Source: Pararhodobacter sp. SW119 (GTDB lineage Bacteria > Pseudomonadota > Alphaproteobacteria > Rhodobacterales > Rhodobacteraceae). From it: a stretch of DNA of 44,784 nucleotides. Where the stretch lies: contig NZ_JADDJF010000026.1 of assembly GCF_017811755.1 (NCBI RefSeq), positions 1 through 44,784 on the forward strand, in the 5' to 3' direction. Positions 1 to 44,784 of this stretch are shown here, piece after piece. The notes beneath the pieces are model-generated. The model worked only from the letters and a program-made list of their open reading frames with translations. It was not told the DNA's origin and did no database searches. Both the position numbers and the translations under genes were made by a program. Every line of letters begins with the position of its first letter. Position 1 is the first letter of the stretch.

Positions 1-176
1 CCCATCCTGATTACCCCAGTCATCGTCAAGGTTCCACTGCAAGCGCAGAAATGATTGATCCATGTCAAAGACTCGATGCGTCCTTCGACTTAGGATAATG
101 GTGAGGCTCAGGCATATCGCTCAGCCTGATCTTTATCTCCCGTTTCCGGTGCCGCTTCCGCGCCGGGCAACTTGAA

Positions 177-208
177 GCGCCGAGGATTCGTTCCCCGGCG
201 CGTTTTTT
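177..208. terminator. Terminator-like hairpin beside the ispG stop
   Basis: Arms at 177-185 and 193-201 (GCGCCGAGG / CCCCGGCGC, one A-C mismatch that becomes G-T on the minus strand) enclose a short loop. A run of seven T follows on the plus strand (203-209), so the clean rho-independent form reads rightward. On the minus strand it lies directly after the ispG stop and may also end that transcript, although only a weak U-rich tail follows. The remaining 1-176 shows no gene that I can support, only an imperfect inverted repeat around 113-128. Confidence 0.5.
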
Positions 209-1339
209 TCAGGCGGACTCTCGGGTCTGGTCGGCGTCGGCCTCGATTTCGGCGGCGCGCTGCTCGACCAGCTCGACAATATGGTCGATCATCCGGTCGT
301 TCGACATCTTGTGGCTTTGCCTGCCGGCGACGTAGACCATGCCGAATCCGGCGCCGCCGCCGGTGAATCCCATGTCAGTCATCAATGCCTCGCCGGGGCC
401 GTTGACCACGCAACCGATGATCGACAGGCTCATCGGCGTCTTGATATGCGAAAGTCGTGCTTCCAGTGCCTCGACCGTCCTGATCACGTCGAACCCCTGC
501 CGCGCGCAGGAGGGGCAGGAGATGATGTTCACGCCGCGGTGTCGCAGTCCCAGGGCTTTCAGGATCTCGTAGCCGACGCGCACCTCCTCGACCGGGTCGG
601 CCGAAAGGCTGACACGGATCGTGTCGCCGATCCCCATCCACAGCAGGTTCCCCAGCCCGATCGCCGACTTCACCGTCCCGGTCATCAATGCGCCAGCTTC
701 GGTAATGCCCAGGTGGATCGGCGCGTCGGTGGCGTCGGCCAGCGACTGGTAGGCCGCGGCGGCCAGAAAGACGTCGGACGCCTTGCAGCTTATCTTGAAT
801 TCGTGAAAGTCGTTGTCCTGCAACAGCCGGATATGGTCGAGACCGGATTCAACCATCGCCTCGGGGCAGGGCTCGGCGTATTTTTCCAGAAGATGCCTCT
901 CCAGGCTGCCGGCATTCACGCCGATGCGGATCGAGCAGCCGTTGGCCTTCGCGGCCCGGATCACCTCGCGCACGCGCTCTGCGGAGCCGATGTTGCCGGG
1001 ATTGATGCGCAAGCAGGCAGCGCCGGCCTCGGCGGCTTCGATCGCGCGGCGATAATGGAAATGGATATCCGCGACGATCGGCACCGGGCTCTCGCGTACG
1101 ATCTGGCGCAGCGCCCGCGTCGACGCCTCGTCCGGTGTCGAGACCCGCACGATGTCAGCCCCCGCCTCTGCCGCGGCCTGCACCTGGGCGACGGTCGCGG
1201 CGACGTCGGTTGTCGCGGTGTTGGTCATGGTCTGCACGGTTATCGGCGCGTCACCGCCAACGGGGACGGCGCCGACCATGATCTGCCGAGATTTGCGCCG
1301 TTCGATGTTGCGCCAGGGTCGGATGGGGTTGTGCGACAT
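209..1339 (-). CDS. ispG: 4-hydroxy-3-methylbut-2-enyl diphosphate synthase
   Basis: The 376-residue product is the iron-sulfur enzyme of the non-mevalonate isoprenoid pathway that converts 2-C-methyl-erythritol cyclodiphosphate to HMBPP in the cytoplasm. The N-terminal TIM-barrel part carries the family motifs MTNTATTDV and RINPGNIG. The C-terminal part carries the [4Fe-4S] ligands in [10 protein letters not shown] and CVVNGPGEA. The ATG at 1339 is chosen because MSHNPIRPW is the usual beginning and AGGGAC lies just upstream; an in-frame extension to 1399 has no family support. It is downstream of the RodZ-like gene on the same strand with a 173 nt gap, an arrangement often seen in alphaproteobacteria. 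Confidence 0.96.
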
Positions 1340-1480
1340 GCTCTGTCCCTTCGCTGCGCCACCGCAACTCCAGATATTGCCATTCCGGCACCAAGGCAAT
1401 CACCCCCTCGTTTCCGGAGGCCACAGGGTCGTGATGCCTGCTGGAGGAAATCAGAAAATTACGTCTATTTACAGGGTTTT

Positions 1481-1501
1481 GCGCTGCAGTTCTGGCAGCG
1501 C
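1481..1501. other. Perfect 7-bp hairpin between rodZ-like gene and ispG
   Basis: GCGCTGC, a 7-nt loop and GCAGCGC form a perfect stem starting 12 nt after the RodZ-like stop codon. It is followed on the minus strand by AAAACCC rather than a U-run, so it is not a standard terminator. It could slow polymerase or protect an mRNA 3' end. The rest of this 173 nt gap shows no gene. Confidence 0.3.
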
Positions 1502-1512
1502 GCCTGAAGACG

Positions 1513-2697
1513 TCAGTCGTTGCGCAGATTGGCAACCGAAACCGCCAGATCGGCATCTCGACTGGGGTCGGCGCGGGCGAAGCGCTCTGTCAGCGCTTCC
1601 GAGGACAGCACGATATTGCGGACCACGTTCGCGCCCTCGGCGGCAGGACCATGCGGCTCGCCATCGATCAGGAAGTAGACCGAGCCCGAATTCCCGGCAT
1701 GGAGGGTGGGCGGCAATTCCGTCTGCGGCACGGTATAGGACTCGCCGGCGTCGAGGATCCGTTCGAAGATGACCGAACCGTCGGCGGCCCGCACCCGCAC
1801 CCAGGACGCGCGCACGGCCAGAACCTCGACGCTTGGCGGTCCGTCGTCATGGACGCGCGGCGCGGTCGAGGCCTCGTCGACGGGATCGGCAAGCGCCTCG
1901 GCAATGGCGAGGTCGGTGCGGATGACGGCCGGCTCGACCGGTTCGTTGTTGCGGGGGATCGCGGCGATCGGTCCATCGCGCGGCACCATCACGGGGACAT
2001 CCAGCGCTTGCGGCCGGGCGACACGCACATGTCCCTCCGCCGCGCCGGCGCGGTTGCCGCCGAGCGGTGCATCCAGCGGATCGCTATCGAACAGCGGCGA
2101 GGCGATGTTGCTCTCGTCCGACAAGGGATTGAAATCGCTGACAACGTTCGGGACGATATCCGCCGGCGCCACCTGCACGCGCTGCACCTCGCGCAGGACG
2201 GTCCAGCCGGCAAAACCCAGCCCGGCGATCAGCACGACTAGGACCGCGAAAGACCCCAGCGCGCCCGGCTCGATCCGCCGCCAGAAGGGGTCCGGATCGG
2301 GCAGAAGGCCCATTCCGGCAAGCACCGGTTCGCGCGTCTCCGGCGTCCGCGGTTGCCCGCGATTTGTCTCGAAACCGGACATGCCGTGTTGAACGGCGAA
2401 GCCATGCTCGTCGCAGAAACGGGTATAGACCCATTCCGGGTCCATCTGCAGGTAGCGCGCGTAGGAACGCACGAAGCCGGCGATGAAGCTCGGCGTTTCA
2501 AAGACCGACAGATCGCCGTTTTCGATCGCGGCGATGTGTGCGGCGCGGATATGGAGTTCACGCTGGACGTCGATCAGCGATTTGCCCAGCGTCGCGCGCT
2601 CCCCGCGCAGCAGATCGCCAAGCTTCAGTTCGTAATCGTCGAATCCCCTGGGGCCTGTGCGCTGCTCCGCCGGTGCCTGATCTTTGCGCCAGATCAT
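1513..2697 (-). CDS. RodZ-like helix-turn-helix membrane protein
   Basis: The 394-residue product has an N-terminal cytoplasmic HTH_25-type domain (about residues 24-92, LGDLLRGERATLGKSL... with AAIENGD), one transmembrane segment (about 147-167, SFAVLVVLIAGLGFAGW), a proline/acid-rich linker and a C-terminal DUF4115 domain (about 300-394, with VRAADGSVIFERIL). This is the architecture of RodZ, which links MreB to the elongasome; alphaproteobacterial relatives are usually annotated only as HTH-domain proteins. The ATG at 2697 is preferred because CAGGAA lies about 8 nt upstream, while the ORF could extend to 2754 without a site. It is followed on the same strand by ispG. Confidence 0.85.
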   Translation of the reverse strand: MIWRKDQAPAEQRTGPRGFDDYELKLGDLLRGERATLGKSLIDVQRELHIRAAHIAAIENGDLSVFETPSFIAGFVRSYARYLQMDPEWVYTRFCDEHGFAVQHGMSGFETNRGQPRTPETREPVLAGMGLLPDPDPFWRRIEPGALGSFAVLVVLIAGLGFAGWTVLREVQRVQVAPADIVPNVVSDFNPLSDESNIASPLFDSDPLDAPLGGNRAGAAEGHVRVARPQALDVPVMVPRDGPIAAIPRNNEPVEPAVIRTDLAIAEALADPVDEASTAPRVHDDGPPSVEVLAVRASWVRVRAADGSVIFERILDAGESYTVPQTELPPTLHAGNSGSVYFLIDGEPHGPAAEGANVVRNIVLSSEALTERFARADPSRDADLAVSVANLRND

Positions 2698-2839
2698 GAA
2701 GCTGTTCCTGTCTCGACTGCCCGCACGGGTTTCTGGGTTGCCCCGATTCGCCAAAAAGTTGTTATATTGGCCCGGTCTGCACCTATCCCTTGTGGACCCT
2801 TTTAGCAGAGCCCAACGATTCTTTGAAGCGGTTTATCGC

Positions 2840-4063
2840 TTACGCAGAGAGTTCGGCGCGATTCAGCGCACAATGCGACCACAGCTGATCCATCGCCTTC
2901 ACCAGCGCATCGATGTCCTTCGGGTCGTGCACCGGCGAGGGGGTGAAGCGCAGCCGTTCGGTCCCGCGCGGCACCGTCGGGAAATTGATCGGCTGGACGT
3001 AGATCCCGTGGTTCTCTAGCAGCATGTCCGAGATGCGCTTGCAATGGACCGGATCGCCGACATGGACCGGGACGATATGGCTGCCGTGGTCGATGATCGG
3101 CAGCCCCATGCCCTTCAGCCGCATCTTCAGCACGCGGGCGTGTTCCTGCTGCTTGTCTCGCCGCGCCTGATCTGACTTCAGGTGCCGGACGCTGGCCGCC
3201 GCGCCCGCCGCCACCGCCGGCGGCAGCGAGGTGGTGAAGATGAATCCCGGCGCGTAAGACCGTATCGCATCGACCATTTTCGCGCTGGCGGCGATATAGC
3301 CGCCCATCACGCCATAGGCTTTCGCCAGCGTGCCGTTGATGATGTCCAGCCGGTGCATCAGGCGGTCCCGCTCGGCCACGCCAGCGCCGCGCGGGCCGTA
3401 CATGCCGACCGCATGGACCTCGTCGATATAGGTCAGGGCGTTGAATTCGTCGGCCAGGTCGCAGATCGCCTCGATCGGACCGAAGTCGCCGTCCATCGAA
3501 TAGATCGATTCGAACGCGATCAGCTTCGGCGCGGCCGGGTCGTCGGCCTCCAGCAACTCGCGCAGATGCGCCACGTCGTTGTGGCGGAAGATGCGCTTGG
3601 CGCCGCCGTTGCGTCGCACCCCTTCGATCATCGACGCGTGGTTGAGCGCGTCGGAATAGATGATCAGCCCCGGAAACAGTTTTGGCAGCGTCGACAGCGT
3701 CGCGTCATTGGCGATGTAGGCCGAGGTGAAGACCAGCGCCGCCTCCTTGCCGTGAAGATCCGCCAGTTCCGCCTCCAGCCGCCGGTGCCAGACGGTCGTC
3801 CCCGAGATGTTGCGCGTCCCGCCCGACCCGGCGCCGGTCTTCTCCACCGCTTCCTGCATGGCCGCCAGCACTACCGGATGCTGTCCCATCCCCAGGTAGT
3901 CGTTGCCGCACCAGACGATGATGTCCTTCTCGGTGCCATCGGGCCGGCGCCAGACCGCGCGCGGGAAATGCCCACGGCGGCGTTCGATGTCGATAAACGT
4001 CCGATAGCGGCCTTCATCGTGCAGGCGTTGCAGGGCGGTGTCGAGGGCGGCGTCGTAGGTCAA
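2840..4063 (-). CDS. hemA: 5-aminolevulinate synthase
   Basis: This pyridoxal-phosphate enzyme condenses glycine with succinyl-CoA to give 5-aminolevulinate, the first step of C4-type tetrapyrrole synthesis. The sequence follows Rhodobacter HemA nearly throughout: [27 protein letters not shown], the PLP-lysine region [14 protein letters not shown], and a C-terminus ending near CALNRAE. I choose a TTG start at 4063: AGGGAG lies 6 nt upstream, the product then begins [15 protein letters not shown] as family members do, and the length becomes 407 residues, the Rhodobacter length. The ATG at 4093 would add ten unmatched residues. An FnrL-like site lies about 100 nt upstream. Confidence 0.97.
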
Positions 4064-4135
4064 GGCAAACTCCCTGGCGACGAGCTGGGGCAACGGGCGT
4101 CTCTACAGCAGGTCTCTGTCGGTGTCTTTCGTTCG

Positions 4136-4175
4136 GTTACACTTCGCCATGCCCATATAACATGACCTGGATCAA
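4136..4175 (-). promoter_or_regulatory. Putative FnrL-type site and promoter of hemA
   Basis: On the plus strand 4162-4175 reads ATGACCTGGATCAA, one base from the common FnrL variant TTGAC-N4-ATCAA. Read toward hemA, a possible -10 (TGTAAC, 4136-4141) lies such that the site centre would be near -40, the class II activator position. hemA of Rhodobacter sphaeroides is known to be FnrL-controlled; the assignment here is by motif and position only. Confidence 0.45.
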
Positions 4176-4203
4176 CTCCAAACTTTGTCGCACCCCGCCG
4201 GCG

Positions 4204-4779
4204 TCAGTCGGCGACCACGACGGTGCAATCGCCCGCACCGGGGGCGCTGCGGCACTGGTTCAGCGCGGCCGCCGCGGCATCCGCGCCGGTGCCCACCCCC
4301 CACTGTCCCGTCGCGGTGGATATGGCGAAGGCGCGTGGCGTGGCGGCGCGCGCATAATCGGCGGCAAAGGCCTCGGTGGCGTCCGCGCTCAGCTGCAGGG
4401 CGCGGGGTTCCCAGCCGCGGGGGCGGACTTCGAAGGCGATGGCGCAGGCTTGGCCGCCACTGCGGCGATCGTTGCACTGGGCGCGCGCCGCGACGCGCGC
4501 GGCGTCGATCGTGTGGAAGTTGGCGGCCATGACGGTCGGTTCGGCCAGGATCCCCTCGGTCGGGGCGAACGCCACGGCGGCATAGTATTTCTGGTCCGCC
4601 GCGATCTGTGTCAGCAGCGTGATCTCGTCCTCGCTCAATCCTTCGACCGTGTAGGCCAGCACTTCGACCCGGTCGCTTGGATAAAGCATGGCCTGCGCGG
4701 CGTCGCCGGGGACGGTCTGGGCTGCCGCCGGCGCGGCAAGAAGCGCAATCGCGGCGATCGAAAGGCGGGGTAGGGGCAT
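4204..4779 (-). CDS. DUF4189 domain secreted protein next to hemA
   Basis: The 191-residue product starts with a clear Sec signal peptide (MPLPRLSIAAIALLAAPAAAQ). The mature part contains two similar halves, each with an 'AFA...' strand and a Cys-containing helix (ARAQCNDRRSG and ALNQCRSAPGAGDCTVVV), which fits the DUF4189 fold. Such proteins are sometimes mislabelled as aminolevulinate synthases because they lie beside hemA; nothing here suggests a PLP enzyme. GGAG lies 7 nt before the ATG. It is upstream of hemA on the same strand, but the gap contains the hemA promoter candidate, so co-transcription is uncertain. The function is unknown. Confidence 0.75.
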   Translation of the reverse strand: MPLPRLSIAAIALLAAPAAAQTVPGDAAQAMLYPSDRVEVLAYTVEGLSEDEITLLTQIAADQKYYAAVAFAPTEGILAEPTVMAANFHTIDAARVAARAQCNDRRSGGQACAIAFEVRPRGWEPRALQLSADATEAFAADYARAATPRAFAISTATGQWGVGTGADAAAAALNQCRSAPGAGDCTVVVAD

Positions 4780-4897
4780 GGCGGACTCCGTGGACTTCAG
4801 CCGTTATTAGCATCCGGCGCCGGGAAACGGAACCGGCACTGGACAGTCCTGTTGCGCCCCCATAGCGTGCCCACATCCGAAGAAGGAGAGTGAGATC

Positions 4898-6304
4898 GTG
4901 CCGCAAAACCCACCCACCGACGAAGCCGCGCTCGGTTCCGTACTGGCCCGTATCGATGCCGACCTTCCGGCCGCGCTCGACCGGCTGAAGGCGCTTCTGC
5001 GCATTCCGTCGATTTCGACCGATCCGGCCTATCGCGAGCCTTGCGCCCGCGCCGCGGACTGGCTGCGCGCCGATCTTGAAAGTCTCGGGCTCAAGGCGCG
5101 CATCGATCCGACCCCGGGGCATCCGATGGTCGTGGCGCACGGGGCCGCGGGGCAGGGGCCGCATCTTCTGTTCTACGGGCACTATGACGTGCAACCCGTC
5201 GATCCGCTGGACCTGTGGGACCGCGATCCCTTCGACCCCGAGGTCGAGGAGACGCCCGCGGGCAAGGTGATCCGCGCGCGCGGCGCGGCGGACGACAAGG
5301 GGCAGTTGATGACCTTCGTCGAGGCCTGCCGCGCCTGGGTCGCCGAGCACGGAAAGTTGCCGGTCCAGGTGTCGATCCTGTTCGAGGGCGAGGAGGAGTC
5401 GGGCTCGCCCTCGCTGGTGCCCTACCTGAAGGAACAGGCCGACGACCTGCGCGCCGATCTGGCGGTGATCTGCGACACCGGCATGTTCGATACGCAGACG
5501 CCTGCCATCTCGACCATGCTGCGCGGGCTGCTGGGGCAGGAGGTGATCATCACCGGCCCGGTCCGCGACCTGCATTCGGGCATGTACGGCGGCGCGGCGA
5601 TGAACCCGGCGCGCGTGCTGGCGCGGATCCTCGCCGATCTGCACGACGCGGACGGCCGCATCCAGGTGCCGGGTTTCTACGACGACGTGCCCGAGATTTC
5701 GGACGAGTTGCGCAGCCAGTGGGACGCCCTCGGCTTTGATGCCGAAGGTTTCCTGGGTGCGGTCGGCCTGCAGCACCCGGCGGGCGAGAAGGGGCGCACG
5801 GCGTTGGAGATGCTGTGGTCGCGCCCGACCTGCGAGATCAACGGCATGACCTCGGGCTACACCGGCGCGGGTTTCAAGACCGTGCTGCCGTCGAAAGCCT
5901 CGGCCAAGATCAGCTTCCGGCTGGTCGGCCAGCAGGACCCGGCCAAGCTGCGCGAGGCGTTCCAGGACTTCGTGCGCGCCCGCGTGCCGGACGATTGCAA
6001 GGTGGAGTTCATCAACCACTCGGCCGGGCCGGCCAGCGTGATGTCGACGGATCATCCCGCGTTCGAGGCCGCGCGGCAGGCGCTGTCGGACGAATGGCCG
6101 CAGGAGGCGGCCTTTATCGGCGGCGGCGGCTCGATCCCGATCGCGGGCTATTTCAAGACGATCCTGGGTATGGATTCGCTGCTGATCGGGTTCGGCCGCG
6201 ACGACGACCAGATCCACAGCCCGAACGAAAAATACGACCTGGAAAGCTTTCACAAGGGCATCCGGTCCTGGGCGCGGATCCTGGCCGCGCTGGCTCGGGC
6301 CTGA
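4898..6304 (+). CDS. M20 family dipeptidase/metallohydrolase
   Basis: The 468-residue cytoplasmic zinc peptidase is of the M20 (carnosinase/DapE-like) type. Metal and catalytic residues are visible: HYDVQP (His ligand and Asp), ADDKGQ (bridging Asp), EGEEESGS (catalytic Glu and ligand Glu), CDTGM (Asp ligand) and QIHSPNEKY (C-terminal His ligand). A dimerisation insert (about 200-350) lies between the two halves of the catalytic domain. It likely removes N-terminal residues from di- or tripeptides; the substrate cannot be read from sequence. The start is GTG with AAGGAG about 10 nt upstream. The stop codon is 10 nt before the 30-bp palindrome of element A. Confidence 0.9.
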   Translation: MPQNPPTDEAALGSVLARIDADLPAALDRLKALLRIPSISTDPAYREPCARAADWLRADLESLGLKARIDPTPGHPMVVAHGAAGQGPHLLFYGHYDVQPVDPLDLWDRDPFDPEVEETPAGKVIRARGAADDKGQLMTFVEACRAWVAEHGKLPVQVSILFEGEEESGSPSLVPYLKEQADDLRADLAVICDTGMFDTQTPAISTMLRGLLGQEVIITGPVRDLHSGMYGGAAMNPARVLARILADLHDADGRIQVPGFYDDVPEISDELRSQWDALGFDAEGFLGAVGLQHPAGEKGRTALEMLWSRPTCEINGMTSGYTGAGFKTVLPSKASAKISFRLVGQQDPAKLREAFQDFVRARVPDDCKVEFINHSAGPASVMSTDHPAFEAARQALSDEWPQEAAFIGGGGSIPIAGYFKTILGMDSLLIGFGRDDDQIHSPNEKYDLESFHKGIRSWARILAALARA

Positions 6305-6314
6305 GGCTGTCGGC

Positions 6315-6396
6315 GCGCGGGTGCTCAAATTTGAGCACCCGCGCAAGGCACTGGGAATGAACAGAAAATCTGTGCCGTTAACCGCAACGAAACTTT
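6315..6396 (+). repeat. Intergenic element copy A (dyad - GGCACTG - TTAACC)
   Basis: A perfect 30-bp palindrome at 6315-6344 is centred at 6329/6330. Exactly 17 nt after the centre comes GGCACTG (6347-6353), then 22 nt, then CGTTAACC (6376-6383), GCAAC and GAAACTTT (6389-6396). Copies D (11788), B (35227) and C (38906) keep every spacing while the palindrome sequence differs. It lies 10 nt after the M20 peptidase stop codon and 146 nt before the P450 start codon. There is no T-run after the palindrome, so it is not a standard terminator. Confidence 0.8.
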
Positions 6397-6481
6397 CGCA
6401 TGCCCGCGGGCTGCTTCCCCTTGAGGCGACCACGGCGGCTCAGGCGCCAATCCTTTCATTCTTGTTAAAATCACGACTTTT

Positions 6482-6523
6482 ATCGCGTATTATCAATAAT
6501 CTACGCGATCTTTCGCATGCGAA
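6482..6523 (+). promoter_or_regulatory. Operator-like inverted repeats upstream of P450
   Basis: ATCGCGTA (6482-6489) and TACGCGAT (6502-6509) form perfect 8-bp arms around a 12-nt AT-rich centre that itself contains TTAT-CA-ATAA. Next to it is a second palindrome, TTCGCATGCGAA (6512-6523). Both lie within 60 nt of the P450 start codon in unusually AT-rich DNA (6450-6505), as expected of a regulated promoter. CTTTCGCATGC occurs twice, at 6393 and 6510, flanking the segment. The regulator is unknown. Confidence 0.5.
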
Positions 6524-6541
6524 CACGCGGTCGATGGCCGG

Positions 6542-7723
6542 ATGAAACTGCCCCGCATCGCCCAGTCGCCGACCGATCCGGCCTTCGTCCAGAACCCGTA
6601 TCCGTTCTACGACCGGATGCGCGCACTCGGCCCGCTGCTCCACTGGGACGACTACGACCTGCCCTGCGCCGTGTCGCACGCCGCGGTCAACGCCATCCTG
6701 CGCGACCGCCGCTTCGGGCGCGAGCGGCCGGACCGTTCGCCGCCGCCCGATCACCTGCGCCCGTTCTACGCCATCGACGACCATTCGATGCTGGAGCTGG
6801 AACCCCCGCGCCACACCCGGCTGCGCGGGTTGGTGCTGCGCGCCTTCACCGCGCGGCGGATCGCCGGGCTGGAGCCCGAGATCGCGGCGCTGGCGCAGGC
6901 GCTGATCGACCGCTTTCCGGAAGGGCCGGTCGACCTGCTGCCGGCCTTCGCGCAGCAGATCCCCGTCATCGTCATCGCCCGCCTGCTGGGTGTGCCCGAG
7001 GCGATGAAGGACCAGCTTCTGGACTGGTCGCACGCGATGGTGGCGATGTACCAGGCCGGCCGCACCCGCGCGGTGGAGGACCGCGCCGCCTCGGCCGCGC
7101 GGGACTTCGCGGACTTTCTGCGCGGCCATGTGGAGGCGCGGCGTGCGCGTCCGGCCGACGATCTGATCACGCATCTGATCGCGGCCAGGGACGCCGGCGC
7201 GCAGCTGTCGACCGACGAGTTGATCGCCACCTGCGTGCTGCTGCTGAACGCCGGGCACGAGGCGACGGTTCATGCGATCGCTAATGGGATCAAGGTCTTG
7301 CTGGAGGCAGGCGGGCCGCGCGACTGGCTTTCCCCCGGCCGTCTGGACGCCACGGTCGAGGAGATCCTGCGCGTCGATCCGCCGCTGCACCTGTTCACCC
7401 GCATCGCCTACGAGGAGGTCGAGGTGATGGGTCGCCGGATCGCGGCGGGGACCGAGGTGACGTGTTTGCTGGCCGCCGCGGGGCGCGATCCGCGGCACTG
7501 GGAGGCCCCGCATCGGTTCGATCCGGGGCGTATGGCCAAGCCGCATTTGGCCTTTGGCGCGGGGCTGCACTTCTGCCTGGGCGCGCCGCTGGCGCGGCTT
7601 GAGATGCGCACGGCGCTGCCGATCCTGTTCGCGCGGCGGCCGGGTTTGCGGCTGGTCGGGCGGCCCGAATATGCCGACAGTTACCATTTTCACGGGCTGA
7701 CCGCGCTGCGGGTCGAGGGCTGA
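6542..7723 (+). CDS. Cytochrome P450
   Basis: The 393-residue soluble bacterial P450 monooxygenase has the I-helix oxygen-activation motif NAGHEAT (about 238-244), the K-helix ExxR in EEILRVDPP and the heme-thiolate loop FGAGLHFCLGAPLARLE (about 340-356). It starts MKLPRIAQSPTDPAFVQNPYPFYDRMR, typical of bacterial class I enzymes. No ferredoxin or reductase gene is adjacent, so electrons must come from partners elsewhere. Substrate is not predictable. The ribosome site is weak (CCGG directly before ATG). An AT-rich operator-like region upstream suggests it has its own regulated promoter. Confidence 0.92.
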   Translation: MKLPRIAQSPTDPAFVQNPYPFYDRMRALGPLLHWDDYDLPCAVSHAAVNAILRDRRFGRERPDRSPPPDHLRPFYAIDDHSMLELEPPRHTRLRGLVLRAFTARRIAGLEPEIAALAQALIDRFPEGPVDLLPAFAQQIPVIVIARLLGVPEAMKDQLLDWSHAMVAMYQAGRTRAVEDRAASAARDFADFLRGHVEARRARPADDLITHLIAARDAGAQLSTDELIATCVLLLNAGHEATVHAIANGIKVLLEAGGPRDWLSPGRLDATVEEILRVDPPLHLFTRIAYEEVEVMGRRIAAGTEVTCLLAAAGRDPRHWEAPHRFDPGRMAKPHLAFGAGLHFCLGAPLARLEMRTALPILFARRPGLRLVGRPEYADSYHFHGLTALRVEG

Positions 7724-7763
7724 TCGGGGCGGGATCGGGACCCGGAAACGCCGCCGGCAGGGT

Positions 7764-7814
7764 GCTGGCAGGCGTATGGCAAATGGCTGGCAAGCGTATG
7801 GCAAACGTATGGCA
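7764..7814 (+). repeat. 22-bp tandem repeat with CGTATGGCA core
   Basis: Two adjacent 22-nt units (7764-7785 and 7786-7807) differ at two positions, and a third partial copy follows. The core CGTATGGCA occurs at 7773, 7795 and 7806, that is 22 and 11 nt apart, about one and two helical turns. It lies 40 nt after the P450 stop codon. It could be an iterated protein-binding site or a decaying repeat. No gene is visible in 7724-8021. Confidence 0.55.
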
Positions 7815-7887
7815 GTTCCGAACGGTGCGGCAGGGGTTTGGCAACGATTGCGACCGCCCCCGACGGGCTGCGAGTGAGGCGGGAAAT

Positions 7888-7951
7888 GGGGGCGCTGCCC
7901 CCCTCTTGGCTGCACCAATTCACCCCCCGGGATATTTCCGGACAGACGAAG
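7888..7951 (+). repeat. Rhodobacteraceae GGGGGC-hairpin intergenic repeat, copy 1
   Basis: GGGGGC-GCT-GCCCCC (7888-7902) is followed after about 20 nt by ACCCCCC, GGGATATTTCCGGACAGA. The same hairpin plus tail occurs at 31159-31213. From general experience this is a dispersed element found many times in genomes of the family, usually after genes; here it may end the P450 transcript. Confidence 0.6.
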
Positions 7952-8021
7952 TCGGCGGGGGTGGGGCGCGCGGTTGATCTTTCGCGCGGCGCGGGGCAAG
8001 GCACCGGCGGACGATCCGGGG

Positions 8022-8762
8022 ATGGCGATGGAACAGGAAGCAGGCGGGCCGGCGGCGCCGATCATGGTGCTGGTGCGGCCGCAGATGGGCGAGAACATCG
8101 GTGCGGCGGCGCGCGCCATGCTGAATTTCGGGCTGGACCGGATGCGGGTGGTCGCGCCGCGCGATGGCTGGCCAAACCCGAAGGCGGTGGCGATGGCCTC
8201 GGGCGCAGGAAGGGTGCTGGAGGGGGCGGGGCTCTTTGCCGACCTCGACACCGCGCTGGCCGATTGCGACCGGGTCTATGCGACGACGGCGCGCGGGCGC
8301 GAGCTGGTCAAGTCGGTCCTGACCCCCGAGGCGGCGATGGCCGAGGCGCAGGCGCTGTCGGCGGCCGGCGCGCGCGTCGCCGTGCTGTTCGGGCCCGAGC
8401 GCGCGGGGCTGGAGAACGACGATATCGTGCGCGCCAATGCCATCGTGACCGTCCCGGTGAACCCGGAATTCTATTCGCTGAACCTGGCGCAATGCGTGCT
8501 GCTGATGGCCTATGAATGGCAGCGCCAGCAAGGCGTGACGCCGGGTACTGGCCTGGTGCCCGAGCTTGCCAGTCAAGGAGATGTCGCGCGGTTGGGCGAT
8601 CACATGGAGGACCGGCTGGAGGCGGTAAAATTCTTCTTTCCGCCGGACAAGGCGCCGATGATGAAGCGCAACCTGCGAAACATGCTCACGCGCTGGTCGC
8701 TGACCCGTGCGGAGGTTCAGACCCTGCACGGAATCCTGCGACAACTGACCCGGCGGCCGTGA
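8022..8762 (+). CDS. TrmH/TrmJ-type SPOUT RNA methyltransferase
   Basis: The 246-residue product is a SpoU-class 2'-O-methyltransferase that uses SAM to methylate rRNA or tRNA. Motifs of the trefoil-knot fold are present: VLVRPQMGENIGAAARAM near the N-terminus, LFGPERAGLENDDI, and ITVPVNPEFYSLNLAQCVLLMAYEW near residues 145-170. The layout with a C-terminal helical extension matches TrmJ (tRNA position 32) more than TrmH, but the substrate is inferred. The start is uncertain between 8022 and 8028, and no strong ribosome site is seen. An upstream in-frame ATG at 7974 is less likely. Confidence 0.85.
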   Translation: MAMEQEAGGPAAPIMVLVRPQMGENIGAAARAMLNFGLDRMRVVAPRDGWPNPKAVAMASGAGRVLEGAGLFADLDTALADCDRVYATTARGRELVKSVLTPEAAMAEAQALSAAGARVAVLFGPERAGLENDDIVRANAIVTVPVNPEFYSLNLAQCVLLMAYEWQRQQGVTPGTGLVPELASQGDVARLGDHMEDRLEAVKFFFPPDKAPMMKRNLRNMLTRWSLTRAEVQTLHGILRQLTRRP

Positions 8763-8835
8763 CCCCTTTGCCGCCGATGCGCCCTTGATGCCGGCGGGGC
8801 GCGCCTCTAGCTTGCCGCGCGTGTAGGAGTGGACG

Positions 8836-9978
8836 ATGGCAAGACGCCCCATTTTCGAGGAAGTGACCGACAGCGCGCGCCCGGCCGAGGCGCCGCGGGT
8901 GACGATCGAGCGCCCGGCCGGCGCGCGGCGGGCGATCCGGGTCTGGCTGATGGTACTGTTCGCGCTGGTGGTGGCGATCATCGCCGTGGGCGGGCTGACG
9001 CGGCTGACCGGGTCGGGGCTGTCGATCACCGACTGGCGCCCGATCTCGGGCGCGATTCCGCCGCTGACGGCAGCGGACTGGGCGCGCGAATTCGACGCCT
9101 ATCGGCAGATCGACCAGTACCGGCTGCTCAACGAAGGCATGAGCCTGCGCGAATTCCAGGTCATCTTCTGGTGGGAATGGGGGCATCGGCAACTGGGCCG
9201 GCTGATCGGGCTGGTCTGGGCGGCGGGGTTTCTGTGGTTCTGGCTGCGGGGGCAGATCCCGCCGGGCTGGACAGGGCGGCTGCTGGGGCTGGGCGCGCTG
9301 GGGGGGCTGCAGGGCGCGATCGGCTGGTGGATGGTGGCCTCGGGCCTGGGCGAGGGGATGGTGGCGGTGGCCTCCTACCGGCTGGCGGTGCATCTGGGGC
9401 TGGCCTTTGTCATCCTGGGGCTGATCGCCTGGTACGTGATGCGGTTGGGCCGGTCGCAGGCGGCGCTGTTGCAGGCGGGCCGGGCGCGCGAGGGGCGGGC
9501 GTTCCGGATGTCCACGGGGCTGATGCATTTCGCCTTTCTGCAGATCCTGCTGGGCGCGCTGGTCGCCGGGATCGATGCCGGGCGCGGCTATACCGACTGG
9601 CCGCTGATGGCCGGCGGGATCTTTCCGCCGGGGATGTTCGAGCTGGAGCCGGTCTGGCGCAACTTCTTTGAGAATGACGGGCTGGTGCAGTTCATCCACC
9701 GGGTGTCGGGCTATCTGCTGGCGATCTTTGCCGTCGTCGTCTGGATGCGGGCGCGGCGGTCGGGCTTTGCCTCGGTCCGCGGGGCGTTCCATCTGATGCT
9801 GGCGGCGATGGCGGCGCAGATCGTGCTGGGGATCGTGACCGTGCTTTATGCCGCGCCCTGGCCGCTGGCGATCGCGCATCAGTTCCTGGCCGTCGTGCTG
9901 TGGGTGACGATCCTGCGCGCGCGCTTTCTGGCGGGCTATCCCGAGGGTGGGACGATCCGCGGCGGGCGCGCGGCATGA
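8836..9978 (+). CDS. ctaA: Heme A synthase
   Basis: The 380-residue integral membrane protein of the COX15/CtaA family oxidises the C8 methyl of heme O to the formyl of heme A for aa3-type cytochrome oxidase. About eight transmembrane helices are visible, starting at AIRVWLMVLFALVVAIIAVGG, with conserved pieces GGLTRLTGSGLSITDWRPISG, FWWEWGHRQLGRLIG and VQFIHRVSGYLLA, which carry heme-ligand histidines. TAGGAG lies 8 nt before the ATG. The end overlaps the following M32 peptidase gene by 4 nt (ATGA), indicating an operon. The rest of the oxidase-assembly genes are not here. Confidence 0.95.
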   Translation: MARRPIFEEVTDSARPAEAPRVTIERPAGARRAIRVWLMVLFALVVAIIAVGGLTRLTGSGLSITDWRPISGAIPPLTAADWAREFDAYRQIDQYRLLNEGMSLREFQVIFWWEWGHRQLGRLIGLVWAAGFLWFWLRGQIPPGWTGRLLGLGALGGLQGAIGWWMVASGLGEGMVAVASYRLAVHLGLAFVILGLIAWYVMRLGRSQAALLQAGRAREGRAFRMSTGLMHFAFLQILLGALVAGIDAGRGYTDWPLMAGGIFPPGMFELEPVWRNFFENDGLVQFIHRVSGYLLAIFAVVVWMRARRSGFASVRGAFHLMLAAMAAQIVLGIVTVLYAAPWPLAIAHQFLAVVLWVTILRARFLAGYPEGGTIRGGRAA

Positions 9979-11447
9979 CGGCTTATGAACGGCTGATCGA
10001 GCACGACCGCCAGACCCAGGCGCTGGCGCAGGTGATGGGCCGGCTGCGCTGGGACCAGGAGGTGATGATGCCGCGCGGCGCGGGCGCGCAGCGGGCCGAG
10101 GAAATGGCGGCGTTGGAGGCGGTGCTGCACGCCCGCGCCGCGGACCCGCGGATCGGCGAGTGGCTGGAGGCGGCGGCGCCGGGCGACGATGTGGCGGCGG
10201 CCAAGCTGCGCGAAATCCGGCGTGAGTATGACCGCCGCACGCGCGTGCCGGTGGCGCTGGCCACCGAGATCGCGCGCAGCGTGTCGCTGTCGCATGGCAC
10301 CTGGGCCGAGGCGCGGGCGCGCGAGGATGTCGCGCATTTCCTGCCGATGCTGGAGCGCATCGTCGCGCTGCGGCGCGAGGAGGCGGCGGCGTTGGCGCAG
10401 GGCGGCGCGCGCTACGACGCGCTGCTGGACGAATACGAGCCGGGCGCGACCGGCGCGGGGATTGCGGCGATGTTCGACCGGATGCGGCCGCGGCTGCGCG
10501 CGCTGCGCGACCGGGTGCTGGGCGTGGCCGACGCGCCGGCGCCGCTGCTGGGCGAGTTCGAGCGCGCGGCGCAGTTGCGTCTGGCGCGCCAGCTGGCCGA
10601 GGCCTTCGGCTACGATTTTCAGCGCGGGCGGCTGGATCTGGCGGTGCATCCGTTCTCCTCGGGGTCGGGCGACGATGTGCGCATCAGCACCCGCGTGGCC
10701 GAGGACGACCCGTTCAACTGCTTCTATTCGACGATCCACGAGGTCGGCCACGCCGCCTACGAGCAGAACGTCGATCCGGCCTATGCGCTGGGGCCGCTGG
10801 GACGGGGCGCGTCGATGGGCGTGCACGAAAGCCAGTCGCGGCTTTACGAGAACCAGATCGGCCGGTCGCGCGCGTTCTGCGGCTGGCTTTTCGAGCGGAT
10901 CCGCGCGGAGTTCGGCGATTGCGGGATCGAGGGGACCGAGGCGTTCTATGCCACGGTCAACCGGCTGGCCGGCGGCCATATCCGCACCGAGGCCGACGAG
11001 GTGCAGTACAACCTGCACATCATGCTGCGCTTCGATCTGGAGCGCGCGCTGATCGCCGGCGATCTGGCCGTCGCGGAGCTGGAGGGGGCCTGGAACGAGC
11101 GGTTCCGGGCGGATTTCGGCTATCCGGTCGACCGGCCGTCGCACGGGGTGCTGCAGGATGTGCACTGGGCGGTCGGGCTCTTCGGCTACTTCCCGACCTA
11201 CACGCTGGGCAATGTCTATGCGGGCTGCCTGATGCAGGCGATGCGGGCCGATCTGCCGGACCTCGACACGGCGCTGGAGCGGGGCGACCCCGGCCCGGCG
11301 ACCGGCTGGCTGCGGGAACGGGTGCAGGTCCACGGCGCGCGTTTCGAGCCGACCGAGACCGTCGCGCGGGCCTGCGGTTTCGCGCCGCACGAGGGGCCGC
11401 TTCTGGACTATCTGGACGCCAAGTTCGCCGCGATCTACCGGCTTTGA
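9975..11447 (+). CDS. M32 family carboxypeptidase
   Basis: The 490-residue metallocarboxypeptidase is related to Thermus/Pyrococcus carboxypeptidase. The zinc site is plain: STIHEVGHAAYEQN (HExxH, about residues 255-259), with the downstream Glu in SMGVHESQSRLYENQIGRS. Other family blocks include DVRISTRVAEDDP, GGHIRTEADEVQYNLHIMLRF and the C-terminal DVHWAVGLFGYFPTYTLGN. It removes C-terminal residues from cytosolic peptides with broad specificity. The ATG at 9975 overlaps the ctaA stop codon and is preferred to an in-frame ATG at 9900 inside ctaA. Confidence 0.95.
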   Translation: MTAYERLIEHDRQTQALAQVMGRLRWDQEVMMPRGAGAQRAEEMAALEAVLHARAADPRIGEWLEAAAPGDDVAAAKLREIRREYDRRTRVPVALATEIARSVSLSHGTWAEARAREDVAHFLPMLERIVALRREEAAALAQGGARYDALLDEYEPGATGAGIAAMFDRMRPRLRALRDRVLGVADAPAPLLGEFERAAQLRLARQLAEAFGYDFQRGRLDLAVHPFSSGSGDDVRISTRVAEDDPFNCFYSTIHEVGHAAYEQNVDPAYALGPLGRGASMGVHESQSRLYENQIGRSRAFCGWLFERIRAEFGDCGIEGTEAFYATVNRLAGGHIRTEADEVQYNLHIMLRFDLERALIAGDLAVAELEGAWNERFRADFGYPVDRPSHGVLQDVHWAVGLFGYFPTYTLGNVYAGCLMQAMRADLPDLDTALERGDPGPATGWLRERVQVHGARFEPTETVARACGFAPHEGPLLDYLDAKFAAIYRL

Positions 11448-11455
11448 GAGGGGTC

Positions 11456-11758
11456 ATGTCGCCCGAGTTCCAGATCCTGATCATCAACGCGACGTGCCTT
11501 GCCATCGGCTATTTCGGCATCTACCCGGCGCTGGCGCGGAAATCGCTGGTGGCGGTTGGGCTGGGCGATCTGGTGGTCTCGGGGGTGGCGCTGGGAACGG
11601 CGGGGGCGCTGTTCTGGGGCGCGGGGGCCGAGTTCCGGCTGATCGGGCTTTCGGTCAACTGGTTCGTCTTCGCGCTGACCACGCTGATCGCGATGGGGCT
11701 GCCGCTGTTCCTGTGGTTCGCGCGCCGGCACGGACTAGGGCCGGGGGACGATAAGTGA
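11456..11758 (+). CDS. Small three-helix membrane protein, unknown
   Basis: This 100-residue protein has three hydrophobic segments: about 5-25 (ILIINATCLAIGYFGIYPAL), 33-54 (VAVGLGDLVVSGVALGTAGALF) and 66-88 (LSVNWFVFALTTLIAMGLPLFLW). It ends with a short polar tail. The start lies 8 nt after the M32 peptidase stop, with GAGAGGGG overlapping that junction, so it belongs to the ctaA-M32 operon. I do not recognise a named family. The gene is followed 29 nt later by the palindrome of element D. Confidence 0.75.
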   Translation: MSPEFQILIINATCLAIGYFGIYPALARKSLVAVGLGDLVVSGVALGTAGALFWGAGAEFRLIGLSVNWFVFALTTLIAMGLPLFLWFARRHGLGPGDDK

Positions 11759-11787
11759 CGCGATTATTCTGGCTAGACGGCAAAGGT

Positions 11788-11861
11788 GTCCACGCGTGGA
11801 CGGTTGCGCATGGCATTGATTTCCATTGATTATTTCCGGAAATTAACCGCTATGAAACTTC
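11788..11861 (+). repeat. Intergenic element copy D
   Basis: The palindrome GTCCACGCGTGGAC (11788-11801) has its centre 17 nt before GGCATTG (11812-11818); 22 nt follow, then AATTAACC (11841-11848), GCTAT and GAAACTT (11854-11860). All spacings equal those of copies A, B and C. In this copy the position corresponding to ACG/AAG before AAACTT is ATG, and it opens a 12-codon reading frame. Confidence 0.8.
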
Positions 11862-11890
11862 TGGCCTTGGCGGTTCTCATTGCCGTCTGA
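11852..11890 (+). pseudogene. Possible decayed small lipoprotein
   Basis: ATGAAACTTCTGGCC opens a frame reading MKLLALAVLIAV, then TGA at 11888. Without that stop the frame would continue LACGPVGG, completing a lipobox of the small Rhodobacteraceae lipoprotein type. Either this is a lipoprotein gene killed by a point mutation or the similarity is chance. The remaining 11891-11950 shows nothing else. Confidence 0.25.
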
Positions 11891-11950
11891 TTGGCATGTG
11901 GTCCTGTGGGCGGGCCGCGCCGAGGAGGGCGCGGCGGCGCGACCGGCGCC

Positions 11951-12271
11951 TCAGGTCGGCTGCAAGAACGGCGCGGGTGTCAGGAGCGTGTTGACCTGAC
12001 TGACCAGGTAGCCGGATTCGGCGCTTTTCTTCAGGTATGCCGCCCAGTCGGGGTCCGCGGCCATGGCTGCGCGTTTCGCGGCCCTGTCGGCGGCATCGTC
12101 GTAGGCCCAGACATGGACATACGAATTCACGTCGCCGGTTTCGACCCGTCCGTAGAGGACCGGCGCGCCGAGATGGCGCAACTGGACGGGCCACCCGTGG
12201 TCCTCGTAGAGCTTCATTTGCCGGGCGATCGTGCCGGGGCGGCAGGTGTAGGTTCGGTGGTCGTAGAGCAT
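11951..12271 (-). CDS. NIPSNAP family protein
   Basis: The 106-residue product is a dimeric alpha/beta-barrel (ferredoxin-like) protein of the NIPSNAP family. It starts MLYDHRTYTCRPGTIARQMKLYEDHG and contains the typical ending of the first half, SYVHVWAYDDAADRAAKRAAMAAD, followed by DWAAYLKK. The molecular function is unknown for most bacterial members. The ATG at 12271 is used because the family begins with this strand and AAGGGA lies about 11 nt upstream; the open frame extends to 12373 without similarity. It lies downstream of the SDR gene on the same strand. Confidence 0.85.
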   Translation of the reverse strand: MLYDHRTYTCRPGTIARQMKLYEDHGWPVQLRHLGAPVLYGRVETGDVNSYVHVWAYDDAADRAAKRAAMAADPDWAAYLKKSAESGYLVSQVNTLLTPAPFLQPT

Positions 12272-12437
12272 GGAGCCGGATTTCCCTTGCTTGTAGTGGC
12301 GTCTGCGCGGGCCATCTTCCTGATCGCACGTCGGGCGGGCGAGCGCCAGCGCGCCGGAGGAAGTCGACGCCACCGGACCAGCCGGCGGACCCCGTGCCCT
12401 ATCGCACGTCCTGCCGGGGAAGCGGCGGCCCGTCGGG

Positions 12438-13109
12438 TCAGTTCACCGGCATGAGGTGAACTTCGCGCACCTCTGCCCGCGGGTCCTGGCTCAGGGCGAA
12501 CATCACCGCCGCCGCCACGTCCTCGGGCTGCAGCTTGTCGGGCTTGGCCTCGTCGAAGAAGGGGGTGTCGACCATACCCGGCGAGATGACGGTGCAGCGG
12601 CCGCCCCATTCGCGCATTTCTTCGGACATGTTTCCGCCGTAGCCGTGCACGAACCACTTGGTGGCGCCGTAGATCGAGCCCTTGATGTGCCGCCGTCCCG
12701 CTGCGGAGCCGGTCAGCAAGAGGTGACCCCGGGTCTTGCGCAGTTCCGGCAGCGCGGCCTTTGCGGTATGCAGGACGCCCATCACGTTCGCGTCCACCAC
12801 CTGGCGCCATTCCTGCGGGTCGCCGTTTTCGGTGCCGGGCCGGGTGATGCCCTGACCGGCATTGGCGAAAGCCGCGTGCAACGCGCCGAACTGCGCGACC
12901 GCCTTGGCGACCGCGGCCTCCATCGCGGCAAAGTCGGCGACGTCCCCCGGCAGTACGATCGCGGCGTCGCCCAGGTCCTCGGCAAGGGCCTCGAGCTTGG
13001 CGGTCGAGCGCGCGACCAGCGCCACGTTCCAGCCCGCGGCCACAGCCGCCCGCGCCGTTGCCGCGCCGATACCCGACGACGCGCCGGTGATGAGAAGCGT
13101 TTGAGCCAT
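12438..13109 (-). CDS. Short-chain dehydrogenase/reductase
   Basis: The 223-residue classical SDR has a Rossmann fold. The cofactor motif TGASSGIG (about residues 7-14), the NAG motif in AFANAGQG, the catalytic Ser in LLTGSAAG and YxxxK in YGATK are all present. The ARSTAKLEAL segment after strand 2 fits an NADP-preferring enzyme. It ends with EVHLMPVN, like the YdfG/3-hydroxy acid dehydrogenase-like group. AGGGAG lies 7 nt before the ATG. Substrate is unknown. It is followed 166 nt later by the NIPSNAP gene in the same direction. Confidence 0.88.
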   Translation of the reverse strand: MAQTLLITGASSGIGAATARAAVAAGWNVALVARSTAKLEALAEDLGDAAIVLPGDVADFAAMEAAVAKAVAQFGALHAAFANAGQGITRPGTENGDPQEWRQVVDANVMGVLHTAKAALPELRKTRGHLLLTGSAAGRRHIKGSIYGATKWFVHGYGGNMSEEMREWGGRCTVISPGMVDTPFFDEAKPDKLQPEDVAAAVMFALSQDPRAEVREVHLMPVN

Positions 13110-13224
13110 TCGTGTTCTCCCTTTCATGGGTTTCCCCTTCAGGTGGGGCGCGCGCGTTGCGAGGCAAACGGTTGCCGCAGTCGGTGTCCGGGCGAGCGGT
13201 GCTGGTTCTGCGCCCTCCGCCTCG

Positions 13225-13809
13225 TCATGGCGACGCGGTCGCGCGCTGCCGTCGTGCCTCCCTCGCGTGCCAGCGCGCGTCGAGGACCTTGGCGGCGCGC
13301 TGCCAGTCGTAGGCGGTGTCCTCCCTGACCGGCGACCAGAAGAGCCTGCCGCCCATCCGCCAGGGGTCCAGCACGACGCCGTCGTGCAGGCCGTCCCCCT
13401 TTCGGCTGATGACGGCGGTGCTGTGCTCGATCCGGAACGGGCGGTCGGGGGAGATCGCGCGGTGCAGGACGAGCGTCCTGAAGTTTTCCTCCAGCAGGCG
13501 GGCCTCGATATCCTCGGCCCAGTGGTAGCAGAGGCCGCGCTCCCGCAGCCCGAGGTTGATCTTGGCGTTGTGGATCAGCGGCGGATCGGTGATGCGATAT
13601 TCGCGCGCGAGCTGCCGGCTGTAGCTGAAGGCGATGCGCGCGGCGCGCTCGGCCTCCTCGGGGTCGACGCCGGGGCCGAGGGCGAGGATCGCGTCGGAAA
13701 GCGCGACGACCTCGCGCCGGTCCGGGGCAGGGGGTTCCTGCGGCGACGACGCCGCGCAGGCGCAAAGCGACAGGATCGCCAGAAGCCAGAACAGGCGGGA
13801 TATGCCCAT
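13225..13809 (-). CDS. Putative lipoprotein, unknown family
   Basis: The 194-residue product has a lipoprotein signal (MGISRLFWLLAILSLCACAAS; lipobox LCAC). The mature part has no motif I recognise, but contains a compact globular-looking region with LCYHWAEDIEARL, HRAISPDRPFRIEHSTAVISRKGDGLHDGVVLDPWRMGG (written here in full only to its key residues: two His and the LDPWR turn) and WSPVREDTAYDW. The YHW...EHS...DPWR pattern is reminiscent of transglutaminase-like or NlpC-like folds, a weak suggestion only. The start at 13809 has GGGG 6 nt upstream; 13821 is possible. Confidence 0.7.
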   Translation of the reverse strand: MGISRLFWLLAILSLCACAASSPQEPPAPDRREVVALSDAILALGPGVDPEEAERAARIAFSYSRQLAREYRITDPPLIHNAKINLGLRERGLCYHWAEDIEARLLEENFRTLVLHRAISPDRPFRIEHSTAVISRKGDGLHDGVVLDPWRMGGRLFWSPVREDTAYDWQRAAKVLDARWHAREARRQRATASP

Positions 13810-14126
13810 GTCGATCCCCATCGCCGTCAAGTGCCACGCACCCCCAATGCCCCCGGTGCTAGCTTGCTGCACCGGCCGTGTCGAGTGGCCGGTCGGTGCC
13901 CGATGGCGTGTTCAGCGTCCCGGTCCGTGGTCCTGACCTGAAGCTCGCCACCGGTGGCGGCGCGGAAGGGCACTGGCAACCGCCTGGGCGCGGTGGCCGG
14001 GAACGCCACCTGCGTTCTCGGTGGACTTCCGCCGACACGGTTCTGTGACCGCCGCGCCCATGCCATTGCCCTGGCACTTCGGGTTACAGCCCGCGCCATG
14101 TAACGGACGCTTCACCGGAGAGATCG

Positions 14127-14684
14127 ATGCCGTCAAACGGCCCAAACCCCACGCGCAGGGGCTTCCTTCTTGCGGCCTCGGCCGGACTGATCGGCGCGAG
14201 TTGCCTTGGCGCCACGCCGGCGGCCGCCATCCCGTTCCTGCGCCGCGACCCGCCCGCCGGGGAACGCCGTCTGTTGATGGTGCACCAGCGTACCGGCGAG
14301 GTCTTCAACGAGGTCTATCGCAACGACGACGGGTATCATGCGGCCGCGCTGGAGCAGTTTGCGCTGTTCGCCCGGGACCTGCGTGCCGGGGTGGCGGGCG
14401 ACATGGATCCACGGCTGCTGGACCTGGTTGCCGATCTTCAGTCCCTTGCCGGGGCAGAGGAGCCGCTGATCCTCACGCACGGGTTCCGGACCGCGGACAC
14501 GAACCGGCGCTTGCGCAATGGCGCGCGGAACTCGTTGCATATGGCGGGGCGCGCGCTCGACATCGCGCATCCGCGCCTGAGCGCCAGCGCGCTCCACCAG
14601 CACGCCCTGACACTCGCCCACGGTGGGCTGGGGCGGTATCGGCGCTTCATCCATGTGGACACGGGACCGACCCGGCGCTGGTGA
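14127..14684 (+). CDS. Tat-exported DUF882 / M15-like peptidase
   Basis: The 185-residue product has a twin-arginine signal (TRRGFLLAASAG...) ending near AAA at about residue 34. The mature domain belongs to DUF882 (YcbK-like), related to M15 zinc peptidases that act on peptidoglycan. The zinc site is visible as NSLHMAGRALDI (His, Asp) and FIHVDTG (His). It probably folds in the cytoplasm and is exported to trim or bind murein. GGAGA lies 4 nt before the ATG. The 317 nt upstream back to the lipoprotein start (13810-14126) shows no further gene. Confidence 0.85.
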   Translation: MPSNGPNPTRRGFLLAASAGLIGASCLGATPAAAIPFLRRDPPAGERRLLMVHQRTGEVFNEVYRNDDGYHAAALEQFALFARDLRAGVAGDMDPRLLDLVADLQSLAGAEEPLILTHGFRTADTNRRLRNGARNSLHMAGRALDIAHPRLSASALHQHALTLAHGGLGRYRRFIHVDTGPTRRW

Positions 14685-14722
14685 CGGGCGGGATACAGTA
14701 GCGGGGACGGTGTCGGGTCCTG

Positions 14723-15895
14723 TTACAGCGGCTTCTGGAGCAGCGCGACCAGCGCCCCGGCGCCCAGCACGGCCGCGGCGGCCAGCAGGCTGATGCCGAT
14801 GCTGCCCGAGATGTCGCCGAGGAGGCCCGCCGCCCAGGGTCCGACCGTCTGGGCGCAGGCGAAAACCACGGTGAAGAGGCTGATGTTGCGCGCCCAGGCG
14901 GCCGGCGGCAGGTTGCGGCGCGTGAAGTTCGTCACCGCGCCCGGGGCCATGAAGACCGATCCGCCAAAGACCGTCGCCGACACGATCAACCCCACCGGAC
15001 CCGGCCAGAGCACCGGCAACGCCGAGCCGACCGCGATGCCGGCCAGTACCAGCGCCAGCGGCACCCCGCCGTCCTGACGCGCGAAAACCCCGCGCCAGAG
15101 CAGTGGCGACAAGGTGATGCAGGCCCCCAGCAGCACCCAGACCAACGCCACCTGCAGCACCGGCACCGCCCGCTCGGCCATCCAGGCCGAGAGGAACGTC
15201 AGATAGACGATATAGCCCAGACCGAAGGAGGCGTAGCCGGCGAGTTCCGGCAGCATGCGCCGCAAGGGGATATCGGCGCCGGCGCGATGGGGCAGCGACG
15301 CGGGCTCGGCCGCGCGCGCGGCCCAGAGGGCCAGCGGCAGGCAGGCGAGGCTCAGCCCGCCGACGAGGATCCAGGCCCAGGGCCAGGCGGCGACGCCCTG
15401 AATGGCAATCAATGCCGGCAGGGTCGCCCCCGACAGCACGATTGCCATGCCGCCGCCCGAGCCGAAGAGAATCGCGATGCCGAGCGCGTTGTGGCGCGGA
15501 TTGTCGGCGAAAAGCCGCGCCGCCAGCGTCCCCGCGGTGGAGAAGGACAGCGCCCCCGCCACGCCGGTGAGGAACCGCCACAGGCTCTGCCACCACAGAT
15601 CCGGTACGAGACCGGTCGCCACCAGCGACAGCGCCGTCGCCACCAGCCCCCAGGCGAAGAGCCGGCCGGCATCGACCCAGCGCAGCAGCATGAGCGTGGC
15701 CACCGCGCCCAGCAGATAGCCCATCGCGTTCGCGGTGTTCAGCCAGCCGGCCTGTGCATAGCTCCAGCCAAGATCGTCGCGCATCGCGGGCAGGATCAGC
15801 CCGTACGCGAACCGCCCGAAGCCGTTCGTCACCAGCACACCCAGCGCCAGCCCGGTCAGCACGAGCCAGGGGTTCGGCATGGCGCGCGGGGTCAT
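14723..15895 (-). CDS. MFS transporter (YbfB-like)
   Basis: The 390-residue inner-membrane carrier has 12 hydrophobic helices. It begins WLVLTGLALGVLVTNGFGRFAYGLILPAMRDDLGWSYAQAG (key residues GFGRFAY and the D-LGWS turn), which is characteristic of the YbfB family of the major facilitator superfamily. A typical cytosolic loop (LLRWVDAGR) follows helix 2. Substrate is unknown. Starts at 15895 (ATG), 15901 (TTG) or 15880 (ATG) are all possible because no clear ribosome site is present. It converges with the DUF882 gene, 38 nt apart. Confidence 0.85.
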   Translation of the reverse strand: MTPRAMPNPWLVLTGLALGVLVTNGFGRFAYGLILPAMRDDLGWSYAQAGWLNTANAMGYLLGAVATLMLLRWVDAGRLFAWGLVATALSLVATGLVPDLWWQSLWRFLTGVAGALSFSTAGTLAARLFADNPRHNALGIAILFGSGGGMAIVLSGATLPALIAIQGVAAWPWAWILVGGLSLACLPLALWAARAAEPASLPHRAGADIPLRRMLPELAGYASFGLGYIVYLTFLSAWMAERAVPVLQVALVWVLLGACITLSPLLWRGVFARQDGGVPLALVLAGIAVGSALPVLWPGPVGLIVSATVFGGSVFMAPGAVTNFTRRNLPPAAWARNISLFTVVFACAQTVGPWAAGLLGDISGSIGISLLAAAAVLGAGALVALLQKPL

Positions 15896-16060
15896 GGGCA
15901 ACGGTGTCTCAGCGGTCGATCGAGCGTCATGACCCTGCCTTTAGCAGCTTCGGCCTTTGGCTGGGAATGGCTTGCCGCTGGCGACGTTCCCGCGCGCCCA
16001 TGACGGGGGGCAGGCGCGCGCGGGTAATTTGGTGAGGTGCCGAAGGTCGACGGCGACCTG

Positions 16061-17125
16061 TCATTTCTGCGCTGGGGCCAGCAAGCGGAGCGCCTGAGCC
16101 ACGATCGGGGCGGAAAAAGGCAGGATGATGAAGATGCGCACGATGTGGAAGGCGGTCACGACGGCCAGCCCCTCCTGCAGTATCTTGGCGGTCAGGGCCA
16201 TTTCGGTGACGCTGCCGGGGGCCGTCGCCAGAACCATCACCTGCCAGGGTTGACCCGATGCCCAGGTCAAGCCAACGCCCATGAGGGCGCAGAGGAAGAT
16301 CATCAGGATGGAGGTCAGGATCGACCCGGGCAGGAAGCCGCGCGCATTGCGCAGCAGATCCCTGTCGATGACCGCGCCCAGCCAGATCCCCAGGAAGATC
16401 TGGGCGCCGGCCAGAACCACATACGGATAGGAGGAAACCGGCAGGTCCAGCACGGCGCCAATGGCCGCGCCCCCCAACGCCCCCAGAAAGAACGGGTTCG
16501 ACAGCCGGAGGAATTTCAGCAGTAGGGCACCCGCCAGCCCGAAGGCAAACAGCAGGACCGCGCCCAGCGTCGACCATTCGGCCCCGCTCAGCACCGCGAC
16601 CGGATCGGCCACGCTGCCATCCAGCAAGACGATCAGCGGGGGGATCAGGACGACAAGAAGGACGATGCGCATCGTCTGGGCAAACACGACCGGCCCGGGC
16701 GCCGTGTCGTGCTTCCGGGCCAGAATCGCGCTTTCCACCGGCCCCATCGGCAGGGTCGCAAGGATCGCCGTGCTGGCGCCGACACGGGTGATCTTCATCA
16801 GCACGGCGGCGACGCCGAAGCTCAGCAGAACGGTCAGCAAAGCCGCCAGTAGCATAGGAATGGCCAGGGTGCCCATCAATTGAAGCGCCTGCGGTGTGAA
16901 CGACAGGCCGACCGAACTGGCGACCAGGATCTGCCCCAGTTGCCGGGTCTGAACCGGAACACGCACAGGAAGATCGAGCAGCCGCACAAAGGCCGAGAAC
17001 ACCAGCGCGCCCAGCATCCAGGGCAGAGGAAACTTCAACCAGGATGCAATAAAGCCAAAAGTAACCGCGCCCGCCATGATCGACATGACATGCGCGAGTT
17101 CTCGGAAACCGTCCCTGAATGCCAT
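16061..17125 (-). CDS. AbrB-family membrane protein (putative transporter)
   Basis: The 354-residue protein has about ten transmembrane segments in two similar halves. Each half contains the family signature: GFIASWLKFPLPWMLGALV near residue 30, and a repeated LPxSSYPYVVLAGAQIFLGIWLGA piece near 235 (cited by its key residues). It belongs to the AbrB duplication family (PF05145), often mis-annotated as ammonia monooxygenase or as a transcriptional regulator because of its name. Possibly an exporter or permease; the substrate is unknown. The start is uncertain, with several Met codons in the first 16 residues. Confidence 0.85.
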   Translation of the reverse strand: MAFRDGFRELAHVMSIMAGAVTFGFIASWLKFPLPWMLGALVFSAFVRLLDLPVRVPVQTRQLGQILVASSVGLSFTPQALQLMGTLAIPMLLAALLTVLLSFGVAAVLMKITRVGASTAILATLPMGPVESAILARKHDTAPGPVVFAQTMRIVLLVVLIPPLIVLLDGSVADPVAVLSGAEWSTLGAVLLFAFGLAGALLLKFLRLSNPFFLGALGGAAIGAVLDLPVSSYPYVVLAGAQIFLGIWLGAVIDRDLLRNARGFLPGSILTSILMIFLCALMGVGLTWASGQPWQVMVLATAPGSVTEMALTAKILQEGLAVVTAFHIVRIFIILPFSAPIVAQALRLLAPAQK

Positions 17126-17390
17126 GTCGGACGTGACCTGCCTTCCTTCAGTGTTTTCTTTACATGTTCAATATGTCCCTGGTGCCGTCATTGCAACTCT
17201 TGACGCCGCATCGCGCGCTTTCGGTCGGTTGACCGTCTTCCGACGGCGCCGCCTCCGCCTTGGTTCTGTGCATTGGTGCCGATGGTTCCGGGAAGATCAA
17301 TCCGCGGGTACGCGCGCCGCTTGTCGTGCGGGTTGGAGACTGAGATGCTGGGCCTGTTGCCGGATTCACCAATCGCGGAAAGGTCAGTTC

Positions 17391-17645
17391 ATGCCCACCA
17401 TGTCTCCACCGGAACTCGAAGGCCGACTGAACGGCCAGCGCGAGGTTCTGGCCGTCCTGCTTGCCCAGATGATGGCGCAGGCCGGCGACGACACCGCCCG
17501 ACGGATCGAATCGTTGCTGGAGATCTCCGACCACCAGGAAGATCCCGGGGCTGTCCCGGATCCCGCCTTTGCCATCGAAGCAGCCTCGGCGCTGGAAGTG
17601 CGGCTGTTGCTTGAAAGGGCCCGCGCCATACAGGAAAGCGGCTAG
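17391..17645 (+). CDS. Small helical protein, unknown
   Basis: The 84-residue soluble product is predicted almost entirely helical, with acidic and leucine-rich helices (LNGQREVLAVLLAQMMAQAG and SALEVRLLLERARAIQ). AAAGG lies 7 nt before the ATG, and codon use is like that of its neighbours, so it is likely real. No family recognised; the spacing of leucines suggests a helical bundle or dimer. The preceding 265 nt (17126-17390) hold the divergent AbrB-type gene's upstream region and no other gene I can support. Confidence 0.6.
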   Translation: MPTMSPPELEGRLNGQREVLAVLLAQMMAQAGDDTARRIESLLEISDHQEDPGAVPDPAFAIEAASALEVRLLLERARAIQESG

Positions 17646-17699
17646 CGGCGGAGGGCCAGCGACTGGGCCCTCGCTGCCCGCCGATCGCGCGCAGGACCG

Positions 17700-18098
17700 T
17701 CACCCGAACTGGCGCGCGGCCAGAACCCCGCCCCAGGCCGAGAGCGCTGTCAGGGACGTGCCCCAGGCCATGTCGACAGCCACCATCGAAGGGTGCCAGT
17801 TGCGCATCACGGTCCAACTGACGAGTTCATAGGTGCCATAGGCCACGAGGCCGAGGAGCGCGCCGTTGAGAAGCGCCAGCGCGGGCGCATCGGCCAACAA
17901 GGCGGGCCATGCCGCGAACCAGATCACCCCGGCCATGTAGAGGACGTAGAACAGGCCTGCTGGCAGCGGTCGGACGTTCCTGAGGATCGCGTCGCCCAGA
18001 TGCCGCTCGAACAGCGGCTTGATCACCTTGGGCAGCATAATAGCGTCGGCGATCAGGAAGATCAGGCCGGTGACGCAGATGAGGACGAAGAGGGTCAT
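17700..18098 (-). CDS. DUF2177 family membrane protein
   Basis: The 132-residue protein has four transmembrane helices, starting MTLFVLICVTGLIFLIADAIML. Family signatures are ADAIMLP in helix 1, the loop with LPAGLFYVLYMAGVIWF, NGALLGLVAYGTYELVSW and the C-terminal DMAWGTSLTALSAWGG. The function of DUF2177 is not known. The start codon is fixed by AGGAG 5 nt upstream of the ATG at 18098; the much longer open frame upstream lies antisense to the following transporter gene and is not coding. It diverges from the MFS gene at 18270. Confidence 0.88.
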   Translation of the reverse strand: MTLFVLICVTGLIFLIADAIMLPKVIKPLFERHLGDAILRNVRPLPAGLFYVLYMAGVIWFAAWPALLADAPALALLNGALLGLVAYGTYELVSWTVMRNWHPSMVAVDMAWGTSLTALSAWGGVLAARQFG

Positions 18099-18269
18099 TT
18101 CAGCTCCTTGAGTTTTCGCTGAGGTAGGACGGCGCGCTCTCCCGGAAAGCTTGGTCGTGGGTCTGGACCTCCACGTCCCTGAACTTGTGCAATTTCGACA
18201 TGCTCGTTGTCGCGAACCCGCGCGACAGCGCGAACCGGGCGTGGTGTGGTCAGGCGCAGGAGGTTCCTG

Positions 18270-19511
18270 ATGCTCGAACGCGCCGTTCCCGAATGGCTGC
18301 GCCACCCGCCCGCCGGCGTGGCCCGCACGCCCTCGGCCCGCGCCTTCGCGACGCTGTCGGGGATCGAGGCGCTGGTCCGCGGCACGCTGCTGTCGGTGCT
18401 GCCGCTGGCGCTCTATTCGCAGCTGGGCGACGCGCGGACGGTCTCGGCGGTTTATCTTGCGGTCGGGGTGACCTCGCTGGTCTTCGGGCTGCTGCTGCCC
18501 TGGATCAACCGGGTCGTGCCGCGGCGCTGGCTCTATACCTTCGGCGCGGGGCTTTACGTGCTGGGCTGCGGGCTGGGCAGTATGGGCGGGCTCTTCGTGA
18601 TACCGGCGCTGCTCTTTTGCACGCTGGCCACGGTCACCTGCTTTGTCTGCCTCAATGCCTATGTGCTCGACTACATCGCCAAGGTCGAACTGGGCCGGAC
18701 CGAAACCTTGCGCATGTTCTACTCGGCCTTCGCCTGGAGCGCCGGGCCGGTGACCGGCGTCCTGCTCTGGCAGGTCTGGGCGCCGGCGCCGTTTCTGCTG
18801 GGCGGGGCCTTTGCGCTGGTGCTGATCGGCGTCTTCTGGTGGCTGCGGCTGGGTAACGGCAAGCTGATCGCGCGTGCCCGGGCGCCGGCACCGAACCCGC
18901 TGGCGTTTCTGGGCCGGTTTGCCGCCCAGCCACGGCTGATCGCGGGCTGGATGTTCGCGGTGCTGCGGTCCTGCGGATGGTGGGTCTACATCGTCTACCT
19001 GCCGATCGACGCCATCGAGAACGGCCTGCCGGAACGTCTGGGCGGCACCGCGGTCTCGCTGACCAACGCGCTGCTGTTCACCACGCCCCTGATCCTGCGC
19101 TGGGTGCAGCGGGGATCGGTCAGGCGCGCCGTCCGGACCGGTTTTCTGATGGCCAGCGCGGGCTTTCTGTTGGCGGGGGTCCTGCCCGTTCCCGTCGCGG
19201 TGGTGGCGTCGCTGGTGCTCGCCTCCTGCTTTCTGATCCTGCTCGACGTGGCGGGCGGGCTGCCGTTTCTGATGGCGGTGAAACCCTCGGAACGCACCGA
19301 GATGGCGGCGGTCTATTCCAGCTTCCGCGATGTGTCGGGGATACTCACGCCCGGGATCGGGACGCTGGTGCTGCTGGTCGCGCCGGTCCAGGGCCTGTTC
19401 GTCGCCGCCGGTGCCGGGCTGCTGGCGATGTATTGGGTCGCCGGGCAAGTGCACCCGATGCTCGGCATTGCCGCGCCGCTGCGCCGATCGCTGCGACCGA
19501 CGCCGCCCTGA
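18270..19511 (+). CDS. MFS transporter
   Basis: The 413-residue membrane carrier has about 12 hydrophobic segments. It starts MLERAVPEWLRHPPAGVARTPSAR, a soluble N-terminal tail before helix 1 (residues about 32-55). A cytosolic loop with NRVVPRRW follows helix 2, as in major-facilitator proteins. AGGAGG is 6 nt upstream of the ATG, a strong ribosome site that fixes the start. No substrate can be predicted, and no regulator is adjacent. Confidence 0.82.
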   Translation: MLERAVPEWLRHPPAGVARTPSARAFATLSGIEALVRGTLLSVLPLALYSQLGDARTVSAVYLAVGVTSLVFGLLLPWINRVVPRRWLYTFGAGLYVLGCGLGSMGGLFVIPALLFCTLATVTCFVCLNAYVLDYIAKVELGRTETLRMFYSAFAWSAGPVTGVLLWQVWAPAPFLLGGAFALVLIGVFWWLRLGNGKLIARARAPAPNPLAFLGRFAAQPRLIAGWMFAVLRSCGWWVYIVYLPIDAIENGLPERLGGTAVSLTNALLFTTPLILRWVQRGSVRRAVRTGFLMASAGFLLAGVLPVPVAVVASLVLASCFLILLDVAGGLPFLMAVKPSERTEMAAVYSSFRDVSGILTPGIGTLVLLVAPVQGLFVAAGAGLLAMYWVAGQVHPMLGIAAPLRRSLRPTPP

Positions 19512-19624
19512 AAGGTGCGTAGACGGATCTGACCGAACACCTTGGCGTGATACAGCGTCTGAACTTGCCAAACCCGGCGCGTGCCCGATGTTAGTGGAAT
19601 CACCGGAACGGATGCCGCACGCCC

Positions 19625-20737
19625 ATGATCAATGCCCCTTCGATACCCGCCGGACAGGCGCTGGACCTGTTGCAGGCAGGATGGCGCGCGCAGTCGCAGG
19701 GCGGGCTGCTGGCAAGCTGGATGCTGCACGGACGACCCGGGATCGGAAAAACCGAAATCGTGCAGACGCTTGCCACGCGTATCGGTGCCCGGCTTTTCGA
19801 TCTGCGCCTGACAACGATCGAGCCGCAGGACTTGCGTGGCCTTCCCTTCTTCGACCTCGAGCGGCGGCGCACGGTCTGGTTCCGCCCCGAGGATCTGCCG
19901 GACGACCCGTCGCTACCCTCGGTGCTGTTTCTCGACGAGCTCACCGCCGCCTCGCCGCTGCTGCAACCCACCGTCTACGGGCTGCTGCAGGAGCGACGCG
20001 TGGGGCCGCATCAGTTGCCGGATAGCTGCTTCGTGGTGGCCGCGGGCAATACGATCGAGGATGGGGCGATCGCCTATGAAATGGGCACCGCGCTCAGCGA
20101 TCGACTGATCCACCTCAACCTCATCGCTGAAGCCGACGACTGGCTGGCGGGTCATGCCGTGCCGCAAGGGCTGGACCCCGCGGTGATCGCATTCATCCGC
20201 ACCCGGCCGGACCTTCTGGACACGATCGAGTGGGCGCTGCGACGGGGTGACGTGATCGCCTGCACGCCGCGATCCTGGACGCGGGTCTCGGCGCTGATGG
20301 GGGCGATGGGTGACCGCCGCCTGCGCAACATCGCCATCGCCGGCGTGCTGGGCGAGGCGGTGGCGGCGGAATTCCTGCTCGTCGCGGACGAGATCGCGGC
20401 GACGGTGCAACTGGAGGACATGCTCGCCTGCGCGGGCCGTGAGCGGCTGGCGCTCTACCCGGCCTCGATGCACGGGCTCAGCGCGCTGGTCTACGCGTTG
20501 ATCAACCGCGCCGACGCGCCGCGCCTGCCGCAGATCATCGAGATCATGGCGGAGATCCGTGACCTAAGCGCCAAACGCGGCGGACCTTGCGCGGCGATGC
20601 CGACTGCCGAGCTTTGCACGCATGGCTTCGAGTTGCTGATCCGGAAGGCGCTGGACCGGGGCTGGCAGGACGCGTTTCTCGACTCGCCCGCCTACGCCGC
20701 CTATGCCGACGAACGGCGCGCGGCAGGGCTGGAATGA
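19625..20737 (+). CDS. MoxR-type AAA+ ATPase
   Basis: The 370-residue AAA+ protein has Walker A GRPGIGKT (residues 36-43), Walker B SVLFLDEL (about 98-105), a sensor-1 Asn in CFVVAAGN and the arginine region after it (ALSDRLIHLNL). It belongs to the MoxR/AAA_5 group, whose members act with VWA proteins as chaperones that insert cofactors or activate complexes. The stop overlaps the next gene (VWA/DUF2201) by 4 nt, so the two are translationally coupled, the classic MoxR-VWA arrangement. The client is not apparent in the neighbourhood. Confidence 0.88.
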   Translation: MINAPSIPAGQALDLLQAGWRAQSQGGLLASWMLHGRPGIGKTEIVQTLATRIGARLFDLRLTTIEPQDLRGLPFFDLERRRTVWFRPEDLPDDPSLPSVLFLDELTAASPLLQPTVYGLLQERRVGPHQLPDSCFVVAAGNTIEDGAIAYEMGTALSDRLIHLNLIAEADDWLAGHAVPQGLDPAVIAFIRTRPDLLDTIEWALRRGDVIACTPRSWTRVSALMGAMGDRRLRNIAIAGVLGEAVAAEFLLVADEIAATVQLEDMLACAGRERLALYPASMHGLSALVYALINRADAPRLPQIIEIMAEIRDLSAKRGGPCAAMPTAELCTHGFELLIRKALDRGWQDAFLDSPAYAAYADERRAAGLE

Positions 20738-22002
20738 GCCGCCATTCCCGCCGTGCCACCGCCGCATTGCGGGCCCTGACCGAAGTGGATCCGGCGCTCT
20801 CGGCCCTCGCGCTCTGGTGTCGGCATCGCGATGCGGATTTGCCGGATGTGCCGGCCGAAACCGAAGGAAGCGAGATCCGCTATGGCGCCGCGTTCGAGGC
20901 GCTGGCATTGCACGAGCAGATCGGGCTGGCGGGCCATCACGTCCTGCATGTCAGCCTCCAGCATTCGGCGCGCATGGCGGATATGGCGCTGCGACTGGGC
21001 GAGCGGTTCGATGCCGAACTCTGGCAGATCGCCTGCGACGCGATCACCAACGACGTGATCCTCGCCGCCGGTCACGCGCTGCCGCGTCCGGCGGTCACCC
21101 TGAGCGGTCTTCTGGACCGTCTCGGCGCGGGAAATGCGAAGGACGGCGCACCCCACGCGCTCGCGGAATGGGATTGCGAGCGGCTCTACCACCTGCTGGC
21201 GCAGGCGCCGGATGGCGCGGGCGGGGCGCGCCGCTACGCCCAGGACCAGGGTTTGCGAGCGGATCTGCGTGCCGAGGAGGGTGTCGGGTCCCGGGCGCGT
21301 GGGGCAGGGGAAGACGCCGGACAAGAAAATGACGGCGCCGAATGGCGTACGCACCTGGCCCGCGCGCTGGCCCTGGGCCGGGCGGCGGGCTTTGGGCTGG
21401 GCGCGATCAGCCTGCGGCTTGCCGATCTGCCGCGCTCGCGCACCCCATGGGAGGTCGTCCTGCGCCGCCTTCTGGCGCGTGCCACCGTGCACCGGCCCGA
21501 GCCGAACCCATTCCGGCCGGCACGAAGTTGGCTGGCGCAGACGGCGCGCGCGCTTCAGGACGGCGGCGCCCCGCCCCCCTGGCAGCCGCGTCAGATGGGC
21601 CTCGTCCGGCAGCCGCGGCTGGTTCTCGCGCTCGACTGTTCGGGCTCGATCGCGCCGGACGCGGTGGGGCTTCTTCTGGCCGAGGTGACCGGCGTGACCC
21701 GCCGGATGCAGGGCGCGCTGCATCTTCTGGTCTTTGATGAGCAGATCCGCATCGACAGACCGCTCGATCCGGCCAGCTGGCAGACCGAGCTGCGGTCGCT
21801 CGCGCTGCCCGAGGGCGGCGGCACCGACTTCGCACCGGTTCTGGCGCGCGCTGCCGCCCTTTCGCCGTCGGCGCTGGTGATCCTGACCGACATGGACGGC
21901 CCCATCGGCGCGTGCCGCCCACGCTTTCCCGTGATCTGGGCGGCACCGCAGCCCGACCCGCCCTCCGCGCCCTTCGGGCGCGTCCTGTCACTTGCGCGCT
22001 GA
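20734..22002 (+). CDS. VWA-like protein with DUF2201 putative metallopeptidase domain
   Basis: The 422-residue partner of the preceding ATPase. The N-terminal part resembles the DUF2201 putative metallopeptidase: ALHEQIGLAGHHVLHVSLQHSARM carries a His-rich helix where relatives have HExxHxxxxH, but the Glu is not in its usual place, so activity is doubtful. The C-terminal part (about 285-422) is a VWA-like domain with the MIDAS motif ALDCSGSIAPD and a second metal site near LTDMDGP. An Arg/Gly/Glu-rich linker lies between. The ATG at 20734 overlaps the upstream stop. The last 15 nt overlap the convergent gene. Confidence 0.82.
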   Translation: MSRHSRRATAALRALTEVDPALSALALWCRHRDADLPDVPAETEGSEIRYGAAFEALALHEQIGLAGHHVLHVSLQHSARMADMALRLGERFDAELWQIACDAITNDVILAAGHALPRPAVTLSGLLDRLGAGNAKDGAPHALAEWDCERLYHLLAQAPDGAGGARRYAQDQGLRADLRAEEGVGSRARGAGEDAGQENDGAEWRTHLARALALGRAAGFGLGAISLRLADLPRSRTPWEVVLRRLLARATVHRPEPNPFRPARSWLAQTARALQDGGAPPPWQPRQMGLVRQPRLVLALDCSGSIAPDAVGLLLAEVTGVTRRMQGALHLLVFDEQIRIDRPLDPASWQTELRSLALPEGGGTDFAPVLARAAALSPSALVILTDMDGPIGACRPRFPVIWAAPQPDPPSAPFGRVLSLAR

Positions 22003-22725
22003 ACCATCGGCAACGGGCTGCTTGGCCTCGGTTGCACGCGCCGCCCGCGCGGCGGCGAGGCGCGCGTGGGCCGACACTTGCGCCGGCTCCAGGGTCAGAT
22101 CGTGAAGCTCGATCTTGCGCGCGATGCCGACATGCTGCAGCAACCGCTCGCTCAGCGGCGCGGCGAAGAGGGTTTCTGCGATCAGAGCGCGCTCTGTGGG
22201 GGACAGGTTCAGAAGTGTCGGGCCGTCCTCTGACTGAACCGAGACCAGCGTCAGGACCGGCACGCGCATGAGATCGGACTGCTCGATCACCAGATGCAGC
22301 CGGCCGGCGACCAGTCCGCGCGCGGCGGCGATGCGCGTGAGGATGCTCCGGGCGCGGGCGCGCAGCAGATCGAGGGCGCGATCGGCATCGTCCGGTCCGA
22401 TCAGTCGCGCCCGCTGTGAAGGTCCCGCGCGCAGGAACCGCGCCTCTACCAGATAGATCAGGATCAGCATCGGGATCGGCGCCTGGGCGATGGCCAGCGC
22501 ATGGTCGCGCCAGACAAAGATGGCGATGACGAACGGCGAAAGCGCGATCAGGTAGCGCGGCAACTCCATCTCGAAGAGCAGGCGCAACCATAGACGCGCG
22601 CCGCCCTCGCGCGGCCAGAGCGTCGTTCGGCCAAGGAATTTTCGCGGCAACCAGCGTATGTCCAACGCGTCCGGGTTCAAGACAGTGCTGCGGCTGAGAA
22701 TGAACATGCCTGGGAAATGGAACAT
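21988..22725 (-). CDS. Putative membrane protein, unknown
   Basis: The 245-residue product has two hydrophobic segments around residues 56-71 (LPRYLIALSPFVIAIFVW) and 76-93 (LAIAQAPIPMLILIYLVE), followed by a long soluble alpha/beta domain rich in Arg and Leu. No family recognised. The start is uncertain: 22725 or 22707, neither with a good ribosome site. Its 3' end overlaps the end of the convergent VWA gene by 15 nt. Codon use resembles the neighbours. 22726-22886 holds no gene that I can see. Confidence 0.55.
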   Translation of the reverse strand: MFHFPGMFILSRSTVLNPDALDIRWLPRKFLGRTTLWPREGGARLWLRLLFEMELPRYLIALSPFVIAIFVWRDHALAIAQAPIPMLILIYLVEARFLRAGPSQRARLIGPDDADRALDLLRARARSILTRIAAARGLVAGRLHLVIEQSDLMRVPVLTLVSVQSEDGPTLLNLSPTERALIAETLFAAPLSERLLQHVGIARKIELHDLTLEPAQVSAHARLAAARAARATEAKQPVADGSARK

Positions 22726-22886
22726 TGGGCGCCGGCATCAAGGCCAGTGAACCGGGGCGGGTAGGCCCGCGCGGTCGATCCGCTGCGGCGTCACGGCGGC
22801 AGATGTCAGCGCCGTGCTTCGCTCGCCCGCCCCCGGGTTCGTAGAACCGAAGCGCACGTCGCGGACGGGCGAAACTCAATGTAGCA

Positions 22887-22961
22887 TGGTGGGCGATGAC
22901 GGATTTGAACCGCCGACATCTTCGATGTGAACGAAGCGCTCTACCGCTGAGCTAATCGCCC
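22887..22961 (-). tRNA. tRNA-Val(CAC)
   Basis: On the minus strand the 75-nt sequence folds as a full cloverleaf: acceptor GGGCGAT/ATCGCCC, D arm GCTC/GAGC, anticodon stem CTTCG/CGAAG around loop TTCACAT, and T arm GGCGG-TTCAAAT-CCGTC. The anticodon is CAC, decoding GUG valine. The discriminator is A and CCA is encoded. Lies 105 nt downstream of lon with the lon terminator between them. Confidence 0.96.
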
Positions 22962-23015
22962 CCTTGCGCCGGGTATTTATCGCCGGCCTTCGGGCGGCGC
23001 AAGGGGCGGGCAGCG

Positions 23016-23041
23016 AAAAGGCGCGCCCGCGGGGGCGCGCC
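23016..23041 (-). terminator. Rho-independent terminator of lon
   Basis: On the minus strand, GGCGCGCCC and GGGCGCGCC form a perfect 9-bp stem (23020-23041) with a 4-nt loop, followed directly by TTTT. It lies 25 nt after the lon stop codon and separates lon from the tRNA gene. Confidence 0.85.
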
Positions 23042-23066
23042 CTTGTCCTTTGCAGGCGACCGTGGA

Positions 23067-25475
<2,409 letters not shown>

Positions 25476-25536
25476 CGGGATCCTCGATAAGCTCTGCGGG
25501 CCGGAGATGGTGGTGGTATTGGCCCGTGTTCCCGCC

Positions 25537-25567
25537 ATATCTGGGGTGCGGCTGGGCCGATTTCAAC
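25537..25567 (-). promoter_or_regulatory. Putative heat-shock (RpoH-type) promoter of lon
   Basis: Read toward lon, GTTGAAA (25567-25561) and CCCCAGATAT (25546-25537) are separated by 14 nt, close to the sigma-32 consensus CTTGAAA-N13/14-CCCCATNTA. It lies about 60 nt before the lon start codon. lon is a known heat-shock gene in many proteobacteria; the call is by motif only. Confidence 0.5.
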
Positions 25568-25606
25568 CAATCGCAAATGGGACCCTATGCCGGTTCTGCG
25601 CGCGGC

Positions 25607-26494
25607 TCAACCCTGACGCGAGCGTCGAAAGATGCGCGCGTCCTCGTACATGATTTCCAGCTTCTCCAGCCGGGCCAGCGTTCCCGGCCGGTCGCGGCGC
25701 TGCACGGCGGTCAACAACGCCTCGACCAGCATCAGGGGCGCGGTCAGCGTGTCCCAGGCCGAGGGCGCCTCGATATGGCAGGGCATCAGGTGCTGGGCAT
25801 GCGCGGCGGCGGGCGAGACCCAGCGGTCGGTGATCAGCACCACCTGGGCGTCGCGCGCGCGGGCAAGCTCGACGAATTGCTGTACCGGAGGCTCGTAGCG
25901 GCGGATATCGAAGGCGACCAGCACATCGCCGGGGCGCATGTCCAGCAGCACCGGCGGCCAGGTCGAGGGGACCGCGGACAGCAGCACGACATCGTCGCGC
26001 ATGATCCGGAGCGCGGTCTGGAAATAGCCGGCGATGGCCTGCGTCAGCCGCCCGCCGATCAGCGTGATGCGGCGGTCCGCGTCGGCCAGCAGACCGGCGA
26101 CCGTGTCGAACCCCGCCCGGTCGATCTGGCCCAGCGTTGCGGTCAGATCCTCGACCACGCGCCCGGCGAAACTGTCGAGGACATGGGCGTCGGGCGCGGT
26201 CTGTGCCCATTTTTCGTGCTTGGCCAGGGGCGAGGCCAGGCGCTCGCCCACTTCCTCGCGCAGTTGTGCCTGGAACTCGGGATAACCGGTGAACCCAAGT
26301 TTCTGCAGCAGGCGCCCGACCGTCGGCGCCGATACGCCCGCCCCACGCGCCACCGAGGCGATCGAGCCCAGGACTGCGACCGGATAGGAATTCAGCATGT
26401 AAGCGGCCAGTTGCCGCTCGGCCCGTGTCAGATCGGGAAGCGCGGCGCGCAGGCGCGCTTCGATCGTCCGAGGGGGGGGTGACGGTTCTGTCAT
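25607..26494 (-). CDS. RpiR/MurR family transcriptional regulator
   Basis: The 295-residue regulator has an N-terminal HTH_6 domain (about residues 1-80; helix-turn-helix SVARGAGVSAPTVGRLLQKLGFTGYPEFQ cited by its core APTVGRLLQKLG) and a C-terminal SIS sugar/phospho-ligand domain (about 130-265; ITLIGGRLTQAIAGYF). Such regulators sense metabolites and control adjacent catabolic operons. GGGAG lies just before the ATG. It is divergent from the amidohydrolase-TRAP-ligase operon, with 98 nt between start codons containing an inverted repeat, so it likely controls that operon. Confidence 0.9.
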   Translation of the reverse strand: MTEPSPPPRTIEARLRAALPDLTRAERQLAAYMLNSYPVAVLGSIASVARGAGVSAPTVGRLLQKLGFTGYPEFQAQLREEVGERLASPLAKHEKWAQTAPDAHVLDSFAGRVVEDLTATLGQIDRAGFDTVAGLLADADRRITLIGGRLTQAIAGYFQTALRIMRDDVVLLSAVPSTWPPVLLDMRPGDVLVAFDIRRYEPPVQQFVELARARDAQVVLITDRWVSPAAAHAQHLMPCHIEAPSAWDTLTAPLMLVEALLTAVQRRDRPGTLARLEKLEIMYEDARIFRRSRQG

Positions 26495-26544
26495 CTTTCT
26501 CCCGGCGCTGGGGCAGGGCGCAGGATACAGCAGAATGTTCGATT

Positions 26545-26560
26545 CGTAACAGAAATTACG
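26545..26560 (+). promoter_or_regulatory. Putative operator between rpiR-type gene and catabolic operon
   Basis: CGTAA-N6-TTACG is a perfect inverted repeat midway in the 98-nt divergent region. It is preceded by a smaller GAAT-N5-ATTC repeat (26533-26545). Position suggests an operator for the RpiR-type regulator on both transcripts; the sequence alone does not show which protein binds. Confidence 0.45.
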
Positions 26561-26592
26561 GTCCCGAAAAGAACTTGACAGATTCGGGGGCG

Positions 26593-27477
26593 ATGAAACA
26601 GGCTGGCGGTCCGATCAGCCGGATTCTCGCTTCCATGTCGCAGCCCGATGTCGCCGCCCTGACGCCGCCCGCGCCCGCCGAATGGCCGGGCCTTGTCGAG
26701 CGCTGGGACAACCGCGCCGCGCCCGCGTCCGGTCCGAATGCCGCCGGCGTGGTGATGATCTGCGAGCACGCCTCGAACGCGACGGCCGAGCCTTGGGGCG
26801 ACCTGGGCCTGGCGCCGGACATCTGGGGCACGCATGTCGCGTGGGACATCGGCGCGCTGGGGCTGGCGCGGGGGCTGGCGCAACGGCTGGCGGCGGAGTG
26901 CGGCGGCGCGGTGCTGGTGCATGCGCCGCTTTCGCGCCTCATCTTCGATCTGAACCGGGCGCCGGACCACCCCAATGCGATGCCCGCCCGGTCCGAGGTT
27001 TACGAAATCCCGGGGAACCGGGACGTGACGCCGGCGGAACGTCTGGTCCGTACGCGGACGGTCTGCACGGGCTTTCACGCGACGCTCGCGGCCGAGATCG
27101 CGGCGCTGGTCGCGCTGGGGCGGCGGCCGGCGCTGATCGCGGTGCATTCCTTCACGCCGGTCTATCACGGCCTGCCGCGCGCGGTGGAATTCGGCGTCAT
27201 CCATGACGACGACGAGGCACTGACCCATGCGGTGATACAAGCGGCCCGGGGCTGCGGGCTGGAGACCCGCCTGAACGAGCCCTATTCCGCGGCGGGCGAC
27301 GTGACCCATACGATCCGGTTGCATGCGGTACCCCTGCGCCTCCCGAACACGATGTTGGAGATCCGCAACGACCTGATCGGCAGCGCAGCGCAGCAGTCGG
27401 CGATGGCCGACCGGCTGGCGCCGGTGCTGGCGCGCGCGCTGAAATCGGCGGGGGGCGACGCATGCCGCGCTTCGTGA
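26593..27477 (+). CDS. N-formylglutamate amidohydrolase-like enzyme
   Basis: The 294-residue protein is of the FGase (PF05013) family, metal-dependent amidohydrolases that cleave N-acylated glutamate or related amides. The family block VMICEHASN lies about 48-56, followed by HVAWDIGALGLA, LIFDLNRAPDHPNAMP and VHSFTPVYHG, with the conserved histidines and Asp. The neighbours (glutamate-amide ligase-like, aldehyde and alcohol dehydrogenases) suggest it hydrolyses a gamma-glutamyl or N-acyl intermediate rather than formylglutamate; this is inference. ATG 26593 is used; 26635 is an alternative. The stop overlaps the TRAP small permease start by 16 nt. Confidence 0.88.
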   Translation: MKQAGGPISRILASMSQPDVAALTPPAPAEWPGLVERWDNRAAPASGPNAAGVVMICEHASNATAEPWGDLGLAPDIWGTHVAWDIGALGLARGLAQRLAAECGGAVLVHAPLSRLIFDLNRAPDHPNAMPARSEVYEIPGNRDVTPAERLVRTRTVCTGFHATLAAEIAALVALGRRPALIAVHSFTPVYHGLPRAVEFGVIHDDDEALTHAVIQAARGCGLETRLNEPYSAAGDVTHTIRLHAVPLRLPNTMLEIRNDLIGSAAQQSAMADRLAPVLARALKSAGGDACRAS

Positions 27478-27971
27478 TCGCCTATGTCCGCGCGGTGGAG
27501 CGGCTGAACTACGCTTTCGGCCGGGTGGCGATGTTCTCGCTTTTCGCGCTGATGGGCGTGCTGCTCTGGGGGGCGATCGGGCGCGCGGCCTTCACCCCGC
27601 CGATCTGGACCGACGAGATGGCGCAGTTCCTGCTGCTGGGCTATTTCATGATCGGCGGGGCCTATGCGCTGCAACTGGGATCGGCCGTGCGGATGGACCT
27701 GCTCTACGACCGCTGGTCCGACCGCACCAAGGCCGCGGTCGATGCGGTCACCATCCTGACCCTCTTTGTCTATCTGGGCGTGCTGCTCTGGGGCGGGATC
27801 GAGAGCACGCAGTTCGCGCTGGAATACGGCGAGCGGCGACGCGGGCTCTGGCGGCCTTACATGGCGCCGATCAAGATCATCATGGTCGTGGGCATCGTCC
27901 TGATGATCATGCAATGCACGGCGATCTTCATCCGCGACCTCAACCGCGCGCTGGGGCGAGGGGAGTTCTGA
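27462..27971 (+). CDS. TRAP transporter small permease (DctQ type)
   Basis: The 169-residue protein has four transmembrane helices. It is the small membrane subunit of a tripartite ATP-independent periplasmic transporter. Family residues are visible in TPPIWTDEMAQFLLLGYFMIGGAYAL (WTDE) and AVRMDLLYDRW, where relatives have VR-D. The start lies inside the preceding gene (16 nt overlap) and the stop overlaps the next start by one base (TGATG), so the three genes are translationally coupled. Confidence 0.92.
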   Translation: MPRFVIAYVRAVERLNYAFGRVAMFSLFALMGVLLWGAIGRAAFTPPIWTDEMAQFLLLGYFMIGGAYALQLGSAVRMDLLYDRWSDRTKAAVDAVTILTLFVYLGVLLWGGIESTQFALEYGERRRGLWRPYMAPIKIIMVVGIVLMIMQCTAIFIRDLNRALGRGEF

Positions 27972-29371
27972 TGCCCGCCGAATACATCGCCGCCCTGATG
28001 TTCGGCACGATGCTGATGCTGATGCTGACCGGGCAGCGGATGTTCGGCATCATCGGGTTTGTCGCGGTGGTGGCGGCCATCCTGCTCTGGGGCGACCGGG
28101 GCGGGCACGATCTGGCGTTTTCGCAATCCTTCAAGCTGATGAACTGGTTCCCGCTGATCACGCTGCCGATGTTCATCTTCATGGGCTACGTGCTCAGCGA
28201 GAGCCGGCTGGCCGATGACCTCTACCGCATGTTCCACGTCTGGTTCGGCCCGGTGCCGGGGGGGCTGGCGATCGGCACGATCCTTCTGATGGTGCTGATC
28301 TCGGCGATGAACGGCCTCAGCGTCGCCGGCATGGCCATCGGCGCGACCATCGCGCTGCCGGAACTGCTGAAGCGCAGCTACGACAAGCGCATGGTCACCG
28401 GGGTCATCCAGGCCGGCGCCTCGCTCGGCATCCTGATCCCGCCTTCGGTCGTCATGGTGCTTTACGCGATGATCGCCCGCCAGCCGGTCACGCAGCTGTG
28501 GATGGCGGGCATCCTGCCGGGGCTGATGATGGCAAGCCTGTTCATCAGCTACATCTGGATTCGCTGCCGGCTGAACCCCGCGCTTGGGCCGGCGATCTCT
28601 GACGAAGAGCGCGCCGAGGTTTTGGGACCACCTCGAGTTCGAATTATCAAGGATGCTGACGGAATAATTATCGAGGAGATTGAAGACTCCTCATTCAATC
28701 GCGAAAAGTCTCGTTTGCTGTTGGCTGGACTTCTACCCCTCGCGATCTTCGCGGTGATGATGGTGCCCTTCATCATGGGCTACACGCGGCTGGTCGAAAG
28801 CTCGGTCATCGGGGCCTTGGCGGCGTTTTCGGCCTCGGTCCTCAAGGGGCGGATGACCTGGGCGGTGCTGGAGACCTGCACGCGGATGACGCTGGCGATC
28901 AGCTGCATGTTCCTGTGGATCATCCTCGCGGCGCTGGCCTTCGGCGCGGTCTTCGACGGGCTGCGCGCCGTCGATTTCGTCCGCGCGCTCTTTGTCGAGG
29001 AACTGGGCCTGAACCGCTGGCAGATCCTGATCCTGATGCAGCTGTCCTTCCTGATCATGGGCGCGTTTCTCGATGACACGGCGATGCTGGTCATCGTCGC
29101 GCCGCTTTACGTGCCCATCGTGCGGATGCTGGAGTTCGATCTGATCTGGTACGGGGTGCTCTACACGATCACCTGCCAGATCGCCTACATGACGCCGCCT
29201 TTCGGCTACAACCTCTTTCTGATGCGCGCCATGGCCCCGCCCGAGGTGACGCTCGCGGACATCTACCGCTCGATCTTTCCCTTCGTCGGCGTCATGATCC
29301 TGGGGCTGGCGCTGGTGATGGCATTCCCGCAGATCGCGCTCTGGCTGCCGCAGACGCTGGGTGTTCGGTGA
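27971..29371 (+). CDS. TRAP transporter large permease (DctM type), with low-GC internal patch
   Basis: The 466-residue, about 12-helix subunit forms the ion-coupled channel. Family blocks: GMAIGATIALPELLKRSYDKR, LGILIPPSVVMVLYAMIA and the C-terminal ITCQIAYMTPPFGYNLFLM. Residues about 217-256 (28619-28740) form a hydrophilic, acid-rich loop (IIKDADGIIIEEIEDSS) between helices. That stretch uses codons rare in its neighbours (gga, cca, cga, ata, tca, cta, ttg) and is clearly AT-richer than both flanks, so it may come from a different source. The reading frame is intact. Confidence 0.92.
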   Translation: MPAEYIAALMFGTMLMLMLTGQRMFGIIGFVAVVAAILLWGDRGGHDLAFSQSFKLMNWFPLITLPMFIFMGYVLSESRLADDLYRMFHVWFGPVPGGLAIGTILLMVLISAMNGLSVAGMAIGATIALPELLKRSYDKRMVTGVIQAGASLGILIPPSVVMVLYAMIARQPVTQLWMAGILPGLMMASLFISYIWIRCRLNPALGPAISDEERAEVLGPPRVRIIKDADGIIIEEIEDSSFNREKSRLLLAGLLPLAIFAVMMVPFIMGYTRLVESSVIGALAAFSASVLKGRMTWAVLETCTRMTLAISCMFLWIILAALAFGAVFDGLRAVDFVRALFVEELGLNRWQILILMQLSFLIMGAFLDDTAMLVIVAPLYVPIVRMLEFDLIWYGVLYTITCQIAYMTPPFGYNLFLMRAMAPPEVTLADIYRSIFPFVGVMILGLALVMAFPQIALWLPQTLGVR

Positions 29372-29391
29372 CAAAGGGAGGAGGGTTGGGA

Positions 29392-30078
29392 ATGACCGAT
29401 GAATGGCGTGATCGAGCATTCAATCTCGAACTCCAAATTCAGAAGCTCGAAGGCGAACAACGTGAAGGCATCAGAAGCCTTGAGGCAAGCCAGAAGCGGA
29501 TCGAGGACAAGCTTTCCGGGATACGCTACCTTGCTCTCGGCACTATTGCATTTCTCGGTCTCGGCTCGGGACTCGCTGTCTACCAAGCATACAGCAACAT
29601 CGCGAGTGAAATCGAAGAGCAGGTTCGCGCCCTTGGCGCCGACGCAATAAACGAAAACGTCGAACGGACTACAGAGTTGCGCGCGCAGGCGGAAATCGAT
29701 GCTCAGACCATCCGCGCGCAACTACGGCAAGCGTGCCACGACCCGCGATGGGTTGATGATGTAGGGTTCTGCATATTCAATGTTCTTCCCGAACGCCGCT
29801 ACACATTGAACTACGGAGCGGCTGTAGCGATGTGCGCCGCGCGTGGCGCTCGGCTCTGTAGATTAGAGGAGGTTCAACAAGCATTTGAACGCGGTGCTGA
29901 ATGGTGTGCGTGGGGATGGATTGCGGAGGTGGTCCGGGGACAAAGCGTAACCGACATTTCCGGTACGATTGTCTATCCGTGGCAACAAGCAGAAACATCG
30001 GGATGTGCCCAAGGAATGAATATCCGCACCGGTCAAGATATCATCCGCGGAAACTGGGGTGCTACCTGTTGTCTATAA
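29392..30078 (+). CDS. Membrane-anchored protein with C-type-lectin/Link-like domain
   Basis: The 228-residue product consists of an N-terminal coiled coil (about 10-42), one transmembrane helix (46-66, YLALGTIAFLGLGSGLAVY), a second helical stalk (68-112) and a Cys-rich C-terminal domain (about 125-228) that should be periplasmic. That domain has RYTLNYGAA, then C-x15-A-x3-G-x3-C-x2-G, followed by YPW, Cys 205 and a terminal Cys pair, resembling the metazoan Link module. The piece GARLC and VTDISG also recall FGE-sulfatase folds, which are distant C-type-lectin-fold relatives. AGGAGGG lies 6 nt before ATG. Codon use and GC differ strongly from the TRAP genes on either side, suggesting transfer into the operon. 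Function unknown. Confidence 0.72.
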   Translation: MTDEWRDRAFNLELQIQKLEGEQREGIRSLEASQKRIEDKLSGIRYLALGTIAFLGLGSGLAVYQAYSNIASEIEEQVRALGADAINENVERTTELRAQAEIDAQTIRAQLRQACHDPRWVDDVGFCIFNVLPERRYTLNYGAAVAMCAARGARLCRLEEVQQAFERGAEWCAWGWIAEVVRGQSVTDISGTIVYPWQQAETSGCAQGMNIRTGQDIIRGNWGATCCL

Positions 30079-30104
30079 TCATACCAAACAAGGAGGTAAC
30101 GACC

Positions 30105-31142
30105 ATGACCACGACCAGACGCAAGTTCCTGACCACCGGGGCGCTGGGTGGCGCCGCCACGCTGGCCGCCCCGGCGGTACACGCGCAATCGACGATCCGC
30201 TGGCGGCTGCAGACCTATGCCGGCGCCGCGCTGGGCGCGCAGGTGGCGCTGCCGGCGATCGAGATGTTCAACGCCATCGCCGGCGACGAGATGCAGATCG
30301 ACCTGTTCTATGCCGACCAGCTGGTGCCCACCGAGGAGCTGTTCCAGGCCATGCAGCGCGGCACGATCGACGCCGTGCAGTCCGACGACGATTCGATGGC
30401 GGGGCCGACCGAGGTCACGGTCTTCGGCGGCTACTTTCCCTTCGGCAGCCGCTACAGCCTCGACGTACCGGCGCTTTTCAACGATTGGGGGCTGAACGAG
30501 ATCTGGGCGGATGAATACGCCGCCGTCGGCGTCAAGCACATCTCGGCGGGCGCCTGGGACCCCTGTCACTTCATCACCACCTCGCCCATCACCTCGCTCG
30601 CAGACCTGGAGGGCAAGCGCGTCTTCACCTTCCCTACGGCGGGGCGGTTCCTGTCGCAGTTCGGCGTGGTGCCGGTCACCGTGCCCTGGGAGGATGTGGA
30701 AATCGCGCTGCAGACGCAGGAGATCGACGGCGTCGCCTGGTGCGGCATCACCGAGGCCTACGAGGTCGGTTGGGCCGATATCTGCAGCCATTTTTTGACC
30801 AATAACATCTCGGGCGCGTGGATCGGGCATTTCTTTGCCAACATGGAGCGCTGGAACGAGTTGCCGGAGCATCTGCAGAACCTGATGGCGACCTGCTTCG
30901 AGCAGTCGCACTATTACCGCCAGCACTGGTACTGGGCCGGCGAGGCACGGTTGCGGACGCAGGGCGAGAAGCTGGAGTTGACCTCGATCCCCGATGGCGA
31001 ATGGGCGCAGGTGGAAAGCGCCGCGCGCGAGTTCTGGCAGGAGATCGCGGACGAATCCGAGACCAAGGCGCGCGTCGTGCAGATCTTCCGCGACTACAAC
31101 GCCGCGATGGACGAGGCCGGGCGGCCCTATCGCTACAGCTGA
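30105..31142 (+). CDS. TRAP transporter substrate-binding protein (DctP/TakP type)
   Basis: The 345-residue periplasmic receptor has a twin-arginine-like signal (TTRRKFLTTGALGG...PAVHAQ, cleaved near residue 27). The mature protein begins STIRWRLQTYAG and shares TakP-type blocks: QRGTIDAVQSDDDS, AGAWDPCHFITTSPI, FTFPTAGRFLSQFG and QTQEIDGVAW. TakP relatives bind 2-oxo acids and carboxylates; the ligand here is not determined. AGGAGG lies 8 nt before the ATG. It is separated from the two permease genes by the lectin-like gene, an atypical order for a TRAP operon. Confidence 0.93.
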   Translation: MTTTRRKFLTTGALGGAATLAAPAVHAQSTIRWRLQTYAGAALGAQVALPAIEMFNAIAGDEMQIDLFYADQLVPTEELFQAMQRGTIDAVQSDDDSMAGPTEVTVFGGYFPFGSRYSLDVPALFNDWGLNEIWADEYAAVGVKHISAGAWDPCHFITTSPITSLADLEGKRVFTFPTAGRFLSQFGVVPVTVPWEDVEIALQTQEIDGVAWCGITEAYEVGWADICSHFLTNNISGAWIGHFFANMERWNELPEHLQNLMATCFEQSHYYRQHWYWAGEARLRTQGEKLELTSIPDGEWAQVESAAREFWQEIADESETKARVVQIFRDYNAAMDEAGRPYRYS

Positions 31143-31158
31143 GCCCGACCGACAGGTC

Positions 31159-31213
31159 GCGGGGGGCTGTCTGCCCCCCGCACCCCCGAGGATACTTTCA
31201 GACAGAAAATGAG
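31159..31213 (+). repeat. Rhodobacteraceae GGGGGC-hairpin intergenic repeat, copy 2
   Basis: GCGGGGGGC-TGTCT-GCCCCCCGC (31159-31181) is followed by ACCCCCGAGGATACTTTCAG and ACAGAAAATGAG. It matches copy 1 at 7888. It lies between the binding-protein gene and the ligase gene, 16 nt after the stop, where it could attenuate read-through or stabilise the upstream mRNA end. Confidence 0.65.
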
Positions 31214-31244
31214 CAGCCGAGGGCTGCGACGAGACGAGGGACAG

Positions 31245-32612
31245 ATGCCCGGAAACCTGACGCTGGATGCGCTGAAAGAGGCCTTGGAGGCCGGCGAGAT
31301 CGACACCGTGATCGTGGCGGCGATCGACATGCAGGGCCGCCTGATGGGCAAGCGCTTTCATGCCGCCCATTTCGTCGACAGCGGCTGGCGCGAGACGCAT
31401 TGCTGCAATTACCTGCTGACCGTCGACATGGAAATGCACACCGTGCCCGGCTATGCCGCGGCAAGCTGGGAAAAGGGCTACGGCGATTACGTCGTGAAGC
31501 CCGACCTGGACACCCTGCGCCGCGTGCCCTGGCTGGAGGGGACGGCGCTGGTCCTGTGCGACCTTCTGGATCACCACACGCATGAGGAGGTGCCGCAATC
31601 GCCCCGCGCGATCCTTAAGCGGCAGGTGGCGCGCGCGCGCGCGATGGGCTTCGAGCCGATGATGGCGACCGAGCTGGAGTTCTACGTCTTCGAGAACAGC
31701 TACGAGGCATTGCGCGACGACGGCGTGGGCGGGCTCAGGCCGATCTCGGGCTATAACGAGGACTACCATATCTTCCAGACGAGCAAGGAAGAGCCGTTGA
31801 TGCGCGCGCTGAGAAACGGTCTATATGGCGCTGGGATCATAGTCGAAAACACGAAGGGTGAGGCGGATTCCGGCCAGGCCGAGGTCAATGTGCGCTACAC
31901 CGATGCGCTGCAGATGGCCGATGCGCATGTCATCATCAAGAACGCCACCAAGGAGATCGCGCACAGCCTTGGCAAGTCGGTCACCTTCATGGCGAAATAC
32001 GCGACCGAGAAGGCGGGATCGTCAAGTCATGTGCATCAGTCGCTTTGGTCCTTGGACGGGGCGGCGGCGTTTCACGACCCTGAGGTCCCGCACGGCATGT
32101 CCGTGGCGATGAAGCACTTTCTGGCCGGGCAGTTGGCGCATGTGCGCGACCTGACCCTGTTCCTCGCGCCCTATGTCAACAGCTACAAGCGGTTCACCGT
32201 GGGGCTTTTCGCGCCGACCAAGGCCGTCTGGTCGCGCGACAACCGGACCGCGGGTTTCCGGATCTGTGGCGAGAACACGAAGGCCGTGAGGGTTGAATGC
32301 CGGATCGGGGGGGCGGATCTGAACCCCTATCTGACCTGCGCCGCGCTGCTGGCCGCGGGGCTGGACGGGATCGAGAAGAAGATGGAACTGGAGCCTGAAC
32401 TGCGCGGCGACATGTACAACGCCGAAAACGCGCGCGAGATCCCGACCACCCTGCGCGAGGCCGCGGATCTGGCCGCGACCTCCACCTGGTTGCGCGGCGC
32501 CTTCGGGGACGAGGTGGTCGATCACTACGTCCACGCCGCGCGCTGGGAAGTTTCCGAATCCGAACGCGCGGTGACGGACTGGGACGTGCGACGGGGCCTT
32601 GAACGCGCCTGA
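31245..32612 (+). CDS. Glutamine synthetase-like gamma-glutamylamide ligase
   Basis: The 455-residue protein is a type III-like (PuuA/GlnA3-like) member of the glutamine synthetase family. Catalytic-domain landmarks: ATELEFYVFE, QAEVNVRY, SSHVHQSLW, YVNSYKRF and RVECRIGGADLNPYL. The start HLTL... is replaced by a short N-terminal beta-grasp (residues about 1-100). Family members join glutamate to an amine such as putrescine, isopropylamine or ethanolamine using ATP. The start at 31245 has GAGGG 5 nt upstream. A short AT-richer patch (31811-31862) sits in an otherwise GC-rich gene. Confidence 0.88.
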   Translation: MPGNLTLDALKEALEAGEIDTVIVAAIDMQGRLMGKRFHAAHFVDSGWRETHCCNYLLTVDMEMHTVPGYAAASWEKGYGDYVVKPDLDTLRRVPWLEGTALVLCDLLDHHTHEEVPQSPRAILKRQVARARAMGFEPMMATELEFYVFENSYEALRDDGVGGLRPISGYNEDYHIFQTSKEEPLMRALRNGLYGAGIIVENTKGEADSGQAEVNVRYTDALQMADAHVIIKNATKEIAHSLGKSVTFMAKYATEKAGSSSHVHQSLWSLDGAAAFHDPEVPHGMSVAMKHFLAGQLAHVRDLTLFLAPYVNSYKRFTVGLFAPTKAVWSRDNRTAGFRICGENTKAVRVECRIGGADLNPYLTCAALLAAGLDGIEKKMELEPELRGDMYNAENAREIPTTLREAADLAATSTWLRGAFGDEVVDHYVHAARWEVSESERAVTDWDVRRGLERA

Positions 32613-32676
32613 AGCTTGAACCAGTAGAGCAGGGAAAGAACACGCCGCCGGTGGTCCCGGCGGCAGAAGGGGTGAC

Positions 32677-34065
32677 ATGACACGCATGATCCAATGCATC
32701 TCGCCCGTGGATGGGCGGGTCCATGCCGAGAGGCCGGCGATGCCGCTTGAGGACGTGCAGGCGGCGGTCGCTCGGGCGCAGGCGGCGCAGACGGGCTGGG
32801 CGGCGCTGCCGCTGGATGACCGCATCGCGCGCGTCAAGTCGGGCATCGCGGTGCTGAACGGCATGAAGGAGCGCGCGGTCGAGGAACTGGCCTGGCAGAT
32901 GGGCCGGCCCACGCGCTACGGCGGCGAATTCGGCGGCGTGAACGAGCGTACCGACTACATGGCCGGGATCGCCGCCGCGGCGCTGACGCCGCAGCTCGTC
33001 GAGGAGTCGGACCGCTTTCGCCGGCATATCGCGCGCGAACCGGTGGGCGTGGTCTTCGTCATCGCCCCCTGGAACTACCCCTACATGACGGCGATTAATA
33101 CCATCGTGCCCGCGCTGATCGCCGGAAATTCGGTGATGCTGAAGCACGCGTCGCAGACCCTGCTGGTGGGCGAGCATCTGGCCGAAGCGATGCATGCCGG
33201 CGGCGTGCCCGAGGATGTCTTCCAGAACATCGTGGTGACGCACGACACCACCGAGGCGCTGATCAGGGCGCGCAGCTTCGGTTTCGTGAACTTCACCGGC
33301 TCGGTCGGCGGCGGACAGGCGATCGAGCGGGCCGCTGCCGGCACCTTCACCGCGACGGGGCTGGAACTGGGGGGCAAGGATCCGGGGCTGGTCTGCGCCG
33401 ATGCCGACCTCGACGCGGCGGTGGAGGGGCTGATGGACGGTGCGATGTTCAACGCCGGCCAGTGCTGCTGCGGGATCGAGCGGATCTATGTCCACGAGAG
33501 CCTCTATGACGCCTTCGTCGAAAAGGCGGTCGCCTGGGTCCACAAGCTGAAGCTGGGCGATCCCTTCGACCCCGAGACGACGCTGGGACCGATGGCGAAT
33601 GTCCGCTTCGCCCGCACCGTGCGCGATCAGGTGGCCGAGGCGGTCGCCGCCGGCGCGAAGGCGCTGATCGACCCCGCGCGGTTTCCGGCCGATGACGGCG
33701 GCGCCTATCTGGCGCCGCAGGTGCTGGTCGATGTCGATCATTCGATGCGCGTGATGCGCGAGGAAAGCTTCGGTCCTGTGGTCGGCATCATGAAGGTCGC
33801 GAGCGACGACGAGGCGATCCGTCTGATGAACGATTCCCCCTACGGCCTGACCGCGTCGATCTGGACCGCCGATCCCGACCGCGCCGAGGCGATCGGGGCG
33901 CGGTTGCAGACCGGCACGGTGTTCATGAACCGCTGCGACTATCTGGATCCCGCGCTCTGCTGGACCGGATGCAAGGACACCGGGCGGGGTGCGGCGCTCT
34001 CCACCCTCGGCTATCACTCGGTCACGCGGCCGAAATCCTACCATCTGAAGAAGGTGATCAAATGA
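32677..34065 (+). CDS. Aldehyde dehydrogenase
   Basis: The 462-residue NAD(P)-dependent enzyme of the ALDH superfamily carries IAPWNYPYMTAIN (cofactor-binding Asn), FTGSVGGG, ELGGKDPGLV (general-base Glu) and the catalytic Cys in NAGQCCCGIERIY, where three consecutive cysteines occur. It oxidises an aldehyde to the carboxylate, probably the product of the adjacent alcohol dehydrogenase. AAGGGG lies 6 nt upstream. The last codons overlap the alcohol dehydrogenase start by 4 nt, so both are co-translated. Confidence 0.94.
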   Translation: MTRMIQCISPVDGRVHAERPAMPLEDVQAAVARAQAAQTGWAALPLDDRIARVKSGIAVLNGMKERAVEELAWQMGRPTRYGGEFGGVNERTDYMAGIAAAALTPQLVEESDRFRRHIAREPVGVVFVIAPWNYPYMTAINTIVPALIAGNSVMLKHASQTLLVGEHLAEAMHAGGVPEDVFQNIVVTHDTTEALIRARSFGFVNFTGSVGGGQAIERAAAGTFTATGLELGGKDPGLVCADADLDAAVEGLMDGAMFNAGQCCCGIERIYVHESLYDAFVEKAVAWVHKLKLGDPFDPETTLGPMANVRFARTVRDQVAEAVAAGAKALIDPARFPADDGGAYLAPQVLVDVDHSMRVMREESFGPVVGIMKVASDDEAIRLMNDSPYGLTASIWTADPDRAEAIGARLQTGTVFMNRCDYLDPALCWTGCKDTGRGAALSTLGYHSVTRPKSYHLKKVIK

Positions 34066-35213
34066 AAGTTCCGAAAGCCAACTGGTCCTATCCGACGCTG
34101 GTGAAGTTCGGCCTCGGCCGGATTTCGGAACTGGCCGATCATTGCCGCGCGGTCGGCATGACAAAGCCGCTGCTGGTCACCGACAAGGCGCTGGCGACCC
34201 TGCCGATCACCGCCCAGGCGCTGGACGTGCTGGAGGGGGGCGGTCTGGGCAGGGCAGTGTTTTCCGGCGTCGACGCCAACCCGACCGAGATCAACATGGA
34301 AGACGGGCTCAAGGCCTATCGCACGGGCGGGCACGATGGCGTCGTGGCCTTTGGCGGCGGCTCGGCGCTGGATCTGGCGAAGATGGTCGCGCTGATGATC
34401 GACCAGCCCGTGCCGGTCTGGGATCTGGAGGACGTTGGCGACTGGTGGACGCGTGCCAACCCCGACACAATTGCGCCCATCGTCGCCGTGCCGACCACGG
34501 CGGGTACCGGGTCCGAGGTCGGGCGCGCCGGGGTTCTGACCAACTCGGCCACGCATACCAAGAAGATCATCTTCCACCCGAAGCTGATGCCCGCCGTCAC
34601 CATCTGCGACCCGGAACTGACCGTGGGCATGCCGCGGGCGATCACCGCGGGGACCGGGATGGACGCGCTCGCCCATTGTCTGGAGGCGTATTGCACGACC
34701 TACTACCACCCGATGAGCGAGGGTATCGCGCTGGAGGGCATGCGGCTGGTGATGGAGAACCTGTCGCGCGTCTATCACCGCCCCGACGACCTGGAGGCCC
34801 GCGCCCACATGATGAGCGCGGCGGCGATGGGCGCGGTCGGCTTCCAGAAAGGCCTGGGCGCGATCCATGCGCTCAGCCATCCGATCGGCGCGGTTTTCAA
34901 CACCCATCATGGCACGACCAACGCGGTCGTCATGCCCTGGGTGCTGGACTTCAACCGCGAGGTGATCGAGGCGAAGATCGGGCGCATGGCGGCCTATCTG
35001 GGCATCGATGGCGGGTTCGACGGGTTCCGTGCGCGGATCATGGAGATGCGCGCCGAGTTCGCCATCCCCGAGCACCTGACCGCGCTGGGGATCGACGCGG
35101 GGCGGATCGACGAGCTGACCGAGATGGCGCTGGCCGACCCGACCGCGGGGGCGAACCCCCGCAAGATGGCAAAAGAAAACACGCGTGCTTTGCTGGAGGC
35201 TTGTTTCGGCTAG
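34062..35213 (+). CDS. Iron-containing alcohol dehydrogenase
   Basis: The 383-residue group III alcohol dehydrogenase has the NAD-binding GGGSALDLAK (about 100-109), PTTAGTGSEV, and metal ligands in GTGMDALAHCLEAY and KGLGAIHALSHPIGAVFNTHHG (key residues: the two His of ALSHP and THHG). It oxidises primary alcohols to aldehydes, or the reverse. ATG at 34062 overlaps the aldehyde dehydrogenase stop. It ends the catabolic operon; the stop codon is 13 nt before element B. Confidence 0.94.
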   Translation: MKVPKANWSYPTLVKFGLGRISELADHCRAVGMTKPLLVTDKALATLPITAQALDVLEGGGLGRAVFSGVDANPTEINMEDGLKAYRTGGHDGVVAFGGGSALDLAKMVALMIDQPVPVWDLEDVGDWWTRANPDTIAPIVAVPTTAGTGSEVGRAGVLTNSATHTKKIIFHPKLMPAVTICDPELTVGMPRAITAGTGMDALAHCLEAYCTTYYHPMSEGIALEGMRLVMENLSRVYHRPDDLEARAHMMSAAAMGAVGFQKGLGAIHALSHPIGAVFNTHHGTTNAVVMPWVLDFNREVIEAKIGRMAAYLGIDGGFDGFRARIMEMRAEFAIPEHLTALGIDAGRIDELTEMALADPTAGANPRKMAKENTRALLEACFG

Positions 35214-35226
35214 TCTGATGGCGGGG

Positions 35227-35301
35227 CGCACAAGTTTGTGCGTTTCGACAAGGCATTGACAAGAAACGTATAATCGGCGTCGTTAACCGCAAAGAAACTT
35301 T
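35227..35301 (+). repeat. Intergenic element copy B
   Basis: CGCACAAGTTTGTGCG (35227-35242) is a dyad with one mismatch at the centre pair. Its centre is 17 nt before GGCATTG (35252-35258); 22 nt follow, with TATAAT at 35269-35274, then CGTTAACC (35281-35288), GCAAA and GAAACTTT (35294-35301). Spacings equal those of copies A, C and D. Confidence 0.8.
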
Positions 35302-35433
35302 TGGCGCGCGCGCTTTGCGGGTGCGCCGCCGCGCCGTCCGCCTTGTGTGGCGGGCGCGGGTGTCGCGCTGCGCGTTTCGCGATTTCGGCGCCACCATCGG
35401 GGCCGAACGCGAGCGATTGCGCCCGAACGGGGC

Positions 35434-35495
35434 TTGCGCCGACCCTGTGCCCGGCTATAACCCGCCTCGATTTGCGCGCCGCCATCCGGCGGCGC
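35434..35495 (+). promoter_or_regulatory. Putative carB promoter and leader hairpin
   Basis: TTGCGC (35434-35439) and TATAAC (35456-35461) are 16 nt apart, a plausible housekeeping promoter. The predicted leader contains a perfect 8-bp hairpin with loop ATCC (GCGCCGCC/GGCGGCGC, 35476-35495) ending 24 nt before the carB start codon. No T-run follows it, so it is more likely translational or stability control than a terminator. Confidence 0.4.
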
Positions 35496-35519
35496 CAAAA
35501 TGTCTGAACGGGGTCCGGA

Positions 35520-38500
35520 ATGCCGAAAAGAACCGATATCAGATCCATCATGATCATCGGGGCGGGACCCATCGTCATCGGTCAGGCCTGCGAATTCGAC
35601 TACTCCGGCGCGCAAGCCTGCAAGGCGCTGCGCGAGGAAGGCTATCGCGTCATCCTGGTCAATTCGAACCCGGCGACGATCATGACCGACCCGGGCCTGG
35701 CGGACGCCACCTATATCGAACCGATCACGCCCGAGATCGTCGCCAAGATCATCGAGGCCGAGCGCCCCGATGCGCTGCTGCCGACGATGGGCGGGCAGAC
35801 GGGCCTGAACACCGCCTTGTCGCTGGCCGACATGGGCGTGCTGGACAAGTTCGGCGTCGAACTGATCGGCGCCAACCGGCAGGCCATCGAAATGGCCGAG
35901 GATCGCAAGCTCTTCCGCGAGGCGATGGACCGGATCGGGCTGGAAAACCCCCGCGCCACCATCATTGCCGCCCCTAAACGCGCCGACGGCCGGTTCGACA
36001 TCGCTGCCGGCGTCGTCGAGGCGATGAACGCTATCGAAGAGGTCGGCCTGCCGGCCATCATCCGCCCCGCCTATACGCTGGGCGGCACCGGCGGCGGCGT
36101 CGCCTACAACCGCGACGATTACGAGGCGATCTGCCGCTCGGGCCTCGACGCCTCGCCCGCGGGGCAGATCCTGATCGACGAATCCCTTCTGGGCTGGAAG
36201 GAATTCGAGATGGAGGTGGTGCGTGACCGGGCCGACAACGCCATCATCGTCTGCGCCATCGAGAACGTCGATCCGATGGGGGTGCACACTGGCGACTCGA
36301 TCACCGTGGCGCCGGCGCTGACCCTGACCGACAAGGAATACCAGATGATGCGCAACGGCTCCATCGCCGTGCTGCGCGAGATCGGGGTGGAGACCGGCGG
36401 GTCGAACGTGCAATGGGCGGTCAACCCCGAAGACGGCCGCATGGTCGTGATCGAGATGAACCCGCGCGTCAGCCGCTCCTCGGCGCTGGCCTCCAAGGCG
36501 ACTGGTTTCCCCATCGCCAAGATCGCCGCGAAACTGGCCGTGGGCTACACGCTGGATGAGCTGGACAACGACATCACCAAGGTCACGCCGGCCAGTTTCG
36601 AACCCTCCATCGATTATGTCGTCACCAAGATCCCGCGCTTTGCGTTCGAGAAATTCCCCGGCGCCAAGGCCGAACTGACCACCGCCATGAAATCGGTGGG
36701 CGAGGCGATGGCCATCGGCCGGACCTTCCACGAAAGCGTGCAGAAGGCGCTGGCCTCGATGGAGACGGGGCTGACGGGCTTTGACGAGATCAGGATCCCC
36801 GGCGCCCCCGACAAGGCCGCGGTCATCAAGGCGATCAGCGCCCAGACCCCGGACCGGCTGCGGCTGATCGCCCAGGCCATGCGCGAGGGGCTTTCGGATG
36901 ACGAGATCGGGCACGCCACGGCGTTTGATCCGTGGTTCCTGGCCCGCATCCGCGAGATCGTGGAGACCGAGGCGCAGGTCCGCGCCGAAGGGCTGCCCGA
37001 AACCGCAGAGGGGATGCGCGCGCTCAAGATGATGGGCTTCACCGATGCGCGGCTCGCGACCCTCACCGGGCAGGTCGAAGCCGACATCCGTCGTTCGCGC
37101 CTGCGTCGCGGCGTGACCGCCGTCTTCAAGCGCATCGATACCTGCGCCGCCGAGTTCGAGGCGCAGACGCCCTACATGTATTCGACCTACGAGGCGCCCG
37201 CGATGGGCGGCGTCGAGTGCGAGGCGCGCCCCTCGGACCGCAAGAAGGTCGTGATCCTGGGCGGCGGGCCCAACCGGATCGGGCAGGGGATCGAATTCGA
37301 CTATTGCTGCTGCCATGCCTGCTTTGCGCTGACCGACGCGGGCTACGAGACGATCATGGTCAACTGCAACCCCGAGACCGTCTCGACCGACTACGACACC
37401 TCGGACCGGCTTTATTTCGAGCCGCTGACGCTGGAGCACGTGCTGGAGATCCTGCGGGTGGAGCAGCAGAACGGCACCCTGCACGGCGTCATCGTCCAGT
37501 TCGGCGGCCAGACGCCCCTGAAGCTGGCCAACGATCTGGAGGCCGAGGGGATCCCGATCCTCGGCACCTCGCCCGACGCCATCGACCTGGCCGAGGATCG
37601 CGAGCGGTTCCAGAGGCTCCTGAATGACTTGGGGCTGAAGCAGCCGGTCAACGGCATCGCGTCCTCTGAGGCGCAGGCGATGGAGATCGCCGAGACCGTC
37701 GGCTTCCCGCTGGTGATCCGCCCCTCCTACGTGCTCGGCGGGCGGGCGATGGAGATCGTGCGCGACCGCGACCATCTGAAGCGCTACATCCAGAATGCCG
37801 TCGAGGTCTCGGGAAAGAACCCGGTGCTGCTGGACAGCTACCTGTCGGGCGCGATCGAGGTCGATGTCGATGCGCTGTCGGACGGCCAGCGCGTGCATGT
37901 CGCCGGGATCATGGAACATATCGAGGAGGCGGGCGTGCATTCGGGCGACAGCGCCTGCTGCCTGCCGCCGCATTCGCTGACCGATGCGACTGTGGCGGAA
38001 CTGAAGCGCCAGACCGAACTGATGGCGCGTGGCCTCAATGTCGTCGGGCTGATGAACGTGCAGTTCGCGATCAAGGACGGCGACATCTATGTGCTGGAGG
38101 TCAACCCACGCGCCAGCCGTACCGTGCCCTTCGTCGCCAAGGCGACCGACAGCGCCATCGCGTCCATCGCCGCGCGGCTGATGGCGGGCGAGCCGCTGGA
38201 CCAGTTCCCGCTGCGCGAGCCGTATCCGGCGGGTGTCGGCCCCGATACCGAGTTGCCGCTTGCCGATCCGCTGACGCTGGCCGATCCGATCACGCCCTGG
38301 TATTCGGTCAAGGAGGCCGTGCTGCCCTTCGCGCGCTTCCCCGGCGTCGACACGCTGCTGGGCCCCGAGATGCGCTCCACCGGCGAGGTGATGGGCTGGG
38401 ACCGGACCTTTGCGCTGGCGTTCCTGAAGGCGCAGATCGGCGCCGGCACGATCCTGCCCGAGGGCGGGCGGGTCTTCATCTCGATCCGCGACGCCGACAA

Positions 38501-38849
38501 GACCGAGGCGATGGGGCGGGCGGCGCGAGAGTTGTCGGGCATGGGGTTCGAACTGGTGGCGACCGGCGGCACGGCGAAATGGCTGGGCGCGCAGGGGATC
38601 AAGACAGTTCCCGTCAACAAGGTCTACGAGGGGCGGCCGAACATCGTCGACCGGCTGAAGAACGGCGACATCGCGCTGGTCTTCAACACGACCGAGGGCG
38701 CGCAGGCCATCGCCGACAGCCGCGAGATCCGTACCAACGCGCTGATGGACAAGATCGCCTATTTCACCACCGCTGCCGGCGCTATCGCCGCGGTCGCGGC
38801 CATGCAGGCCCGCAAGGAAGGGATCGGCGTGCGGACCCTGCAGGGCTGA
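35520..38849 (+). CDS. carB: Carbamoyl-phosphate synthase large subunit
   Basis: The 1109-residue product makes carbamoyl phosphate for arginine and pyrimidine synthesis together with CarA (not in this window). Two homologous ATP-grasp halves are visible: [28 protein letters not shown] at the N-terminus (core GAGPIVIGQ) and [19 protein letters not shown] near 578. Further blocks are [27 protein letters not shown] and [22 protein letters not shown]. The C-terminal MGS-like allosteric domain (about 960-1109) carries FISIRDADK and [13 protein letters not shown]. The length is a little above the usual 1070-1100. It is transcribed alone here. Confidence 0.98.
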
Positions 38850-38905
38850 GGTTTGCGGCCCTGAAGGTGCGCGGCCCGCCCGGCCAAGGCGGCGGCGCGT
38901 CCGGT

Positions 38906-38979
38906 GTGCGCATGCGCACGCTTTCGCAAGACATTGTAATAGATGGTTTAATCTGGGCCGTTAACCGCAACGAAAGGTT
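38906..38979 (+). repeat. Intergenic element copy C
   Basis: GTGCGCATGCGCAC (38906-38919) is centred 17 nt before GACATTG (38930-38936); 22 nt follow, with TTTAAT at 38947-38952, then CGTTAACC (38959-38966), GCAAC and GAAAGGTT (38972-38979). Spacings are identical to copies A, B and D. It lies 56 nt after the carB stop and faces a convergent gene, so it has no obvious downstream target. Confidence 0.8.
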
Positions 38980-39012
38980 CGTCCGCTGACGGCGGCCCGC
39001 ATGATCCGTCCG

Positions 39013-39049
39013 AAAACAAACCGCGCCCACGCAGCAGCGCGGACGCGGT
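39013..39049 (-). terminator. Rho-independent terminator of the PRC-barrel gene
   Basis: On the minus strand, ACCGCGTCC pairs with GGGCGCGGT (39049-39020, one G-U pair) and is followed by TTTGTTTT. It is 28 nt after the PRC gene stop codon. Confidence 0.75.
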
Positions 39050-39077
39050 CGGGGTTGCACGCATAGGGCGCCCCGGG

Positions 39078-40004
39078 TCAGCCTTCGTATGCGGGCAGCG
39101 TGGTCAACTGCTCCTCGGTCGCCGGGGTGTGCACGCGCACCGAGTCGGTATCGGCACTGTGGTAGATATCGAGGTTCTGCACCTCCAGCGCGACGACATG
39201 ATCGTCGACGCCAAGGAAGCCGCCGATATCGAGCACCAGATGCGTGATCGTGTTGTCGTCGCCGATCAACACGTCATCGACCTGGCCGATCGATTCGCCA
39301 TGCGCGTCATAGACGTCGGCGCCGATCACTGAACTCGCCGTCGGCGGGGTGTCCTGCAGGACATAGCCTGCGGGCGGCTCGGCCGGTCCGCGCGGCGAGC
39401 CGATCATGGCCTCGCCACCGGTATCGGCCGTCGCGTCGGTGGTGTCGGTGCCTATTTCCGGCATGTCCGGCAGGATCTCGGACCATTCGAAGCCCAGGTC
39501 GAGCGTCGACTCGTCCCATTCGGGCAAAGCCTCGAGTTCTTCGCGCGTCATGGTTGCGACGACGAGGAAGTCGCCGATATCCTCGGGCTGGGCCTCCTCT
39601 GCCACGAAGTAGAGTTCGTCCATATCGACCATGACAGTACGCGCCATGAAGCCCAGGAAGCCGCCGACATCGACCAGAACGCCGCGGATCCGGCCGTCCT
39701 GAGTCAGGATCACCTCATCGATCGAGCCGATATTCTCCCACGAGTCTCGTTCGGCCAGGAAGGCCTCGTCGCTGGTCCAGCGCAGCCTGACATCGCGGAC
39801 CGGCGCGACATCGGGCAGTTCGCGCACCGTGTCGCTGTCCAGCGTGTAAAGATCCTTGCCGATGAAGCCGCTGGCATTGAAAGCCGGCACCATCTGTCCG
39901 GATTGCGCCGGCGCTGCAGCGCGATCGCCTTCGCCCGAGGTCTGCGCAACGGCGCCGAAAGCGGACATGCTGACAAGAGCGGTGGTGAACATGAGTCTTC
40001 GCAT
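39078..40004 (-). CDS. Exported protein with two PRC-barrel domains
   Basis: The 308-residue product has a Sec signal peptide (MRRLMFTTALVSMSAFGAVAQ). Two PRC-barrel domains follow: one about 45-150 (SGFIGKDLYTLDSDTVREL... VDVGGFLGF) and one about 228-300 (SSVIGADVYDAHGESIGQVDDVLIGDDN... LDIGGFLGV). A Thr/Asp-rich linker joins them. Both repeats share the 'I/LDVGGFLG' strand. PRC proteins in alphaproteobacteria are common in the periplasm, with roles often tied to envelope or stress. GGAGG lies 7 nt before the ATG. It is monocistronic, with its own terminator. Confidence 0.88.
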   Translation of the reverse strand: MRRLMFTTALVSMSAFGAVAQTSGEGDRAAAPAQSGQMVPAFNASGFIGKDLYTLDSDTVRELPDVAPVRDVRLRWTSDEAFLAERDSWENIGSIDEVILTQDGRIRGVLVDVGGFLGFMARTVMVDMDELYFVAEEAQPEDIGDFLVVATMTREELEALPEWDESTLDLGFEWSEILPDMPEIGTDTTDATADTGGEAMIGSPRGPAEPPAGYVLQDTPPTASSVIGADVYDAHGESIGQVDDVLIGDDNTITHLVLDIGGFLGVDDHVVALEVQNLDIYHSADTDSVRVHTPATEEQLTTLPAYEG

Positions 40005-40189
40005 TGGATTTCCTCCGATTGCTGGGTCTCAAATGTTAAGGGGTTCCAACACATAACACCCAAGACGGCGTCGAGGTTCCCTGACCATCCGGTGAAGTTG
40101 GCTGAAAACCGTCGCCGGGCGGGGTGTCGGACCCGGTGGGAAGACGCCGGGGGAGCATTCTCTCAGGGCCAGAGAGAGAGCCGCGAAGA

Positions 40190-40621
40190 TCAGGTAAGAT
40201 CGGCCTTCAAGGACTTGGCGATATTCGACATTTCATCATCCGCCAATTTTGGCGGCAGCGCGTAGCTTTCCACCCCATCGGCCAGATAGGCCTTTGAGGA
40301 GACGTCGTGGACGTGGTGCATCGGCACGACATGGGCATGGGCGTGCGGCACGTGGATGCCGGTGTAGAACATCGCCACGCGTTCCACCGCGTAGAGGCGT
40401 TTCATGGCGCGGGCCAGCCGCTGCGCGCAGGTGGTGACCCGCGTCGCCAGATCCTCGGGCAGGTCCTCGAACCAGACGTGGTGATCCTTCGGGATGACCA
40501 GCGTATGGCCGGGCCGGATCGGGTGCAGGTCGAGGAAGGCGAGGATATGGTCGTCCTCGTGCACCTTGTGCGCCGGCAGGTCGCCCCGCGCGATGCGACA
40601 GAACAGGCAATCGGCGCTCAT
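40190..40621 (-). CDS. HIT family nucleotide-binding hydrolase
   Basis: The 143-residue product is of the histidine triad superfamily, small nucleotidyl-phosphoramidase or diadenosine-polyphosphate hydrolases. It begins MSADCLFCRIARGDLPAHKV as HinT/Fhit relatives do, and carries the active-site triad HVPHAHAHVVP (HxHxH). LVIPKDHH and the ED-LxFLDLHPIRPGH region are typical. The ATG overlaps the stop of the arylesterase gene by 4 nt, so the two are one operon. The substrate cannot be told from sequence. Confidence 0.93.
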   Translation of the reverse strand: MSADCLFCRIARGDLPAHKVHEDDHILAFLDLHPIRPGHTLVIPKDHHVWFEDLPEDLATRVTTCAQRLARAMKRLYAVERVAMFYTGIHVPHAHAHVVPMHHVHDVSSKAYLADGVESYALPPKLADDEMSNIAKSLKADLT

Positions 40622-41349
40622 GATCCGGTATCTTCCGCCTCGATCTGCCGCAGCCAGTCCGACACGACCGGCCCCAGCGCCTCGACAATCGCCTGCACGC
40701 CGGCGGCGCTGGGATGGATCCGGTCGTCCTGCATCAACTCGCTGTAGGACAGGCCCAGCTCATGCTTGTCGCTGATCGGCTGCAGAAGGTTGGGATAGCG
40801 GACCGCGCCGTATTCCTCGGCCAGTTCGACATACATCGCCTCGAACGCGTCGCGGAATTCGGGGCCGTAGTTGCCGGGCGCGGGCAGGCCGATCAGCAGC
40901 GCCGGCAGATCCTCGGCCTGCAGACGTTCCAGGATTGCCTGCAGGTTGGCGCGGCTGTTCGCCGGGTCGATCCCGCGCAAAAGGTCGTTGCCCCCCAGCG
41001 CGATCATCATCGCATCCGGTTCGTCCGCGAGGGTCCAGTCCAGACGCGAGAGCCCGCCCGCCGTCGTGTCGCCGCTGACGCCGGCATTGATCAAAATGAC
41101 GTCATGGCCGGCGTCCTGCAGCCAGGCCTCCAGCTGCGGGACCAGACCGTCGCCCTGCGTCAGCCCGTAACCCTGCGTCAGGGAATCACCCAGCGCGACC
41201 AGGCGCAGCGGTGCCGTTTCCGCAGGCGCTGCGACGGAAAACCCGAGGCCGAGCGTGCATATCAGGGCGCCGATGCCGCGCCGCAGCTTGTCACCGAGGC
41301 CCGAAAGCCCATATGCCGAGGAACGCTTTGGTACGAGGAAATCTTGCAT
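40618..41349 (-). CDS. SGNH/GDSL arylesterase (TesA-like)
   Basis: The 243-residue esterase has an N-terminal signal-like region (LRRGIGALICTLGLGFSVAAPAE, about residues 22-46) after a 20-residue polar stretch. The SGNH catalytic blocks are clear: GDSLTQGYG (Ser), NAGVSGDTTAGG (Gly), GGNDLLRG (Asn) and DRIHPSAAG (Asp, His). It is probably periplasmic and hydrolyses aryl or short acyl esters, and lysophospholipids or thioesters in TesA relatives. The start codon at 41349 overlaps that of the divergent ABC gene by two bases of CATG. It is co-transcribed with the HIT gene. Confidence 0.93.
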   Translation of the reverse strand: MQDFLVPKRSSAYGLSGLGDKLRRGIGALICTLGLGFSVAAPAETAPLRLVALGDSLTQGYGLTQGDGLVPQLEAWLQDAGHDVILINAGVSGDTTAGGLSRLDWTLADEPDAMMIALGGNDLLRGIDPANSRANLQAILERLQAEDLPALLIGLPAPGNYGPEFRDAFEAMYVELAEEYGAVRYPNLLQPISDKHELGLSYSELMQDDRIHPSAAGVQAIVEALGPVVSDWLRQIEAEDTGS

Positions 41350-42046
41350 GACCGATCCCGTTCTGTCGCTGAAGGACGCGGCGCTGACCCTGCAGGGCAA
41401 CGCCGGCCCGGTCGAGATACTGCGGGGCATCACGCTCGATGTCCACCGGGGCGAGACGCTGGGGCTGGTGGGTCCGTCGGGGTCTGGCAAGTCATCGCTC
41501 CTCATGCTCATGGGCGGATTGGAACGCGCGACCGGCGGGTCGGTCCGGGCGCTGGGTCATGATCTGACCGCGCTGGACGAGGATGCGCTGGCACGGTTCC
41601 GCAGGGGGAATATGGGGGTGGTCTTTCAATCCTTCCACCTGATCCCGACGATGACCGCGCTGGAAAACGTCGCCACGCCGCTGGAACTGGCCGGCCGCGC
41701 CGACGCGTTCGAGCGCGCCGAGGACGAGTTGCGCTCGGTGGGTCTGGGCCCACGGATGCATCACTACCCCGCGCAGCTGTCGGGCGGTGAGCAGCAGCGC
41801 GTGGCGCTCGCCCGCGCCGCGGCACCCCGGCCGGCTATCCTGCTGGCCGATGAGCCGACGGGCAATCTGGACGGCACCAACGGCGAGGCGATCATGCAGC
41901 TTCTTTTCGGGCTGCGCGACAAGCATGGGGCGACGCTGGTGCTGGTCACGCATGCGCCCGACCTGGCGGCGCGCTGCGACCGTGTGATCCGCCTGCGCGA
42001 CGGCCGAATCGACGGCGAGGATCGCCGCCTGGAGGCCGCGCAATGA
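41348..42046 (+). CDS. ABC transporter ATP-binding protein (YbbA-like)
   Basis: The 232-residue ATPase has Walker A GPSGSGKSS (about 43-51), Q-loop FQSFHLIP, signature LSGGEQQR, Walker B ILLADEPTGNLD and the switch His in LVLVTHAPDLA. It belongs to the LolD/MacB-type group and is closest by layout to YbbA. With the following FtsX-type permease it forms a putative extractor of substrates from the membrane. The partner esterase gene is divergent, as ybbA and tesA are in E. coli. GAGGA lies 8 nt before ATG, and the end overlaps the permease by 4 nt. Confidence 0.95.
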   Translation: MTDPVLSLKDAALTLQGNAGPVEILRGITLDVHRGETLGLVGPSGSGKSSLLMLMGGLERATGGSVRALGHDLTALDEDALARFRRGNMGVVFQSFHLIPTMTALENVATPLELAGRADAFERAEDELRSVGLGPRMHHYPAQLSGGEQQRVALARAAAPRPAILLADEPTGNLDGTNGEAIMQLLFGLRDKHGATLVLVTHAPDLAARCDRVIRLRDGRIDGEDRRLEAAQ

Positions 42047-44574
42047 CGCTTCCGGTGGCGCTGCGCATCGCGCGGCGCGAGTTGCGCGGCGGGCTTTCCG
42101 GCTTCTGGATCTTCCTTCTTTGCCTGACGCTGGGCGTGGGGGCGATCGCCGCCGTCGGATCGGTCCGTGCGGCGATCACCGAAGGCATGCAGCGCGAGGG
42201 CGCGACGCTGCTGGGCGGCGATGCCGAACTTCAGTTCACCTTCCGTTTTGCCCGCGACGACGAGCGCGCCTGGATGGCGGAAGAGGCCGCGCAGGTCTCG
42301 CAGGTGGTCGATTTCCGGTCGATGGCGGTGGTCGGGCAGGGCGAGACGACCGAACGCGCGCTGACCCAGGTCAAGGGCGTCGACGACAACTGGCCGCTGA
42401 TCGGCGAGGCGGTCTTCGACCCGCCGATGTCGGTGGCCGAGGTTCTGGCCGAGCGCGACGGCTTGCCGGGCGCGGCGATGGACCGGCTGATCGCCGACCG
42501 GCTGGGGCTGGAACTGGGGCAGCGGTTCCGGCTTGGCGTGCAGGAGTTCGTGCTGGTGGCGCACCTGCTGCGCGAACCCGACGCGATCACCACGACCTTT
42601 GCCGCCGGCCCCCGCACGCTGGTTTCGACCGAGGCGCTGGCCGCGTCCGAGCTTCTGGGCGCGGGCACGATGTACGAGACCAACTACCGCATGATGCTGG
42701 CCGAGGGCGACACGCTGGACCGGCTGCGCGTGGCCAGCGCCCAGCGGTTCGAGGGCGAGGGCGCGCGCTGGCGCGATTCTCGCCGCGGGGCGCCGCGCGT
42801 GGCCGAGTTCGTCGACCGCATCGCGTCGTTCCTGGTGCTGGTCGGGCTGGCCGGGCTGGCGGTCGGCGGGGTCGGCGTTTCCGCCGCGGTCCGCGCCTAT
42901 CTGGAGGGCAAGACGCCGGTCATCGCCACCTTGAAGACATTGGGGGCCGAGGGTCGGACGATCTTCGCCGTCTATTTCGCCCAGATCGGCGTGCTGACCG
43001 CGCTGGGGGTGGCCGCCGGACTGCTGTTGGGCATCAGCGCACCGATCCTGCTGGCCCCGGTGCTGGAGGCGCGCCTCCCGGTTCCCGCGGTCTTCACGGT
43101 GCATCCGCAGCCTCTGATCGAGGCCGCGCTTTATGGCATGCTGACGGCGCTGGTCTTCACGCTCTGGCCGCTGGCGCGGGTCGAGCAGGTGCGTGCCGCC
43201 GCCCTCTTTCGCGGGGTCGGGTCCGAGGGGCTGGGCTGGCCGCGCTGGCGCTACCTGGTGGCGCTGTCGCTGACGCTGGCGGCGCTGGTCGGCACGGCGG
43301 CGGGTCTGGCCGCGGTGCCACGGCTGGCGCTGGCGGCGGCGGCCGGGATCGTCGTCGCGTTGGGGGTGCTGCTGGGCGCGGCGCTTCTGCTGCGCCTCGC
43401 CGCGCGCCGGCTGGCGCAGGTGCGCTGGCTGCGCGGGCGCACGGCCCTGCGGCTGGCGCTGGGTGCTGTAGGCAACCCGCGCGAGGGGGTGACGGCGGTG
43501 GTGCTGTCGCTGGGTCTGGGGCTGACGGTGCTGGCGACGGTCGGGCAGATCGACGCCAACCTGCGCAGCGCCATTGCCGCCGACCTGCCGGATCGCGCGC
43601 CCTCGTACTTCTTCATCGACATCCAGCCCGACCAGTTGGAGGGCTTCCTGGAACGCCTGCGCGGCGATCCCGCGGTGTCCGAGATCGCCACCGCGCCGCA
43701 GTTGCGCGGGGTGATCACCGCGATCAACGACATCCCGGCGCGCGAATGGGGCGATCACTGGGTGCTGCGCGGCGACCGGGGCCTGACCTATTCCACCGCC
43801 CCGCCCGAGGGCACCGTGCTGGTCGAGGGCGAGTGGTGGCCGGCCGATTACGCCGGCGATCCGCTGATCAGCTTCGGCATCAACGAGGGGCGCGAGTTGG
43901 GCCTGTCGCTGGGCGACCGGGTGACGGTGAACGTGCTGGGCCGGTCGATCACCGGCAGCATCGCCAATTTCCGCGAACTCGACTTCCGCACCGGGGGCAT
44001 CGGGTTCGTCATGACCTTCAACCCGGCGGCGTTCGCCGGCGCGCCGCACACCCATCTGGCCACCGTCCACGCCGCGCCCGAGGCCGAGGCCGCGATCCTG
44101 CGCGACCTGTCGAACCAGTTTCCCAACATCACCGCCGTGCAGGTCCGCGAAGTGGCCGCCCGCGTGGCCGAGGCGCTGGGGGCGTTGGCCGGGGCGACCG
44201 CGGTGGCGGCGCTGGCGACGTTGATCACCGGCTTCGTCGTGCTGATCGGCGCCGCCGCGGCGGGCGAACGGGCGCGGGTATTCGAGGCCGCGGTGCTGAA
44301 GACCATCGGTGCCACCCGCGCCACGATCCTCGCCAGTTTCGCGCTGCGCTCGGCGCTGATGGGCGCGGCGGCAGCGGCGGTCGCGGTGGTCGCCGCGGTG
44401 CTGGCCTCCTGGCTGGTGCTGACCCGGGTGATGGACGTGGCCTATGTCTTCCAGCCCGTTTCGGCGCTGATGATCATCGCGGGGGGCGTGCTGGCGACCC
44501 TGCTGGCGGGACTCGCCTTTGCTCTGCGGCCCCTGGCCTCGCGCCCCGCGCGCATCCTGCGGGCGCAGGAATAG
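42043..44574 (+). CDS. FtsX-like ABC permease (YbbP-like)
   Basis: The 843-residue permease has about ten transmembrane segments in two similar FtsX halves: an N-terminal helix (SGFWIFLLCLTLGVGAIAAVG), a large periplasmic domain (about 45-240), helices 265-420 with VGGVGVSAAVRAYLEGKTPVIATLKTLGA (key region KTPVIATLKTLGAEG), a second periplasmic domain (about 505-700) and three C-terminal helices with the matching ARVFEAAVLKTIGATRATI. It forms the YbbAP-type complex with the preceding ATPase. YbbAP-TesA has been linked to hydrophobic-molecule export or lipid handling in E. coli. Confidence 0.95.
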   Translation: MTLPVALRIARRELRGGLSGFWIFLLCLTLGVGAIAAVGSVRAAITEGMQREGATLLGGDAELQFTFRFARDDERAWMAEEAAQVSQVVDFRSMAVVGQGETTERALTQVKGVDDNWPLIGEAVFDPPMSVAEVLAERDGLPGAAMDRLIADRLGLELGQRFRLGVQEFVLVAHLLREPDAITTTFAAGPRTLVSTEALAASELLGAGTMYETNYRMMLAEGDTLDRLRVASAQRFEGEGARWRDSRRGAPRVAEFVDRIASFLVLVGLAGLAVGGVGVSAAVRAYLEGKTPVIATLKTLGAEGRTIFAVYFAQIGVLTALGVAAGLLLGISAPILLAPVLEARLPVPAVFTVHPQPLIEAALYGMLTALVFTLWPLARVEQVRAAALFRGVGSEGLGWPRWRYLVALSLTLAALVGTAAGLAAVPRLALAAAAGIVVALGVLLGAALLLRLAARRLAQVRWLRGRTALRLALGAVGNPREGVTAVVLSLGLGLTVLATVGQIDANLRSAIAADLPDRAPSYFFIDIQPDQLEGFLERLRGDPAVSEIATAPQLRGVITAINDIPAREWGDHWVLRGDRGLTYSTAPPEGTVLVEGEWWPADYAGDPLISFGINEGRELGLSLGDRVTVNVLGRSITGSIANFRELDFRTGGIGFVMTFNPAAFAGAPHTHLATVHAAPEAEAAILRDLSNQFPNITAVQVREVAARVAEALGALAGATAVAALATLITGFVVLIGAAAAGERARVFEAAVLKTIGATRATILASFALRSALMGAAAAAVAVVAAVLASWLVLTRVMDVAYVFQPVSALMIIAGGVLATLLAGLAFALRPLASRPARILRAQE

Positions 44575-44656
44575 ACCGCCGTCGCCCCGGACGCGGTTAC
44601 GATCAGGTCACACTGCACGACACTGGTCTGGCTGAGGGGGTGAAGAGGTGGTTTTC

Positions 44657-44672
44657 TGGTCGACTCCGACCA
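44657..44672 (+). other. Hairpin just upstream of transposase ribosome site
   Basis: TGGTCG-ACTC-CGACCA is a perfect 6-bp stem with a 4-nt loop directly before AAGGAAG, the likely ribosome site. Hairpins in this place are known in several insertion sequences to prevent translation on read-through transcripts. Here it is inference. Confidence 0.4.
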
Positions 44673-44685
44673 AGGAAGCGACCCG

Positions 44686-44784
44686 ATGTCCCAACGCACC
44701 GTCACCGCCCTCGAGATCTTTCTGCGCCCGCATGTGGGTTTGAGCAAGAGCCGTCTTGAGACGCTCTGCCTGCTGCTGGTGGGC
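44686..44784 (+). CDS. Transposase, start only (IS4-like)
   Basis: The first 33 residues (MSQRTVTALEIFLRPHVGLSK, then SRLETLCLLLVG) run off the window end. The stretch HVGLSKSRLETLCLLLVG resembles the start of IS4-type DDE transposases common in Rhodobacteraceae; with so little sequence the family is a judgement. AAGGAAG precedes the ATG by 8 nt. 44575-44685 likely holds the left inverted repeat of the element, but I cannot fix its boundary. Confidence 0.55.
   Translation, partial: MSQRTVTALEIFLRPHVGLSKSRLETLCLLLVG

What the first reader, a model, noticed from the sequence alone, without database searches (positions are those of the whole stretch)
6315..38979. Four-copy intergenic element with a variable palindrome at invariant spacing
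Copies A (6315-6396), D (11788-11861), B (35227-35301) and C (38906-38979), all on the plus strand, share exact spacing: dyad centre, 17 nt, GGCATTG or GGCACTG/GACATTG, 22 nt, two bases, TTAACC, then GC-NNN-GAAA at +6. The dyads are unrelated in sequence (for example GTCCACGCGTGGAC against GTGCGCATGCGCAC), so symmetry is kept while sequence is not. That pattern points to selection on pairing (cruciform or RNA hairpin) or to swappable binding sites in one architecture. Positions 11-16 of the 22-nt spacer read GAAAAT, TATAAT, TTTAAT and ATTATT, resembling a -10 box that would start transcription at the conserved CGTTAACC. Each copy follows a plus-strand stop codon by 10-56 nt. I know no described element with this form.
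Basis: seen in the sequence. Interest (0 to 1): 0.88.

Follow-up and report, generated by a model that had tools for sequence, protein, structure and literature searches.

The report
Rewritable palindrome beside an IHF-like site
About a hundred or more short DNA elements sit at the ends of genes in this bacterium, each joining a near-perfect but ever-changing palindrome to a site that looks made for a DNA-bending protein and to a conserved box; it looks like a new relative of the REP/RIB repeats of other bacteria and could show how a palindrome can change its letters yet stay a palindrome.

Summary
The four copies are real, a fifth, decayed copy lies at 6447-6527 (-), and the genome has 112 core matches against 1 for a reversed control. 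In 143 of 146 extracted copies from three species a dyad sits upstream of TTAACC, at 48 nt in 125 of the 143. Its arms covary with almost only Watson-Crick pairs (839 of 858 cells, pairs 2-7); in 14 comparisons of shared sites 28 of 98 pair positions changed on both sides. Between dyad and core lies an IHF-consensus site at one offset (129 of 143 copies with at most 2 of 9 mismatches; shuffles mean 0.8). 70 of 101 copies lie between convergent genes. The core was found in 3 of 18 genus members, but dyad plus IHF-like site recurs in other genera; G118 and G065 each keep one arm sequence. Most of 13 further sites looked up are not shared between species. Best reading: a RIB/REP-like, IHF-organised, dynamic intergenic repeat with a hypervariable dyad. 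The -10 box reading is not supported. IHF binding and the dyad/core-binding protein are inferred.

The parts
6321..6338 (+). Copy A, dyad GTGCTCAAATTTGAGCAC
6344..6356 (-). Copy A, IHF-like site (minus-strand reading WATCAANNNNTTR; 3 of 9 fixed positions differ, the weakest of the four)
   Evidence: mismatches counted by eye
6378..6399 (+). Copy A, conserved core TTAACCGCAACGAAACTTTCGC
6447..6527 (-). Fifth copy, decayed, tail-to-tail with A; dyad centre and IHF-like site kept, core altered; its counterpart in the related species G205 has a core nearer the consensus
   Evidence: (R1, E 3.3e-5)
11786..11803 (+). Copy D, dyad GTGTCCACGCGTGGACGG (central 14 letters a perfect palindrome)
11809..11821 (-). 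Copy D, IHF-like site (1 of 9 differs, by eye)
11843..11864 (+). Copy D, core
35226..35243 (+). Copy B, dyad GCGCACAAGTTTGTGCGT; orthologous copies in G205 and G206 carry two other dyads
35249..35261 (-). Copy B, IHF-like site (1 of 9 differs, by eye)
35283..35304 (+). Copy B, core
38904..38921 (+). Copy C, dyad GTGTGCGCATGCGCACGC
38927..38939 (-). Copy C, IHF-like site (2 of 9 differ, by eye)
38961..38982 (+). Copy C, core

Best explanation
It is a dispersed intergenic repeat of about 80 bp of the REP/RIB kind, built as a three-part nucleoprotein site: a dyad of 14-18 bp (half-site GYNCRM), a segment of about 35 bp holding one IHF-like site in fixed orientation and phase, and a 22-bp core (TTAACCGCAAYGAAACTTTCG). 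Shown: the architecture, its fixed spacing, the covariation, the 3'-end and convergent-gene location, the copy number, and differences in occupancy between species. Inferred: IHF binds and bends the segment by a U-turn, which lays the dyad beside the core so that one protein or complex touches both. That protein reads the dyad largely through self-complementarity (cruciform or single-strand hairpin), so letters may change if both arms change together. Copies are gained and lost in trans by a machinery not identified here, and those that stay are kept by selection on core, IHF site and pairing. Whether the kept copies serve the host (as RIBs may: supercoiling, nucleoid, gene ends) or only the element is not settled.
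For: 112 core matches against 1 control. Dyad in 143 of 146 copies, 125 of 143 at 48 nt and 15 at 49 nt; pairs 2-7 Watson-Crick in 839 of 858 cells; the copies were chosen by core, so dyad and IHF counts are not forced by the search. The top mutual-information pairs lie across or within the dyad or between neighbours near -5..-1; no second helix. IHF consensus with at most 2 of 9 mismatches in 129 of 143 copies at centre+14 (next best offset 8; opposite orientation there 1; shuffled spacer mean 0.8, maximum 4); the flank where IHF sites carry their A/T tract is 68% A+T, the other side 49%, farther out 25%. An IHF-alpha gene is in the genome (160 bits, cut-off 120). 70 of 101 rows in convergent gaps, 1 divergent; 5 of 36 neighbouring gene pairs of the window are convergent (counted). 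In 14 comparisons of shared sites the core differs at 9.8% of places, the spacer at 51.9%; dyad pairs: 57 same, 28 changed on both sides with pairing kept, 13 unpaired in one partner. Turnover: of 11 G000 sites looked up in G205 one has the full element. 14 tail-to-tail pairs, as in BIMEs. The same dyad-IHF spacing in G118 and G065.
Against: No protein for dyad or core was found; no REP transposase is associated. No clean empty site was seen: at the one filled/empty site compared letter by letter the extra DNA is about 155 bp, more than the element, and at several sites the neighbouring gene differs too, so absence there need not mean an empty site. In ten of the 14 ortholog comparisons the relative's copy was itself found by its core, which lowers the core divergence; in the three against G000 where it was found by its flank (B in G205, B in G206, L015 in G205) the core differs at 6 of 48 and the spacer at 28 of 57 places. 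IHF binding rests on a recalled consensus; window copy A misses it by 3 of 9. The centre pair of the dyad need not pair in any hairpin, yet is complementary in 117 of 143 copies, which fits double-stranded symmetry or arm-to-arm copying better than a hairpin alone. In one search two of five covariation measures (pairs with a double change 7, pair types 17) do not exceed shuffles (422 and 218 of 500 reach them).
Confidence: 0.6

Rival explanations
1. A host chromosome-architecture or gene-end site (like RIB/BIME sites for IHF and gyrase) kept by selection for the cell, with no present mobility; presence and absence between species is loss and slow birth.
For: Core less diverged than spacer at shared sites, also where the copy was found by its flank (6 of 48 against 28 of 57); convergent-gene location; three of the four window copies are shared with G205.
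Against: 10 of 11 G000 sites looked up in G205 and 5 of 6 in G206 lack the full element at that place (some of these loci are rearranged); 15 of 18 genus members have no core match with up to 2 mismatches, so the cell can do without this core.
Confidence: 0.25
2. An RNA element: a 3'-UTR hairpin, terminator or small-RNA gene whose stem is under pairing selection.
For: Dyad 12-54 nt after a same-strand stop in the window, mostly 2-90 nt elsewhere; strict pairing; copy A folds better than all 200 shuffles.
Against: Wobble pairs in 4 of 858 cells of pairs 2-7; for D, B and C 35, 119 and 164 of 200 shuffles fold as well; no conserved T run after the dyad; at groEL (L005) what looks like an ordinary terminator precedes the element, at L017 and L088 one follows it (by eye).
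Confidence: 0.1
3. Swappable operator sites: different palindromes are sites of different paralogous dimeric regulators in one frame.
For: Half-site GYNCRM in 141 of 143 copies, and in G118, G065, G260 and G034 (by eye); G118 and G065 each keep one arm sequence, and the half-site returns about 45 nt on in 15 of 19 G118 palindromes and 6 of 16 G065 copies.
Against: 30 different half 7-mers in 143 copies would need many paralogs; sites lie at gene ends, not promoters. No copy joins an AAA half to a CGT or TGC half (a few single-letter mismatches occur), though a site with two independent halves could.
Confidence: 0.1
4. The symmetry is mutational, not selected: a short palindrome copies one arm onto the other by template switching, so it stays perfect while drifting; only half-site, IHF site and core are selected.
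For: Watson-Crick only, also at the centre (117 of 143) where a hairpin needs no pair; only 4 of the 19 mismatched cells of pairs 2-7 are of the G-T or A-C kind that a single transition would leave.
Against: Persistence in nearly all copies needs a high copying rate; I know of no other two-fold protein sites that behave so (recall, not searched). In G065 the centre pair is not complementary in 7 of 16 copies.
Confidence: 0.15

Closest known systems
RIB / BIME-1 elements of E. coli (REP pairs around an IHF site)
   Same: Many intergenic copies at gene 3' ends, a palindrome next to an IHF site, inverted pairs. Seen as passages (PMC2817692) and as the title of Boccard and Prentki 1993 in reference lists.
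   Different: BIME-1 has two oppositely oriented REPs with the IHF site between them and a fixed, imperfect REP palindrome with a GTAG-type head; here one short dyad of changing sequence, one IHF-like site, one long core, and no such head.
REP repeats with RAYT transposases
   Same: Over 100 copies per genome, extragenic, palindromic.
   Different: All REPs detected in PMC2817692 have a GT(A/G)G head (passage; also PMC8266576, passages); GTAG in the 8 nt before the dyad in 3 and GTGG in 8 of 143 copies. PF01797 finds no Y1 transposase in G205 or G206, and in G000 only an IS200-like gene and a fragment on another contig, neither with an element beside it.
Neisseria Correia element (155-bp form with IHF site)
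   Same: Small intergenic repeat with an IHF site that binds IHF in vitro (PMC2229807, passages).
   Different: Correia elements are MITEs with terminal inverted repeats; none is apparent here.
Br-REP1 of Bradyrhizobium
   Same: Alphaproteobacterial palindromic repeat at about 200 intergenic sites, described in overlapping 3' UTRs of a convergent gene pair (PMC5082802, passages).
   Different: One fixed 20-bp palindrome, with flanking palindromes; no IHF site or core in the passages seen.

Membership tests
RIB / BIME-1 | IHF site inside the repeat | tested here: met
   By sequence only: 129 of 143 copies at one offset; binding not testable here
RIB / BIME-1 | IHF site flanked by two oppositely oriented REPs | tested here: not met
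   One dyad per IHF-like site; 14 tail-to-tail pairs exist, but a site of its own is seen in 129 of the 143 single units
RIB / BIME-1 | Location at 3' ends of genes | tested here: met
   87 of 101 rows follow a same-strand gene (70 before an opposite gene, 15 before a same-strand one, 2 at a contig end), 1 divergent (own gene finder; one row, L058 minus strand, is a false core)
REP with RAYT | GTAG/GTGG (or CGTC) head beside an imperfect palindrome | tested here: not met
   In the 8 nt before the dyad GTAG in 3, GTGG in 8, CGTC in 1 of 143 copies; 101 of 143 central 14-mers are perfect
REP with RAYT | Y1 (HUH) transposase gene in the genome, flanked by the repeats | tested here: not met
   PF01797 in 18 genus members: G000 (one IS200-like gene, one fragment; no element beside them) and G207 only; none in G205 or G206, whose assemblies are 92% and 82% complete
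Correia-type MITE | Terminal inverted repeats and target duplication | tested here: inconclusive
   No inverted ends apparent in the consensus (by eye); no clean empty site to read a duplication from
Intrinsic terminator | Stem directly followed by a T run | tested here: not met
   After the dyad only -39 T 67, -38 T 61, -37 T 39 of 94
Known RNA family (Rfam 15) | Match above gathering score | tested here: not met
   Only a tRNA in the window (other copies not scanned)
CtrA site (recalled TTAA-N7-TTAA) | Two TTAA boxes 7 apart | tested here: not met
   Core reads TTAA-N7-GAAA, each letter in 91-94 of 94 copies, which were chosen by that core; single copies in G260 and G034 do read TTAA-N7-TTAA (by eye)

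The most novel reading that the evidence does not exclude
The element is recognised by self-complementarity rather than by sequence: a recombinase or architectural complex, assembled across an IHF bend, works on an extruded cruciform or single-strand hairpin and repairs one arm from the other, so that palindromes are rewritten in place while the site stays functional. That would be a repeat class in which pairing, not letters, is inherited.
Probability: 0.22. Interest if true: 0.88.

Novelty: new variant of a known kind. Interest (0 to 1): 0.7.

Why it matters
It gives REP/RIB-like repeats a counterpart in Rhodobacterales with a clean three-part plan, and a natural experiment of a hundred or more copies in which a palindrome changes sequence but not symmetry. 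It makes testable whether such repeats are read as hairpins or as duplex, what IHF does at gene ends, and how arm-to-arm correction works in short palindromes.

Tried and rejected
Promoter with -10 box at the A-rich stretch: rejected, no conserved hexamer. A second stem between CATTG and CAATG: tested, no covariation (-28 with core position 10: MI 0.04, maximum of three column shuffles 0.17). One distant pair, -48 with core position 10, is slightly over that maximum (0.20); I take it for shared descent. RAYT/IS200 association: not found. A scan for perfect dyads with the IHF consensus at +14 in 80 carB neighbourhoods of named genomes (703 kb, 256 dyads counted on both strands): 0 at offset 14, 2 at 13, 1 at 15, single ones at seven or eight other offsets; at one element per 35-45 kb this sample has little power. 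Rfam: nothing but a tRNA in the window. Integron attC site and CRISPR repeat resemblance (GTTAACC...GAAAC): considered from memory and dropped; not run as a test. Paper searches for such an element (listings, and passages of PMC2229807, PMC2817692, PMC12306157, PMC3733652, PMC5082802, PMC8266576) showed none described in Rhodobacterales; most subscription journals are not in that library. An earlier count gave 799 of 858 paired cells; the count is 839.
Full report
Where it is. The window is contig 112 of a genome of 4.5 Mb in 192 contigs; its carB protein is up to 86% identical (best segment) to Rhodobacterales genomes and 85% to Paracoccus denitrificans. Gene names used here (carB, M20 peptidase, groEL and so on) are read from the sequence, not from a family search.

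Observation. A covariance model built from 50 copies (R1; B, C and D of the window are in its training set, A is not) finds them at E 2.6e-19 or better, plus a fifth, decayed copy at 6447-6527 on the minus strand, facing copy A tail to tail (E 3.3e-5). A second model (R2, which has A in its training set) finds the same five.

Genome-wide. The core TTAACCGCAACGAAAC with up to 2 mismatches occurs 112 times (56 per strand) against 1 for the reversed pattern. The listing shows the first 100 places; I fetched 99 of them (not C124:4107) and 20 stretches each of two related species (one more short locus came). With a relaxed core this gave 146 copies (101 G000, 24 G205, 21 G206); 143 have a dyad with at least 4 of 7 pairs near -48; the other three are a shifted dyad (L023), a false core on the back of a true one (L058 minus strand) and a core without dyad (L079). 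The dyad centre is 48 nt upstream of TTAACC in 125, 49 in 15, and 46, 47 or 50 in one each.

Covariation. In pairs 2-7 from the centre 839 of 858 cells are Watson-Crick, 4 are G-T, 0 are A-C, 15 are other mismatches. Pair 5 shows all four pair types (C-G 57, G-C 43, T-A 26, A-T 11). Outward the pairing fades: pair 8 is paired in 115, pair 9 in 84 of 143. On the 50-row alignment the covariation score is 0.67 against 0.25 for shuffles and at most 0.11 for slid versions, and 121 cells have a double change against 43.6; two other measures do not exceed shuffles. Mutual information finds no other helix. The half-site is not free: GYNCRM in 141 of 143; 30 different half 7-mers; 101 of 143 central 14-mers are perfect palindromes, the commonest GTCCGCATGCGGAC (15). 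The inner six letters come in a few forms (AAATTT 36, GCATGC 34, ACGCGT 30, AAGGTT 13, AAGCTT 7) combined rather freely with the outer four.

The spacer holds an IHF-like site. Information in the spacer falls on C-AA-N4-TTGAT-W, which is the recalled IHF consensus WATCAANNNNTTR read on the other strand. At offset 14 from the centre 129 of 143 copies match it with at most 2 of 9 mismatches (25 exactly); the next best offset has 8, the opposite orientation at that offset 1, shuffled spacers mean 0.8. The A/T-rich flank is on the side where IHF sites have it (recalled). An IHF footprint of about 35 bp (recalled) would just fill the gap between dyad and core. Of the window copies D and B miss one of nine positions, C two, A three. 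An IHF-alpha gene is present.

Context. With a simple codon-usage gene finder, of 101 rows with at most 2 core mismatches (one of them the false core of L058) 70 lie between convergent genes, 15 between two genes in the element's direction, 9 between two opposite ones, 1 in a divergent gap, and 6 lack a neighbour at a contig end; in the window 5 of 36 neighbouring gene pairs are convergent. 14 tail-to-tail pairs are 31-137 nt apart, 8 in G000, 4 in G205, 2 in G206. At groEL (L005) what looks like an ordinary terminator with a T run lies between gene and element; at L017 and L088 one lies after it (by eye). A terminator role is therefore unlikely for these copies.

Turnover and constraint. The 18-base core has 99, 77 and 37 matches in G000, G205 and G206 and none in the other 15 of 18 genus members; among 197 genomes of other genera of the family 8 have one 2-mismatch hit each, against 9 hits in 8 genomes for the reversed control. 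At carB and at the M20 peptidase gene I saw no element in the 230 nt after the stop in 13 other genus members each (a fourteenth for the latter reads N), and several have terminator-like hairpins after carB (by eye). Window copies: A and C are shared with G205; B with G205 and G206, with three different dyads (GCGCACAAGTTTGTGCGT, GTGCTCAAACTTGAGCAC, GCGTCCGCCAGCGGACGC); D is in G000 but not in G205 or G206. Of 13 further G000 sites, the full element is at the same place in 1 of 11 looked up in G205 and 1 of 6 in G206 (that one cut by a contig end); two of the G205 sites and one of the G206 sites hold only a remnant or an inverted neighbour copy; none of 12 loci of G203 and G211 has it (judged by eye; one of the 12 is only 228 nt, and at several sites the next gene differs). 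Where copies are shared (14 comparisons, three of them among the B trio; for L047 orthology rests on one flank), the core differs at 9.8%, the spacer at 51.9%, the IHF consensus positions at 31.7% and its N4 at 64.3%; of 98 pair positions 57 are unchanged, 28 changed on both sides with pairing kept, 13 are unpaired in one partner, 4 of these from L023, whose dyad is shifted. In ten comparisons the relative's copy was found by its core, which flatters the core, and one is between two relatives; the three against G000 found by flank give 6 of 48 against 28 of 57. Both turnover and constraint thus seem real; the second speaks for a function in place or for repeated renewal.

Other genera. R1 on 248 family genomes gave 10 with matches, G000 included, R2 on 295 gave 14 (copies of G000, G205, G206, G065, G118 and G260 are in R2's training set); only the best 18 candidates per genome were scored. 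In G118 (18 matches) and G065 (16 and 18) the left half, dyad plus IHF-like site, recurs at the same spacing. All 18 G118 loci fetched hold TTGTGCACATGTGCACAA; GTGCAC returns about 45 nt on in 15 of 19 such palindromes (L365 has two). All 16 G065 loci fetched have the arms GTCCAC and GTGGAC, with the centre pair AT in 7, AC in 7 and GC in 2; GTGGAC returns about 45 nt on in 6 and GTTAACC or GTTAACG stands at about +60 in 8 (these G065 counts by eye). Single hits in G040 and G048 also carry a recognisable core; other single hits at weak E-values may be chance. The G000 clade is special in using many palindromes.

Reading. What works like it: RIB/BIME-1, a palindromic repeat with IHF site at gene ends. 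Member: no, because two defining features (paired REPs around the site, GTAG-type head) are not met. The strict Watson-Crick covariation almost without wobble argues for DNA rather than RNA pairing, or for arm-to-arm copying. Which protein reads dyad and core, and whether copies move now, I could not show.

Noticed in passing
window 6447-6527 (-): Fifth, decayed copy facing copy A; dyad centre and IHF-like site survive better than the core.
   Followed up: yes
L232, L253 (G204), L252 (G211), just after carB or the M20 peptidase gene: A different element there: two neighbouring palindromes (TTCGAA- or TTTGAAA-like centres, AACGCG...CGCGTT-like arms), again of varying sequence (by eye).
   Followed up: no
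L317 (G260), L319 and L327 (G034): Right ends of the related elements read TTAA-N7-TTAA, like a CtrA box (consensus recalled).
   Followed up: no
G118 loci L350-L367: A uniform sister family: palindrome TTGTGCACATGTGCACAA, IHF-like site, then mostly GTGCAC again.
   Followed up: partly
G065 loci L334-L349: Sister family with fixed arms GTCCAC/GTGGAC in which only the centre pair varies (AT, AC, GC).
   Followed up: partly
window about 7760-7815; L292 and L270 (G206): Short near-tandem repeats of the kind CGTATGGCAAA (CGTAGGACT in L270) in gene-end regions of two species.
   Followed up: no
L225 (G000:C35): IS200-like Y1 transposase gene near a nusG-like gene, with no element next to it.
   Followed up: partly
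L079 (G000:C21): A core match (TTTACCGCAATGAAAC) without dyad on a 3.4-kb contig.
   Followed up: no
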